Assembly: GCA_030407315.1 (NCBI GenBank)
Contig: JALQPE010002642.1
Span: 1 to 64,000, forward strand
Direction: 5' to 3'
DNA: 64,000 nt
Source of the DNA: Asparagopsis taxiformis
Lineage: Eukaryota; Rhodophyta; Florideophyceae; Bonnemaisoniales; Bonnemaisoniaceae
Within the stretch, counting starts at the first letter, position 1, and each line of letters opens with the position of its first letter. The notes under the pieces are model-generated. The model saw nothing but the letters and a program-made list of their open reading frames with translations, did not search any database and was not told where the DNA came from. This document shows, one piece after another, positions 1 through 64,000 of the stretch. A program made the translations under genes and the position numbers.

Positions 1-5
1 CCGTT

Positions 6-1775
6 GTGGTTACGCGACACTACACAGCAATCTTTTTTGTATCTCGTGCAACCAATTGTACCATCGCTTCCGGGAAAGCTCATTATGCCGCCGCGTATGC
101 GAAGAAAGCTCCAAAGCCTCCGGGCCTCCAGAAAACCCGGTCAGCAGCTGCTGTATCGAGTGCCCGACAATCCCGTGCGAAGAAGCGGTCTGGGCCTACC
201 GGCAGCATTGAACCGCGGTCGGTTAGTCGCAAGACGGACCGGCGCAGAACTGGGGATCCGCAGCGAGAAAGTGAGGAAGGAGGAACGGCGCGGAGAGAGA
301 TGGGGCTTGACCGAGGCAAGCGTGCTCGCAGGGACAGTGAACATCATGATGATGACATGATAGTGGCTCAAAACATGTTGGAATTGCGGCAGAGTGCTAT
401 GGCAAAGGTAGTTCCTCCCGGGTTGGCAGATGCGGAGGTGCTGCAGACGGAGTCCCAGCCGGGGGCTTCCCGACACTGGAGGCTGTGACCCCCACTGCGC
501 CAACTATGCCGAGTACATCAGCCCCAGCAGGTAATGCAGTCAGGGACCCGAGGATAGCGGCAAGGGATGTTGTTTCTGAGCAACGTTCACAGGATGCCAA
601 CTATCATCGGCGGTCAGGTGGTACTGAGGGGAGAGAGCAGCCGGAGTGCGGGCCTCGTCACAACAGAGTGTCATTGGTGCCAAATATGCGCGTAACGCCC
701 CCGCGACGTCAGGCTATTGGCGATGGAGGACATCATATTCCCGATAGCGTGGAGATGGGGGGACGGTGAGGGCAGAGAGGTTGCATCCGCCGGAATCCAT
801 CGATTTAATGGCGAGTCGCATCAATGCGCAGAAGAAGAAGATCGCGGAGCTGGAAAAAAAAGTGTTTAGCCAGGACATAGCAAACAAGGCGCTCACCACG
901 GAGATTGTTGCGTTGGAGGCTAAGGTGAAGACTGTGAAGACTCTGCAGGCGGAAATGCCAGCCTTACTGCAATTGCGAGAACAGGTAGAATCAGTGATCA
1001 CGGTGGCGGTAAGTCGAAAATACAGAAAGCCATTCCTGTGAAATACCTTGGAGTTCTTAGGGCGGTTGAGGAAAACCTGACAAAGTGGTGCAAGAACGAG
1101 ACTATGGAGCTGGACCCTATAGCGGAACAAAACGCAGAGACGTTGGACTGGACGTACCATCGAGGTAGAGCCGGTAGAAGGGGACACTTTGGAGCGAAAA
1201 CGGTGTAGGATATATTGCTACCCCTCCGGGCTATATCATCAAGAATCTGCAGTGGTATACACCTTCGTACAGGGACGAGAGTGATCTGCTGAATGACTTG
1301 GTGCGACACGTACTGCGTCAAAGTCCGTGGTGTGATGTGTTTTCCGATGAGGAGCAGCGAGCGTGTGTGCTGTCAAGAGGCTGTGGCGGGGAGCAAGGAA
1401 TTGAAAGTGAAGGTGACGCAGAAACTGTCCGACGTGATGAGTGCACGGAAGCGTAATGCGAGGGACAGATTGTTCGGTTCGCTGGGGTACACGAAATTAA
1501 TGTCTAGATGCACGATGCTGACGACGCGAGCTGAGATGGACGAGCGAGAGGAACAAAAGCGCGAAGCGTCTGAGAAGCTTTTGAAACGGGAAAGTAACGG
1601 TGATTTGGATATGGGGAGGTGGCGAACGGCACCGTTCTCAGAGCTGCGATACAGCAAAGGCTTGGTTCCTGACAGCTTCGAAATGGAAGTGAATGGTGAT
1701 GCATGGTTTAACAACCGAGTAGCTGTGAATGTGCTGGACATCTTCAGGGGTATTCGATACGACCAGAACAAGTAA
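6..1775 (+). pseudogene. Decayed coding remnant: basic N-terminus, coiled coil, unknown C-terminus
   Basis: Open stretches in several plus-strand frames follow each other with almost no gap (about 6-488, 485-769, 766-1041, about 1011-1207, about 1208-1455 and 1293-1775). They read like one protein of roughly 500-600 residues broken by frameshifts or by unrecognised introns; a GTAAGT at about 1009 could be a donor site. The first part is rich in Lys/Arg and could be nuclear. At about 800-1000 there is a clear heptad-like coiled coil (AQKKKIAELEKKV and onward). The last part ends in a stop at 1775. No family is recognised. The order basic, coiled coil, globular resembles the 591-residue protein at 39141-40916, but I see no convincing residue-level match. 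It may be an accessory gene of an element that extends left of the window. Confidence 0.35.
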
Positions 1776-1908
1776 TGGACATAGAGACGAGCATACTAAC
1801 GCTGGCGCGCCTGGATGCTTGGCTAGTGACTACTGTGGAGTGTTTGGATGAACCGAGGGGAAAGGAGGTGCACGGCAGAAGGAGTTTACAAGGCGGTACA
1901 GTCAATAT

Positions 1909-2379
1909 GTGGGGGTAGCTTTTCAGCAATTAGTTGGTATGGTGGTGTACTGCATGTCTTGTCTCCAAGGCTCGCAAGCAAGGGAAGAAACGGACGTTGT
2001 CGAGAGCGAACAGCGGACTAGTGCACAGTCACGGCATGTGTTTGCAAGCCGTACTGTGACGAGAGAGGCTGTTGAAGTGTGGCAAAGCGGAGAGGGGTCT
2101 GGAATTGTTCATGTCGTTGATGATGTAAACCGCTGCTCATCACTTGTTCTAGTGTCCGAGGATTGGATTCAATCGCATATTACGTCAAACCTCGGTGCTG
2201 TAATGGATTGTGTGATTGCGCAAGGACTAATTGGCGCAGAACTTTTCGTCGTTGACCCATATGCTGGACACCTGAGTGCAAACCTGAATGTCGAAATCAA
2301 TGCCCCACAGTATGGGGGCATGGAGCGGCGCCATGCAGCCACTGCTGATAACGGTTTTGGCGTAATGGAGGATGGTTGA
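1909..2379 (+). CDS. Unrecognised ORF of about 150 residues
   Basis: An open frame without an early ATG, so the true start is uncertain and it may be an exon or a fragment. The middle (VHVVDDVNRCSSLVLVSEDW) looks protein-like, but I recognise no domain. It lies between the decayed remnant at 6-1775 and the 3' end of the Plavaka-like transposase gene on the opposite strand, 78 bases away. It could belong to either element or be chance. Confidence 0.2.
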   Translation: MGVAFQQLVGMVVYCMSCLQGSQAREETDVVESEQRTSAQSRHVFASRTVTREAVEVWQSGEGSGIVHVVDDVNRCSSLVLVSEDWIQSHITSNLGAVMDCVIAQGLIGAELFVVDPYAGHLSANLNVEINAPQYGGMERRHAATADNGFGVMEDG

Positions 2380-2456
2380 AATTAGTGCAGTAAATGTGAC
2401 GTTGACTAGAAGGCTTATCATGTAGTACATTATCAATAGAGTGCTGCGATTTAGAT

Positions 2457-5400
2457 TTATTCTTCTTCATTATCATCTGTGAACTGGTAATCAGTGTTGG
2501 TGTAGAAGCGGTTGAGATAGAAACGGTGGTCCGACCAGTGCATTTGTTTCGTAAATGGCTTGACTGGAAAGTTACTTCGTACGATGTGCACGGTGCCAGA
2601 TATAGTAGATGCAGGAATGAGGTCAAACCAAGGACCACCTGCACTGTGGGATGCAGTGTCATTGCTGTCAACGGATCCGTTGTCCGGGTCCCATGTGGAC
2701 CACTTTAAACAAATGCACCCAAGTGATTTTTCCACAGCGGTTTTTGGGGCAAAGCAGGTCATATACTGAACGAAAGCGAGTTCTACAGGTTGAAACAGGT
2801 TTGGAGACTGCAGGCGTACCAGTGCCAGGACGCGCCCTACCCATATGGTTCTGTAGTCATCGGCAGTTCCGGAGATGACGACAAAGGAGTACTGCGATCT
2901 CTTTGCGGGGCCGAACGATGAAGTTGCAAAGACGCGCTGCTGCTTGTGCCTCGACACGTTTGTGGGGCGAAGCATGCCACTGTGCGGGTCAAAGTCGTCG
3001 GCATCTGGGACGTACCCTCCCATGACGTAGGCGGACTTTACCACGGTGACGGAAATGTCCATGTCATGTATTGGAGGGCCTTCTGCCGTGGCGCGCAGTC
3101 TAGCGAGGGTGAGGAACGCTTGTGCAGCTGTGTCACCGAGTTGCTGGAATAGCGTTATGGTGCCAGACGGGAACGAGGAGTTGTGCAGAGGCAAAAGAGT
3201 GGCAGGATCGGGCTGTCCGTCGATATCTGCAACGAGGAGGGTTGCATCGGGCAGCAGGGAGGCAAAGTCGTGCAGTGCAACGGTGAATCCGTCGCGAACG
3301 AGTACTGCACCGTCTGTGGGCGATATCATGCGTGCGTTTCCCAATGTGTTCGATGGGGTATGACCAGTTGGAGTGGCCAAGGAGAATTCCATGTGGCGAA
3401 TAGTCTCTTCCATGGCTGTGGAGCGCCTTCGAGAGGTTTTCCTATAACTCTGTTTGAACAGAAGATGCGAGTGTTCGTAGGGCCTGCATCAATGTGTTCC
3501 AGGGCGCCATATCTCTGCAAGTCACCGGGAAGATGGTCTAGAAGATGGAACTTGAAAGTTTTGAGACCTGTGGTGTGGAATGGGCCGAGGGTGGAGAGCA
3601 TTGATTGTTTGAAATAGGAAATGGAGTTCTGGAGGCTTTCTAGTTCGGCGGCAGTCCAGTGCTTGATGCGACCGCGTTTCATGACCCATGCGACGAGGTC
3701 AGAGTATTGCGTGCAGATGGAAGTGAGGGGGGCTGTATCTACTTCGTCACAGCATGTGTCAATGAATGCTGCGATGAAAGGGAACACCATGTCGACATGG
3801 TGATAGTCTTTGGCTGCGAGCATGCCGCGTATGCCGTCCTCCGTGAAGAGGCCGTTCAAATTGGTGCCCTTCTCACCCTTGGAGAAGTCGACATGAAGAC
3901 CGGTGATGTAGTAGTCGCGTTCGATAGCGGACAGAATGCTGTTTGAGCCGGCGAGGATGGATTTTTTCACCTTCTTGAAGGTGCGAGGTGTCCCGGAATG
4001 GGAGGCAGTGGTGGTGGTGAGGTCTGGGGAGCTGAGGCGGTGGACAATGCACTGTTTGATGAGCTTTGAGATGCCGAGGTGGAGATTGTGCAGAGGCTCG
4101 AAGGAGAAAATGTTGTAGGGGTCTAGGGGACTGTTGGTGGGTAAAAGAGCGGTCGATTCGAGGACAGAGTGTTGTTCGAGGAGGGAGAGAGCTTCGAGCG
4201 GAGCAGTTGTATGCTCCTGAGCGCTCTCTTGGCGTGCAGAGCGTGTATCATCGAGGGAGCGGGGCTGGTGTGGCGCGCTGGATTCAAGTTGAGTGGCGGG
4301 GATGTAGCAGCGGTGGCAGGGATGTGTGGTGGTAGTGCTGTTGCGAGTGCATGAGAGCTCTTTGGCCTCTGGAAAGTCGCAGCAATAATTGGCTAGGATG
4401 GGAAAGCATTGGCGGGCAGTTGCAGTGGAGTCTGTGCAGGGGAACCCGGAAGAGAACGCGGTGGATAGGGACGAAAACACTTTTTCGAGTGCTTTATGAA
4501 GAATATCAATTTTGCGAGCGCGACTAGCAGAACTAGAGGTTGTCGGCATTTCATCACCGAACAAGGCGTTGGACGAAGGGTTAACAATGTACGGAAGATA
4601 CCCGACGATGGTGAGGCCGGTACGGATGCAGTGGCGACGGAGGGGGGCGGAGAAGTTGAGCAGTGTGACGTGTATGGGGTATGCGACGATTGCGGAGCTC
4701 TTGAGGCTTGTGCTGCTCTTGTCGGAGTACACTTGGAGGAGGCCGGCAAAGGAGGAAGGTGTGGGATCAGTTTCCTCTGCCCATACGACCTGTGGATCTT
4801 CCGAGAGCTGCACGCGCTGTCTAGTAACCTGGTGCAGCGTTTTCGCGAATTCTGTGTGTAGGGGATGAGAAAATATTGCGGTGCCGTCTGGGGCGGTCTG
4901 TGGGGAGGGGTGGAAGAGAGTATTTTGGTCGTTAGCCAGTGCTAACTGCCTGCGGAGCATGTCGACTGGGTCGCGGAGGTACAGCTGTGCCGAGTACTTA
5001 CCAGTTTTGTCTGGAATGATGTGGCTCTTGTAACCTTCGGTGCGGAAATGTGTTTCGACCATGGAAGCGGTAACGTGGCGACATTCTTCTACGGTGCGAA
5101 CGGCGCTGTTGAACTTTTCTAGGGAGAATGCGGGGTCTTGTAGGATGGTGATGACTTCGCTCACGCGGCCAGCGCCGGCCTTGTACTCGAGGGTTGTGAG
5201 ACTGGCGGCGAGGGATTGCACGAGGAGGTCTGCGCGGGAGGGGGTGAGGTTGGTGGCAGTGAAGCGTCACAGGGTGAGTCGCTGGAGGAAGCACGACCAG
5301 ATTCTGGGTCTGGGGAGCTGGGTTGCGGGGAATCATGGTCGCCGTTTCGAGCAGGCTCATGGGTGACGGCAGGGACACGAGCGTTGTTGAAATGTTGGGG

Positions 5401-5496
5401 AGAGGGGTTGAAACGGTAGCGACACGTTCGCTCATGCAGCGCGAGCGCATAAGCATCTACGCAGTAGTAGAAGCACCCTTCATACTTGCATTCCAT
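2457..5496 (-). pseudogene. Plavaka/KDZ-like transposase gene, copy 1, broken by two single-base deletions
   Basis: The gene reads leftward from ATG at 5496 in three overlapping pieces: 5496-5161, 5221-3326 and 3413-2457. The N-terminus has a C2HC-type finger (Cys3, Cys8, His21, Cys25), then a Pro/Ser-rich linker. The centre carries Plavaka-family landmarks: a YSDKSSTS block followed by AYPIHVTLLNFS, a CHRC zinc motif, and SFEPLHNLHLGISKL. The C-terminus ends in a conserved block starting GPWFDLIPAS. Comparison with copy 2 (21462 onward) shows copy 1 lost one base near 5245 and one near 3481. These two lesions alone explain the split, so the parent was one ORF of about 1,000 residues. Such enzymes cut and paste their own element. 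Assignment to the Plavaka branch rather than another CACTA/KDZ relative is from motif memory. Confidence 0.75.
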
Positions 5497-6199
5497 GTCG
5501 AGTTTTGACGCAAAAGGGAGGATTGCGAGCTGAACAGGGGAGACTGTGCCGTCCAGATGCGACCAATTTTATTTTGTGGTGCTTTCGAGACTTGGAATGT
5601 AACGTGTTCGTTCGTAGTTTTTGTGGGTAGTAGTTTTGTGCTCACTCCAGCTGACATCCCAACGGTGGAATTTAACCGAGAGTTCAATCATTTCCAACTG
5701 TTACATCACATTGCGTGCTGGCAAAGTGTGCATGGAAGGACGAACGACTGCCTGGGACATGAATTTTCAATTAATTCATTTGTAATAATAAACTTTTTTA
5801 TTTCCGAACTTCGTGGAATCTGAATGTGCTTTACAGCGGATATGCCACGGATCATGTAAGGAAAGCAAATGGATTCTCATATATATGATTATATGTTTAT
5901 ATTCGTTGTTCTCGATCCGGATCTCATTGTTCGGGGAATCAGAGACCATGGCTTGGGCCATACTCAATCTCACTGCCGGCGATGATTTCGAGTATGCACA
6001 GCAAGACTTAAGCGGACGCTGAAAGCTGTCCGGTCGACGCCGCAGGCTCCACTCCGCCCTCATCACCGACTGAGATTCTTTGACCGCCTTTGCTTTGTTT
6101 AGTGTAGATGGACGAAGGTACGTGCGCGAATCTTGAGGGTATGCATTGAGGGAAGCGTGGGTTTTGAGTCTGACTATTTCCGTTGATGCGATATTTTTC

Positions 6200-7130
6200 A
6201 TGGAAGCCTGTTGACTCATGGTGTGTATTGAGCGGAGGATGGAAGAGAGGTACGTGAAGTTTTGAAAGTATGCTGTGAGGGAAGGTTGTTTTGAGTCTGA
6301 CTGTTGTGGTTGATTCCGATGTTGTGTAGATGATGCAGGAATGTTGATGACGGAAGGTAAGTTTCATTGAGTGCCAAGATGTGCTTTGCGAAGATATGGA
6401 CTGCTGACTATGATTATTATTCATTGCAAGGTTTTTGGATCATGGTTTGTATTGTGTGTAGGATGGATGAGAGGTACATTTGCGAGTTCTCAGGGTATGT
6501 AGCGAGGGAAACGTTGGTTTTCAATCTGACTGTTGCGATTGAATCCGATGTTGCGTAGGTGATGGAGGAATAGTGATGACGGAAGGTAAGTCACATTGGG
6601 CGCCCAGACCGGTTGTGCGAAGATGCGGAATGCTGACTACTTTTCTTGGCTACACGATTACGTGATTTATGGTTTTTATTGTGTGCAGGATGGAACAGGT
6701 AAGGTAAGTGTGCGAGTTTTGAAAGTAAGCAGCGAGGGAAGGTGGTTTTGAGTCTGACTATTTCCGTTGATGCGATATTTTTCATTGCAAGCCTATTGAG
6801 TCATGGTGTGTATTGTGTGGAGCGAAGGTAAGTGTGCGAGTTTTGAAAGTAAGCTGCGAGGGAAGGTTGGTTTTGAGTCTGACTGTTGTGGTTGATTCCG
6901 ATGTTGTGTAGATGGTGCAGGAATGTTGATGACAGAAGGTAAGTTTCACTGAGCACCAAGACTTGTTTTGCGAAGATATGGACTGCTGACTTTGATTATT
7001 CATTGCAAGGTTTTGGATCATGGTTTGTATTTTGTGTAGGATGGATGATTCAGTCATCCTCTCGGAGAGGTAAGTAAGGGAGTTTCTAGGATATCTGTCG
7101 TGGTAAGCGTTGCTTTTGAATCTGACTGTT
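6200..7130. repeat. Degenerate tandem repeats with a variable period of about 115-250 bp
   Basis: A block containing GAGGGAAGGTTGGTTTTGAG, then TCTGACTGTTG, a GTGATGCAGGAATG-type block and GGAAGGTAAGT recurs near 6266, 6510, 6735, 6850 and 7090. The mirror copy at 20350-20760 has fewer units, so the array has expanded or contracted between copies. Confidence 0.6.
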
Positions 7131-7504
7131 GGGGTTGATGTTTTGTATGTGATGCAGGAGTGGTGAAGCAGGAACGGCAGGACTGAAGGAGAGTGAAGAA
7201 GGGATGTAGGAAGATGGGGAATGAAGCTGTGAGGTGTTTCTGGTATGTGTATATTTTGGGGCATACGATAGAAGTGAGAGTGCGTTTCAAGTGGTGTAAG
7301 ATTTTGCTGACCATGTTCGTGTTTGATGTCTTGATGATTTAATGGGCTGGGGTGGTGTCGAGGAAAGCGGGGATGGTATTGGGAAGGAGCGTATTTTTTG
7401 TAATCTAGGTCGTGAGGGTTCTTGAAGTATGTGCGGATGGTGGTGCATGGCGTTCGGATGGTAGGGAGAACGCGATAGTGAGGGAGATGGGTGATCGACG
7501 ATAT

Positions 7505-7645
7505 GCTGACAGGTATTTTGTATTCTGGCTGGATACGTATTTCGTATTCTGCTGGATACATATTCCGTATTCTGGCTGGATACGTATTTCCTATTCTAAC
7601 CGGGTATTTATTTCCTATTCTGACCAGATATGTATTCCCTATTCT
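7505..7645. repeat. Short tandem repeats, unit about 26 bp
   Basis: Five to six imperfect units around GGATACGTATTTCGTATTCT. A matching array is seen in reverse complement at 19855-19985 in the other Plavaka-like copy. Confidence 0.6.
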
Positions 7646-7774
7646 AGAGAGACGTATTGTATACGAGCAGTTTCCTAAATGAGAGAATAAAATACGGTCC
7701 GATATGGGCCCTGAATTTACCATCCGCTGTAATTTCTTCCCTCCCGGTTTTCGCTGATATATTGTATACTGGAT

Positions 7775-8333
7775 GTCGGGTCCTAGTATTCCGCCATATG
7801 TACTAGAGAAAGTGGATGTCGGGTCCTAGTATTCCGCCAAACGTACTAGAGAAAGTGGATGTCGGGTCCTAGTATTCCGCCATATGTACTAGAGAAAGTG
7901 GATGTCGGGTCCTAGTATTGCGCCATATGTACTAGAGAAAGTGGATGTCGGGTCCTAGTATTCCGCCATATGTACTAGAGAAAGTGGATGTCGGGTCCTA
8001 GTATTGCGCCATATGTACTAGAGAAAGTGGATGTCGGGTCCTAGTATTGCGCCATATGTACTAGAGAAAGTGGATGTCGGGTCCTAGTATTCCGCCATAT
8101 GTACTAGAGAAAGTGGATGTCGGGTCCTAGTATTGCGCCATATGTACTAGAGAAAGTGGATGTCGGGTCCTAGTATTCCGCCATATGTACTAGAGAAAGT
8201 GGATGTCGGGTCCTAGTATTCCGCCATATGTACTAGAGAAAGTGGATGTCGGGCCCTAGTATTCCGCCATATGTACTAGAGAAAGTGGATGTCGGGCCCT
8301 AGTATTCCGCCATATGTACTAGAGAAAGTGGAC
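7775..8333. repeat. 43-bp minisatellite, 13 units
   Basis: Units begin GTCGGGTCCTAGTATT and recur exactly every 43 bases (7775, 7818 and so on to 8291). They differ only at a few sites, for example TCC/TGC before GCCATA. The mirror copy near 19635-19730 has only two units. There are no unique spacers, so this is not CRISPR. Confidence 0.9.
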
Positions 8334-8552
8334 GTCCGCATCCAAAAAATTTTTATTTTTTTTTGGACGCGGACGTTCATTTGTTCTAGTAAATCTCGGG
8401 GCCGACTAGGACCCGTACTAGAGAGACTGGACGTCCGCGTCCACTTCCGAAAACACAGACGTCGTCGCCTTCGTTTGTTGCATCGTGCAACGTCGCGCAC
8501 GCGTGCGCTTAACCCGACGCTCGTGTGCGTTTTCGGGGGCCGTCGTGGCCTT

Positions 8553-9385
8553 TCACGTTGTTGCTCGTCGCACGCGTGCGAAGTATCGAGAGACGCTCTC
8601 TTCAGATACGTTCCGGCGGGGCTCCCACGTAGGGTTACGATACCCGACCCACTTCACGAGGAAGTCTAGGGTGCCGTCATCGTTTTCGCGATGGTTCAGT
8701 AGATCGTCTACTACATACGCCGGACCGTCGCGGTTCTTGTCGAGGTCTGCCTCGGTGGCATCGTATGGCTCCGGCGGGGGCGCGTTCGCCGGCGTTGGCG
8801 CGTACGCAACGCGGTCCGAGTTGACACGTTCAACTACGTCTCCTCGTTGGATGACGAACGTTCGTACGTCGTTACGTAGTACGCGGAACGGTCCCAACGC
8901 GTGGTTGCCGAGCTTCGTGCCCTTCGTGGTCCCGTCCGTCGGGTCGATGAATACGTATTCTCCCGCGCGGATGTTTCGATTCGAGACACGGACTCGTTTG
9001 TCGAAATTTCGTTTATAACGTGCCTGCGCGGCCTTCAGCGTTCGATACGCGTTATCCATCGTTGTGGCGAGCTCACGAACGTAAGTGGCTCGCCCTCCCC
9101 CGTCGGGTAGTTCGCGGTTCGTTACCGACGTGTGTAGCGCCAACGGTGGCGGTGGATTCGTGAGAATCAAATCGAAGGGCGTCGTGCCCGTGCTCGAATG
9201 CACATGCGTGTTGTACGCAAACGTTAACGCCGATGCGTATCGATCCCAGTCGTTCTGGTTTTCGTTCACGTAATTGCGCAGCATCGCCAGGATCGTCCTG
9301 TTGTAGCGCTCCACCTGCCCGTTCGTTTGGGGGTGGTACGTCGACGTAAAGACGTTCGTTACGCCAATCTCGTTGCAACGCGCTG
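8553..9385 (-). pseudogene. Gypsy 1 integrase C-terminal half plus chromodomain
   Basis: This carries the end of the integrase catalytic core (YHPQTNGQVERYNRTI, with the catalytic Glu), the GPY-like C-terminal region and a chromodomain near the end (YVVDDLLNHR, then FLVKWVGY and TWEP). Chromodomains direct integration to marked heterochromatin in chromoviruses. It is separated from the rest of pol by a one-base deletion near 9385, where the upstream frame runs into a stop. The downstream open frame with a Met begins at 9314, but homology extends back to the shift. Confidence 0.8.
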
Positions 9386-11374
9386 GAAGAACTTAGCAGC
9401 GAACTGCTTTCCGTTATCGCTTATGAGCGTCCGTGGGGGTCCATACGAGAAGACCCACGCGTTGACGAACGCGCTCGCCACGTTGGCGGAATCGATATTT
9501 CGTAGAGGTACGACTCTAGTCAGCTTCGTGAAGCGGTCCGTTATCACGAGGATAAATCGGTTACCACGCGTGGTCTTCGTAAGCGGACCTAGTATGTCGA
9601 TACATAGGTCTCGCAGCGGCTCCGTAGCCGGAAATAAACGTAACGGGTTCGTCCGTTTGCGAAGCTTCACGCGGTTCTTCGCACATCCAACGCAGTTTCG
9701 TACCGTTGCGTGGATGTCGGCGGCCATCGCGGGCCAGTAGTACGTCCTCCGTAGGGTATAGTACATACGCGTTTGCCCGGGATGTCCAGCGAGGACGTGG
9801 TGGTGCGTTAACTCCAGCAGCCGCGGCCGTAACGAAGCCGGCACAACGATTTGTGTACGTTCCTCATCGTGAGGGTTCCGGCGTCGGAGTAGGCCATCGT
9901 GGCCTTCGAAGAATGCAGCGTCCTGCGTCTCGGACTGTCGTGTCAGTATCGTTTGACAGAACGCGTCCTCGCGTTGAGCTTCGATAAGCTCGTCCCTCGT
10001 AATGGGAAGCTGAACGTCAGCTGGTGGCACGCGTGCCGAATCGTCTTCAGCAGCGCGCTGTTCGTCGAGGAAATCCGGTTCCTCGTCAAGAACGTCATCG
10101 AGCGACGCGTCGCGGTTGAACTCGAGGCCATCGTGGCCAGCCGTCGTGGCTGATGTTCGTTCATCCCGAGTCTCGTCCGACGGGTCGTCGTGACCCCTGG
10201 CATTCGTTGCCTTTTTACGTACGGACGTCGTTCGTCCCTGTCCATTTCGTGTGGGTTGTCGCCGACTGCGAGTCGTCACGAGGACCGCGTCCCCGTACGA
10301 TGGTACGTCATCGTCGACGGGTCGACCGTCGTCATACGTAGATATCACACGTGATAAAGCGTCAGGTACCTGGTGCACGCGCCCAGGCCTGTACGTGACT
10401 TCGAAATCGAATTCGGCAACGCGTAGCCTCCATCGTAGTAGTCGTCCGGACGCGTCCGTTAACGTCATCAGCCAACGTAAGGCTTCGTGATCCGTACGTA
10501 CGGTAAATCGTTGACCCTCTACGTAGGGTCGGAGCGACGTTATCGCCCAGACGACGGAGTAACACTCGCGCTCCGTTGCCGAGTAACCACGTTCGGTTTC
10601 GTTAAGGGTCTTCGACCAGTACCCAATCGGCACCCATTCGTTGGGCTTGTCCTCTTTCTGCTGTTGGAGCAACGTAGCTCCCAGCTGATACGCCGACGCG
10701 TCGGTATCGATCATGAACGGACGTCCCGCCTTCGGAAGGTGCAATACTGGTGGCGACACCAGTATTGTCTTCAACGTTTCGAACGCATTCGTTTGCGCGT
10801 CCGTTGGGTTCGTCCAATCGGGGGAAGCGTCCTTCTTCAACATCGTGTTGAGTGGCCGAGCGATCTCGGCATACGCCTTTACGAAACGGCGGTAAACGTT
10901 GGCCGCGCCCAAAAACGATCGACATTGCGTCTTGTCTCGTGGGAACGTAGCCGTACGAAAGGCTTCCTTGTTCCGAGCTGCGACGTGCAGCTTCCCTGGG
11001 GTAATCACGTGCCCCAGGTAGTCAACTCGTGGTTGAAAGAACGAGCACTTCGTGAGCTTTAACGTTACTCCCGCTGCGCGTAGCAGGGAAAGCACCTGTT
11101 CAACGTGACCCAGGTGAGACTCGAGGTCTTTCGAAAAGACGATTACGTCGTCTAAGTAGACCAGGCACGATTGCCAACGTACTCCGGAGAGGATGATGTC
11201 CAATGTCCGCTGAAACGTAGCGGGGGCATTTCGTAGCCCGAATGGCATTCGCACGTAGCGATACGTTCCCATGAAAGACGTAAACGTTGTCTTATCACGG
11301 TCCTCGGCGGAGACGGGCACTTGCCAGTAACCGGCGTTACAATCGAGTGTCGTGAAGATGGCGGCGTCGCCCAA
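9359..11374 (-). pseudogene. Gypsy 1 RT palm, RNase H and integrase N-terminal half
   Basis: Reading from 11374: the FTTLDCNAGYWQ palm motif, MPFGLRNAPATFQ, then YLDD as the polymerase active site (YIDD/YLDD in this family), a RNase H domain (MIDTDAS, TERECYSVVWA, RTDHEALRW), and an integrase HHCC finger with Cys-x2-Cys (CVGC). The first two catalytic aspartates follow, in IDILGPL and ISDNGKQF. The frame ends with a stop at 9359 because of a one-base loss just before the YHPQTNG motif. The upstream end is also a frameshift: one extra base near 11364 separates it from the 601-codon frame ending at 11337. Confidence 0.85.
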
Positions 11375-13142
11375 GCGAATCGAGGCAATCTTCCATACGA
11401 GGAAGCGGGTACGAATCAGCGATCGTCTTCGCGTTCAAACGCCTATAGTCGACACAGAAACGTAAGGATCCGTCCTTCTTCGGCACCAACACGATTGGTG
11501 ACGCCCATTCGCTGGACGCGGGTTCGATAACCCCTTCGTTGAGCATCTTCGTGATCTGCTCCTCGGCTATCGTACGTAGAGCCGGACCCTGACGATAGGG
11601 CATTGAACGTATGGGCCGCGTGCCCGGTTCGAGTTCGATTCGATGCTCCGTAGCATTGATTTCGCCGAGGCGTCCGCTCGTCCACATTGACGAATGTGTA
11701 GCTAGCATCTCGTTGATGCGCTTTCGTAAATCCTCGTCGTCGAGGTGCGACAAATCGATTGTCGACTGCCAATCCGTGGCGGGGTCGTTCCCCTTTTCGT
11801 TGACCAACGGGTCTGGCGTTTCGTCGCCCAACGTGGTCGTATTTGTCCGCGTCGTCGCGTCGACTAGCGGTAGGTTCAAAACCTTCGCGAGGGCTTCGCC
11901 ACCCTCACGCTTGAGTGGGACGATTCCCAACGGGGAGCGTACCGCGTACGCAATCGTTGCGCCTTTCGGCAATTCGCGGTCCTTCTTCGTGAAGTTCGAC
12001 ACGATGATAGAGAACGTCTCTCTCGGTCCTACGTCGACCACTCCGTTGGCTATGCGCAGCCCGTGCCGAAATTGCACCGACGCTTTCGGTTCGAGGAACA
12101 CGAGTCCGGTCGCGTCCGTCGTCACGTTGACGGTCCGTTGCGACATCGCCGGTACACGCGTGTACTTCGTCAGGCGAACCGAGAACGTTCGGCTCGGCCT
12201 ATTCGAGGCCACGTTACGCTCGCGGCGTTTCGGGGGCTCCACGTTTGGGTTCGTCTCTTCCCCCTCCTCGTACGGAGTCGTCGTATCGCCCTCCGCGATA
12301 ATGGGTATCGTATCCCCCCGATGGAGGTCGATTGTCTGCGCTCGACAGCGTATAGCATCGACATGCTTCGACATGAACGACGTACCCATTATAACGGGAA
12401 CGGCCAGCGTGTTGGCTACGAAGAATTTTACGCGGAACAGCGAGTTCCCCAACCTGACGCGGAGCAGGATGGCGCCTTCGATAGGCAAACGTCGCCCGTT
12501 GGCGTCTCCGAGCTTCGGTAGCTCTTCGTCACGTAGACAGCGGTCGACCCAGTCGTAGGGTAGTAAACTTGTTCGTATCAAGTTGTAGCCGCTGCACGTA
12601 TCCATCGCGATGGTAATCGCCCTCATCACGTTGAGGTCTAGTCCGATCGTTCCGGACACGATATAATGCTTCGACGCAAGGAGGCACGTATGCCCGTCGA
12701 GGACCAACGGTTCGGTCCTGACCGGCGCGCGGTCTACGTTTTCGCTAGCGGTTCGTCGCTTCATCGCGTGAGCCCGTATGGCTTCTTTTGCGTCGACGCG
12801 CTTCGTATAAGCCGCGTGTTTGGCTTTCTCGCGCTCGGAAGCGTCGTGCTTCCGGGTAGCGCGTCTCGCTCGTCTGCGAGGCTTCCTCTTCGTGTGAGGT
12901 TCGTTTGTCCCGTCGGACTTCGTTTCTCCCCCCACGTCGGGTGTCGTGTGACTCGAGTTGGCCTTCGCGGCCGTGAGCTTTACGTAACTCTCGTTCATCG
13001 GTGAGCCTGCGGAGGACCAATCATCGACGTCGGTCGTCCCCCTTTTACGTAAGGGTTCAGGCGATGTGGGTGGCTCGTGACCTACATCGCCTGGTCGTTT
13101 TCCGGCGCGGGGCCGTTCGACACGTCGTCGTCGTGAGCCCAC
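11337..13142 (-). CDS. Gypsy 1 protease and RT N-terminus, frame broken at the 3' end
   Basis: There is a very basic N-terminal stretch, then a retropepsin-like domain at about residues 170-270, and the RT fingers from about residue 515 (MLNEGVIEPASSEWASPIV, KKDGSLRFCVDYRRLN). The protease triad reads Asp181-Thr-Cys-Ser instead of the usual Asp-Thr-Gly-Ser/Ala. The frame overlaps the gag end by 61 bases in the -1 frame and lacks its own early ATG, so it is probably made as a Gag-Pol fusion by frameshifting. It runs out of frame at SLG near 11364, where the next frame (11374) carries on the RT. Confidence 0.8.
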   Translation of the reverse strand: MGSRRRRVERPRAGKRPGDVGHEPPTSPEPLRKRGTTDVDDWSSAGSPMNESYVKLTAAKANSSHTTPDVGGETKSDGTNEPHTKRKPRRRARRATRKHDASEREKAKHAAYTKRVDAKEAIRAHAMKRRTASENVDRAPVRTEPLVLDGHTCLLASKHYIVSGTIGLDLNVMRAITIAMDTCSGYNLIRTSLLPYDWVDRCLRDEELPKLGDANGRRLPIEGAILLRVRLGNSLFRVKFFVANTLAVPVIMGTSFMSKHVDAIRCRAQTIDLHRGDTIPIIAEGDTTTPYEEGEETNPNVEPPKRRERNVASNRPSRTFSVRLTKYTRVPAMSQRTVNVTTDATGLVFLEPKASVQFRHGLRIANGVVDVGPRETFSIIVSNFTKKDRELPKGATIAYAVRSPLGIVPLKREGGEALAKVLNLPLVDATTRTNTTTLGDETPDPLVNEKGNDPATDWQSTIDLSHLDDEDLRKRINEMLATHSSMWTSGRLGEINATEHRIELEPGTRPIRSMPYRQGPALRTIAEEQITKMLNEGVIEPASSEWASPIVLVPKKDGSLRFCVDYRRLNAKTIADSYPLPRMEDCLDSLGRRRHLHDTRL

Positions 13143-15487
13143 GAAGCTCGTTCTTCATCGTGACTCGTTTCCACCTCAAGTGGTGTTTCGTCAGCGGAGG
13201 TCGTCACGTAGACTCCGCTGCGGCCATTACGCTGGCCATTTCGTTCGTTCGCCCACGGGCGGGGGTCACGTCGGTCATTACGAAAGTCGCCGCGGCGCCT
13301 GTCGAAGGGCCTTCCCCCGTCACGATTGGGGTTTCGGAGTATCGTAGGCGGCGTGCCGTACCTCCGCGGGGTCACGTTCCCTCGCTCATCAGGTCGTTCC
13401 TGGTGACGCTTGGCCATTCGTTGGCGGAAGTACTCAGCCTGACGTGGGTTGCTCTTCACGTGGAAGAGGTAGTACTTGTACGCGAAAAAGATCCGTTGAT
13501 CTGGCGTCAGACGCGGACACGTAAACGTCGAGTGGCCATCTTCGCGGCATGACCAACACGACAGCGTCCAGTAATCATTCGGGATTACGGAGTGCGCCAA
13601 TTGCGTCTGCTCGCTCGTGAGCTTCGGCACGTCCTCGCATGGACGGTTCAATCGAGCTTCGAGCTCGTCCGGCTTTTCGTTTGCCGTTTTCGTATCGTTG
13701 GGCGGCGGCCCGTTCGTGAAGAGGATCGCCTCCAAATTCTCGGCAACGTGAACCGCAGCGAGCGACACGTCGTCGTCGTCCCTCACGGGGATGTTCGGGT
13801 TACCATCGTGGTAACTGGGCTCGCTAGCCCGTTCATTACGTAAGTACGCGGACTCATCGTAGTCTGCGAACTTCCTCGACTCGTGGTCGGAAATAGCCAA
13901 CGTAGGCTTCACCGGAAACCGCACTTTCGGTTTCGCGGCTGACGCGACAGCTGCCGTACGTGCACGGAAGGTCGTTCCTTCGGCCGTCGCCAATCGTCTC
14001 ACAACGGTGAGGTCGTTCCTCTCTCGTTCGGGGAGTGACCGGAGTCGTTCCGTCACGGCTGCCCGCGTCGAGGGCAGTAAACCACGCACGTAGTGGTGAA
14101 CGAGGAGTCGATCCGTAAACACGTAGTTACACGCCCGCGTGGCGGTGTCGAGTCTATCAGCGTACTGATTCTCGTCCTCGTTAGGACTCTGCGTGATCAT
14201 CGTGACCTTTTCGTAGGCCTCCTGCAGCACGTCGTCTTGCAGGTATCGTTTGATCAACGCGTTGATTACGTGAGGCCACGAGAACCTCTTCGTCGGATCA
14301 GTCGTGATCACGCCAGTCGTACACTGGGAATCGTAGAACCGTCGGGCGTCCCCGTCGAGGAAGAAGTGCAGCGCACGTACTGCCACTCCCTCGCACACTC
14401 CGAGTGTGCTGAACCCATCACGTATTTGGGCGAGGAATCCGAGTAACGTAATCGGATTCCGGGCGGAGAACGGCTTCAACGTAGGGAAAAGTCCCTCCAG
14501 CTCACGTTTGAGCTTATGTACGCTTTGACTCTCGTTCACGTAGAGATGTTCACGTACATCGTTAAGTCGGTACATGCGGTACGACACCACGTTTGCAAAT
14601 GCGTCGAGCATTGTCGTGTGCTCTGCCAACGCGTGGCAAACGGGTCCGAGGGCGTTCCCTGGTAAGCGTACCGCGTCGGCACGTTCGTTTTCGTGGACTC
14701 GCGTGTCCGTCGTGCCGAACGTACCCAGCCACGGAATGTCCGTCTCACGTGGCGGGGGAGCTCTCGTATCGAATTGTGCAGCTCGTGCTGCGTCCGCCGA
14801 CCGCGCGTGGTCTGGCGTGTCGTTAAAACGTAATTGCCTTCGTGGCGTCTCGTCGGGGTTGGCGATGGCTCGTTGCACTGTCGCCCCCCTTCCGTACGTT
14901 GTCGGGGTCGTCGGACCGGGTGTTGGTGGGTATCCTCCCGGAACGGCCGGGGAGGATTGCGAGTTATAGGCGCGCGAGCCTTCTTCGTAATTCGGATCGC
15001 TTCCGCTCGGCGGAGCGGAACGTCCGGCGACGATTTCGTTGAATACTACGACAAACGAGTCGAGTCTTCCCTCCACGGCGGAGAGGCGGTTTCGTAAATC
15101 TTCGTTTTCCCGTTCGAGGGTCGCTGAGCGTTCACGTAACGCACGAGCTTCGCGCTCCGAGACTCCGAGTCTCTGCCTTACGGCTTCGTCGACGGCCGCG
15201 TCGCTCGCCCTTTCGATGTGACCTCGAAGGTCTTCGTACACTACACGTAGTGCCGTGGGAGTCACGTTCCCTTCGTTGAGCTGACCGCGCGTTGCGGGGT
15301 CCATACTCACGGACTCAAACGGGCTTACCGTACGTGGTAGCTGGCCGATCGCCTCGATATCCGGCGGGATAGATCGATCAGTCGCGAAGATCGCTTCTGC
15401 TGACAAGGCCACGTCGGCTTCGGCGTCCGCTGACGTTGGCAACGGTTGCCTGGGCGACGCGCTGGAATTCGACACAGCGTAATTCAT
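13082..15487 (-). CDS. gag: Gypsy 1 Gag polyprotein, 801 residues
   Basis: It starts at ATG 15487. An N-terminal region with a coiled coil (RALRERSATLERENEDLRNRL, about residues 115-140) is followed by a Pro-rich linker and a capsid-like domain (about residues 320-500). A zinc knuckle of the CCHC type, CWSCREDGHSTFTC, lies near residue 650, then an Arg-rich tail. This is the structural protein that packages the element RNA. It is intact. The gene end overlaps pol, in the -1 frame, consistent with programmed frameshifting; I did not identify the slip site. Confidence 0.85.
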   Translation of the reverse strand: MNYAVSNSSASPRQPLPTSADAEADVALSAEAIFATDRSIPPDIEAIGQLPRTVSPFESVSMDPATRGQLNEGNVTPTALRVVYEDLRGHIERASDAAVDEAVRQRLGVSEREARALRERSATLERENEDLRNRLSAVEGRLDSFVVVFNEIVAGRSAPPSGSDPNYEEGSRAYNSQSSPAVPGGYPPTPGPTTPTTYGRGATVQRAIANPDETPRRQLRFNDTPDHARSADAARAAQFDTRAPPPRETDIPWLGTFGTTDTRVHENERADAVRLPGNALGPVCHALAEHTTMLDAFANVVSYRMYRLNDVREHLYVNESQSVHKLKRELEGLFPTLKPFSARNPITLLGFLAQIRDGFSTLGVCEGVAVRALHFFLDGDARRFYDSQCTTGVITTDPTKRFSWPHVINALIKRYLQDDVLQEAYEKVTMITQSPNEDENQYADRLDTATRACNYVFTDRLLVHHYVRGLLPSTRAAVTERLRSLPERERNDLTVVRRLATAEGTTFRARTAAVASAAKPKVRFPVKPTLAISDHESRKFADYDESAYLRNERASEPSYHDGNPNIPVRDDDDVSLAAVHVAENLEAILFTNGPPPNDTKTANEKPDELEARLNRPCEDVPKLTSEQTQLAHSVIPNDYWTLSCWSCREDGHSTFTCPRLTPDQRIFFAYKYYLFHVKSNPRQAEYFRQRMAKRHQERPDERGNVTPRRYGTPPTILRNPNRDGGRPFDRRRGDFRNDRRDPRPWANERNGQRNGRSGVYVTTSADETPLEVETSHDEERASWAHDDDVSNGPAPENDQAM

Positions 15488-16247
15488 AGACCGTCGTCTG
15501 TAGCACGTAGCTTTTCGTTAACGTAAAAGAGCTCAACCTCGTTGGTTGTCGTTATGCTCGTAGCAACTTCTAGGTCGAGAGACCAGTGTGGAACCACGTT
15601 AGTTCTAGAAGTAGCTGGTACGAGCCAGTGGACACGCTGTCCTTACGAAACGAAACGAGCAGTCCACCCGCTGGTGTTTTGACTGTATGTTAGAACGGTA
15701 GAAGGTAGAGTGGTTAGCGAGTAGACACGAGCGTCACGACGCAACAATCCACGCGAGGATTACGTTAGCACACGAGGTGGTACGTCACCGGAGGCGCTCT
15801 CGACCAAGCCCGGAGGCACTACACGCAATCAGCCTTACGTGCGGCGATGGGTAGGGAGTACGCAGCTCGACGGAGACGAAGCCTCGTTAGGCAAAACGTA
15901 AACGTAAACGTAGAAGTCAGTCGTAGACTAGAGCCGTTGCTCGATCGTTGTCTCGTCCCCTTTCCCTCCCGGCACGATGCCAATACCTATATAGCCACGA
16001 TGGCATCGCTTTACAGTGTAAACACTACTCGTAACGTCCCCGAATGGGAAAGGACCTTGTGGGTCACACGTAGGGACCCGTTGGTCCGTTGGCCGTTGCC
16101 AATACGTTCGTTGCACACGTGTGCCGGTTGCGCGCGCGCATGCGCCAGCAATGTTCGTTCATTGCTGTCGCCGGTCGTATCCGCCGAAATTCGAATTCCG
16201 CGGAAAACGTAAATATTTGCAATTTCGGAATTGCCACGTATACTACA
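15488..16247 (-). repeat. Probable 5' LTR and leader of Gypsy 1
   Basis: This non-coding stretch lies between the gag start and the element's right edge. Read on the minus strand it begins TGTAGTATACGTGG, the TG expected of an LTR start. It carries a TATA-like CTATATAGG near 15989-15997, a plausible promoter. The LTR/leader boundary and the primer-binding site could not be fixed without the second LTR. Confidence 0.5.
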
Positions 16248-16352
16248 CGTACGATGTGCACGGTGCCAGATATAGTAGGTGCAGGAATGAGGTCAAACCA
16301 AGGACCACCTGCACTGTGGGATGCAGTGTCATTGCTGTCAACGGATCCGTTG
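16248..16352 (-). pseudogene. 105-bp scrap of a third Plavaka-like transposase copy
   Basis: It matches 2578-2682 of copy 1 over its whole length, in the same orientation, with one substitution and no indel. It is trapped between the right edge of Gypsy 1 and the TG start of an LTR fragment. It encodes part of the C-terminal GPWFDLIPAS region. It shows that Gypsy 1 and the LTR each landed in, or recombined within, a Plavaka-like gene. Confidence 0.85.
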
Positions 16353-16765
16353 TGTAGGACCAGCCGGGATGGCGGTCACTAAGAGAGTTCTAGAATCGCT
16401 TGCCTTGTCAGGGCGTGTTGAACCGTAACGCGCTCGTGAACTTGCGTTCCGCACGTCGCTCGGTCGCGGAGGCGATCGGGTGGTACAACGGCGGAACGCG
16501 CAGGGTCGGTCGCAACACGGGATTCGCGGGCCGGCGCAAGCCGTGATCTCAGGGTGAGATCACCGAGTAAACTCGAGCTCAACACGATCCACGCAGGGGT
16601 CGTAAATCCCTGGCCTAGCGGTAGGCGACGCAACGCGCGGTCTCGCGGTGCGACGCAATTCGACGGTCGGTAAACGCGGCGCGCGCGCACGTACGTCGGC
16701 GATCGTGAGCAATCCGCACGCAACGTTGTAACGCAATCGGTCCTCGCGACGCGCTCAACGCTTTC
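16353..16765. repeat. Truncated LTR of the Gypsy 2 type
   Basis: It starts TGTAGGACCAGCCGGG and aligns with 44492-44903 at high identity, including the GGATTCGCGGGCCGGCGC-like core and GGTCGTAAATCCCTGG. Similarity ends near 16765, so it is a fragment or broken solo LTR. No internal sequence of that element follows. Confidence 0.8.
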
Positions 16766-17380
16766 GGGGGTAGTATTGTGGAGCTTCGAGTGATATTAGG
16801 GCGGCACGCCTCTCCTCTAGATCCTACTCTCAGTTCCCTTTTCCAACAGGAATCACTATCTTCCAGCCATGAGTCGTTCAAAGCTCTCACATCTTCTTCG
16901 TGGATTAACTCTGGTGCCGCATTTCACAGCAGGCTTTCGGTCTCCCCGCATTCATATGGGTCCGCCTTCATCCTTCAGAAAGAGTCGTTCCGGGAATATG
17001 CTCGGCCGGGTGATCACCTGACAGTTTTATCACCCAGTCCTGAGTGCAACCCTACTCAAAATTGTCGTATACAGTTCTTCATTGGGCTTGTCGTCAGCTC
17101 TCCCGGACCGCCAGGCCCATCACAAAAACTGCTCTTTCTCGTCAACTCTGAAGGGCATTACAAAGTTGTCGGCGGAACTCGTGCAATCAATAATGTCAAG
17201 TTATTGAAACCAGGCACGAGCTCCAGCCCCTTTCATCCTACACATCTCCGTGGGGTTCTCAGCTGCGGTACCACATACTACGCCTATCCATTTCTTTTAT
17301 ACTGCGTTTATGGATGGTGGTTCCTTCTCTATCTTTGCAAGAGAAGATGGATATCCGCCAAGGACTGCATAATACTCTAG
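16766..17380 (+). CDS. Unrecognised open frame of about 200 codons, probably truncated
   Basis: Open from the LTR breakpoint to a stop at 17380, without an early ATG, so its 5' part may have been lost at the junction. The middle looks protein-like (ARPGDHLTVLSPS, then LLFLVNSEGHYKVVGG) and the end has a hydrophobic stretch (YAYPFLLYCVYGWWFLLYL) that could span a membrane. No family is recognised. It could be a fragment of a host gene or of an unknown element. Confidence 0.25.
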   Translation, partial: GGSIVELRVILGRHASPLDPTLSSLFQQESLSSSHESFKALTSSSWINSGAAFHSRLSVSPHSYGSAFILQKESFREYARPGDHLTVLSPSPECNPTQNCRIQFFIGLVVSSPGPPGPSQKLLFLVNSEGHYKVVGGTRAINNVKLLKPGTSSSPFHPTHLRGVLSCGTTYYAYPFLLYCVYGWWFLLYLCKRRWISAKDCIIL

Positions 17381-17816
17381 GGTCTAGTACATAAGCTTCT
17401 CTACCATATTACTTCCCGTAAACAAACTTCCTCATATTGTAGCCTTTCCGTCACATACATCCACCTTGACATTGGCCATACTTAAGTCCCTTGTCCCAAA
17501 ACCTGTGAGACACTATGTTCTATTCTATGTAACCATCTCTAATTCCTCGTCTATACCATTCATGCTTCTTCCAGAGCTTATCGTTTCCTTGAACTGCCTC
17601 AAGCATGAACCAGCATCCTCAGGGCGGAACGTACCACAATAAAATTAAAGTAAAATTAGGTTTCTTTTAATGCAGTAAAAACTGATCTACCAAATTCATC
17701 TTCCTAGATCACTTTTTACTGCAGTAACTAGTCATTTTTTTTCTAATTTTTCATCATTGGCTCCTCAGCCTGCAATACACGTTTCCGCTCACACGCGTGC
17801 AGCTGCACGCCAGCTG

Positions 17817-17854
17817 TAATGAAATAGAACACTACCTAGTGTTCTATTTCATTA
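17817..17854. repeat. Perfect 18-bp inverted repeat with a 2-bp loop
   Basis: TAATGAAATAGAACACTA is followed by CC and its exact reverse complement. It could be a MITE remnant or a cruciform/hairpin terminator-like structure. Confidence 0.85.
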
Positions 17855-18073
17855 CGTGTTCATGACGAGTCCATCTCGAGTCCATGACGTGTCCATGACG
17901 TGTTCATAGATCATCGATGATCTGTTTCTGATTTGTCAGTACGAAAAGCGCGCGCTTTCTCACTACGCAAGTTAAATACGCGACCTCTGGGCTCACTCTG
18001 CAGCAGTATTTAAGCCTTGCGTCACGCCGGGCAACATCGCCAGCACCTGTCGCTCGGAGCACACCACCTACGC

Positions 18074-18138
18074 AGGATGGGGCGGCGGAGTGCAACCACA
18101 TCCCTGCGGATGTGATTGTGCCCCGCCGCCTCCATCCT
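18074..18138. repeat. Long imperfect hairpin
   Basis: AGGATGGGGCGGCGG at the left is mirrored by CCGCCGCCTCCATCCT at the right around the core CCACATCCCTGCGGATGTG. The stem is about 30 bp with a one-base bulge and about four mismatches. Confidence 0.75.
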
Positions 18139-18902
18139 ACGATAAGGTTTTCCAGCTCATTTAGTCTTTTAGCCATTCCTCCCATTGTCTTTTCCTGCGG
18201 TTCTTCTTTGTTCTTCTGCTAACATACTTTTCTGCCTTTCCTGCTTTCTGTTTCGTCTTTCTCCAGGGCTACTGTCATTACTACGTTTTCTCACTTCTAA
18301 TCGAGCTTTTGGCATACCGTTTCCAGCACTAACCACTGTGTCATCCACTTCTTTCCATCTATGTGCCAGCAGAAGTTTCTGGGTTCTCTACAATCCGCTT
18401 ACTCAAGCTCTGGCTCCACTATCAACGGTATGTTCTCTCGCTTCTAGTCATGCTTCTAGCGTTGATGAAATTACATTCCTAGCACTAACCATTGATTCAT
18501 CTATTCTTTTCCTTCCAGGTGCCAAAAGAAATTTCTGGCTTCCCCTCACCTCTCTTTTCATGCCTATATGTATTTGTAGTTACTTTATGTAGAGCTGGTG
18601 TTTTGCCGTTTAGTATCTGCCATGGTGGCATAGTTCATAGTTCCGTAGTGCAGTGTACAGATGATCTTCATGTCGTTAAACTTTTGGCGTTAGCTGCCCA
18701 TTTACCTATTCCATATCCACTACACCATATCGTAAATCTTGCGTACCCGGCACTGGCTGCAACCTAGTCTAATTCATCGTCCCTATGCCGATTTCCATTC
18801 TACCTAGATATCGTTTCAGTCAGACCTATCCGTCCTACAGTTTCTCCGCAAAAGTGCGATGTGCCGCCCGTTCTACCTTTCAGTTTCTACCCAGAGCGCC
18901 CA

Positions 18903-19060
18903 CCGGTGCAACCACTCTACCCAGTGGACATGGTCCACGCCCACTCGACGGTACAACCACTCTACCCAGTGGACATGGTCCACGCCCACCCGACGGTACA
19001 ACTACTCTATGCAGTGAACATGGTCCACGCCAACCCGACGGTACAAATCACTTCATCCAG
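18903..19060. repeat. 45-bp tandem repeat, about 3.5 units
   Basis: Units of the form GGTACAACCACTCTACCCAG, then TGGACATGGTCCACGCC, then an ACYCGAC end. The unit is a multiple of three, so several frames stay open across it; I do not take them as genes. Confidence 0.8.
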
Positions 19061-19511
19061 TGGAAGTGAACCGTACCCATTACAGTGCTCCACGGTGGAA
19101 TAATACCAGTGTCACGAGCAGGTGTTATAATAGAATATATCCGGGCTTTACACAGTACTGTAGTTTGGAAACTAACCGCGCTTTGCCTTGGGCCGTACAT
19201 GCCCAGTCAATGGTCCCTTCCCAGATTATCGTTTGGCCAGTTCCACAAGTCAGCTTGGTCACGTCCCATAAGCAAAAATTCACCTACTCTGGAATTATTC
19301 CAATGAATACAATAATCATACTTTGGTCACCGTCCATTCAGCGAGTGCTGCTTATGCCTGGTTTCAGACACCGGACCGTCACGGTGTGCCCATTATAGTT
19401 TATAGTTTATTTCTACGAATCTCTCTGCACCTTCCACCACATATCGCAGTCACGGTGCACCCCATATCTAACTATACCCATATACAGTACTGGTTCCATT
19501 CCAACAGTCCG

Positions 19512-21461
19512 CGTCTGTGTTTTCGGAAGTGGACGCGGACGTCCAGTCTCTCTAGTACGGGTCCTAGTCGGCCCCGAGATTTACTAGAACAAATGAACGT
19601 CCGCGTCCAAAAAAAAATAAAAATTTTTGGATGCGGACGTCCACTTTCTCTAGTACATATGGCGGAATACTAGGACCCGACATCCACTTTCTCTAGTACA
19701 TATGGCGGAATACTAGGACCCGACATCCAGTATACAATATATCAGCGAAAACCGGGAGGGAAGAAATTACAGCGGATGGTAAATTCAGGGCCCATATCGG
19801 ACCGTATTTTATTCTCTCATTTACGAAACTGCTTGTATACAATACGTCTCTCTAGAATAGGGAATACATATCTGGTCAGAACAGGAAATAAATTCCCGGT
19901 TAGAATAGGAAATACGTATCCAGCCAGAATACGAAATTCGTATCCAGCCAGAATACGAAATTCGTATCCAGCCAGAATACAAAATACCTGTCAGCATATC
20001 GTCGATCACCCATCTCCCTCACTATCGCGTTCTCCCTACCATCCGAACGCCATGCACCACCATCCGCACATACTTCAAGAACCCTCACGACCATGATTAC
20101 AAAAAATCCGCTCCTTGACAATACCATCCCCGCTTTCCTCGACACCACCCCAGCCCATTAAATCATCAAGACATCAAACACGAACATGGTCAGCAGAATC
20201 TTACACCACTTGAAACCCACTCTCACTTCTATCGTATGCCCCAAAATATACACATACCAGAAACACCTCACAGCTTCATTCCCCATCTTCCTAGATCCCT
20301 TCTTCACTCTCCTTGAGTCCTGCCGTTCCTGCTTCACCACTCCTGCATCACATACAAAACATCAACCCCAACAGTCAGATTCAAAAGCAACGCTTACCAC
20401 GACAGATATCCTAGGAAACTCCCTTACTTACCTCTCATCCATCCTACAAACAATATAAACCATGATCCAAAAACCTTTCAATGAATAATCAAAGTCAGCA
20501 GTCCATATCTTCGCAAAACACATCCTGGCGCTCAATGAAACTTACCTTCCGTCATCACCATTCCTGCATCACCTACACAATATCGGAATCAACCACAACA
20601 GTCAGACCCGAAACCAACCTTCCCTCGCTGCTTACTTTCATAACTTCACGTACCTCTCTTCCATCCTCCGCTCAATACACACCATGAGTCAACATGCTTC
20701 TAAGGAAAGATATCGCATAAACGGAAATAGTCAGACTCAAACTCCACGCTTCCCTTTGACCGCCTTTGCTTTGTTTAGTGCAGAGGATGGAACGAAGGTA
20801 CGTGCGCGAATCTTGATCAAGATTCGCGCACGTACCTTCATTCCATCCTCTGCACTAAACAAAGCAAAGGCGGTCAAAGAATCTCAGTCGGTGATGAGGG
20901 CGGAGTGGAGCCTGCGGCGTCGACCGGACAGCTTTCAGCGTCCGCTTAAGTCTTGCTGTGCATACTCGAAATCATCGCCGGCAGTGAGATTGAGTATGGC
21001 CCAAGCCATGGTCTCTGATTCCCCGAACAATGAGATCCGGATCGAGAACAACGAATATAAACATATAATCATATATATGAGAATCCATTTGCTTTCCTTA
21101 CATGATCCGTGGCATATCCGCTGTAAAGCACATTCAGATTCCACGAAGTTTGGAAATAAAAAAGTTTATTATTACAAATGAATTAATTGAAAATTCATGT
21201 CCCAGGGCAGTCGTTCGTCCTTCCATGCACACGTTGCCAGCTCGCAATGTGATGTAACAGTTGGAAATGATTGAACTCTCGGTTAAATTCCACCGTTGGG
21301 ATGTCAGCTGGAGTGAGCACAAAACTACTACCCACAAAACTACGAACGAACACGTTACATTCCAAGTCTCGAAAGCACCACAAAAATAAAATTGGTCGCA
21401 TCTGGACGGCACAGTCTCCCCTGTTCAGCTCGCAATCCTCCCTTTTGCGTCAAAACTCGAC
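19512..21461. mobile_element. 5' flank of Plavaka-like copy 2
   Basis: Reverse-complement counterpart of 5497-8461, with the same 128-bp outer end and the same repeat families in shorter arrays (two 43-bp units instead of 13). It contains a 126-bp palindrome at 20754-20879 that copy 1 lacks. No gene is evident. Confidence 0.65.
20754..20879. repeat. 126-bp near-perfect palindrome
   Basis: Arms of 63 bp meet at TGATCA with no spacer and differ at one position (GGAACGAAGG versus GGAATGAAGG when folded). Copy 1 has only one arm at the matching place (about 6083-6140), so the second arm arose in this copy. Confidence 0.9.
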
Positions 21462-22866
21462 ATGGAATGCAAGTATGAAGGATGCTTCTACTACTGCGTA
21501 GATGCTTATGCACTCGCGCTGCATGAGCGAACGTGTCGCTACCGTTTCAACCCCTCTCCCCAACATTTCAACAACGCTCGTGTCCCTGCCGTCACCCATG
21601 AGCCTGCTCGAAACGGCGACCATGATTCCCGCAACCCAGCTCCCCAGACCCAGAATCTGGTCGTGCTTCCTCCAGCGACTCACCCTGTGACGCTCCACTG
21701 CCACCAACCTCAACCCCCTCCCGCGCAGACCTCCTCGTGCAATCCCTCGCCGCCAGTCTCACAACCCTCGAGTACAAGGCCGGCGCTGGCCGCGTGAGCG
21801 AAGTCATCACCATCCTACAAGACCCCGCATTCTCCCTAGAAAAGTTCAACAGCGCCGTTCGCACCGTAGAAGAATGTCGCCACGTTACCGCTTCCATGGT
21901 CGAAACATATTTCCGCACCGAAGGTTACAAGAGCCACATCATTCCAGACAAAACTGGTAAGTACTCGGCACAGCTGTACCTCCGCGACCCAGTCGACATG
22001 CTCCGCAGGCAGTTAGCACTGGCTAACGACCAAAATACTCTCTTCCACCCCTCCCCACAGACCGCCCCAGACGGCACCGCAATATTTTCTCATCCCCTAC
22101 ACACAGAATTCGCGAAAACGCTGCACCAGGTTACTAGACAGCGCGTGCAGCTCTCGGAAGATCTACAGGTCGTATGGGCAGAGGAAACTGATCCCACACC
22201 TTCCTCCTTTGCCGGCCTCCTCCAAGTGTACTCCGACAAGAGCAGCACAAGCCTCAAGAGCTCCGCAATCGTCGCATACCCCATACACGTCACACTGCTC
22301 AACTTCTCCGCCCCCCTCCGTCGCCACTGCATCCGTACCGGCCTCACCATCGTCGGGTATCTTCCGTACATTGTTAACCCTTCGTCCAACGCCTTGTTCG
22401 GTGATGAAATGCCGACAACCTCTAGTTCTGCTAGTCGCGCTCGCAAAATTGATATTCTTCATAAAGCACTCGAAAAAGTGTTTTCGTCCCTATCCACCGC
22501 GTTCTCTTCCGGGTTCCCCTGCACAGACTCCACTGCAACTGCCCGCCAATGCTTTCCCATCCTAGCCAATTATTGCTGCGACTTTCCAGAGACCAAAGAG
22601 CTGTCATGCACTCGCAACAGCACTACCACCACACATCCCTGCCACCGCTGCTACATCCCCGCCACTCAACTTGAATCCACCGCGCCACACCAGCCCCGCT
22701 CCCTCGATGATACACGCTCTGCACGCCAAGAGAGCGCTCAGGAGCATACAACTGCTCCCCTCGAAGCTCTCTCCCTCCTCGAACAACACTCTGTCCTCGA
22801 ATCGACCGCTCTTTTACCCACCAACAGTCCCCTAGACCCCTACAACATTTTCTCCTTCGAGCCTCT
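21462..22866 (+). pseudogene. Plavaka-like transposase gene, copy 2, 5' part
   Basis: It starts at ATG 21462 with the same C2HC finger as copy 1 and reads through the YSDKSSTS and CHRC motifs up to SFEPL. There the CACTA element begins at 22867. Relative to copy 1 one C is missing near 21630, which breaks the frame in the Pro-rich linker. In contrast, the A lost by copy 1 near 5245 is present here. The 3' part resumes at 43270. Confidence 0.8.
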
Positions 22867-22889
22867 CACTAGGAAGGCACGAAATGCAC

Positions 22890-23860
22890 TGAGAACAGTG
22901 AAACAGTGTTTTATTGTGTCACCAAACACTGTTCATGGAACAAGAAGAGTACTGTCCGGAGAACAGTATATTTAAAACCGAGAACAGTATGGACAATTCA
23001 TAGAACGGTATTTCAAACATGAGAACGATGAAGAACGTTCCTGAGAACACTGTATTAGACTTCCAGGAAGCAATCTTACTGTTCTGGGAACACTATGTTG
23101 ACATTCTGGGACAGTAATCATTGTTCTGGGAACAGCGTGGTGGAGTACCCAGAACAGCTTCGAATACTCCAGGAACTATACAAACAACACCAAATGAACG
23201 GTGTAGACTGACATAATATCGGAACTGCAAACAATACAAACCGTTCTTTGGAGCAATGTAGTGAGAGGAGGAAAACGGAACATAGCGTTCGCTGAACAGT
23301 GAATTTGGAAGCAGGAACGACAAGGACTGTTCTAGGAGTACAGACATGGAACGCGACAAAACAGTAAAGACAGTCCCTGAAGTGATATAGATGGAGACTG
23401 GGATCACCGAAGATTGATCCGGAGCCAGTATGCATAGAAACCAGGAACAATGTTGGAAGTCCTGGGAACAATGAATCCAACGAACAAGGACACCATGTAC
23501 TGTCCTGGGAAGAGCAAAAAAGGCGGCCTGGATCATCACAGCCTGTTCTTGGAATACTAAAGTAGGAACATGGAGACGATGAGGGATGTTCCAGGAACAG
23601 TGAACATCGAAACGGGGAACAGTAGAGAGCGTTCTGCGAATAGTGAAAGTTCAATTCATGAACAGTATATACCGTTCTAGGAACAATGCGATTCGAAAAC
23701 AGGAACGTCATAAATTGTTCTGGGATCACTATAACTAAAAGACATGGATGCTGTACACCGTTCTAGGAGCTCTAAATTACCGAACCAGAAATACCATAAC
23801 GGTGTAAATTGAAACCTAATTTTCAAACCAGAAATGCCATAATGTGCTCCGGGAACACTA
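22890..23860. repeat. Left subterminal repeats of the CACTA element
   Basis: Dozens of GAACAGT/ACTGTTC-like words occur in both orientations, often as GTTCTRGGAACA near-palindromes about 30-70 bases apart. The same word recurs at the right end. In En/Spm such words bind TnpA; the equivalent protein here is unproven. Confidence 0.85.
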
Positions 23861-25518
23861 GATTTTGGGATGTATTGAAGACAGATATGGTAAAGTAGTG
23901 TAGGTGTGAAGGCAACAGATGCTCTGAAGCAATATTTATTTGGAAGGAAAGGACAGAGCTATATTAACGATAATGAAGATTGATAGATGCATCACCAAAA
24001 CAGTATCCGGCTCGTGGTATTTGAATTTTGAGATGGAGGAGTGTGATTGATGTACAGACTGTGCAAAGAAAGAAGAAATGTACAAGGAAAGAAAAAGAAG
24101 TGGTAAGCCCGGGCAATGATAGTGTAGAGTGATATCAGAAAACACCGGTTGCACAACCTGGGTAATGATAACGGAGAGTGATTTCAGGAAACACCGGTTG
24201 CACAACCACTGGCAGGATTATGAGCGGTTGAAAATGGTGAGTACAAACCAACGAAACATGGTGACTTGAAGGGTGCGAGATAGTTTGAAAGTAGTGCTGT
24301 CTCCATTGTCGAAGAAGGCCATTCGGAGTTGGGATAAATGTGAGTCGGCAAAATCATACAATGACGAAGATGATACGTGAAGTAGACAATAGATGAGCAA
24401 AATGAACCTTCCAAGAAGCGTGGAAAAGGTATGAGGTGTTCGGAACGATAGTGAAGAAGCGTGCAACAGGGATGAGGTGTTCGGAACGATAGTGTGAGAA
24501 AATTGCATGAGCGAGATTTTCCTGGAGAGATGTTATTGAGTTCTCTCTGTATTTATATGAGGCAAGGAGTGGGAGATCGTCTAGGAGCATAATTGGCAAC
24601 TTGCGGCTGGTGTCAGGAGTAGAGAAAAACCTAGGTTCGTGGGCTGAGTGATTTGGCAAGCTTGTTGGTCACTGGCCCGGAAGACACAATGTGAATTGCG
24701 ACGTACTACTTGCCAGCGGATAGTATCGCTTGCCAAGTCACAGCTGTGAACGGCGGAAATCAATCATATGTCAATGTATTTGAGCAGACTGGCCTGGCAA
24801 TACAATCATGGTTGAATATTAAAAATAGAATCATCGTAGAAAGGACGAAATAACCACTCTGACGCCCTGTTGAAGCAATGACCTGGCACAGTCTGGGAAC
24901 ATTAATGCCAAGTGATTTAGAAGTTTGTGATGACGGCTAGAGATACGCCTTGGGAGGTGTGATGTGGCCCGTAAGAGGTATTGTGTGAAAACCCAGGACG
25001 GAGGATGTCATCGGTTGGAGAACCTCTGACAGGCATGTGTGTTTGTCGGTATAATGATGGGTATGCACAGTAGTGGAACATGAGATGGAGGGCAGCAGGT
25101 GTTGAAGAGACCATGGGTTGCACAACCACTGACAGCCGAGGGCAGTGATTTAGCGGAAATGTAGCATTGAACTGGAGAGGGAAAGCCGCAGACGTCGGAG
25201 GCTGTCCTTCTGAAGTGCACTTGCATTTCATGAAATGCATGAAAGGAAGAAAGCTGCATGCAGCAGAAAGCTGCAGCTTTCACGCGAGAATAGAAGAGCG
25301 GCAAAATGTGGAAGGACTGCCTAATGTAACCAAATTATTGTAATAGAACAATGGCAGTTGTTTCGAAAACAGTGACGAACACACACAAGCAGAAACAGGT
25401 TTTGAAACCGGTGACAGTGAAGGAGAAACAGGTTTCGAAACCGGTGACAATGAAACAGGTTTCGAAACCGGTGACTGCCGAAAGGAATTGTATATTTCGG
25501 GTTGTGGATCAGTACAGT
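23861..25518. other. Spacer between left subterminal repeats and the transposase gene
   Basis: No convincing gene. It holds scattered GGTTGCACAACC palindromes (about 24147, 24197 and 25116), matching motifs found in the internal arrays. At 25394-25475 there are three copies of GGTTTYGAAACCGGTGAC. This is the 3' side of the transposase gene and may include its terminator. Confidence 0.5.
25394..25475. repeat. Three GGTTTYGAAACCGGTGAC repeats
   Basis: Each unit contains the palindrome GGTTTCGAAACC (one has TTTTGAAA) followed by GGTGAC. The ACCGGTTTC core recurs in the 57-bp array at 36 kb. Confidence 0.8.
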
Positions 25519-28500
25519 TTATGCCGTTCTAGGAGGGTAACCCAGGGATCTATCGACGACGTAATGTGAACCGCCATCCAGGAGTGCCGAAGAGTGGCTG
25601 ACCTGGTGGAGGGTAGTGTTTGCAGAGCATTTGTGTTCTGTGGAACATGCATGTATAGTTGCAACTCGAATCACGGAAGAAGTGAGGCGTAAAAGCTGTA
25701 AGCCAGATTTCCTAGCATGTATAACCATGGAACCTTTGGAAAGGATGCGGGGTAAGGGCCACACAGCTGCGAACGGCTCAGCAGTTCCACCCTCTACGTG
25801 AACACTCAAAATTGCGCAGACCAGGAAGGTGTATGCCTTGCTTATGTCGAAGAAGAAGTGTCGGTCGGATTCCACGTACGGCTGGCACAGCAAGGGCGCC
25901 GACACGTCCCCGAAAATCAGTGATTGGAGTGCAGTACCCCTTCTCAGGATGTGAACTGAGCTTTGTTGAAATACTGAATAAGGGGGAAGGTTACCAGTTG
26001 TCTTCCCGCGGATGGCGGATTTGTAATATGAAAAAAGTTTTCCCTCCCGGGGCTCTTCCGCGAAGGCAGAGAGCAGCAGCTTTTCAATGGAATATCTATC
26101 ATTTAGAGGAATCTCCTGATCGGTGGAATGAGATACCCACTTGTCTTTCAAAACCCAATGGGTAGAATAGATGGTTGGAAGCGTTAATGTAGGAGTATGA
26201 GAAAGTAAGTTCGTGACAAGCTTGATTTGGGGCTCTGTTGAACGCCTGTCACTTCCGACTTCTCCTATGGTTTCATGCGAGGCGTTTACAGTATCATTCA
26301 GTGCGGGCAAAAGTGGAGATCTTCCGGACAAGGGCAATTGTTCATGTCCGTCACCATATTTCATAACTGTTGATATTCTATGCTTCCAATCGTCGAAGAG
26401 GGCATGGGAAACTGCTTGTAGGTGTGGGTGCTGATGGTTAGACTTCGATATAATTCTCTTCAATGGCTGATGTGCACTTTCAAAGACAAGCTCGCCAAAA
26501 TGGCGTACATGTCCCATAGCAGGTATGGTGTGCCTATATAACTCTATTAGTCTGTGGGAGTTTGGCTTATCCAAATGCTGACGACAGAGTGGTGAAAGGC
26601 GGCATAGCATGTCCGATTTTGTCAAGAAGTCTTCCGCGGTACGCAGCAGAGCATGTTGCCAATACTCGCCAGCGTTTTCATTGTACATTTGAACACAGCC
26701 AACACCATCGGTTTGTAGGGAGGGATACCAGTAAGTGTTTGCCACAAGCTGGCGGTAGGTCGATAAAACAGCAGTTCCTTTCTCGTGGATGGCAGCACTG
26801 TCGAACGATAAAGCTGTGGTAGGATGAGCATCAGAAGAATTCGAATTTGTATTTGCACGGATTGTATAGCAAAGATCAGTGAACACCTCTGGAGCAATTG
26901 ATAGTGTGGAAAATAATCCTGATATGCTCATACTATACATACTGCATGCTGCAGGAGAGAAGATACGATGTTGTGCCACGAGACCGTTTGTTCGGAGAGC
27001 ATTGCAGATGTGAATATCAGCAAGTACTTGATATTCTCTCGGCAAAAGAACGAACGCCATGTTAAGTACATTCTTCGCAATTCCGGATAGGAGATGATCG
27101 GGAGCAACGAGGCAGGAACGGTAGGGATCAAAATGGGGGTAGGGAAGAATTGAGCCGTCTGAAAAGAACGGTCGTGGAGTAGTTCTGAACGCCTCGTTGA
27201 GGGCGGAATGAAGGGAAAACAAGGGGCTTTTCTTTGTGTCAGTGGATGCATCTTTCATTCCAATTGATTTGGACTCTTCTGAGGAAATATTTGAGTCACG
27301 GATGACCAAGGTCCTGTCCGCAGTTCGCATGAACGCAGGGTCGAGGCTATGCACTGCAATGGTAGAACAGTATCTACTTGCCTCAGTCATATGATTTGGA
27401 ATTCGTTTGAAGGAACAAAGATGACAGGGACAGGCGGAGTTGTGTCCCAATAAATCTAGAACGTTCGTGATTTCTGGATAATCTCCAATGAAGGCGACAA
27501 GATCTAAAAAAACTCGGATGTGATTACCGTCGGCGTCGAGCATACTCAGGCCATGTGTAGAATGATGTACGATGTCTCCGATGATTTCGTGGAGGATTGC
27601 ATTAGTAGAAACACCTGGCGGTGCAAGAGAAATAGTTCTGACACCTCGCCTGGAAGATCGAACATGACATGGCAGATTCAAAGGAATCATGTACACGCCA
27701 CCGGCTGACCCCTTCCTTTCGTTGTACTGGGAGAACCCGTCGCAGTACAACAGGATTCTGTAAATGAAGTACGGGGTACCATCATGTAGAGTGCCGAAGG
27801 ACTTGGTGGCGTTCGTGGATCTGGGGTTCGAACGCATTGTATGTTGCGGTGGAGATGCCTCAACAGAAAGAACTGTAGCAGAGAAGGAACGATAAGCAGC
27901 AGAGAGATCTGCAGCAGAGGTTTCTGGAACAATCGCTAATAGATAAGGGGAATAACTGTTTCGTAAGCGGAGATGACGGTGAACAATGAGGTGTGCAAAG
28001 CCAGAAGACGCTGGAACTGAAGAAGACAGTTTTGTAGTTTTCAGAAGTGTGCAAATATCACCAGCTCTCCAGAGGTTCTTCAGTTTCGACGCCACCGACT
28101 CGTATGCAAACCATGCAGTTTCATTAGTAGAGAAGTTGATATCTGGCGGTGGCCTCCGGACAAGGAAAGACTGCGTTCCTTTAGCGTACAATACGGTAGA
28201 GCCCGAAGGGCTGTGCTCAAACCGAAATGAACTCAGTAGGTCCATGATGTTCTTGGAAGGAGCGCGCAAAGTCAATTTGAGATTCATACCATGGTATAGA
28301 CGAATGTCTTCCTGAATTGGAGGCACACCCTGGGAATGGGAGGGCCGTGGAGCAGTACAGATTGGATCGAGGATATGGTCTCTATCAGTAATCATAGGGA
28401 TATCCTCTATGGTCTCATGAATAGTCGCTCCCGGTGTATTACTTACGGCACCTGTGGAGGTAGTTTTCATCTGTTCCCATAAAGGCTTGAAAGAAACATC

Positions 28501-29103
28501 ATGTCTCGCCCATGATGAGGGCAGGACGATTGAAACTGGTATCGTAGGCCCCCCTGTGATAGGGCCTATGTTTCTCGATTTCCGTGATTGGATACTTTGA
28601 TGCACAGATGCACCGGACTTGGAGATGTCGAGGGGAAGCAGGACCTGTTTTGACCTGGGGAGTGAAGAACTGACGACATGAGGGAGAATGTATCTTTGCA
28701 GAGTGGAATAAGATGGGAACGGAGATAATCCGCAGTTGGAGTACTCGACAAGCCAGTTCACACAGGTAACAAAAAATGTGTACTGATCGACTGAGAAACG
28801 CACTGATCCAGTCACGGACATAACAGCGATCAGAGATTGCCATGTAAAGTGGAAAGAGTATTCCTCGCCGTTTTCGGTATCGGACTCGTCATCCTCTTCG
28901 AGGTTGCTGAGTATCCTGTCGATTACAGCATCAACATCTTCATCCAGAACACCGTCCGTGAAGCTAGTCCGGTTGGGAAGACTTTCCGTCGTACGTGGAA
29001 CACATGCTATTGCAGTTGCGTTTCCAAGGGTTGACCAAGATCTGAATCGATCTTTTCGCAGCCTGTAATGTGTTCCAGAACGTAGAAGTCTGCGCCGAAC
29101 CAT
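25519..29103 (-). CDS. CACTA Tnp2-like transposase, 1194 residues
   Basis: The first ATG is at 29103. The central region has the hallmarks of Tnp2/Transposase_21 enzymes: YCDGFSQY (Asp about residue 455, comparable to the DGFNPF motif), then VYMIPLNLPCHVR, FIGDYPEITNVLDLLGH (Asp about 541) and a zinc-binding CPCHLC cluster (about 554-559). The third acidic catalytic residue could not be placed by eye. The protein cuts the CACTA ends and joins them to a new site in the nucleus. The ORF is free of stops and frameshifts over 3.6 kb, in contrast to the neighbouring elements. The N-terminus has an Asp/Glu-rich patch (LEEDDESDTENGEE). Its 5' flank (29104-30806) carries the 125-bp array. Confidence 0.8.
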   Translation of the reverse strand: MVRRRLLRSGTHYRLRKDRFRSWSTLGNATAIACVPRTTESLPNRTSFTDGVLDEDVDAVIDRILSNLEEDDESDTENGEEYSFHFTWQSLIAVMSVTGSVRFSVDQYTFFVTCVNWLVEYSNCGLSPFPSYSTLQRYILPHVVSSSLPRSKQVLLPLDISKSGASVHQSIQSRKSRNIGPITGGPTIPVSIVLPSSWARHDVSFKPLWEQMKTTSTGAVSNTPGATIHETIEDIPMITDRDHILDPICTAPRPSHSQGVPPIQEDIRLYHGMNLKLTLRAPSKNIMDLLSSFRFEHSPSGSTVLYAKGTQSFLVRRPPPDINFSTNETAWFAYESVASKLKNLWRAGDICTLLKTTKLSSSVPASSGFAHLIVHRHLRLRNSYSPYLLAIVPETSAADLSAAYRSFSATVLSVEASPPQHTMRSNPRSTNATKSFGTLHDGTPYFIYRILLYCDGFSQYNERKGSAGGVYMIPLNLPCHVRSSRRGVRTISLAPPGVSTNAILHEIIGDIVHHSTHGLSMLDADGNHIRVFLDLVAFIGDYPEITNVLDLLGHNSACPCHLCSFKRIPNHMTEASRYCSTIAVHSLDPAFMRTADRTLVIRDSNISSEESKSIGMKDASTDTKKSPLFSLHSALNEAFRTTPRPFFSDGSILPYPHFDPYRSCLVAPDHLLSGIAKNVLNMAFVLLPREYQVLADIHICNALRTNGLVAQHRIFSPAACSMYSMSISGLFSTLSIAPEVFTDLCYTIRANTNSNSSDAHPTTALSFDSAAIHEKGTAVLSTYRQLVANTYWYPSLQTDGVGCVQMYNENAGEYWQHALLRTAEDFLTKSDMLCRLSPLCRQHLDKPNSHRLIELYRHTIPAMGHVRHFGELVFESAHQPLKRIISKSNHQHPHLQAVSHALFDDWKHRISTVMKYGDGHEQLPLSGRSPLLPALNDTVNASHETIGEVGSDRRSTEPQIKLVTNLLSHTPTLTLPTIYSTHWVLKDKWVSHSTDQEIPLNDRYSIEKLLLSAFAEEPREGKLFSYYKSAIRGKTTGNLPPYSVFQQSSVHILRRGTALQSLIFGDVSAPLLCQPYVESDRHFFFDISKAYTFLVCAILSVHVEGGTAEPFAAVWPLPRILSKGSMVIHARKSGLQLLRLTSSVIRVATIHACSTEHKCSANTTLHQVSHSSALLDGGSHYVVDRSLGYPPRTA

Positions 29104-29604
29104 CTCCAGGCTGGTTACCAACGAGAGAGATCAATACCACGATACCAGACGAGCAGTGGTACAATGAACTGCGAGGTGCAGAGAACGAACCAGTTGACCT
29201 CGGTAATAGAACTAGGCGAAATTTGATATTCCCAATGTACTTTTATTTATCACCTATGTACAGATCAAAAATGGCCCTTAAAACACACCGGATCCAGAAC
29301 CTCGAGGTTACGGCGCAATTGAGATATGTTACCCATCCGCAGAGCCAGGACCATACGAGTTATCATCGTTGATACGACGATGACAGTATCATGCATGAAC
29401 GTGTCACTTGCATCTCTGCCACGGACGAGAACAAAACAATTGTTTTGTTTTGAAATGTTGATTAATCAACATCTCAATTCGCAGTGGCAGGGGTTAGCGA
29501 TATCACGTTTCAACAACGTAGTGAACATACTCGCCACAGTTCACGCCACCCCGCATAAGTATTCCAGACCACATTGCACAATCAATGAGTGCGTTTGTGT
29601 CACT
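29104..29604. promoter_or_regulatory. Transposase 5' flank before the array
   Basis: No gene. It contains a short inverted repeat near 29435-29475 (ACAATTGTTTTG and TTGATTAATCAA). A probable promoter region by position only. Confidence 0.3.
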
Positions 29605-30630
29605 GGTTTCACTACCCCTGACCAGCAGAAGTGTAGCGTGATGTGTCCTGGCTACACGTGTGGTCATCGGCCGCACGACCTCTGCCGAACACCCCCATTT
29701 TGGTTCCTCAGTGAGCCATCCATGTCCGTGGTTGCACAACCGCTGACCAGAACACGTGTAGCACAACAAATCCAGGCTACACGTGTGGTCATCGGCCGCA
29801 CGACCTCTGCTGAACACCCCCATTTTGGTTCCTCAGTGAGCCATCCATGTCCCTGGTTGCACAACCGCTGACCAGAACACGTGTAGCACAACGTATCCAG
29901 GCTACACGTGTGGTCATCGGCCGCACGACCTCTGCCGAACACCCCCATTTTGGTTCCTCAGTGAGCCATCCATGTCCCTGGTTGCACAACCGCTGACCAG
30001 AACACGTGTAGCACAACGTATCCAGGCTACACGTGTGGTCATCGGCCGCACGACCTCTGCCGAACACCCCCATTTTGGTTCCTCAGTGAGCCATCCATGT
30101 CCCTGGTTGCACAACCGCTGACCAGAACACGTGTAGCACAACGTATCCAGGCTACACGTGTGGTCATCGGCCGCACGACCTCTGCCGAACACCCCCATTT
30201 TGGTTCCTCAGTGAGCCATCCATGTCCCTGGTTGCACAACCGCTGACCAGAACACGTGTAGCACAACGTATCCAGGCTACACGTGTGGTCATCGGCCGCA
30301 CGACCTCTGCCGAACACCCCCATTTTGGTTCCTCAGTGAGCCATCCATGTCCCTGGTTGCACAACCGCTGACCAGAACACGTGTAGCACAACGTATCCAG
30401 GCTACACGTGTGGTCATCGGCCGCACGACCTCTGCTGAACACCCCCATTTTGGTTCCTCAGTGAGCCATCCATGTCCCTGGTTGCACAACCGCTGACCAG
30501 AACACGTGTAGCACAACGTATCCAGGCTACACGTGTGGTCATCGGCCGCACGACCTCTGCTGAACACCCCCATTTTGGTTCCTCAATGAGCCATCCATGT
30601 CCGTGGTTGCACAACCGCTGACCAGAACGT
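29605..30630. repeat. 125-bp minisatellite, eight units plus a divergent lead unit
   Basis: Units start at 29650 and every 125 bases to 30525, nearly identical. Each has CACGTGTGGTCATCGGCC, GGTTGCACAACC and ACACGTGTAGC. A divergent lead copy (29605) and a separate single copy (41431-41520) share the GGTCATCGGCCGCACGACC core. It lies between the transposase and helicase genes, upstream of the transposase. Short open frames across it repeat with the array and are not genes. Confidence 0.9.
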
Positions 30631-30755
30631 TGGTATTTGAAAAAATCCATGTCCCTGGCTGCACAACTGCTGACCAGAACGTTGGTATTTGAAAAAATCC
30701 ATGTCCCTGGCTGCACAACTGCTGACCAGAACGTTGGTATTTGAAAAAATCAAGT
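30626..30755. repeat. Short tandem repeat next to the 125-bp array, about three units
   Basis: Units of about 51-52 bp run AACGTTGGTATTTGAAAAAA, then TCCATGTCCCTGGCTGCACA, then ACTGCTGACCAG. They look like a shortened derivative of the 125-bp unit. Confidence 0.8.
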
Positions 30756-30806
30756 TTATTGGAAGGGAGGCCAACTATAGTTGAAAGGAAAGGGAGTTGT
30801 AGGAAG

Positions 30807-33800
30807 CTATGGTGAAGTTTCTTTCACAACCCTCGTCCAGTCAGCACTCTTTGATACCAAGAAATCGAATTCCCCCACTATGTATAGATGACGCATAGCC
30901 CGTGTGACCATCACATAAATACCGCGAACGTCATCAACTAAACCGAGGCTGTCATGAGTACTGCTGCTAGACGTTCTTCTCCCATTTCTTGTCGCACTGT
31001 ATATCACTACTGGACTTTCGCTACCCTGCGCAGCGGCAATAGTAGAAACAGTTATGGTGCAGGGCTCATGTTCGTAGACGTTCGCGAACATCGCAGCAAG
31101 ATGTGCAAGGATACAGGACCGTTGCTTGTTGTATACAGTCAAGATGAGAATATCTTCCTGGCGCATATTTGGAACGGTGAGGAGGATTCGGACCAATTCG
31201 GATATTAATATCGCCTCCGGAACGCTCGTGTCATAGCTTGTTTGCATTGATATTTCCCCATATGGAAAATGATTGTTCCTTCGCCTGAAATAAGGATCGA
31301 AGAGGCGGACGGGATGGGACAGGTCGGTAAGGCTGATATCCTTCGCCTCACTCGTGTAGATCGGGACACGAGCACCGTTCCCATAAACGTAAGGGATCAA
31401 CCACTTGGTATAAGTATCACTGGTTGGAACACAAGAGTGATGGTCGGCCACATTCCTGTGCGCTATGACATTGGAAACTCTGTTAATCTCCGGATGCATG
31501 CGATATTGCTCTTGAAGACAGACGCAGCGTACTATATTTGAGTGACGAAGATGCGATGATTCGTTACGAGCAAGCCTATCCAGCCAAGACATTGTATAGA
31601 TAGAGGACATGATGTTTCGCGGTCCACGCAGGACAGGGCTCTGTTGCATGGGATCTCCGAAGAGAGACAAAGGAGGCGCGTCCTCAACCTTAAAATTTTC
31701 AGCCAGAAATTGTACGAGGGGAAGGTAATCAACGTCGGCAGCTTGAGAAGCCTCATCAACAACGATTGCATCGAACTTTGCCGTTGGATTGTCTCTAAAT
31801 AACCGCCACAACGAACCGAAAGTGCTCAATACAATGCATGGAGATGACAGTTCCCCACTGGCTGCACCAAATAATATGCGCTTCCTTCCCCTGTTCGTGA
31901 CTGCACGTTCACTACCGCCGCTTGTATCTCGAGCTGTTTTCCGCTCGAAAGGAGGTCGCACAAGTGTGGGAACTGTAGAACGCGACTGGACCATGAAAAT
32001 ACCGTCAAGAAGTTTGGATTCGATGACATCCACGGCGGTATTCGATACAGACACGACTAGAATGCGTACCTTTGTCCCAGGTCTGTTAAGAGCAGAAATA
32101 GCTGTCGCGTGCACGCTACCACCAGCCACTCTGACTCGTGCCGCCTCAGCTTCTACCATGTCGTAGGCCACCTTGTTCAGAAGAGCAGAAATGTAATGCA
32201 TAATTGTACTCGTCTTCCCAGTTGCTGCTGGACCGACCACACAGCATACTCGATCAAGAAGCCCCCTTGGCTTTCGTTCTGACAGCTCCGACGATATCAG
32301 ACATTCCAACACTGCAGCTGCTTGAGATCTATTCATTTTCGGCGGACCATCGTGATGCACATCTGCTCCGTTTAGGTCTGTCATCTCAAGCATGTATTTC
32401 TGAGTGTTAGTGCTTCCAGATGGTACTAGAACAGCACCGGGCAAACAGTGCGCGAGAAGCTTTTCGTATTCTTCTCGAACTAAGGAACCATCCTGCTGTA
32501 GCCATCGCTGGTTAGATGTGGCCGCCCTTGAAGTGCCTAGGAACAGCTCATGCCATCCAGGATGTATCGCAGGAAGGTTTCGTATTGCTTCACATTGCAT
32601 ACCTTCTGTTCCGAGATAGCCTGATCTGCGAACGACTATTGCAAGCCCCTCCGTACCCTGCGAATATCGCGCATGTCGCACAGAACCCAAGGCGATAATT
32701 GTCAAAGAGAGGCGGGTTTGGGCACGGGTTTTGTTCGTAGTGAAATCTTCAACAACACCTAAGCAACATTCCAGTGGTTCCGTCTGTCGGCTGCGGTCTA
32801 TGACATCGACGGTGACGACATCCCAGCTTCTGAATGATACGCTGTCTCGGGTCGACGGTGCAGTTCGTGAAGCTTCGAACCTCCTACTATTCCCGTTGCC
32901 TGATGCGTCGGAATCTAGCCTATAGAGGTCGTAATCGTTATCGAGCAATGGGTCTCTTTGTGTAGCTGGATACCAGGTCTCATGCTTCTGTGCAACTTCC
33001 GCTAGTTCCAAAACCATCTTGTAAATACAAAGTGTGAAACTGGTTGACAAGAAGTCATACCACGAGAAGTACATGAAGTTCGGAGCCAGACGAGGATTCT
33101 GACCACGAAATATGACACGATTTCGTACCCAGCTACTCTCGAATCCCCGTCGCGGAAACGAGAAAGAGGCATTCGAAGACCAGTTCGCCAGTATTGCATT
33201 GGGTGAGAGATTTGTGTTCAAGGATATACCTTCTATTTGTATCGGGACATCGTCGTAGTGATACCCTTTGCGTGCAGCTCGCTGTACAGGTACCCGCGGT
33301 TTATGGCGCTGTTGCTGGACTGCCTGTTGCTGGACTGCCTCCTGCGGTATTGGTGGTGGATCCCAGACGGGTGAGGGTGGTGGTGCTGGCTGCACATCCA
33401 CTGATAGTGCGGGTCCAGCAGTTATCGACAACGAAGAAGATTTTGGCTTGGGCCGTTGTGACGATAGTGCCACCAGTGGTGGTACATCCACTGCAATTGA
33501 ATTTCGCTCTGGTCGCAAAACATGTGACGATACTGGTGGTAAATCCACTGAAATAGAAGTGTGCTCCGGTCGAACAACCTGTGACGAGTTGGTCAATTTC
33601 TGACCCAGATTTTTTTCCGGTGTGGTATTTGCAGTGTTCGGTGATTCCACTGTCTGCGGCCATGGTTGTTCGCATGTAGGACATACTTCCGCATGCCGAG
33701 GTTTCTTCGACGCACGATCCTGTCCGGGCTCCACAGCAGGTTGCACGCTTCCTGCACCACTGGTTTCTGGGCCTTCTTCTCCACCGCGCTGCGAGTCTTC

Positions 33801-35255
33801 TTCGACAGGACCATCCTCGGTTTGTGCAACCTGCCGACGTCGCACGGCACTACGACGTCTCGCACGAGCGGTCCGCTCGTCCATAGCAGTTCGTTCTGTT
33901 GGTACGATCTCATCTTCTTCATTTCGGTCACCGTTCGCTTCATCATTCCCTGCGACGGTATGTTCTAGTTGTCCATCTCTTTCCTCCTGCACGTTGGCCT
34001 CCGGCACTGGCGGCCGTTCGGGAGGTGAGCCACCAGCACTCTGTACGTTTCTTTCGTGATTTTTACGCCGTCCTGTATTTGTTGCTCCCTCCAATGGTCT
34101 CACCACGTCAACCTGGTTAATTCTTGTACTATTCTCTATGAATGCGGTCAGCCATGTCCGAATGCGAGCTTGTCTGCGTTGTTGGGATGATTCGCGTATG
34201 GAACTGCTAATGTTCTCTGCATCACTGTCTATAGCGGACAGCATGCGAGACATGAAATTTTCCAATGATGATCTCAGAGCATCATCATATCGCTGACCAT
34301 ACGCGATATTCGCCGGTAGCGCTTCCATTCCGACGAGAACGTGCATTACAACGGCATACAGTTTCGGTACCACACTCCTGTCTTCTTCGGCGTCCATTAC
34401 ATACTTGAACATAGCATTGGCACTAACCAGGTTCTCCTTCTTCAACACCTTTCTCCTCACTCCACGGTTTCCGGTCACGAATGTGCACTGCTCCGGGGTT
34501 GCGGCTCGTATTTTCCGTTCGGCAACAAATCTGAGGCCACCGAAAATGGCTTGTGAAATGATTGCATGTACATCACGAACCATGCCATAATTTTCAAGCG
34601 GCACGTCGTACTCGACCGGAGCGCAACAAGAATCTAGCACTTCCGGTATCCCACGGTCAGAGTTCCTGTCCTGGACTTTCGTTATTAGCAGACACACCCA
34701 TGACATTGTATGAATATACCATGATAGCATCCACGACCGACCTTCTTGGCTAATGCTCCAAGTAAAACTATGAGATGGATAATTATGTAGCTTGGCCTTT
34801 TGCATAGCTACAGCGTATATCCACTCATCAGACATCCACGACTCGATCTTCGAAAGGACGTTCCTGAAATCCAGAGCTGTTAGAACATTTTTCAACACTT
34901 TTTTCTTCGACGTAAAGGGTATCACGAAACCATTCATATCACCAAACACGCCTCTCGGATATAGACGCAAAGTATTCAGACATTGCTCTGTATAGAACAC
35001 GCATGCCCGTTGGACGACTCTGGTGACAACGTGAGCGGGCGGGGTAGGGCGGGTCCCGTTCCCAATATATAGATTACACTCCGAACTGTTGACGAACTCT
35101 TGTGCATCGCGCGTTACTTGTCTTTCCCATGCAGCCCACTGCGAAGCCGAAGTGTTATCACCAACAGGTGGCCGTCCTTGGATATATTGTTTAATAGAAG
35201 CGAACACATCCGTGGGAGACGAGTACGGTGTCTGTCTCCTCGGTGCTGGCGGCAT
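30807..35255 (-). CDS. UPF1-like superfamily 1 helicase encoded by the CACTA element, 1482 residues
   Basis: The first ATG is at 35255. The first ~650 residues are unrecognised, with charged, Arg-rich stretches near 400-540 and Pro/Ser-rich linkers. The last ~480 residues form an SF1 helicase core: Walker A GPAATGKTST (about 1008), motif Ia SVSNTAVDV, Walker B/II VVDEASQ (about 1166), motif III LFGDPMQQSP, motif IV QEQYRMHPEI (about 1250), motif V AAAQGSESPVVIYSATR, and motif VI VMVTRAMRHLYIVG (about 1450). DEASQ and YRMHP are typical of the UPF1/SEN1 group, unlike the PIF1-type helicases of Helitrons. It could unwind DNA or RNA during transposition, repair of the donor site, or protection of element transcripts from decay. 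The role is inferred. The ORF is intact and lies upstream of, and co-oriented with, the transposase. Confidence 0.85.
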   Translation of the reverse strand: MPPAPRRQTPYSSPTDVFASIKQYIQGRPPVGDNTSASQWAAWERQVTRDAQEFVNSSECNLYIGNGTRPTPPAHVVTRVVQRACVFYTEQCLNTLRLYPRGVFGDMNGFVIPFTSKKKVLKNVLTALDFRNVLSKIESWMSDEWIYAVAMQKAKLHNYPSHSFTWSISQEGRSWMLSWYIHTMSWVCLLITKVQDRNSDRGIPEVLDSCCAPVEYDVPLENYGMVRDVHAIISQAIFGGLRFVAERKIRAATPEQCTFVTGNRGVRRKVLKKENLVSANAMFKYVMDAEEDRSVVPKLYAVVMHVLVGMEALPANIAYGQRYDDALRSSLENFMSRMLSAIDSDAENISSSIRESSQQRRQARIRTWLTAFIENSTRINQVDVVRPLEGATNTGRRKNHERNVQSAGGSPPERPPVPEANVQEERDGQLEHTVAGNDEANGDRNEEDEIVPTERTAMDERTARARRRSAVRRRQVAQTEDGPVEEDSQRGGEEGPETSGAGSVQPAVEPGQDRASKKPRHAEVCPTCEQPWPQTVESPNTANTTPEKNLGQKLTNSSQVVRPEHTSISVDLPPVSSHVLRPERNSIAVDVPPLVALSSQRPKPKSSSLSITAGPALSVDVQPAPPPSPVWDPPPIPQEAVQQQAVQQQRHKPRVPVQRAARKGYHYDDVPIQIEGISLNTNLSPNAILANWSSNASFSFPRRGFESSWVRNRVIFRGQNPRLAPNFMYFSWYDFLSTSFTLCIYKMVLELAEVAQKHETWYPATQRDPLLDNDYDLYRLDSDASGNGNSRRFEASRTAPSTRDSVSFRSWDVVTVDVIDRSRQTEPLECCLGVVEDFTTNKTRAQTRLSLTIIALGSVRHARYSQGTEGLAIVVRRSGYLGTEGMQCEAIRNLPAIHPGWHELFLGTSRAATSNQRWLQQDGSLVREEYEKLLAHCLPGAVLVPSGSTNTQKYMLEMTDLNGADVHHDGPPKMNRSQAAAVLECLISSELSERKPRGLLDRVCCVVGPAATGKTSTIMHYISALLNKVAYDMVEAEAARVRVAGGSVHATAISALNRPGTKVRILVVSVSNTAVDVIESKLLDGIFMVQSRSTVPTLVRPPFERKTARDTSGGSERAVTNRGRKRILFGAASGELSSPCIVLSTFGSLWRLFRDNPTAKFDAIVVDEASQAADVDYLPLVQFLAENFKVEDAPPLSLFGDPMQQSPVLRGPRNIMSSIYTMSWLDRLARNESSHLRHSNIVRCVCLQEQYRMHPEINRVSNVIAHRNVADHHSCVPTSDTYTKWLIPYVYGNGARVPIYTSEAKDISLTDLSHPVRLFDPYFRRRNNHFPYGEISMQTSYDTSVPEAILISELVRILLTVPNMRQEDILILTVYNKQRSCILAHLAAMFANVYEHEPCTITVSTIAAAQGSESPVVIYSATRNGRRTSSSSTHDSLGLVDDVRGIYVMVTRAMRHLYIVGEFDFLVSKSADWTRVVKETSP

Positions 35256-37176
35256 CTTCAATCTTTCGTTTCTTGTGTGCAGTGGATCTCTGTGAACTTC
35301 GATTCTGCGGAGCTGATAAACAGAGTGCACTGTTTGTGTGCAATACTTGTAGAAGTCAAGAGCTCTTCACTCCTCACAAATCCTTGTCCTAGTAATAGGT
35401 TCAATATCAATTTACGTTCTCATCTCTATTGTAAGCGGTTTTGCTACCGTTCCTACCATCAAATTTTATAATTAATTACGAATGTTCGCGACCATTCCAA
35501 CGGTGCGGAATCGTGCCCTGAAACCGCGGTTTCATTGCGTTCGTTGCAGCCATCCTAGGACATTATGAAGCTTCATAATGTCAACACAAGCCGCCCCGAT
35601 GTGATGAAATATCCCTGAATCTTCCTCACGGTGGTTTGAATTGAAATGGAATATTCACACCCTTTGCGGTTAAGTGGTGAGTTTCATCCACTCCGTCCAC
35701 AGATCCAACGTTTCATATAAACACGGGAATAGCAGGAAAGTACAGAACCATCCAATAATTATGAGCCATCGTAATCTAATTATATCGCCATGGGACATGT
35801 TCTTAAGAAATTTCCCCTATTCAATTGGAAACGGTATGGCAAGGTGCCATTATTCCAACAAACTTTGCAGACTTACTGGAATCTTCTAAGTCTCGAGACC
35901 GGAACCAAGTTTAGTCCTTCCTTGTTGAATTCGGCAATAATGGTCCGCTCCAGTCGCTGTACATCTCTTTCCGAAACAAGACCAAGCCGTCCACTTCTCA
36001 CCAGTGTCACAACCAAACCACGGACAACCATTTGCACAACTACACACGTGTGCACCTCGTCACTGCCTTCACAACTGCCTGCAACAAGCTGCATGCTCGC
36101 ACACGTGTGCGCTCCGTCACCGGTTTCACAACCACGGACAACCATTTGCACAACTACACACGTGTGCACCTCGTCACTGCCTTCACAACCACGGACAACC
36201 ATTTGCACGACTACACACGTGTGCACCTCGTCATCGGTTTCACAACCACGGACAACCATTTGCACAACTACACACGTGTGCGCTCCGTCACCGGTTTCAC
36301 AACCACGGACAACCATTTGCACAACTACACACGTGTGCACCTCGTCACTGCCTTCACAACCACGGACAACCATTTGCACAACTACACATGTGTGCACCTC
36401 GTCACCGGTTTCACAACCACGGACAACCATTTGCACAACTACACACGTGTGCACCTCGTCATCGGTTTCACAACCACGGACAACCATTTGCACAACTACA
36501 CATGTGTGCACCTCGTCACCGGTTTCACAACCACGGACAACCATTTGCACAACTACACACGTGTGCACCTCGTCACCGGTTTCACAACCACGGACAACCA
36601 TTTGCACAACTACACACGTGTGCACCTCGTCACCGGTTTCACAACCACGGACAACCATTTGCACAACTACACACGTGTGCGCTCCGTCACCGGTTTCAAA
36701 ACCAAGGACAACCATTTGCACAACTACACACGTGTCCACCTCGTCACTGCCTTCACAACTGCCTGGAACAAGCTGCATGCTCGCACACGTGTGCGCTCCG
36801 TCACCGGTTTCACAACCACGGACAACCATTTGCACAACTACACATGTGTGCACTTCGTCACCGGTTTCAAAACCACGGACAACCATTTGCACAACTACAC
36901 ACGTGTGCACCTCGTCACTGCCTTCACAACTGCCTAGAACTAGCTGCATAACTACACACGTGTGCACTTCGTCACCGGTTGCACAACCACATGTGGTGAG
37001 GAGCAGGGCAGCTGCAGCTGTCCTGCTCCTCACTGACTTCATGACCGTGGATGAACTGCAAGTCTAGACACGTGTCCATGTCGTCCCTACTTCCACGACC
37101 GACCATGAACGTTCGTACAATAGTACTGAAATAATACTATTCTTGTTTGGGAACGATACATCTCAATCGTTTGTCG
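35256..37176. promoter_or_regulatory. Divergent intergenic region between helicase and the 456-residue gene
   Basis: About 1.9 kb separates two genes that start away from each other, so promoters for both should lie here. Most of it is the 57-bp minisatellite (36007-36990). The remainder (35331-36000) shows no gene. Confidence 0.5.
36007..36990. repeat. 57-bp minisatellite, about 17 units
   Basis: Units of the form GGTTTCACAACCACGGACAA, CCATTTGCACAACTACACAC, GTGTGCACCTCGTCACC. Variants carry CTCCGTCACC or CTGCCTTCACAACTGCC. ACACGTGTG and GGTTTCACAACC occur in nearly every unit. Because 57 is a multiple of three and no unit contains a stop, several frames on both strands stay open for up to 425 codons; I treat these as by-products. 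Confidence 0.9.
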
Positions 37177-38547
37177 ATGGATCATCCGTCCATAGATCAT
37201 CCGTCCATTCTACATGATGGTATCGCCATTGAGGTACTCTGGAACGTGAATACGAGTGGTACGTGTAACCGGCGGACAAGACACTCCGCAAACAGGGTTT
37301 GGTGGAAGGCAAAGGTAGCCAGGTTGACTCGACGAGGAATCCCCCGTTCTGCCACGCTGACATATTTGGCGATGTTAGGCCATCCCGAAACCTCTGTTGA
37401 TGTAAGTATCTTCAAGGGATATCTGGAAGAAATTCCTTTCAGCCCTGTAGATTCTGCTACAACACGCCCTACTCGTCTCAGACGCAGGCTGCAGTGGAGA
37501 GTTTGTCATTTTTATTCACCTTCTGCTTCTTCTTCAGACTCCGGTGAGGGATCTTCTAGTCCCGGGCAATCCGCATTGGTCGAAAAAGTTTCTGACCTTC
37601 ACGCTCGTTTGCAGAACATGGAGCGTGCATGGATTCTCCATCACGGTCTTGGTAGTACAATGGGTCATGTCAATGAATCAGATGCTGTCCTCCATCGCAT
37701 ATTTGGTTACTTCAGACTAAAACTAGCACAGCACAGGGAACGGCCATTATCTAGGAAAAGAACTCCTGAATCTAATCATGGCATTGATACAGTTACCACG
37801 GGTTTCATATCCATAACCACGGACTGTACCATCCGGGACTTCGAAATAATTGCGAGATCAGTGCGGTCCACCTGCCCGGGTGCAGAATTTCAACCTTCTT
37901 TCTCCCTGACCCAGATGCCACCAATCGATACAAACAAATTCAGCGTCTTCTTCCCTTCATATTCAGACATGTGCAAGTCCATATCTTTGACTGCAGTCTC
38001 CGATCGAATCCGGCTCTTCAGAACTGCAAGGGGTCCCAAAAATATCAATGCTGCCGACAATTCATACGTGCGCTTGCTCGGTACTCTACTGCGTGGCACA
38101 GATCCGTGTAGAGAACCATTCATTTTTGCCCTCGCCAGAAGTGACCCATTCCACTTCGACAAATGCAATGATCGTACAATCGATCATTCCATTCTCCCCG
38201 TGCTCTTCAGAAAATCCCTGGACTTCGACATACCGAATATGATGTATAAGAACGTCCTCGTCCATCGGAGCATGCCTGTCCGTGATATTTTCCATGCCTT
38301 ACGGCCGACGCCACCCGGCCATGATTCTGCTTCAGTTCCTGTTCATCCAGGACACTCTTTCAACATGACTTGGAACAGAACTGAGTTCCCTAGAATGCGC
38401 CTATGGTCCCGCGATATTTCCACTAACGTGAACAGCCTAGGAACCCTGGAGCTTAATTTGCCATACATGACGTTTTTCGGCGCACACTCCTACAATGAAG
38501 TCATTGACGCCCTACCGATCCATTCTTCTAGTTCCCTCGTCCAGTAA
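37177..38547 (+). CDS. CACTA accessory protein, 456 residues, possible Tudor-like module
   Basis: The first ATG is at 37177. Near the N-terminus, IAIEVLWNV followed by RVWWKAKVARL resembles the beta-barrel core of Tudor/Agenet-type domains (pattern: VEVLW, spacer, WWKAKV), which bind modified histones or nucleic acids. Then come a Ser/Asp-rich linker, a short coiled coil (LVEKVSDLHARLQNMERAW, about residue 140) and a C-terminal half of unknown fold. The frame is intact. It is divergently arranged with the helicase and shares its repeat-rich 5' region, suggesting joint control. The domain call is weak pattern matching; the rest is unrecognised. Confidence 0.55.
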   Translation: MDHPSIDHPSILHDGIAIEVLWNVNTSGTCNRRTRHSANRVWWKAKVARLTRRGIPRSATLTYLAMLGHPETSVDVSIFKGYLEEIPFSPVDSATTRPTRLRRRLQWRVCHFYSPSASSSDSGEGSSSPGQSALVEKVSDLHARLQNMERAWILHHGLGSTMGHVNESDAVLHRIFGYFRLKLAQHRERPLSRKRTPESNHGIDTVTTGFISITTDCTIRDFEIIARSVRSTCPGAEFQPSFSLTQMPPIDTNKFSVFFPSYSDMCKSISLTAVSDRIRLFRTARGPKNINAADNSYVRLLGTLLRGTDPCREPFIFALARSDPFHFDKCNDRTIDHSILPVLFRKSLDFDIPNMMYKNVLVHRSMPVRDIFHALRPTPPGHDSASVPVHPGHSFNMTWNRTEFPRMRLWSRDISTNVNSLGTLELNLPYMTFFGAHSYNEVIDALPIHSSSSLVQ

Positions 38548-39140
38548 ACATGACCGTTTGACCTCTCCGACCAATGCACATCGCATCCTCGCCTCAACGT
38601 TGGGTGCCCAGTTTTACAAATTGCCGGCAATTTCCGAACAAGCGACCGCTTGTTCGCACACTGCTTAATGGTTGCATACCATACTACTGGAACGAGCACT
38701 AGTTGCTTACCTACTGACATGCTCGTGAGCAGGTATACGAACATTGCCGCTACTGCTCAAGACGTTTTTGTAAGCAGTACTACCAGTGAATGATAGGTCA
38801 CTAGTCCTAGAATCTACTGCCAATAAGATCAATGCCTCTGTACGGTACCTGTCGTGGTGTCATTGGTTTTATTACCACTGGCGAGCGGTACAACAAATTC
38901 TATTCCGCGATTTTGGTCCCTGGTTGTGAGCCCTACTATCCCTGGCGTCACAGGTTGTATAGCCTGTGATTTGTGATTTAAACGGGTGCATGACCGGTAT
39001 TTTCCAACCTTCTCGGTTGCATAACGGATGACGAGCGATACAATACCTTTGCATGCACAGGTTCTACATCAATAAGCACACAACAGAAAGATATTCACTC
39101 TTCGCTGACGGCTCATTACCCACATATCACTACCAATCAT
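38548..39140. other. Convergent spacer
   Basis: About 600 bases between the 3' ends of the 456- and 591-residue genes. There is no ORF of note. Short inverted repeats such as ACAGGTTGTATAGCCTGTGA near 38950 could act in 3' end formation, but this is not demonstrable here. Confidence 0.4.
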
Positions 39141-40916
39141 CTACAGTGACTCGATCTGGCAGACATCGATGTCGTCTACAGAGTTGTGACCGTGGATAGT
39201 GAATGACTCGGGGTCTTCTCCGCTGTCCGAGTTATATGATTCAATTCCACTATCATCATTGTCCATGAGGTTCTTGAATTGGAGTGAAGTCATCCGCAAT
39301 ACGCGCTCCAAAGTATTTTTCCTGGTGTACTCTCCAGGAATGAGATCTGACACTCTAATCTGTGCCATTGAACCACTATCTCCAACGTTCTCTGCAACTG
39401 GCGTTGAGCTACTTGGTTCAACGTTCTCCCCAGACCATTCATTGGTCATAACGAGCTCCATGATCATGTGGCGAAACACCAGCGCTACCGAATAGGTTGT
39501 CTGGAGAGCCATCGGAGAAGAACCCAGGAAATCTTCCTTCCTTTGTCCTTGTACGTATGCTACGAGAAAATTGAAAGCAACTTCCATTATGTTCACCGTT
39601 CTAGTCATTGTAGCATCCTTCAGTTCGGCATCTTTCTTCACTTTCATTCCTGCGCATTCGGCAACTTTCACATCATATGATACAGAGAGATGGCATTCCT
39701 TACGTGATCGCATGAAATGTGCTGCTGTTGTTTTGTTCTCAGCGCATTCCTGGACACTGCGTCCCACTCTCGTTTCCGGCACGTTGGATGGACACATTAT
39801 ACATTCTTCCGGGAACTTCAGCTCAATTTTTGGTTTGTTATAAGACCCTTGCAACCACTCACAACATGTCCAGGGAGAAAGAAGGAATCCGATATCCTCA
39901 AAGAATTGACATTTGGACCGATCCCTGGCTTTTCGCAAGAATTCTGTAACGCGGCTGTAAAGTCCTGATGACAAAAACATAGCAACGCCATCGTTCCCCT
40001 CTAGTTCCTCGGAAGTGCTCGACTTGCGAGTATTCTCCGCATATTGCCTCGCGTACTTCATACATTTCGAGTTTATATATCCTTGCCTCAGCCATTCTGG
40101 GACGTGTCTTGTTGCAGCCTCCGAGTTCCCAGTTCCAGTCTGTGTGCAGGGCCTTCCTCCATTTCTATTTACACCATATAAATCTTCACAGTACGCAACG
40201 ATCTTCTTCACCAAGAAAAAGCGAAAGTTACAATGTGCCAAACCAAGACCCTTCCGCAAATTACTCTTAGCCATGTTCCCACGAAGCCCATACATGATTA
40301 TGCAAATCAACTTGGAGTAGAAGTTTTCATTCTCCTTTCCTCTGGAGGCAGTCCTGAAGAATGTGCAGACAGCCTCCATGGTCACGGTAGAAATGTTTTG
40401 AACATGGAATACAGCGTCCAGTTCTGTCCGCAATGTCGGATTGGAGCATTCTACGGAGCGCATTACCTGTTTGGGAGCAGACGAATTCTTCCTCAAACTT
40501 ACTGGCGTCCTTGCATTGTTTGCTGCCATGGTAACGTGAACATCTCCATTGAAACGCTTCAAACTATCATGGAGCTCGCTCACTTGCCCATGAAGTGTGG
40601 CTAGTTGTTCTTCTGTTCTGCGCATGTGGCTTTGGAATTCCTTCTTCATACTTTCCACTGCAGCAGACAGCATCACCCGGATGCTTTCAGAGTAGGCTAC
40701 GGAAGGCTCCGCTGTAGCTTCTTCTTGAGACGGGTTCTCTTCTGCTTGGACTGTATCTGGTTCCCTCATTTGTATTACTGGAGACGATTCAATGTCACCA
40801 TTATCATCTCTACGAGGACCACTTGAACGTCTGCCGCTGCTTGGCCTTTTCAGTTTCTTGCCCAATGGCTCTTGGTTTCGGTTGGTGACTCTGCGTCGTA
40901 TATTGGATCGCTGCAT
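39141..40916 (-). CDS. CACTA accessory protein, 591 residues, basic N-terminus and coiled coil
   Basis: It starts at ATG 40916. Residues 1-40 are strongly basic with a likely nuclear signal (GKKLKRPSSGRRSSGPRR). Residues about 85-120 form a coiled coil (MKKEFQSHMRRTEEQL, LHGQVSELHDSLKRF). A central part of unknown fold has many Cys residues (for example CPSNVPETR and VAECAGMKV). The last 60 residues are acidic and Ser-rich. No family is recognised. The layout, an ORF besides the transposase with basic and oligomerising regions, resembles what TnpA-type factors of En/Spm need in order to bind subterminal repeats; that function is inference. The frame is intact. Confidence 0.6.
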   Translation of the reverse strand: MQRSNIRRRVTNRNQEPLGKKLKRPSSGRRSSGPRRDDNGDIESSPVIQMREPDTVQAEENPSQEEATAEPSVAYSESIRVMLSAAVESMKKEFQSHMRRTEEQLATLHGQVSELHDSLKRFNGDVHVTMAANNARTPVSLRKNSSAPKQVMRSVECSNPTLRTELDAVFHVQNISTVTMEAVCTFFRTASRGKENENFYSKLICIIMYGLRGNMAKSNLRKGLGLAHCNFRFFLVKKIVAYCEDLYGVNRNGGRPCTQTGTGNSEAATRHVPEWLRQGYINSKCMKYARQYAENTRKSSTSEELEGNDGVAMFLSSGLYSRVTEFLRKARDRSKCQFFEDIGFLLSPWTCCEWLQGSYNKPKIELKFPEECIMCPSNVPETRVGRSVQECAENKTTAAHFMRSRKECHLSVSYDVKVAECAGMKVKKDAELKDATMTRTVNIMEVAFNFLVAYVQGQRKEDFLGSSPMALQTTYSVALVFRHMIMELVMTNEWSGENVEPSSSTPVAENVGDSGSMAQIRVSDLIPGEYTRKNTLERVLRMTSLQFKNLMDNDDSGIESYNSDSGEDPESFTIHGHNSVDDIDVCQIESL

Positions 40917-42929
40917 AATGCACCTTGGAACAGTGTGATACTACCAGGCAAGGTTTGTCGTAGCGATCCAGGATCGGCGTTTCGCTGCCTTCAGGATCAC
41001 TGGAGACCGGTGCAAAACTATGAACCTCTGTGCCTCTCAGCAATTATCAACGCCTAAAAATCGTGATCCTCACCTATCCGTCGTGGAACCACTACAATAC
41101 TGCATCACAAATAAGGCTTTTCCTATACAGTGATTTATAAGGCCAACTAGACACGACTTCAGCTCCACCTCACCCTACCTGCCACTCGTTTCGCCCCCTA
41201 CATCTTCCTAATCATCGGTCGCATGACTAGTGACCACCTTATGTCATTCTGTCAGTAGTTCAGCAACACATCAGTCGCATAACCACTGACCGCTGTTATG
41301 TCGTGCTGTAAAACGGTCATGTCGATGGTTTGGCTGCCAGCGCAGGGAGAAGCCCTAAATCAAAATTTCTCCCATATTTTCTGGTGGCCGTAGTGCGATC
41401 TCTGCAGCCAGTTCATCAGTGAGCCATTGCTGTCACTGGTTTCACTACCGCTGACCATAACACGAGTAGTATACTGTGTCCTGGCTCCACGTGTGGTCAT
41501 CGGCCGCACGACCTTCGGTACAACATAACAGTGAGTTGATGTCATAGACAGTACAGCGTGTAATACACCGCACAATCGCACATGTCGCACTGCAGCGGCA
41601 CAATGACATCAACACTCAGCGGCCACAACCGTCACATTCGATCATGTGACGCAACCGGTGCGCGCACTGAGATGCACTCCTTGCCAGAACAAATGTTCCA
41701 AACATTTCGCCTCGGCGAAGTTATCGCGTACAAAAAGTTGGTATGCAATCCACGCGACGGCTCGGAAAACTATTCCAATGTGCACACACGCACGCTCTCT
41801 TCCTGCGTACATGCAGGAAGCGGGCACCCACTACCACGACCACCCACAACCTTCTTGCAGATGACGACTACTAGCGATAGACGATACTGCGCTAGTATCG
41901 CAGTGTCGTCCATCGCCACAACGCCGCGGATCACATATCGGCAACTGCATCGATCGCACGCGAGTCATGTCGCAGCTTGCGGTGAGTGTGCACGCCGCAC
42001 TGAATCGCCGTGCGAACTTCCATCATCCAACATTTCGTTGATGAGTTCACAATTATCAACTGGCACATGCAGACAGCGCATACATTTCGTGTAGCAGTCT
42101 CATCCTCACAACAACCTCCTGTTTCTCAACTATTGTTTGTTCCACATGCCGAAAATATACTTGCGCCCAGCGCGAGACCAGTACCGCGTCGGAGTGCGTG
42201 CGGATGCTACCAAGCTTCCTCGATGCATGCTATCTTTTCCTACCATCTTTTGTCTCTCTGAAGGCTGCGCGAATGCAAATCATAGCGGTCTGCGCGTTAA
42301 CGCTGAAGCTGGGCTTGAATTTGGTCACGTTCCTTCTGGAGAGCGGCGTTGTCCGTTTCATGAGTGTTGGAAACGTCATCTGGGAGGTTACGGGTATTGG
42401 AAGCGGTACCAGGATTTTTGTTCTGCAGTTCAGCATGCTCCTCGCGCAAATTGTTGTCCCAAGTGGCGAGTCGGTTGTAGGCCGACTTAATCTTTGTGGC
42501 ATTTCAGCTCACCGTTTCCAGATTAACCTCTTCTGCATCATCGCATCTAACTTTGGTACAGTCTCACTGGCGAAGCGCCACATCTTCAATGAGTATCCCT
42601 CCATGCCGCTGTGTCCCGGTAGTAAAAGAAACTGAGATCGATTAAAAGGGGTCTTGTTTGTTCTTGGCCGTGTGATACTCAAATCTTCAGCACTACTTTA
42701 CCTCCTGTATTGTCTTTACCCCATATCTTCCACCTTCGCACGGCTAAGCCCAGTTCCTCCTTCGCTGTCCATCCGCTTCTTCGCCTCTACAATCGCATCA
42801 ACTATCTCTTCGACTGCTCTCCTCTGGTTGCCACACCAGTGACCAGAGCTTCATCCAGAAATTTCAGTTCGTGCTTTAGACTGAGTTCGGTTTAGACCGA
42901 TCAATTCGTAGTAGCATTGACCCGGAACA
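40917..42929. promoter_or_regulatory. 5' flank of the 591-residue gene up to the right subterminal repeats
   Basis: No confident gene. At 41431-41520 there is one isolated unit of the 125-bp repeat family, including CACGTGTGGTCATCGGCC. Related words lie near 41269 (CATAACCACTGACC). A minus-strand frame of about 67 codons (42497-42297) has coiled-coil character (REEHAELQNK, ALQKERDQIQAQLQR) but no clear start, and may be a remnant or exon. Confidence 0.45.
42297..42497 (-). pseudogene. Short coiled-coil-like frame, start unclear
   Basis: Read on the minus strand, about 67 codons end in TAA at 42297-42299. Glu/Gln/Arg-rich heptads (NNLREEHAELQNK and LQKERDQIQAQLQR) suggest real protein. Upstream the frame is lost near 42500, so this is a fragment, or an exon of a transcript starting near the right element end. 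Confidence 0.25.
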
Positions 42930-43260
42930 ACACTGATTTAAATCTTTGGAACGGTTTACACTGTTCCGTATGTGAGTAGTTCACCATCTCGGTTACCACA
43001 TTTACCGTTCTATGTTCAATGAATACTATTTTCACCGTTTCTCAGGACACTATTTACTGTTCTTTCGTAGATCAGTACATTCAAATCTCCAGAACAATAT
43101 ATACCGCTCTCAAATCAGTGTATTTGGAGGAAGAACAGTGCATTCACTGTTCATGGCGCACTACACACTGTCCTGAGACGATGTTGTTACTGTTTCTTCT
43201 GAAGAACACTAGAAATACTGTTCTGAAACACTATTTTTACTGTTCTGGAACCTTCATGCC
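42930..43260. repeat. Right subterminal repeats of the CACTA element
   Basis: Repeated TACTGTTCTG/GAACAGT words (for example at 43045, 43090, 43130, 43218 and 43238) run up to the terminal inverted repeat. The same word family as at the left end confirms that both ends belong to one element. Confidence 0.85.
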
Positions 43261-43269
43261 CTCCTAGTG

Positions 43270-44491
43270 TGCATTGTCCACCGCCTCAGCTACCCAGACC
43301 TCACCACCACCACTGCCTCCCATTCCGGGACACCTCGCACCTTCAAGAAGGTGAAAAAATCCATCCTCGCCGGCTCAAACAGCATTCTGTCCGCTATCGA
43401 ACGCGACTACTACATCACCGGTCTTCATGTCGACTTCTCCAAGGGTGAGAAGGGCACCAATTTGAACGGCCTCTTCACGGAGGACGGCATACGCGGCATG
43501 CTCGCAGCCAAAGACTATCACCATGTCGACATGGTGTTCCCTTTCATCGCAGCATTCATTGACACATGCTGTGACGAAGTAGAGACAGCCCCCCTCACTT
43601 CCATCTGCACGCAATACTCTGACCTCGTCGCATGGGTCATGAAACGCGGTCGCATCAAGCACTGGACTGCCGCCGAACTAGAAAGCCTCCAGAACTCCAT
43701 TTCCTATTTCAAACAATCAATGCTCTCCACCCTCGGCCCATTCCACACCACAGGTCTCAAAACTTTCAAGTTCCATCTTCTAGACCATCTTCCCGGTGAC
43801 TTGCAGAGATATGGCGCCCTGGAACACATTGATGCAGGCCCCTACGAACACTTGCATCTTCTGTTCAAACAGAGTTATAGGAAAACCTCTCGAAGGCGCT
43901 CCACAGCCATGGAAGAGACTATTCGCCACATGGAATTCTCCTTGGCCACTCCAACTCGTCATACCCCATCGAACACATTGGAAACCCACGCATGATATCA
44001 CCCACAGACGGTGCAGTACTCGTTCGCGACGGATTCACCGTTGCACTGCACGAATTTGCCTCCCTGCTGCCCGATGCAACCATCCTCGTTGCAGATATCG
44101 ACGGACAGCCCGATCCTGCCACTCTTTTGCCTCTGCACAACTCCTCGTTCCGGTCTGGCACCATAACGCTATTCCAGCAACTCGGTGACACAGCTGCACA
44201 AGCGTTCCTCACCCTCGCTAGACTGCGCGCCACGGCAGAAGGCCCTCCAATACATGACATGGACATTTCCGTCACCGTGGTAAAGTCCGCCTACGTCATG
44301 GGAGGGTACGTCCCAGATGCCGACGACTTTGACCCGCACAGTGGCATGCTTCGCCCCACAAACGTGTCGAGGCACAAGCAGCAGCGCGTCTTTGCAGCTT
44401 CATCATTCGGCCCCGCAAAGAGATCGCAGTACTCCTTTGCCGTCATCTCCGGAACTGCCGATGACTACAGAACCATATGGGTAGGGCGCGT
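43270..44491 (+). pseudogene. Plavaka-like transposase gene, copy 2, 3' part, truncated
   Basis: It resumes right after the CACTA element with CIVHRLSYPDL, missing 40 bp that copy 1 has at this point (encoding most of HNLHLGISKLIKQ). The frame is intact where copy 1 is broken (GPYEHLHLLFKQSYRK, about 43840), but a one-base loss near 43980 breaks it at SNTLE. The coding homology is cut at 44491 (YRTIWVGRV) by an LTR starting TGTAGG, so the last ~130 residues are missing. Confidence 0.85.
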
Positions 44492-45000
44492 TGTAGGACC
44501 AGCCGGGGTGGCGATCGCTAAGGGAGTTCTAGAATTGCAGCCGTGTCAGGGCGAGGTGAACCGTAACGCGCTGGTTGAACTTGCGTTCGCGCGTCGCTCG
44601 GTCGCGCTGGCGAACGGGTGGTACAACGGCGGAACGCGTAGGGAACGATCGCAACACGGGATTCGCGGGCCGGCGCAAGCCGTGATCTCAGGGGGAGATC
44701 ACCGAGTAAACTCGAGCACAACGCGATCCACACAGGGGTCGTAAATCCCTGGCCTAGTGGCGTGCGACGCAACGCGCGCTATCGCGGTGCGACGCGGTTC
44801 GACGATCGGTTTATGCGCAGCGCGCACGCGAACGTCGGCGATCGTGAGCAACCCGCACGCAACGTTTCAACGCAATCGGTCCTCGCGATTCGCTAAACGC
44901 TTAACTCGTAGCTGCGAAGATGCTGGCTGTTTATTGGTAAGGTGCGAAGCGGAACGACCATTAATAGCTAACTACTAAGGACAGGTTGTCCTTGCGCGGC
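44492..45000. repeat. LTR at the left edge of Gypsy 2
   Basis: It begins TGTAGGACCAGCCGGG directly after Plavaka-like coding sequence, so the outer edge is exact. It shares about 410 bp with the fragment at 16353-16765. The inner edge is uncertain; I place it near 45000, before purine-rich runs (45027-45100). For the minus-strand Gypsy 2 this would be the 3' LTR. Confidence 0.65.
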
Positions 45001-45454
45001 CGGCCGGCGGCCGCTCGCTCGCACGCAAAAAGGGAAATATTTGGGAAAAAGACTTTCGTCATAAAAAACCCAAAAAAGGGAAAATAAAGGGAAATTCGCA
45101 AAAGGCGCTACACGTGGCGCCAAGCTCGCAATCGCACGCGTTCGCGCAAGCGCGCCGTGACACGTAATTGTATCGCCACGCGTACGCTCGCTTACTAACT
45201 AACTAAACGCGGATGCACGCGGACTCAACGCGACGCATCGCTCCGACCCGCGCGCGCACTTGCAACATAAATTGCATCACACTCCCCCCGACTAACATCA
45301 CAGCGCGTCCTCGCGCGTCATCTCTTTCCTCACGTGCTTTTCCGTTTCCTTCGTTCTTCTCTTTTCGTCTGCAACTTCTTCTCTTTTGTTCCATCTCCTT
45401 CTTCCTTTTCTCTTGCCACCCGCGTTCGCCGTCATCCTTACCGATTCGCACGCT

Positions 45455-48275
45455 ATGGCGCACGATGGTGATACCCTTCCGAGCTGGCTGCGGGCCAGCA
45501 TTCCTTCCGGCGAAGGCGCTGCGACGCCGCTACGCACTCCGTCTGCCGCTTCGCGCTTTGCTTCGCCTGCGAGCCCTGAGAGCCCGTTCTATCTTTCCAT
45601 GGCGCAAGCGTCATCCGCGAGCGCTCCGGTTGGCGCTACGGCGAGTGCGCATAATACGGACGGCGCTGACGCAACGCCCGGTATCGACGCGACAGTGGAC
45701 GTGACTGCTGCTCCCGCATCCGCGTCTGGGAGTCGCACGAACGTCGGCGTGCCTTTGCGGTCCATTCCTGCTCCTTCGTCTGTTTCTATTCCTTCTGCTG
45801 CGCAACACGTACCCGCTGTCGCCCCGCGTGCGCGCTACGAAGACCCTTCTGCCTTCCGTTTCTTTCCGCGCGCGATGCCGACTTGGACTGAGCTAGGCCG
45901 TGTTCAATACTTTCCGCGGCGTTTCCAGTGGGTGCGTATCGCCAACGTCAACCGCTACGCGGTGCTGCCCGTTCATAAAAACGCGCAGGCCGTGTGGGAC
46001 GCGCGGCGTGAAGCGGCCCTGTGCGATCTAGCCGTACCCACTAATCTTCCATGCGATGCCTATTTCCTCGAGGACGCAGCGGACGAGCGGCTTGTGCGAC
46101 ATCTGGCGCGGCTCCGAACGATGCGTCGCGACGAATTTGCGCATCTTGATCCATGGGCGGCGGCGCCTAGCGCCGGCTTCTTGTTGGACGGTGGTGTCCC
46201 CTGGAACGACATCGAACAAGAAGGAGAAGTCAGTGTACCGTGGTTCGTTGACGCGGAGATGCGTGCCGAAGGGCGCCGCGAGTTACGCACGCGCCGTTCC
46301 GCCGGTTACTTCGTCACGTATCGCGACGCGGAGTTTCGCGAGTTCCCCGAGGATCGCGTTGGCGCTTTCTTTCCGCGCTACGATCCGCGCGACTGGCCGG
46401 AGGCGCCAGAATCTCTTTCCGTTCCCTTGCCTTGTGTCTTCCACTATGCGCCGTCCGTTCTCCTTGGCCTTGACGTCCCCGTGGAGACGCGTTCTTATTT
46501 CTGGGCCGTAGCCCTTAGCGAGTGGGTCGTCATGGTGGCTTGCGCGTGGCTCCATGTCGCGTTCGTCGAGCGCCGCATCGTTCGCTTGAGCGACAGACTC
46601 GTGGCTGGCATCGAGAGCGTCGGCGATGCGGCGGTTGTTCGTGGCGGCACGTATTCGGTTGCGCATTTGGAGAGTCTTTTGACGGAGCATCGCGCATGTC
46701 CTTGGGACGAGACGCCTGTCTTCGACGTCGCCCCGGGTGTGGACTTTAACGAGGGTGGCCAGTGGTTGCCTTGGAGCGCGGAACGCGGCGTGATAGACTG
46801 GGCGCACGGCGCGCTCGGGGTTCATCGTCATACCGAAATTCCGCACTTGTTGTTGAAGTCGCCGCGTAACCCGTCGCGCAGCGCATTCGCGCACTTGGAA
46901 GCGGGTGACGTTGTGACCGTGGATGCCGTCTTGTCGGCCTTATCCTCCAACGAGTTGCACGTGATGCGCGCAACTAATTCGCGCGAGTACGCGCAATACC
47001 TCGGCATGGCTGCGTTATTGGCCGTCGAGCGCCGGCGTTTCCGCGACGGGCGCTATTCGTTATTCTCTGAGTCGCCTCGGCCTCCTGTTGACATTAATCA
47101 GTTGGACGCAGCGCTACGGGCAGAGTACGTCAAGGTTTATAACGAACTGCAGGAGCTGAAGAAGTCCATTCCAAGCACAGGCAACGCTAACGCGTCGGGT
47201 GGTGCGAGCGCGAGCGCGGCGGTTGGTAGCGTCGCGGCATCGAGCGCGGTCGCGGTTATTGATCCGGCGGAGGCGCCGGCGGTGGTGGGCGGCGAAGACG
47301 TCGTCGCGTTAGCGGATTCAACGGGTGCGGCCAACTTGCAGGCACAAATCTCGTCTGCTGAGCAAAACCGCGACGAGGCGCTTTCGCGTGTGACGTCGGT
47401 CGCCCAAGCTCGAGACGAAGCCCCGGGACGCCTTGACGTGGCTATCACGGCCCGCGACGAGGCGATTAAGGCTCGCGACGATGCGAACGAGGCGCGCGAC
47501 GAGGCCGTGTCATTCTTACGCGAGACTGGCTGCGTCCGAGGCGCGCGAGGCCGCGCTGAAGCGTAAGGTCGACGAAGACGCCGTGCGCATCGAGCGCATG
47601 CATAAGGATATCGGCGTAATGCAAGGTCGTGCGGCGAAACAGGAGAAGGAGGTTGAAGGTGGTCGCGAAGCGTTGGCGGCCCTTCAGTCTCGTTACGATT
47701 CCGTCGGTTCAGCGCAGGAGGCCGCGCAGCGTGCGTTGGCCGAAGTCGAATCGAATTTGGAGGCGGAGAGGGGTCGGTTGGCCGCTCGAATCGCCGCTGT
47801 ACGTGACGGGTATCGCGCTCGGGAGAGGGAGACTGTCCGCCGGGTTCAGGAAACTATCGAACGCGCTCACCGTATGGGCTCGGCGTTAAATGACGTCGTC
47901 AATTTCATGCAGCGTTCCCCTGCGGGTTCCGTTGATGAAAGGGAGTCGACTGGTGCGACGCAGTCGGAGAGCGGGTTGCGCGCAGAGGCGACGCGTGGCG
48001 CGACGGGAAGCGTTGGTTCGGGTCGAGGCGGGGCGCGTCCCATGACGCGTTCGCGTGCAGCGGCGAGTTCCGCGGGTCGCGTGAGGCGTACGGGTATCCC
48101 TCCACTCCGGATCGGCGTACACGACGGGCGCGTCGTTCGGGTGTTAAATTCCGAGCGGCGACGCGGTCACCAGGCAGATACGGCTTCAAGCCGTGCTCGT
48201 TCGCGCGGTGCGGCAGCCAGTTCGTCGAGCCGCGCTTCGCGTCGAGACGACGACACGCGCGCGCCTCCGTCTTAG
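45455..48275 (+). pseudogene. Antisense ORF in the Gypsy 2 3' region, about 930 residues, one frameshift
   Basis: From ATG 45455 the frame runs to 47566; a second frame (in use from about 47525) continues to 48275. The join falls inside one coiled coil (ARDEAIKARDDANEARDEA, then EAREAALKRKVDEDA), so a one-base indel near 47525 broke a single protein. The N-terminal 110 residues are Ala/Ser-rich and disordered-looking. A long central part (about 120-560) is of unknown fold, with aromatic-rich segments such as FRFFPRAMPTWTELGRVQYF. Then a low-complexity linker, a long coiled coil, and an Arg/Ser-rich tail follow. No family is recognised. The orientation is opposite to gag-pol. Antisense ORFs in the 3' region are known in a few plant Gypsy lineages; this one is not evidently related to them. 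Confidence 0.6.
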
Positions 48276-50308
48276 TTACCACTTCGTTCCTCCTCCTCGC
48301 ATTGGATCTTCTTTCGAAATAAACTCTCCTTGCTTGTATCTCCCCCTAGCGCTTCGTAATGCGGGGTTCCTCCCGTCCGACCCGCTTGCGGCCGTGAAAC
48401 GCCAGGGTTCCTGCAGCTTTCGAGTGAGCGACAGCGCAACGCGGGTTCCGTCAAATGCATGCATGAGCCGGTGTTTCCGCGAAGGGGCGCGCGTGTCGTT
48501 GCTTGAAACCGTATTTGCCCGCTGCCCACGTCGGCGTTCGGAGGGCACGCGGCCGGCGGCGTCCAGTCGTGCGCGCGGGGGGAAGGGAGGGGTAGACTGC
48601 ATACGTTGCGAAGCGAGAAAGGTTTGCGTGGGGGGGTAGAAGAAGGGAGTCTGGACGGGTAGCGCGTCGGTGCGAGTTCGTCGTAGCGATTTCGTTTCGT
48701 CGGTTCGTCACGCGCAATTCTCGACGTCGCTGGTTAATTTTCGCATGCGTATTCGTTGTTCGCTTCCGCTTCGCGTCGTCAATCCGTGCCGCCTTACGCA
48801 TCCGTCGTTCGCGTCGCTGGTTCGTTCGCTTCTTCGCATCCGTCGTTCGCGTCGCCTACTACCGACGTTCGCCGTTTGCTACCGTGTCTATTGTCCCGTG
48901 ACTAGAGCGGACGGCCGAATGGTACCTAGGGGGCTCGGGTGGGAGTCACATTCTTCCCTTCTTGGAGCGAACCTCATTCTCCACGCTTGGGTTGAGGGGG
49001 AACCATGCACGTGGGCACCACTATATTCTCGGTAGGGGGCTGCGTGCGTCCAGGGGTCTGCGTCCTTCCACCAGCTTCGAGCGCCTCGCTGGAGTTCGTG
49101 TATGTTTTCGTCCAATCAGGTGACGGTAGTAGGGGACAGTTCGTCACGGTGCGGGGGCCAGCTTGACGGCGGCGCGATTCGGGTGCCCCTTTTGTCGCAT
49201 TTTTCCAATGGGACAATTCGAGTGGGACGGTAGAATTGCTAAATAGCCGGGCCAGCTCGCACGCCAGCGCCAGTGTCGCTCCCCTTTTTTCGCGCGAAAA
49301 CGCATCGCGTGGTCCCGCGCATGTCGCGACCTCTGGAGTAGGTCGGGTGTTAGTCGAGGTCCAACTCGCAACGAATCCAGAGATACGCGGCCGTTCGTAT
49401 TCGCGGCGGTTCCAACGAGCGTAGTGGCGCAGTGGCCGTGTGGCGGTGGACGGGAACTGGTCGTTAGGCGTTACGTGGCGTAAACGGTGGATAGTCGCGT
49501 GGCGAACGAAAGGCGACCGGAATGCAAGCGGCGGATATTGCGTGGCGCCTGTTTAACGAGATTAACGCAACGTCCGTCATGGGCTTCTCGCGCTCATCGC
49601 ACTTCTTAACAGGCAACGTCTCGAGCGTCAGCGAGGGGGCTCAATATTTTCGCGGTGGTGGCGTCCCGCGCGACGCGTGTCGATGCCGGACCGACCAGCG
49701 TCTGTGAGGGCCCCTTCGAGTGTTGCCAAGCGTCGAGATTCAGGTAGTTTAGTCCGGGGCGGCGCGCCTTTGCGCGGGTAGTCGGCGCGGGTAATAGCGC
49801 GGCGGGCAAACGTCGAATCGTATCCAACCTGTCAGGCGCACACGTACGCGGCTCGCGAGCGGCGTCGCTTCATTGCGCGCGGCAGTAGTTCCAGGTCATT
49901 CAGCGATAGAATGTCGAGTGCGCGCGGAATGGCGAACGACGAAGCGTTGGCGCGAACGGCGATTGCGTGGCGTACGCCGAAACGGTTACAAGGCGTTCGA
50001 GGAAGCGTTTGCGTGTTGTGCGACGAAGCGGTTGCGTGGCGCTGCGACGCTTGGCGGTAGTAAGTCGTATCTCCTCCCGGTCCCTGCTGCCGATAGTAGT
50101 TTGGCGTGGTGCAAGGCGGGTAGCTGTGTTTGCGTTTGGATGCTTACCACTGCCAGGTAATCTTCTGGCGCTCGCGCAGCTTCTTCATCGACGTAAACGC
50201 ACGTGGATGGCAACCCCACCACCCGCAACGCTTCGTGCATTACTTGCGTTGCGCCCGGGGCGTCGCTTGTCGGCTTGCAATACGCGCGCTGGTGCGGGTA
50301 GGCGTCGT
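48276..50308. other. Non-coding 3' region of Gypsy 2
   Basis: About 2 kb between the end of the antisense ORF and the pol stop. I see no credible gene, only GC-rich open frames in all directions and short local duplications, such as repeated TTCGCGTCGCTGGTTCG-like words near 48717-48860. Confidence 0.5.
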
Positions 50309-53300
50309 TTATCGCGGCGCGCCATCGGGCGCCTCCCTCGGGGCTGAGCGCTTCATTGAGCGACTTCGGCGGTTACGCTGCGCCGCAGGGCCGTCGGCAG
50401 TAGCGCGCGCAGCGGTTTTAGAGGCGGGCCGTCCTTGCTCGCGGCGAAAACGGGCGACGATAGGCGCGGGCAGGGACGCTTCGGGCTCCCACGTATCATC
50501 GCGCGGGGAGTAGCCTTTCCAGCGCACTCGGAATACGGGCGTGCCGGTATCGTCGATGCCCTCGGCTGTCAACCTGTCAATCATGAACTCGCGCGTCCCG
50601 TATCCGGCTTCCGGGTCGACCTTGCGCGCCTCATTAATTTCGCGTCCATCCCGTCGCTCTGCGTCGTTCGCGTTCTCCGTGTTAATGTCTTCTTCTACGT
50701 CGTCCGACGTCGTTGGCGCATGCGTCGCGTAACGCGGTGCTATGCGGACGCGGTCGGAGCTGACGAGTTCGGGGACACCGTCGATTATGATTTCGTACGT
50801 GTGTCCGCGGCAGCCTATAACCGGGAAAGGACCCGACACAGGATAGTCTAACTTCGACGTGTGCGCTGTGTCGCTGCGTTGCGTTCGTGTCGTCGCTCCC
50901 GCGCGAGTGTCCAGGTACACTTGATCGCCCACCTTGATATCCTTATTCACCGTGCGCACGCCGCGGTCAAAGTCGCGCTTGTATCTCGCTTGCGCTTTCT
51001 TCAACGCGTTCGCCGAGCGTGCGTACGCGTCCGATAATCGTGCGAGAAATTCCATGCGAAGGAATGGCGTGCTGCGAATCGTGTCCACTTGCTCCGTTCC
51101 CAGCGATACGGGATAGCGCGTGAGCGTGAGTTCGAACGGCGACGTATTCGTCGAGCGGTGTATCGCGCGGTTGTAAGCGTATGCTAGCGCGTCCAAATGC
51201 TCGTCCCAATTCTTCCGCTCTTCGTCGACGTAATGGCGCAGCGTCGCTACGATAGTGCGGTTCATGCGCTCGACTTGTCCATTCGATTGCGGATGGTATG
51301 TCGTCGTAAATATGTTCCGCGTACCCATCAGCGCGCAAGTCTCCTGAAACAGCTTCGAGCGGAATTGCGGCCCATTGTCCGAAAGTAGCGTGCGCGGCGG
51401 TCCATAGACGAAAACCCAGTCTCGGCAAAATGCCTTTGCAACGGCGAGTGCGGATACGCGTCCGAGCGCAATGAGTCGGCAGAGTTTGCTATAGCGGTCT
51501 GCGATTACGAGTACGAAGCGGCGTTGGCGCGGAGTCTCGGGCAGCGGACCAAGGATATCGATAGCGACGTCTTCGAGCGGGCGCGTCGCGGGGAATAGCT
51601 TCAAGGCGTTCGTGTGGCGATATTGCGTAACGCGGTTACGTGCGCACGCGTCGCACTGTCTCACTGTAGTGTAGACGTCCACGCTCATCATCGGCCAGTA
51701 GTACGCGCGTCGAATTGCGTCATACATGCGTCGCGCGCCCGGATGTCCTGCGGTTACCGCGTAATGGTTAGCTCGCAGAATGCGCCCCTTAATCGCTTCG
51801 GGCACGACTATCTGCATGGCGCCGTCGAGCGGCGCGGTCCTCATAAGTATCCCATCGGGGGACAGGTGAAAGCGCGACTGCGGCTCGGTTTCGACGTCGC
51901 GTTTCGCGTTTTGGCAGAACTCGTCCGTAGCCTGCTCGCGTATCCACTCGTCAGCGGATACGGGTGGTTCGATACATGCTCGAGATGTCAGCAGACAATC
52001 CAGGCTAGGATAATATTCGGCGTAGTCGCATAGTAGCGCGGCGTCGGCTCGAACGTAAGCGTCCGCGTGCGGTTCAACGATATTCGCGGCGTCGAAGCAG
52101 GGTATCTCGTCCGGTATTTCCGTCTCGTCGCCGCTTCGCGTGGCCATTCGCGAGAGCGCGTCGGCGATAACATGGCGTTTACCCTTTTTATATTCGACGT
52201 CGAACTCGAACTCGGCGAGTCACAATCGCCAGCGCGCGAGTCGTCCTTCCGCGGAGGTCATATTTAGAATCCAGCGCAGCGAATTATGGTCCGTGCGAAC
52301 CGTGAACTTCCGTCCTTCTAGATACGTGCGTAGTAGTAACACAGCCCATACCACTGCGAGGCATTCGCGTTCCGTCGTCGAGTAATTACGCTCCGCGTCG
52401 TTAAGCGTGCGCGACCAGTATCCGACTGGATGTAGTACGTCGTCGTCGGTGTCCAACTGTAGTAACGCGCACCCGATTTGTCCTTGCGACGCGTCGGTGT
52501 TGAGCACATACGGGTGCCCTTCGCGCGGCAGACGGAGGATAGGCGGAGATAGCATCGCTTGTCGCAATGATTCGAATGCGCGCGTTTGCTCTGGCGTCGG
52601 CGCGGGTAGGTTATCTCCTTGGTCCTTCTTCAACAACTGCGTAAGCGGCGCGGCTATGAACGCGAATTTCTCGACGAATCGGCGGTATACATTGCACGTC
52701 CCCAGGAAGCTGCGCAGCTGCGTTTTCGTCGTCGGATACGTCGCATCGCGCAGCGCGTCGCATTTCGTCGTCGGTACGGATAGCTTCCCCGGCGAAATAG
52801 TATGTCCCAGGTAGTCTACCGAGCGCTTGAAGAACTCAGTCTTCGCGAATTTAAGCGAGACGCCAGCGCGTCCGAGGATCCCTAGTATCTCATCGACGTG
52901 ATGCACGTGCGCGTTTACGTCTGCGGAGAAGATGATTACGTCATCCAGGTAGACTAGGCAGTGCTGCCATTTCACGTTCGCGAGCAAGATATCGAGCGCG
53001 CGCTGAAACGTCGCGGGCGCATTCGATAGTCCGAAGGGCATACGGCGGAAGCGATACGTACCAACATGCGACGTAAACGTAGTCTTATCGCGGTCGGCGT
53101 GCGCTACCGGGATTTGCCAGTATCCCGAGTTGCAGTCTAGCGTGGTGAAAACCGTCGCGTTACCAAGCGAATCGACGCAATCGTCCATGCGCGGAATCGG
53201 GTACGCGTCCTTCACGGTAGCGGCGTTTAAGCGGCGGTAGTCGATGCAGAAGCGGGAAGTCCCGTCCTTCTTAGGCACGACTACGACCGGGCTCGCCCAT

Positions 53301-54514
53301 TCCGATGTAGCAGGTTCGATCACTCCAGCGCGGAGCATCTTATCCACTTGCGTACGGATAATTTCGCGCGACGCGTGTCCGGCGCGGTACGGCGGTTGGT
53401 TGACGGGGGTCGACCCCGGAACCAGTTCGATGCGGTGCTCTGTCGCGTGGATGGCTCCGAGCGTGCCATTCCACATGCGCTCGTGCTTTCGCAGCATCTC
53501 GATAATTCGCGCGTGTAGGTCGTCGTCTACCCGCTCATCGCGTAGTGTCGCGCGTAAGAGGTCTTCCCAATGCGGCGTCGCGCTCGCAATTCCGTCGGCT
53601 TCGCGCAGGTCCGGCGGGTTCGTCGCGTTGCATGGCGTCGCATCGTCGGGCGGTCGGTCTTGTGGTGTCGGCGCCTCTTGTGCAACTTGTAGGCAACCTA
53701 CGGGGTTGGGCACCGCGGCGCCCACCTTCATGCCTTTGGGCAATACCTGTAGGCGGGTGCCGGCGTTGTGCACAGGCACACTGAAGGGCACGTTCCTTTT
53801 AACCTGCGTTTCACCATTGGCTAGACGCAACAACTTCTGTCCGTAGAGGTCGGTCGCGGGTATCATGATGCAGCGTCCGTGAGCGCCCGTGGTGACTTCG
53901 ATAGCCCGCGTCGCGTGCGGCGGAATCGACGTGCGGCGCGCAACGCGGATTGGCGCGAATTCTGTCGGTCGGGTAGTCTTGGGGGTCGGTGCGTGGCGCG
54001 GTTTCGTCGGCGTGCGTGGGAGCATCGGAACGTGGTCTCCGTAGCGGGTTCGCAACGCGCGCTGCGGCCCAGTATAGATCATCCGAACCACGCGGTCGAT
54101 GAAGTCTGCTCCCAGAATGCAAGGGACGGATAGGCGCGGCATCACCAGGAAAGTTTGAAGGTGCGCGCGGGCACCTAGAAAAACGCTAAGCCGCAATGAC
54201 GCGTTCGGCGCGAGGCGTCGTCCATTCGCGTCGATAATCGCGCAGCGCAGCGTTGGCGGCGTAGCGTGGCGCTTCCAATCAGCGCCTAATACGTTCTCGC
54301 GAATGAGGCTCGGGCCCGCGCCGGTATCAAGCACAGCGGTCACCGCGGTGGCCGTGCGTAGATTATATCCGACGCGTATCTCGAGTTTGTAGTTCGCGGT
54401 AGGGGTCTGAAACAGGACCACTGTTTCGGGTGGTAACGGAGGCGGTTTTTCGCGCGGCGGTTGCGTCATCGCGCGTCGCGTGTCCGTTGAGTGAGGAGGA
54501 GCCGGCCCACCCGC
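50309..54514 (-). pseudogene. pol: Gypsy 2 Pol: protease, RT, RNase H, integrase, chromodomain, one nonsense codon
   Basis: The frame runs from before ATG 54469 (open back across the gag stop, -1 relative to gag) to 50309, about 1,390 codons, interrupted only by TGA at 52222-52220. Order: protease with DTGAGPSLI (Asp48); RT with EWASPVVVVPKKDG, FTTLDCNSGYWQ and YLDD (about 506); RNase H with NTDASQGQIG and TERECLAVVWA; then the stop inside RLARWRL-stop-LAEFEFD. In frame after it come VIADALSRM, the integrase HHCC finger, IDILGPL, LLSDNGPQF and GQVERMNRTIV (D, D, E), and a chromodomain (FRVRWKGY, TWEP). A CGA-to-TGA change would explain the stop. Otherwise the gene is intact. Confidence 0.85.
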
Positions 54515-56484
54515 TACGACTCCTCGTAGGCGTTTCCCGGGTCTTCTGCGAAGCGAACCGAGTGGGGCGTGAGCTGCTCGCCGTCGTGCGCGTCGTCTTC
54601 GCGCGTGCGTTCGCTTTCGCGCTCGCGTGCGTCATCGTCCGCGGAAACTTCGAAAACCTGAACGTTACGCTGCAGGTTCAGTTCTTCGGGCGTTAGGCGC
54701 GCGTGACTATGCATCTCGCGAATTGCGGCCTGTTGCTCGGATGAGAGCAGCGGGCAGCTTACCATGGGGTGTCCAAACTTCCGGCATATCAGACAGCGGA
54801 ACGCCGCTGTGCGAGACGTGTCGGCCGGTGCCGTCTGCCTCACGATAGGCGGTGGGTAAGTTGCGCGCGGTATGTGCGCCGTGTACGGTCCCGCGCGTTC
54901 GCGTTCTCGGTCGTCGTTATGCGCAAAGCGTCGCGAGCGGTCGGCGGGCGATGCGTCGCGAGAGCGTGGCGTGCGATAATTCGACGAAGGGGTGCCCAGC
55001 GAGGTTGGACTTCGCATGGGGCTCGGGGTCGAGAACTTCCGTTCGCGCTGAGCGTGCGGCGTCGCGGCGGAGGTTGAGACATTTGGCGATGAGAAGCCTG
55101 ATGGCAGGGTATGCTCCACGGTCAGTGCTTGCACCGTTGGTGTCTCCTCCTCTTCCACGTAGAGTGCCGGCGTTCGTCGCAGTAGCGGTCGCGCGCTCGT
55201 CGTCGGCGTCATCGCTCGGTGCGTGTCCCCGTGGCTCTGCGCCATAGAGACTAGCTCTCGAAAGGTGTATCGACGCGGGTCGCGAGACAACGCGTCCCGT
55301 ACGAGGTGTTGCGCATAGGGTCGTAGACCATCGACGAAAATAGAAACAAGCGTTCGCTCGCTAAACGCATCGCCGCAGCGCAGCGCGCGGCGTCGAAGTC
55401 TCGTAGCGAATTGTGTTTCGGTTTCCTTCGGGTCTTGCGTTTGTTGCGCCACATCACGATACGCTTGCGCGACGTCGCCTTCGCGCGCATAGGTCAGCAG
55501 GAGCCACTGAACGGCTTCCGCGTAGCACGTAATCGAATCGACGCCCGCGCGCGCTCCTCGGAACGTTCGTCCCACGTACGTTTGGAACGTGTCGCGCGCC
55601 TCGTCGGCCAGGAAATACTTGAGAATCGGCAACGCTGCGCCTTCGGATACGCCGGTGTAGTCGCATGCGCTCTTGAAATACTTCGGGAACGATAGCACGG
55701 CGATTCCGCCAGCGCCCGTGAAATTCTCTCCCTGCATCGAATGGCGCACCATCTTCGCGGTGTTAGCCAATTCGCTCGCAATTGCTCGGTTAAACGCGCG
55801 GTCCGTATTACGCAAGCGGTACGTGCGATACGAAAGCGCGCGCGTGAACAGCTCGTTCAACGGCTGGATCTCTACCAGCCCGGGATGTGCGGGTCCATCG
55901 TCGCTATCCGAACGCGGGTGGTCGTCGAATGACAGGTCCTGGCGCGCCAGTTCCAGCCATCCTTCGGGGTCCGCGCTGCGCGCGTAGTTCGTAGGGGTCG
56001 CGCGCGCTGCGGTTCGCGTTCGGTTTTCGCGCGCAGCGACGTTCGCGCGTTCAATATTTTGATCCTCGCGGGAGTCCATCGTAGTGACGATTAGGTTGTG
56101 GACTTGAGCCCTCATCTGAGCCGATAGTCCACGTGATTGGCCTTTGATAGCGCGGTCCACTGCAGCTCGTACTTCAGCCTGGAGCATGCATTGGAACGTA
56201 GGGTCGTCCACTACTTGTCGAACCAAGCTCGGAAGCGTTGCGGACGGCGTAGCGTGCACGTCGAAAACGCGGAACTCGGCCTCGCGCTTCGTTGCGGCGC
56301 CATCGTCGGACGTTTGCGCGTCGTCGTCGATGCTCGCGAGCGCTTGCGTCGGTAACGGCGGCCACGGAGAAGCGGTAGGGTCAGGGATATGTGAAGCGAC
56401 CAGCGCGTCGACTGCGTGCGTTTGCGACGCGACTGGCGGCGGTTCTGTCGGCGCGTTCGATCGCTCGGGCGCGGATGGGTCCAT
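54514..56484 (-). CDS. gag: Gypsy 2 Gag, 656 residues
   Basis: It starts at ATG 56484. Features: a Pro/Thr-rich N-terminus, a capsid-like region (about residues 200-400, with LNELFTRALSYRTYRLRN and AQAYRDVAQQTQDPKETETQF), an Arg/Ser/Pro-rich linker, and one CCHC zinc knuckle CLICRKFGHPMVSC near residue 570. It is intact. The stop lies 45 bases before the first Met of pol, and the pol frame is open across it in the -1 frame, as in Gypsy 1. Confidence 0.85.
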   Translation of the reverse strand: MDPSAPERSNAPTEPPPVASQTHAVDALVASHIPDPTASPWPPLPTQALASIDDDAQTSDDGAATKREAEFRVFDVHATPSATLPSLVRQVVDDPTFQCMLQAEVRAAVDRAIKGQSRGLSAQMRAQVHNLIVTTMDSREDQNIERANVAARENRTRTAARATPTNYARSADPEGWLELARQDLSFDDHPRSDSDDGPAHPGLVEIQPLNELFTRALSYRTYRLRNTDRAFNRAIASELANTAKMVRHSMQGENFTGAGGIAVLSFPKYFKSACDYTGVSEGAALPILKYFLADEARDTFQTYVGRTFRGARAGVDSITCYAEAVQWLLLTYAREGDVAQAYRDVAQQTQDPKETETQFATRLRRRALRCGDAFSERTLVSIFVDGLRPYAQHLVRDALSRDPRRYTFRELVSMAQSHGDTHRAMTPTTSARPLLRRTPALYVEEEETPTVQALTVEHTLPSGFSSPNVSTSAATPHAQRERKFSTPSPMRSPTSLGTPSSNYRTPRSRDASPADRSRRFAHNDDRERERAGPYTAHIPRATYPPPIVRQTAPADTSRTAAFRCLICRKFGHPMVSCPLLSSEQQAAIREMHSHARLTPEELNLQRNVQVFEVSADDDARERESERTREDDAHDGEQLTPHSVRFAEDPGNAYEES

Positions 56485-56780
56485 CGGCGCGGTTGCGTTC
56501 GATCGTCGCCTAGGGAAAAGGGAAAAAGGGATGATGGGGAAGGAGAAAGGGGAATTCGGCGCGCGTCAAAATCTCGCGTCGGCGCGTCGAAAAATTGGCA
56601 AGTAAAAAGGGAAGCGCTTCCCGAAAATTGTCTGCGTATCGGGCGCGCGTAGTAAGGGTGAGGGGGACGAGTTCGCTCGCAGGAGGGCTTCTTCCTCGCT
56701 CGGAACGCGTGAAGACGGGTCTCGATCGCTCGCGAACCCAATATTTTCGGCACCGCCAAACCCGCGTTAGGGTTGCGAAC
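56485..56780 (-). other. Gypsy 2 leader, truncated
   Basis: Non-coding sequence upstream of gag, with GGGAAAAGGG-type purine runs near 56513-56560. It ends abruptly at CACTACGG (56781). No LTR homologous to 44492 is seen, so the 5' LTR was removed or separated by the insertion. Confidence 0.5.
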
Positions 56781-57460
56781 CACTACGGTGTTGAAAAGGG
56801 GGCCTCAGACAGTACTGCGAGACAGTGATTTTTACTGTCTGAGACAGTAAAAATCACTATGCGGCAAATGAAAATTAATGCCACACTTGGAGACAGTGAT
56901 TTGCACTGTCTGGCAGACAGTACGGAACACTGTCTGCAGACAGTAAAAAACACTGTCTCACAGTACTGTCTGAGGCAGTGAATGGAGACAGTAAAAATTA
57001 ATGATTTATTCAATAGTTGGATATGATGTAATTTACTGTACTGGGCAGTGTTGGCGGATAGTGTTTTGTATTGGCCAAGGCAACATGGCCGGATAGTGAA
57101 ATACGCTGCCTGGGACAATAGATGGAACCAACACGGTGCACTGTCCTGAGCAGTACCTGGAGACAGTGATTTTCACTGTCCTGGGCAGTACCTGGAGACA
57201 GTGATTTTCACTGTCCTGGGCAGTACCTGTAGACAGTACTTTGTGCTGCCCTGGGCAGTACCTGTAGACAGTACTTTGTGCTGCCCTGGGCAGTACCTGT
57301 AGACAGTATTTCGTGCTGCCCTGGGCAGCACCTGTAGACAGTATTTCGTGCTGCCCTGGGCAGCACCTGTAGACAGTATTTCGTGCTGCCCTGGGCAGCA
57401 CCTGGAGACAGTAAAAGTAGTGTCCTGATATAGTAAAATTCAGTGTCTGGGAGTGGTGGA
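56781..57460. mobile_element. End of a second CACTA-like element with AGACAGT subterminal repeats
   Basis: It starts CACTACGGTGTTGAAAAGG directly after Gypsy 2 leader sequence. It is followed by about 25 copies of AGACAGT/ACTGTCT words in both orientations (56808-57415), first as GTCTGAGACAGTAAAAATCA palindromes, then as a roughly 35-38-bp tandem CTGGGCAGYACCTGTAGACA. The layout mirrors the 20.4-kb element, but the repeat word differs. The other end is not in the window, so the extent is unknown. Confidence 0.55.
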
Positions 57461-58981
57461 TGAGATGGAGCGTCATGCTGTCGTGGGCATCTTTTTGGGG
57501 TAGAGGGAGGCAGTTCTGGTGCTATGAGGATGGGGCATGGACGGTATCTACGTGGGAATGGACAGAATAGTACGGCTAGGAATTTTTATTTCGTAGTGAC
57601 TATGAGCTAGAGAGCGGTACAAGCGGTAGGATAGGTAGAAATCTAAGAGAGTGCAATATGGGAAGCTTCACTCTGGATTTGTTTATTTGCGCAGGCTACA
57701 TTGAGAGTAAACTATCCCTATGTTAAAAATGCTACTAAAACTAACACTATTCCGATGAGTAAAACTAAAACTACTAGAAAAGTCTACAAATCTATCAACT
57801 GATTGAGCTGCATGAATAAGCTGGGAAATGAAGAGAAGAAGAAAAAAATGTAGTGAAACGAAACAAGTTAGTGACGTTGATTTGGAGAGGGAAACTGATG
57901 GTTACCAGGAGAATAACGTACCTTAACAAATACCATTGCATCCCAAATCGAAATATGTACTCACAGGCAGAGCAGAAAAGAATTGGAGAAGTGGTAAGAG
58001 AGAAAGAGAAATGAAAGGAGAAGTGGAAAACTCACCGACTGGAAACCTGAGAAAACGAATATAACACTGGGTTAGTGGCGTGAAATTTGGTGACGTACCA
58101 TCTATACCGCTTCCAGACCGTAATTTTTGTTGCTTCGTTTTCCGACGGATATGGAGATGGAAACAGGGATTTCCAGAATCTGTCGTTTAAGTAGTACTCT
58201 ACGGGCGGAAATGACGTGTAGGAGAACAATAGAGGGATAATTTTGAAACAGAGCGGTGGGATGGGAGGCCCAGTAAAACGATGCCTAGGGTGCGAATTAT
58301 GCTTGGAAGCACATGATCTGGCAGAAGAGGCGCACATGATCGTATCTTCTACCGCCTTTTATTGTCTAGAATGACGTCATCACTACAGAAATATAGGGAA
58401 AACACTAGCATATGGGGCCTACAGGAAAGGGGGAGGTGAAGAGTAAGAAAAATGGCGCACTTTCCTGGACGAGGAGCCCGCGCTTCCAGTGATGATGTGG
58501 ATGGTATATATCGATGACGTCATTGTATGCTCCGAGCACACTTGGCAGGCAGTCAAAGCGGGCCACGTAGATGGTGGCGGTTAGGAAACAGCGGTGTGGA
58601 AAAAATTTTATGATTTTCATGTTGCAAGCGAGCAGTGAATCTGCATTTTAATAAATAAATGTATGCTAATTTAAGATATCACACCGAGTACGATTAAACG
58701 AGAGATCGTGTTTTCACCTTGTGAATAGGGCCGAGAATATAGTAGAGTATACGAGTAGGAACTACGTGTATGAGAAAATCAGATTCAGTATTAGTTTTTA
58801 GAGCATCACCGCGTAATAAACGGAAATGGATACGTCTTTGACAGGTTTGTCTTGAGGGAGTGCGATACAAGCAAAACCATTTTGAGTAGGTCCAGCCCGG
58901 ATAAAATAGGAATAACAATAATTCAGCAGAAAGTAATGAACATAGGACAAATAATTGTGGTAAACCAGTTCATCTGATCGA
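57461..58981. other. Unrecognised interval
   Basis: No convincing gene. Minus-strand frames of up to about 100 codons (58337-58032 and 59076-58694) look partly protein-like but have no recognisable motif. The interval may lie inside the second CACTA-like element. Confidence 0.35.
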
Positions 58982-60035
58982 ATGAAACCCTGGAAAGGTT
59001 TTATAACGGTTGAAAGTAGTGGCAGAGAAGTAGTGGAGAAGATTAATTCTCCCTCAGCTAGCGAGACAATGATCACTACTGCTCAGTACAGTTCGCCTGA
59101 AATGCAAGTTGATCCTCGCAAAGTGAATGTCAGAAGTCGTTCACAAGTGGTTGAAGAAGTCTGCAACGATGAAGCAATTCGTGCGAACAGATTTGGTAGC
59201 AGAAAACTCGAAAGGGGTCGGGGATACTGATCATCGCATTGAAGAGCGCATTTTATTCGTCCTTGTTGACTTCCATGACGACGTGATAGACAGAAGAAGT
59301 ATGAGAACCAAGAACGGGATGTTTACAAACAGTTTTTATGACAAACTGGAATATGTTACGGGGGCAAAGGCAATTCATCTTACCAAGGCCGAAGAGGAAA
59401 GAGAACGGAGTCGTATGACCCCCAGAGAAATAGAACAATCAGCTGTTCTTGATGCAAAAAGGAAAAGAGTAAGAATCTACTGTCGCAGAAGTAGAACAGG
59501 AAGTTTCTGCTCTTGTGGAGCAAGAACAGGAAATCACTCCAATTGTCGTGGCTGAAGAGTTGATCCTGCTGTTGCCAAAGCGGTAGAAGAGGCACCTCTC
59601 AGCACCTCAAAAGAAGCAGGAGACTGTCTTGCTGCAGCAAGAGTCGGAGAACAGAAACGTCCTGCTAAACGTTTTGCTGTGCTCCAAAAAGAACAGGAGC
59701 GTCGTGCTAGGGATAACTCTCCGGGAAGGATTGTCAGAGAAGATCGTCCTAAGGGAAGGAAACATAGAAGCGATACGCAAAGCGTGGAAATCAACTTGGA
59801 CAATAGTGGTCGCATGGACATAGACCCGGCTGGAAAAGGAGACCATGTTGAAGTTGTGCAGAACCGCTCTGTGATACTGAAACTTCGAATCAGGACGCCA
59901 GAAATTAGCAGCACTAGCCCGGATAAGGAAGGAAATGAAGATGCTGAAGTGGACGAGGATAAATCGGTAAGAAGCAGGAGTTCCGGTGGAAGCGATGAAA
60001 ACAAGTCCAGGTTGGATAAGAAGCGAAGAAGATAA
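58982..60035 (+). pseudogene. Degraded charged-protein gene
   Basis: Three plus-strand frames follow one another (58982-59230, 59127-59555 and 59679-60035), and all are rich in Glu, Arg, Lys and Ser. The last ends in a basic tail (ENKSRLDKKRRR). This looks like one decayed ORF of about 330 residues with a Lys/Glu-rich middle (TKAEEERERSRMTPREIEQ). No domain is recognised. By position it may be an accessory gene of the second CACTA-like element. Confidence 0.35.
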
Positions 60036-60459
60036 CCCAAGATGCTCTGAACCCGGTATGCCTGATAAAAAATGAGACTGAGCCTCTCCGGGAAAAGAAT
60101 AGGAGATTCAATGCAGGGAAACGAACGACTGGAGAAGAAGTACTACTTTTCACTGATGAGCAAGAAAACTCCCTTTCAGACGGCACATTTGCTGAAAAAA
60201 TATTTGAGAAGTTGCCTTTATGCATTCCTTCCAGCTGGAGAGTGAAGTATTGTATCGCAGGAAATATAAAATACTAAAATACTAAATTCCTTATGAGCAA
60301 GAGAGGAAACGATGGCGGGCGGTACTGGAATAGAACAAGAAGGCGATGAGCGTAATGACGCAGTCGTCTTCGTCTGCAACATTGAGAGAATGAGGAAGGC
60401 TTAAGCCTTCCTCATTCTCTGTAATTGCAGCAGTGGCAGTTTCGACGGAGCGCTGACAG

Positions 60460-60880
60460 AAAAGTCATGGTAACGATCGTAGTGATGACTTTGCTGTGAG
60501 GCAACAAATCATTACAACAGTCACGATTTTCTTACCCCGTATAAAAATTCTGCCGCCAATGTAATGGCAACGTTTCCTTACAGCAAAGTCATCGTAACGA
60601 TGACTTTGCTGTAAGGAAACAAATCATTACAGCAGCCACGATTTTTACCCGATAAAAAATTTCTTGGTGATTTTTACCCGGTAAAAATTCTTCAGTCACT
60701 GTAATGGCAACGGTTCCTTACAGAAAAGCCATCGTTACGATGACTTTGCTGTAAGGAAACAAATCATTACAGCAGCCACAATTTTTACCCGGTAGAAAAT
60801 TCTTCGGCCACTGTAATGAAAACGTTTTCTTACAGCAAAGTCATCGTAACGATGACTTTGCTGTAAGCACCTATTGTAGA
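60460..60880. repeat. Hairpin repeat cluster 1
   Basis: Several copies of the palindrome ACAGCAAAGTCATCGT, then A, then its exact reverse complement are separated by spacers with ATTACAGCAGCCACGATTTT and CCGGTAAAAATTCTTCGGCC. The longest is a perfect 49-mer palindrome at 60572-60620 (24-bp arms). Confidence 0.85.
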
Positions 60881-61595
60881 CGGCTTCTGCTGTAATCGGT
60901 TGGGAGTTTAGTCCCTCTCTCACCTTGGGAAGGATAGGAAGGGAAGTGTGAAGTCGGGAACATCGCGAGCGGTTGGTTTGGACGGGTGTTTACGGCTCTG
61001 GGGAGCACTCTGCGTTACGCTCAACCGGGTCTGAGCTGGCTGCAATACATGATATCGCAGCAAGAGTGCACAAAATTTGTGCCACCATTTTCTCACGGCA
61101 GAGACTCGGACGGCCGAGATCGGACCTCGCTGAAAAGAGCTAGAAAAGGTCTGGAGTACATCCAAGACCACTGGAAAGGTACTATCAGAAGTTTTCCTGA
61201 ACATGCGGGGGGCTTTCCTCACCGAAATCGAGCATAGCGGTTCTGCGACCAAAGCTTACTCATGAAGGAGGTAGGGTGCTGGGTACCACACCAACCATAG
61301 CTACTTACATTTGCAGTGTACTCTAGCGATCTGCTTAGTATTCTACTTCCTCACTGTACAATGATTTTCAGGAAGTAGGATATGCTCTGGGCCTAGCACG
61401 GGAGAGGAAGAAGGAAGGATAGGCATGCAGAAGTATAGAGGCAGTAGTATGTGAAGACAATGGCAGTGGTAGAGAAGTATTTCATGCACCAAAGGGGCGG
61501 GCAGAGTGAGTGACACTAGAGACGCGGTGCGCAGGGCGAAGGGAGGTGGAGATGATGGAGGACAACAGACATGAGAGCGAGGGTTCAGACCAACG

Positions 61596-61835
61596 GCTCA
61601 CAGATGGAGCAGTTTGCTAGGGATGCTTACAGCAAAGTCATCGTTACGATGATCATCGTTACGATGACTTTGCTGTAAGGAAACAAATCATTACAGTAGC
61701 CATGATTTCTTTACCCGGTAAAAAATTCTTCGGCCACTGTAATGATAACGTTTTCTTACAGCAAAGTCATCGTAACGATGACTTTGCTGTAAGCATCCCT
61801 GGTAAACTGCCTCAGCTGTAAGCGGCTGGGAGCCA
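61596..61835. mobile_element. MITE-like hairpin element inside the array, copy 2
   Basis: About 240 bp. Its two ends are inverted copies of CTTACAGCTGAGGCAGTTTA plus the adjoining CAAAGTCATCG hairpin, degenerate at the left. The same structure recurs at 62510-62750. It could be a foldback element amplified with the array. Confidence 0.55.
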
Positions 61836-62509
61836 TATCCCTACCTCACCTTGGGAAGGGTGAGCAAGGAATTGTGAAGCCGGATAACATGGCAAAGGGA
61901 TGGTTTGAACGGCTGTTGGCGGCGTTGGGGAGCACTCTGCGTCGTGCTCACCCAATCTGTGCTGGATACCCTGCCTGGTACGGCGGCAGGAGTGCACAAA
62001 ATTTGAAACACAATTTTGTCAACAGTGAAATTCTGATTGTCGAAACTCAACCTCCCTAAAATGAACTAGAGCTGGTGTGAGCACCTCCACGACGTCTGGA
62101 AAGGTACTGACAGCACGTTTTCAGAGCATGGTGAAGCTGTCCTCTCTGAGATCAAGCATAGAGTATCCGTGGCCAGATTCTATTCCTAGTGCCATGTGGC
62201 ACAGTGGCCACACCAAATTGCCCTTTTTAGCACACTATAGATTTTTGCTACTAGGAATCTAGCTGTCTTCTATACTAATATAGTTGGTAAGTAGGCAAGC
62301 CTAGGATTGTAGGACTATCAGGAAGGATGGGAGGGTAGGTACGCAGCAACATGAAGGGGATAGTATGAGTAGACTATGGCGGTGGTAGACAAGGATTCCA
62401 CTCACCGAAGGGTCGGCTGGAGTGACGCCGGAGTCGACACAGGAAGGGAGGTTGAGATAGGCTGGGATAAAGCAGGATAAGATACATGAGAGAGAGGGTG
62501 AAGCAAGAA

Positions 62510-62750
62510 CGCTTACAGCTGAGGCCGTTTACCACAGGTGCTGACAGCAAAGTCATCGTTGCGATGACTTTGCTGTAAGAAAACGTTTCATTACAGTAGC
62601 CACGATTTTTTACCCGGTAAAAGAATTCTTGGTGATTTTTTCACCCGGTAAAATCCTTCGCCCACTGTAATGTTTTCTTTTCTTACAGTAAAGTCATCGT
62701 AACGATGACTTTGCTGTAAGCATCCCTGGTAAACTGCCTCAGCTGTAAGC
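62510..62750. mobile_element. MITE-like hairpin element inside the array, copy 3
   Basis: The left end, GCTTACAGCTGAGGCCGTTT, is mirrored by the right end, AACTGCCTCAGCTGTAAGC. Both ends are followed inward by the CAAAGTCATCG hairpin. It is the clearest example of the foldback structure. Confidence 0.65.
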
Positions 62751-63470
62751 GGCTGGTACCTTGGTGCCTCTCTCACCTTGGGAAGGGTGAGATAGGAATT
62801 GTGAAGTCGGGAACATTGTGGAAGGATGGTTTCGACGGCTTCGGGCGGCTTTGAAGAGCAATCTGTGTCTTGTTCACCTGGCCTAAACTACCTAAAATGT
62901 TCAGTATTGCGAGAGGAGCACGCAAAATTACAACCACCATGGTGGTGGGAAAATGCATTTTCTCACGACAGAGATTCTGGCGGTCGAAACTCAAACTCGT
63001 TAACATGGACTAGGGTTGGTGTGAACACCTCCAGGACCTCTGGAAAGGTACTACGTGCACATTTTCCGAGGCTACAAGAAGCTGGTCTCTCCAATATCAA
63101 GCATAGATTATCGGTGCGCAAAATCTACTCCTGGTGCTGTGTAGCACATTGACTATACAAAACCGTCCGTTTCCCGTTATAATAAACTATACTCTCAAGT
63201 AGCTAGGAATCTAGATATTCACTTTACATCGATGGTTATGAAGTAAGTTAACCTAGGATTGAAGGACAGAAGGTAAACGATAGGATGGTAGGCATGGGGT
63301 AAAATGAAGGCGGTGGTATGAGTAGAATATGGAAGTGGTAGACAGGCATTTAATGCACAGGGGGGCGTGTGAAGTGACACCAGAGGCGCAGTGCGTCACA
63401 GGAAGGGAGACTGGAATGATGAAGGAGAACTAGAGACATGAGAGATAGGTTGTTTAGGCATGCTTCTGGC

Positions 63471-63589
63471 TCTATTATATAACTGCATTGCTCCTCTATA
63501 GGCTACGCAATCCATTCCAGCAGTTCTAGTTAAAAATGGACTATATGGATGGTTCATTTCAATATCAGCATTGTGCAGTTGAGCCTCTT
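63471..63589. other. Transition to satellite
   Basis: Unrecognised sequence between the 926-bp array and the 172-bp repeats. No gene seen. Confidence 0.4.
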
Positions 63590-64000
63590 CAAGGTCCGAA
63601 AACTTGTCCAGAGTACGCTTCCAGGCCACTTGAAGGCATCCAGAACACTTGCACTTCGTTCTTACAAAGTTCAATTTTGGCTATCACATCTCCAATTGTG
63701 GGAGTCTGGTGACCAAAAATCGATGCATTCTAGAATCCCTACAACGCAAGTCAGCAGCTTTACGGACGCATAAAACACTTTTCCGTACTCCCTAGAGCCA
63801 CTCCAGCCCTTACGGATCACTTGCACTTCGTTCCGACAAAGTTTAATTTTGGCCATCACATCTCCAGTTCTGAGAATCTGGCGAGCAAAACTTAGTGAAC
63901 TCCGGAAGCTCTACCTCGCAAGCCACCAGCTTTCAGGGCGAATAAAACCGGTTACAGTACTCCCCAGACCCACTCCAACCCTCCCAGACCACTTGCACTT
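63590..64000. repeat. 172-bp satellite, at least two units, running off the window
   Basis: CACTTGCACTTCGTTC recurs at 63646, 63818 and 63990 (partial), exactly 172 bases apart. Each unit carries ACAAAGTTYAATTTTGGC and CATCACATCTCCA. A more diverged part-unit precedes 63646. The array continues beyond 64000. Confidence 0.8.

Follow-up and report, generated by a model that had tools for sequence, protein, structure and literature searches.

The window, the whole stretch of 64,000 nucleotides that was analysed, contains a transposon of 20,403 bp at positions 22867-43269, with inverted ends CACTAGG...CCTAGTG, subterminal arrays of GAACA/TGTTC motifs and four long ORFs encoding a transposase, an SF1 helicase and two further proteins, ORF466 and ORF591 (Table 1). 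The genome that hosts it looks fungal. The initial annotation described four long, uninterrupted ORFs, and in fact all four exceed the longest stop-free run found in 100 resamples of the element sequence, which was 262 codons.

Table 1. Features of the element and of the gene into which it is inserted (positions in the window).
Feature	Position	Strand	Details
5' half of target gene, high-copy Plavaka transposase	21737..22866	+	PF18759 81.4 bits
Left terminal inverted repeat	22867..22883	+	CACTAGGAAGGCACGAA
Left subterminal array, GAACA/TGTTC motifs	22867..23866	.	27 motifs
Transposase, Plavaka-like/CMC	25519..29121	-	1200 aa (first ATG = codon 7); PF18759 19.8 bits, under cut-off 26.3
Minisatellite between transposase and helicase	29598..30751	.	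125-bp and 52-bp units
SF1 UPF1/SEN1-like helicase	30807..35330	-	1507 aa from GTG or 1482 aa from ATG
Helicase motif VI VMVTRA	30897..30914	-	position 1473; retained in subfamily B at C3064
Helicase motif QYRMHP	31491..31508	-	position 1275; retained in B at C3064, lost in broken C2652
Helicase motif II DEASQ	31743..31757	-	position 1192; retained in B at C3064, EEASQ in broken C2652
Helicase motif I GPAATGKT	32211..32234	-	position 1033; retained in subfamily B
57-bp tandem repeat	36016..36990	.	17 copies; overlapping ORFs are by-products
ORF466	37147..38547	+	466 aa; no Pfam, NCBIfam or PHROGs family matched
ORF591	39141..40916	-	591 aa; no Pfam match; proposed TnpA-like partner
Right subterminal array, GAACA/TGTTC motifs	42870..43269	.	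10 motifs
Right terminal inverted repeat	43253..43269	-	CACTAGGAGGGCATGAA on the minus strand, 15/17 identical to left
3' part of target gene (Plavaka transposase)	43270..43995	+	~42 bp adjoining the element missing

The 17-bp CACTA termini and shared subterminal repeats that had been proposed were recovered as well: the termini match at 15 of 17 positions and the motif arrays lie far over expectation, with 27 motifs in the left 1000 bp, where 4.2 would be expected (at most 10 in any of 200 Markov resamples), and 10 in the right 400 bp, where 1.7 would be expected (resample maximum 6). The interior 18,000 bp are mildly enriched (81 observed, 52.4 expected, maximum 67 in 30 resamples), at a density far below that of the subterminal arrays. 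In the left array a longer 12-nt form of the motif is repeated, with six consecutive spacings of 43 bp (family D1), a distance that is not singled out by the pair distances of the GAACA/TGTTC 5-mer alone. The distance between transposase and helicase varies among copies in steps of the minisatellite units. A 425-aa ORF at 35790-37067 was rejected as a gene because the 57-bp tandem repeat is open in several frames, and its TM_HPP match is taken as a by-product of the repeat. Searches for RNA families and tRNAs within the element gave 0 Rfam matches and 0 tRNAs.

The transposase is of the CMC type, with Plavaka as the nearest group. The Plavaka profile PF18759 matches it with an E value of 0.00052, the cut-off not being reached, and matches the transposase of a sister subfamily, B, on contig C3064 at 24.0 bits (E 2.6e-05), also under 26.3; both weak matches centre on a D...CxxC motif. 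D461, D540, D547 and C566-x2-C569 are invariant in an alignment of five transposases, and E881 is a candidate for the third catalytic residue. Transposase_21 (PF02992) does not match the window transposase and reaches 14.4 bits, against a cut-off of 28.6, in one relative; a profile comparison of the element transposase with the window's own Plavaka gene aligned 64 columns around CxxC at a probability of 1.9%. The name CACTA, given to the element in the initial annotation, is correct only in the broad sense: the ends are CACTA, but the element is not a textbook En/Spm, being of CMC type, nearest to Plavaka and flanked by 2-bp duplications.

Copies, target duplications and derivatives

The full-length set of all four ORFs was found on at least nine contigs of the genome, the window included, so that further complete copies with this set of genes, which the initial annotation had suggested looking for, do exist. 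The left 434 bp of the element are identical at 25 of the 40 genome places listed; the right 400 bp are 97-100% identical at 26 of 40 and 95% identical at 14 of 40, and PF13087 matches nothing on the 14 listed contigs that have a 95% right end. The transposase coding sequence recurs with zero mismatches at 13 further places (among the best 39 of 1936 candidates scored), which indicates that the burst was very recent. The helicase, for which the best 31 of 104 candidates were scored, is full length at 100% in 17 of the 32 genome rows listed. The transposase row of C2988 begins at residue 187, and 3 kb of C204 gave no match to any of the four element proteins. A first pattern search was too loose, as it gave 16+16 matches where its reversed control gave 21+45.

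Target duplications of 2 bp flank 8 of the 11 copies that were read at both ends, and are absent from the window copy, C2838 and C1833. Six of the copies read at both ends carry the four ORFs: C2664, C1877, C1952 and C2162 have the duplication, each with different flanks, and the window copy and C2838 have none. The eight copies with duplications also include a shortened copy (C1957) and two 14-kb derivatives (C631 and C736). The C1833 derivative, of 14.2 kb, has lost the helicase core and the transposase and holds other gene-like pieces. Helicase-free derivatives with the same ends have spread in the genome, a point against the account favoured below, though such derivatives can be mobilised in trans.

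The helicase and its history

An SF1 helicase of 1482 residues in UPF1/SEN1 form had been proposed, and every motif named for it was found. Both AAA_11 and AAA_12 score over cut-off (PF13086 53.2 bits, PF13087 82.3 bits; cut-offs 27), and motifs I, II, III, YRMHP, V and VI are present. Similarity to solved structures is very low, the matches in the structure database (PDB) being three chains, of SEN1 and of one 5'-3' RNA helicase-like protein, with 27.3 bits overall and 15.1 for the best SEN1 domain. Weak named matches in the protein database include tRNA-splicing-endonuclease positive effector (which we take to be SEN1-type), senataxin and a SEN1 N-terminal-domain protein; the database matches are 23-32% identical, the best-scoring one 26%. 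No close relative was found among the 7993-8000 candidates scored, those with most shared words, from a database of 5.8 billion proteins. A viral source was rejected after one scan of viral contigs, in which 0 of 97 pattern-matching stretches were confirmed.

All 55 of 55 candidates were scored in the genome profile search with PF13087, and 46 rows were sorted into 37 of transposon type (77.6-88.7 bits, together with position), 8 host genes (101.4-207.3 bits) and one excluded fragment of 29.9 bits. At 29 of the 37 transposon-type places a whole or partial transposase shares the helicase's contig and strand and lies downstream of it, in 27 cases within 1.9 kb; among the eight without one, C2619, C729 and C724 are close to a contig end, and C776, C3061 and C2523 are not. 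In a tree all the transposon helicases fall into a single clade, which a branch of 7.66 changes per site separates from the seven host UPF1-like genes included; owing to long branches the exact placement of this clade is uncertain, and its remoteness alone is secure. The alignment (A2) was built with 19 of 27 database hits, eight having failed the motif filter, including the best-scoring ones from Eimeria, and the C2523 row was excluded from the tree. A comparison of profile A4 with A2 was trivial, since the window sequence is part of both. Six host UPF1-like genes were compared with PDB, with weak matches only for C1618; C2342 and C780 were left out.

The transposase and helicase of subfamily B, in the same genome, are 60% and 54% identical to those of the window's subfamily A, and the C3064 helicase retains motifs I, II, GDPMQQ, YRMHP, V and VI. 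There, 15.4 kb with other ORFs separates the two genes, which we infer to form one element. In a broken B copy, C2652, helicase pieces (31-52%) are linked with ORF466 (38%) and ORF591 (46%). The C3064 region, like the C1833 derivative, holds other gene-like pieces, described as Sel1, HEAT-like (by eye) and NB-ARC-like. A more distant transposase (~40%, C1745) adjoins a relative of ORF591, and the 17.4 kb that were read there contain no helicase.

The helicase carries a signal of purifying selection. Between A and B, dN/dS (Nei-Gojobori on tblastn codon pairs) is 0.205 (0.14-0.28) for the helicase and 0.177 (0.14-0.22) for the transposase, values near 0.2 that are only rough because dS is saturated (1.7-2.1). 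Between A and C112 constraint is weaker on the helicase, at 0.557 (0.44-0.71), than on the transposase, at 0.323 (0.24-0.44); within the helicase the core gives 0.47 (0.32-0.72), and the linker (0.69, 0.43-1.13) and the middle part (0.61, 0.30-1.24) are both compatible with neutrality. ORF466 gives 0.31 against C112. Since a sister subfamily carries the helicase with its motifs and with dN/dS near 0.2, it is not fresh host cargo; recent capture from the host, a form of the captured cargo suggested in the initial annotation, is rejected in view of this dN/dS and of the remoteness from the seven host genes compared. The helicase is very probably an integral, long-kept gene of the element.

Role of the helicase and known systems

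On balance we lean towards a recently active, four-gene cut-and-paste CMC transposon, with the helicase as a long-kept accessory gene that may act on DNA. TnpA in En/Spm binds subterminal repeats and assembles the ends. Here the transposase would cut at the CACTA ends, giving rise to the 2-bp duplications, and ORF591, perhaps with ORF466, would probably bind the subterminal repeats and assemble the ends. The helicase, which selection would have kept since before the A/B split, may move 5' to 3' on single strands, a direction suggested by its family, opening or clearing the ends; alternatively, it may help the host to repair the donor gap and copy across it. We infer these biochemical steps and the roles of ORF591 and ORF466. 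The helicase is most likely an accessory factor encoded by the element, with a role comparable to that of the AcademH and KolobokH helicases, which set a precedent for helicases in DDE transposons. Its action on DNA in transposition, and not on RNA, is a tentative proposal.

A possible but clearly less likely account is that the helicase has been long kept and acts on RNA or RNA:DNA hybrids, resolving R-loops on the long, repeat-rich transcription unit or protecting the element's transcripts against small-RNA silencing or nonsense-mediated decay. The three solved chains matched, the senataxin and SEN1-type proteins among the weak database matches and the repetitive region between the element genes all speak for such a role. 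However, at 27.3 bits in total the similarity is so low that family placement says little of the substrate, and UPF1-like helicases act on DNA as well as RNA. Moreover, the helicases of other DDE transposons, in the excerpts of their descriptions, are RecQ or DEAD/Helicase_C, which we take to be SF2.

It is improbable that the element represents an undescribed CMC lineage in which the SF1 helicase, co-inherited with the transposase, is obligate in transposition and drives excision or donor-gap copying; if true, this would be a mode of transposition intermediate between plain cut-and-paste and replicative transfer. More doubtful still is the reading of the helicase as passenger cargo, in which the element picked up a cellular gene that contributes nothing to its own life. 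The initial annotation had tied this reading to same-ended copies without the helicase and to near-identity with a host gene. The former were found, and the C1745 transposase without a helicase nearby and the other gene-like pieces around C3064 and in the C1833 derivative point the same way; but the helicase is near-identical to none of the host genes compared, is distant from the seven host helicases, and is common to two subfamilies ~55-60% identical, with motifs kept at C3064 and dN/dS below 1.

The window copy lacks a duplication (CT/TG) because ~42 bp of its right flank are missing; 37 of the 40 listed rows of the target gene span the insertion site, and a search for another insertion located 40 bp downstream, which might have accounted for the missing duplication, gave 0 matches (<=2 mismatches). 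On C698 the target gene is as in the window, with a CT duplication and an exact match to the window's right flank over 200 bp, so that the window's two ends come most simply from one insertion; C698's own element is incomplete. It is scarcely credible that we are dealing with a composite or an assembly artefact, in which unrelated genes are enclosed by ends from different elements, the refuting case named in the initial annotation. The missing duplications of the window copy, C2838 and C1833 and the contigs C2057, C1551 and C1552, starting at element ends or holding two overlapping copies, might suggest it, but it fails for the family given the four other four-ORF copies with 2-bp duplications and different flanks; the window copy itself has lost flank beside its right end.

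As far as our searches of the open-licence literature reach, no earlier report of a CMC transposon with a UPF1-like helicase was found. Helicases in cut-and-paste transposons are already known from Academ and Kolobok, but are of other types; if a CACTA-like element has kept one that is UPF1-like, helicases were recruited more than once, with different enzymes, and hence unwinding may be a need of some DDE transposons. The many copies of this family, near-identical and apparently intact, make that need testable. For genome annotation, a UPF1-like domain adjoining a transposase is not necessarily a host gene.

The element helicase has in common with host SEN1/UPF1-like SF1B helicases the AAA_11/AAA_12 core and the GPxxTGKT, DExxQ and YRMHP motif types, but differs from them in its lower PF13087 scores. 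Helitrons too are DNA transposons with a helicase, PIF1-like and fused to Rep. The present case is distinct, as the initial annotation held: the helicase is a separate SF1 gene beside a CMC-like transposase, TIRs are present, and the element ORFs scanned by Pfam gave no Rep or PIF1 match. PIF1 and Helitron_like_N are the domains named for Helitron in the excerpts of PMC10799480.

With En/Spm (CACTA) the element shares CACTA ends, which agree with the strict CACTA/EnSpm terminus 5'-CAC...GTG-3', subterminal repeats and more than one gene; it differs in duplications of 2 bp, not 3 bp, in being unmatched by PF02992 and in its UPF1-like helicase. The ends and duplications agree with the broad CMC/CMCT clade, given as 5'-CA..TG-3' ends and 2-5 bp duplications in the excerpts of PMC12730594. 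Plavaka, fungal DNA transposons of this clade whose PF18759 profile weakly matches the element transposase, has duplications of 2 or 3 bp, in line with those found here, but its termini are TGT (TGT..ACA) in PlavakaA and CATCA (CATCA..TGATG) in PlavakaB, unlike CACTAGG..CCTAGTG, and its description, in the same excerpts (PMC12730594), mentions no helicase. AcademH, with 9 or 10 bp duplications (excerpts of PMC10045372), and KolobokH, with a RecQ helicase and found only from fungi (excerpts of PMC9587614), are DDE transposons with an element-encoded helicase, as here; they belong to other superfamilies, and their helicases are described as RecQ or DEAD/Helicase_C, whereas that of the present element is SF1 and UPF1-like.

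Gene content and copies of the element

The initial annotation had described a CACTA-ended element with shared subterminal repeats and four long ORFs, and this structure was recovered. The terminal inverted repeats (CACTAGGAAGGCACGAA vs CACTAGGAGGGCATGAA) are identical at 15 of 17 bases, and the motif GAACA/TGTTC is in excess at both ends, with 27 occurrences in the left 1000 bp (4.2 expected) and 10 in the right 400 bp (1.7 expected); the interior (18,000 bp) has 81 vs 52.4 expected, at about one sixth of the end density, and is thus mildly enriched as well. On the left side a longer form of the motif shows six successive spacings of 43 bp, a distance not singled out by pair distances of the 5-mer alone. 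For the four ORFs, the reference is a longest stop-free run of 262 codons in 100 resamples of the element.

Features of the element and of its surroundings in the window
Feature	Position	Strand	Description
Transposon	22867-43269		20,403 bp; left end CACTAGGAAGGCACGAA, right end the inverse of CACTAGGAGGGCATGAA
Transposase ORF		minus	1200 aa
Helicase ORF		minus	1482 or 1507 aa
ORF591	39141-40916	minus	
ORF466		plus	
Minisatellite	29598-30751		units of 125 bp and 52 bp; lies between the transposase and helicase ORFs
Plavaka transposase genes	3326-5221; 21737-22866		high-copy, 99% identical; element inside the second
Gypsy-type retrotransposons	8553-15487; 50309-56484	minus	with chromodomain

A search of the assembly (141 Mb, 3156 contigs) brought out the other full copies with the same gene set that had been proposed as a check: all four ORFs are full length on at least nine contigs (C466, C1551, C1877, C1952, C2057, C2162, C2664, C2838 and the window's own C2514). 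Among the matches listed, the transposase has at least 45 rows, including at least 17 that are full length with 100% identity, and the helicase at least 32, of which at least 17 are full length, 100% identical and free of stops; ORF466 and ORF591 also occur in many places. Base-by-base comparison covered 14 of the 17 full-length transposase loci, the window's own included, and the 13 others have zero mismatches to it in 3600 bp; the remaining three, on the opposite strand, stand at 99.9% (BLAST). These copies stem from a very recent burst.

Origin and probable retention of the helicase

The helicase matches AAA_12 (82.3 bits) and AAA_11 (53.2 bits), and its closest solved chain is SEN1, with a low score. 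No close relative was found in the protein database among the candidates sharing most words, which were those scored: residues 980-1507 matched 27 proteins (best 62 bits, 26% identity) and two came up with a profile built from three element helicases (best 51 bits). PF13087 occurs in 46 rows in the genome, namely eight host genes (101.4-207.3 bits), 37 transposon-type helicases (77.6-88.7 bits) and one fragment. A tree of the core groups the transposon helicases in a single clade (100/100) whose branch measures 7.66 changes per site; the seven host genes compared, among them UPF1 (C2462, which scores 618 bits against human UPF1) and SEN1-like genes, lie outside it. The tree leaves their origin unplaced; it does show that the transposon helicases were not recently copied from any compared host gene, and the idea of captured host cargo, if recent, is contradicted by their remoteness from all seven.

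Most likely the helicase has been retained for a long time as a gene of these elements, less tightly constrained than the transposase, because it is also present in the diverged sister subfamily B, because of the dN/dS values and because the transposase lies downstream, judged by gene position, at 29 of 37 transposon-type helicase places (three of the other eight are near contig ends). Contig C3064 carries a full B transposase (60%, no stops), with its end 2 kb away from a left end that matches (24421; 73.6% over 72 bp). A helicase ORF (54% over 560 residues, motifs kept) lies 15.4 kb further on from this transposase; the two genes share a strand and keep the same order. The interval holds a Copia-like ORF and HEAT-like ORFs (both by eye), and Sel1-repeat ORFs (1686-3995 of the sequence stretch L071 and C3064:41542-43688; 59.8 and 33.4 bits). 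A broken B helicase is found in C2652 and its near-identical twin C2435; in C2652 it has altered motif II and YRMHP and adjoins relatives of ORF466 (38%) and ORF591 (46%). In the comparison of window-type subfamily A with B, where dS is saturated, the helicase has a dN/dS of 0.205 (0.14-0.28) and the transposase one of 0.177 (0.14-0.22); between A and a relative on contig C112 the values are 0.557 and 0.323, and 0.47 (0.32-0.72) for the helicase core alone.

Against retention, same-ended elements without the helicase have spread. Such copies, together with near-identity to a host gene, had been named initially as the sign of passenger cargo; the former were found, whereas the helicase is remote from the seven host genes. 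C1833 is a 14.2-kb derivative with matching ends in which the N-terminal part of the helicase is joined in frame to the last 58 residues of the transposase, giving a 642-aa ORF (stretch L049, 2954-4882). Products of deletion derivatives can act as regulators, and this one is a possible regulator. Its right half differs from the window-type element and includes an NB-ARC-like piece (stretch L050, 3157-3705; 19.8 bits, below the cut-off of 23.5), a gene-piece capture. C631 and C736, known by end spacing, have both ends at similar distances (14.1 and 14.4 kb), and among the matches listed none of 14 contigs with a 95% right end has a PF13087 match. The C1745 transposase, about 40% identical, has an ORF591 relative alongside and no helicase within 17.4 kb.

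Insertion sites, repeats and a proposed mechanism

Both flanks were read for 11 copies, the window's and ten others, and eight have a 2-bp target duplication (C2988 TA, C2664 CA, C2162 GG, C1952 CG, C1877 TG, C1957 CA, C631 GT, C736 CA), with about 0.7 of 11 expected by chance (1 in 16); these include a shortened copy (C1957) and two 14-kb derivatives, judged by end spacing (C631, C736). Of the same 11, the window copy, C2838 and C1833 have none. The window copy is inserted in a high-copy Plavaka gene, whose empty site, spanned in 37 of 40 rows listed, is about 40 bp (37 to 40) longer than the joined flanks of the window copy; in three aligned empty copies, one base in 120 differs from that copy's right flank. 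In C698, CT and those 40 bp come directly after the element's right end, and the next 200 bp are identical to the right flank of the window copy; the window copy therefore most likely had a CT duplication originally and later lost about 42 bp of sequence adjoining the right end. A search for a second insertion 40 bp away, as the cause of the missing duplication, found none. Nested transposons make up much of the window, and the Plavaka and Gypsy genes surrounding the element suggest a fungal source.

The transposase-helicase distance steps by 125 and 52 bp, the unit lengths of the intervening minisatellite, between otherwise near-identical copies, with identical transposase CDS. The left ends of C2162 (45532) and C1952 (14788) lie 301 bp, or exactly seven 43-bp units, further out than expected, and it is possible that the subterminal array lengthens by complete 43-bp units. 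The minisatellite steps and the 301-bp shift fit repair synthesis at transposition, without proving it. We propose that the transposase would cut and join DNA, that ORF591 would bind the subterminal arrays and that the helicase would assist in handling DNA at the element's termini or within the donor gap; alternatively, it may have a role on RNA. ORF591 belongs to a broad family, with relatives of 24-33% in many other places of the genome, several of them in uninterrupted frames of roughly 490-700 aa. It has no Pfam model and may serve CMC transposases generally as a partner; the helicase is particular to this lineage.

Classification and comparison with known systems

The initial assignment to CACTA transposons holds for the ends and for the clade, but the 2-bp duplications differ from the 3 bp of EnSpm. 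Transposase residues D461, D540, D547 and C566-x2-C569, invariant across five relatives, fit the CMC pattern; PF18759 (Plavaka) gives 19.8 bits for the window transposase and 24.0 for its B relative, both below the cut-off of 26.3. Besides its own record, the transposase has three relatives of 25-30% identity among the best 7999 candidates scored in the protein database. A 2025 paper (PMC12730594) places Plavaka and EnSpm together in the CMCT clade, with mostly CA..TG ends and duplications of 2-5 bp; there, PlavakaA ends in TGT and PlavakaB in CATCA, unlike the window-type element. The element fits this clade, and neither of the two Plavaka lineages nor EnSpm.

Large CACTA elements with 4-5 ORFs have been described from a red alga (PMC6431247) and are compared here by number of ORFs. 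Searches of an open-licence library turned up no CMC element with a UPF1-like SF1 helicase; helicases in DDE transposons are already known. KolobokH, with a RecQ helicase (PMC9587614), and AcademH (PMC10045372; domain types in PMC10799480) are, like the window element, DDE transposons with a helicase of their own.
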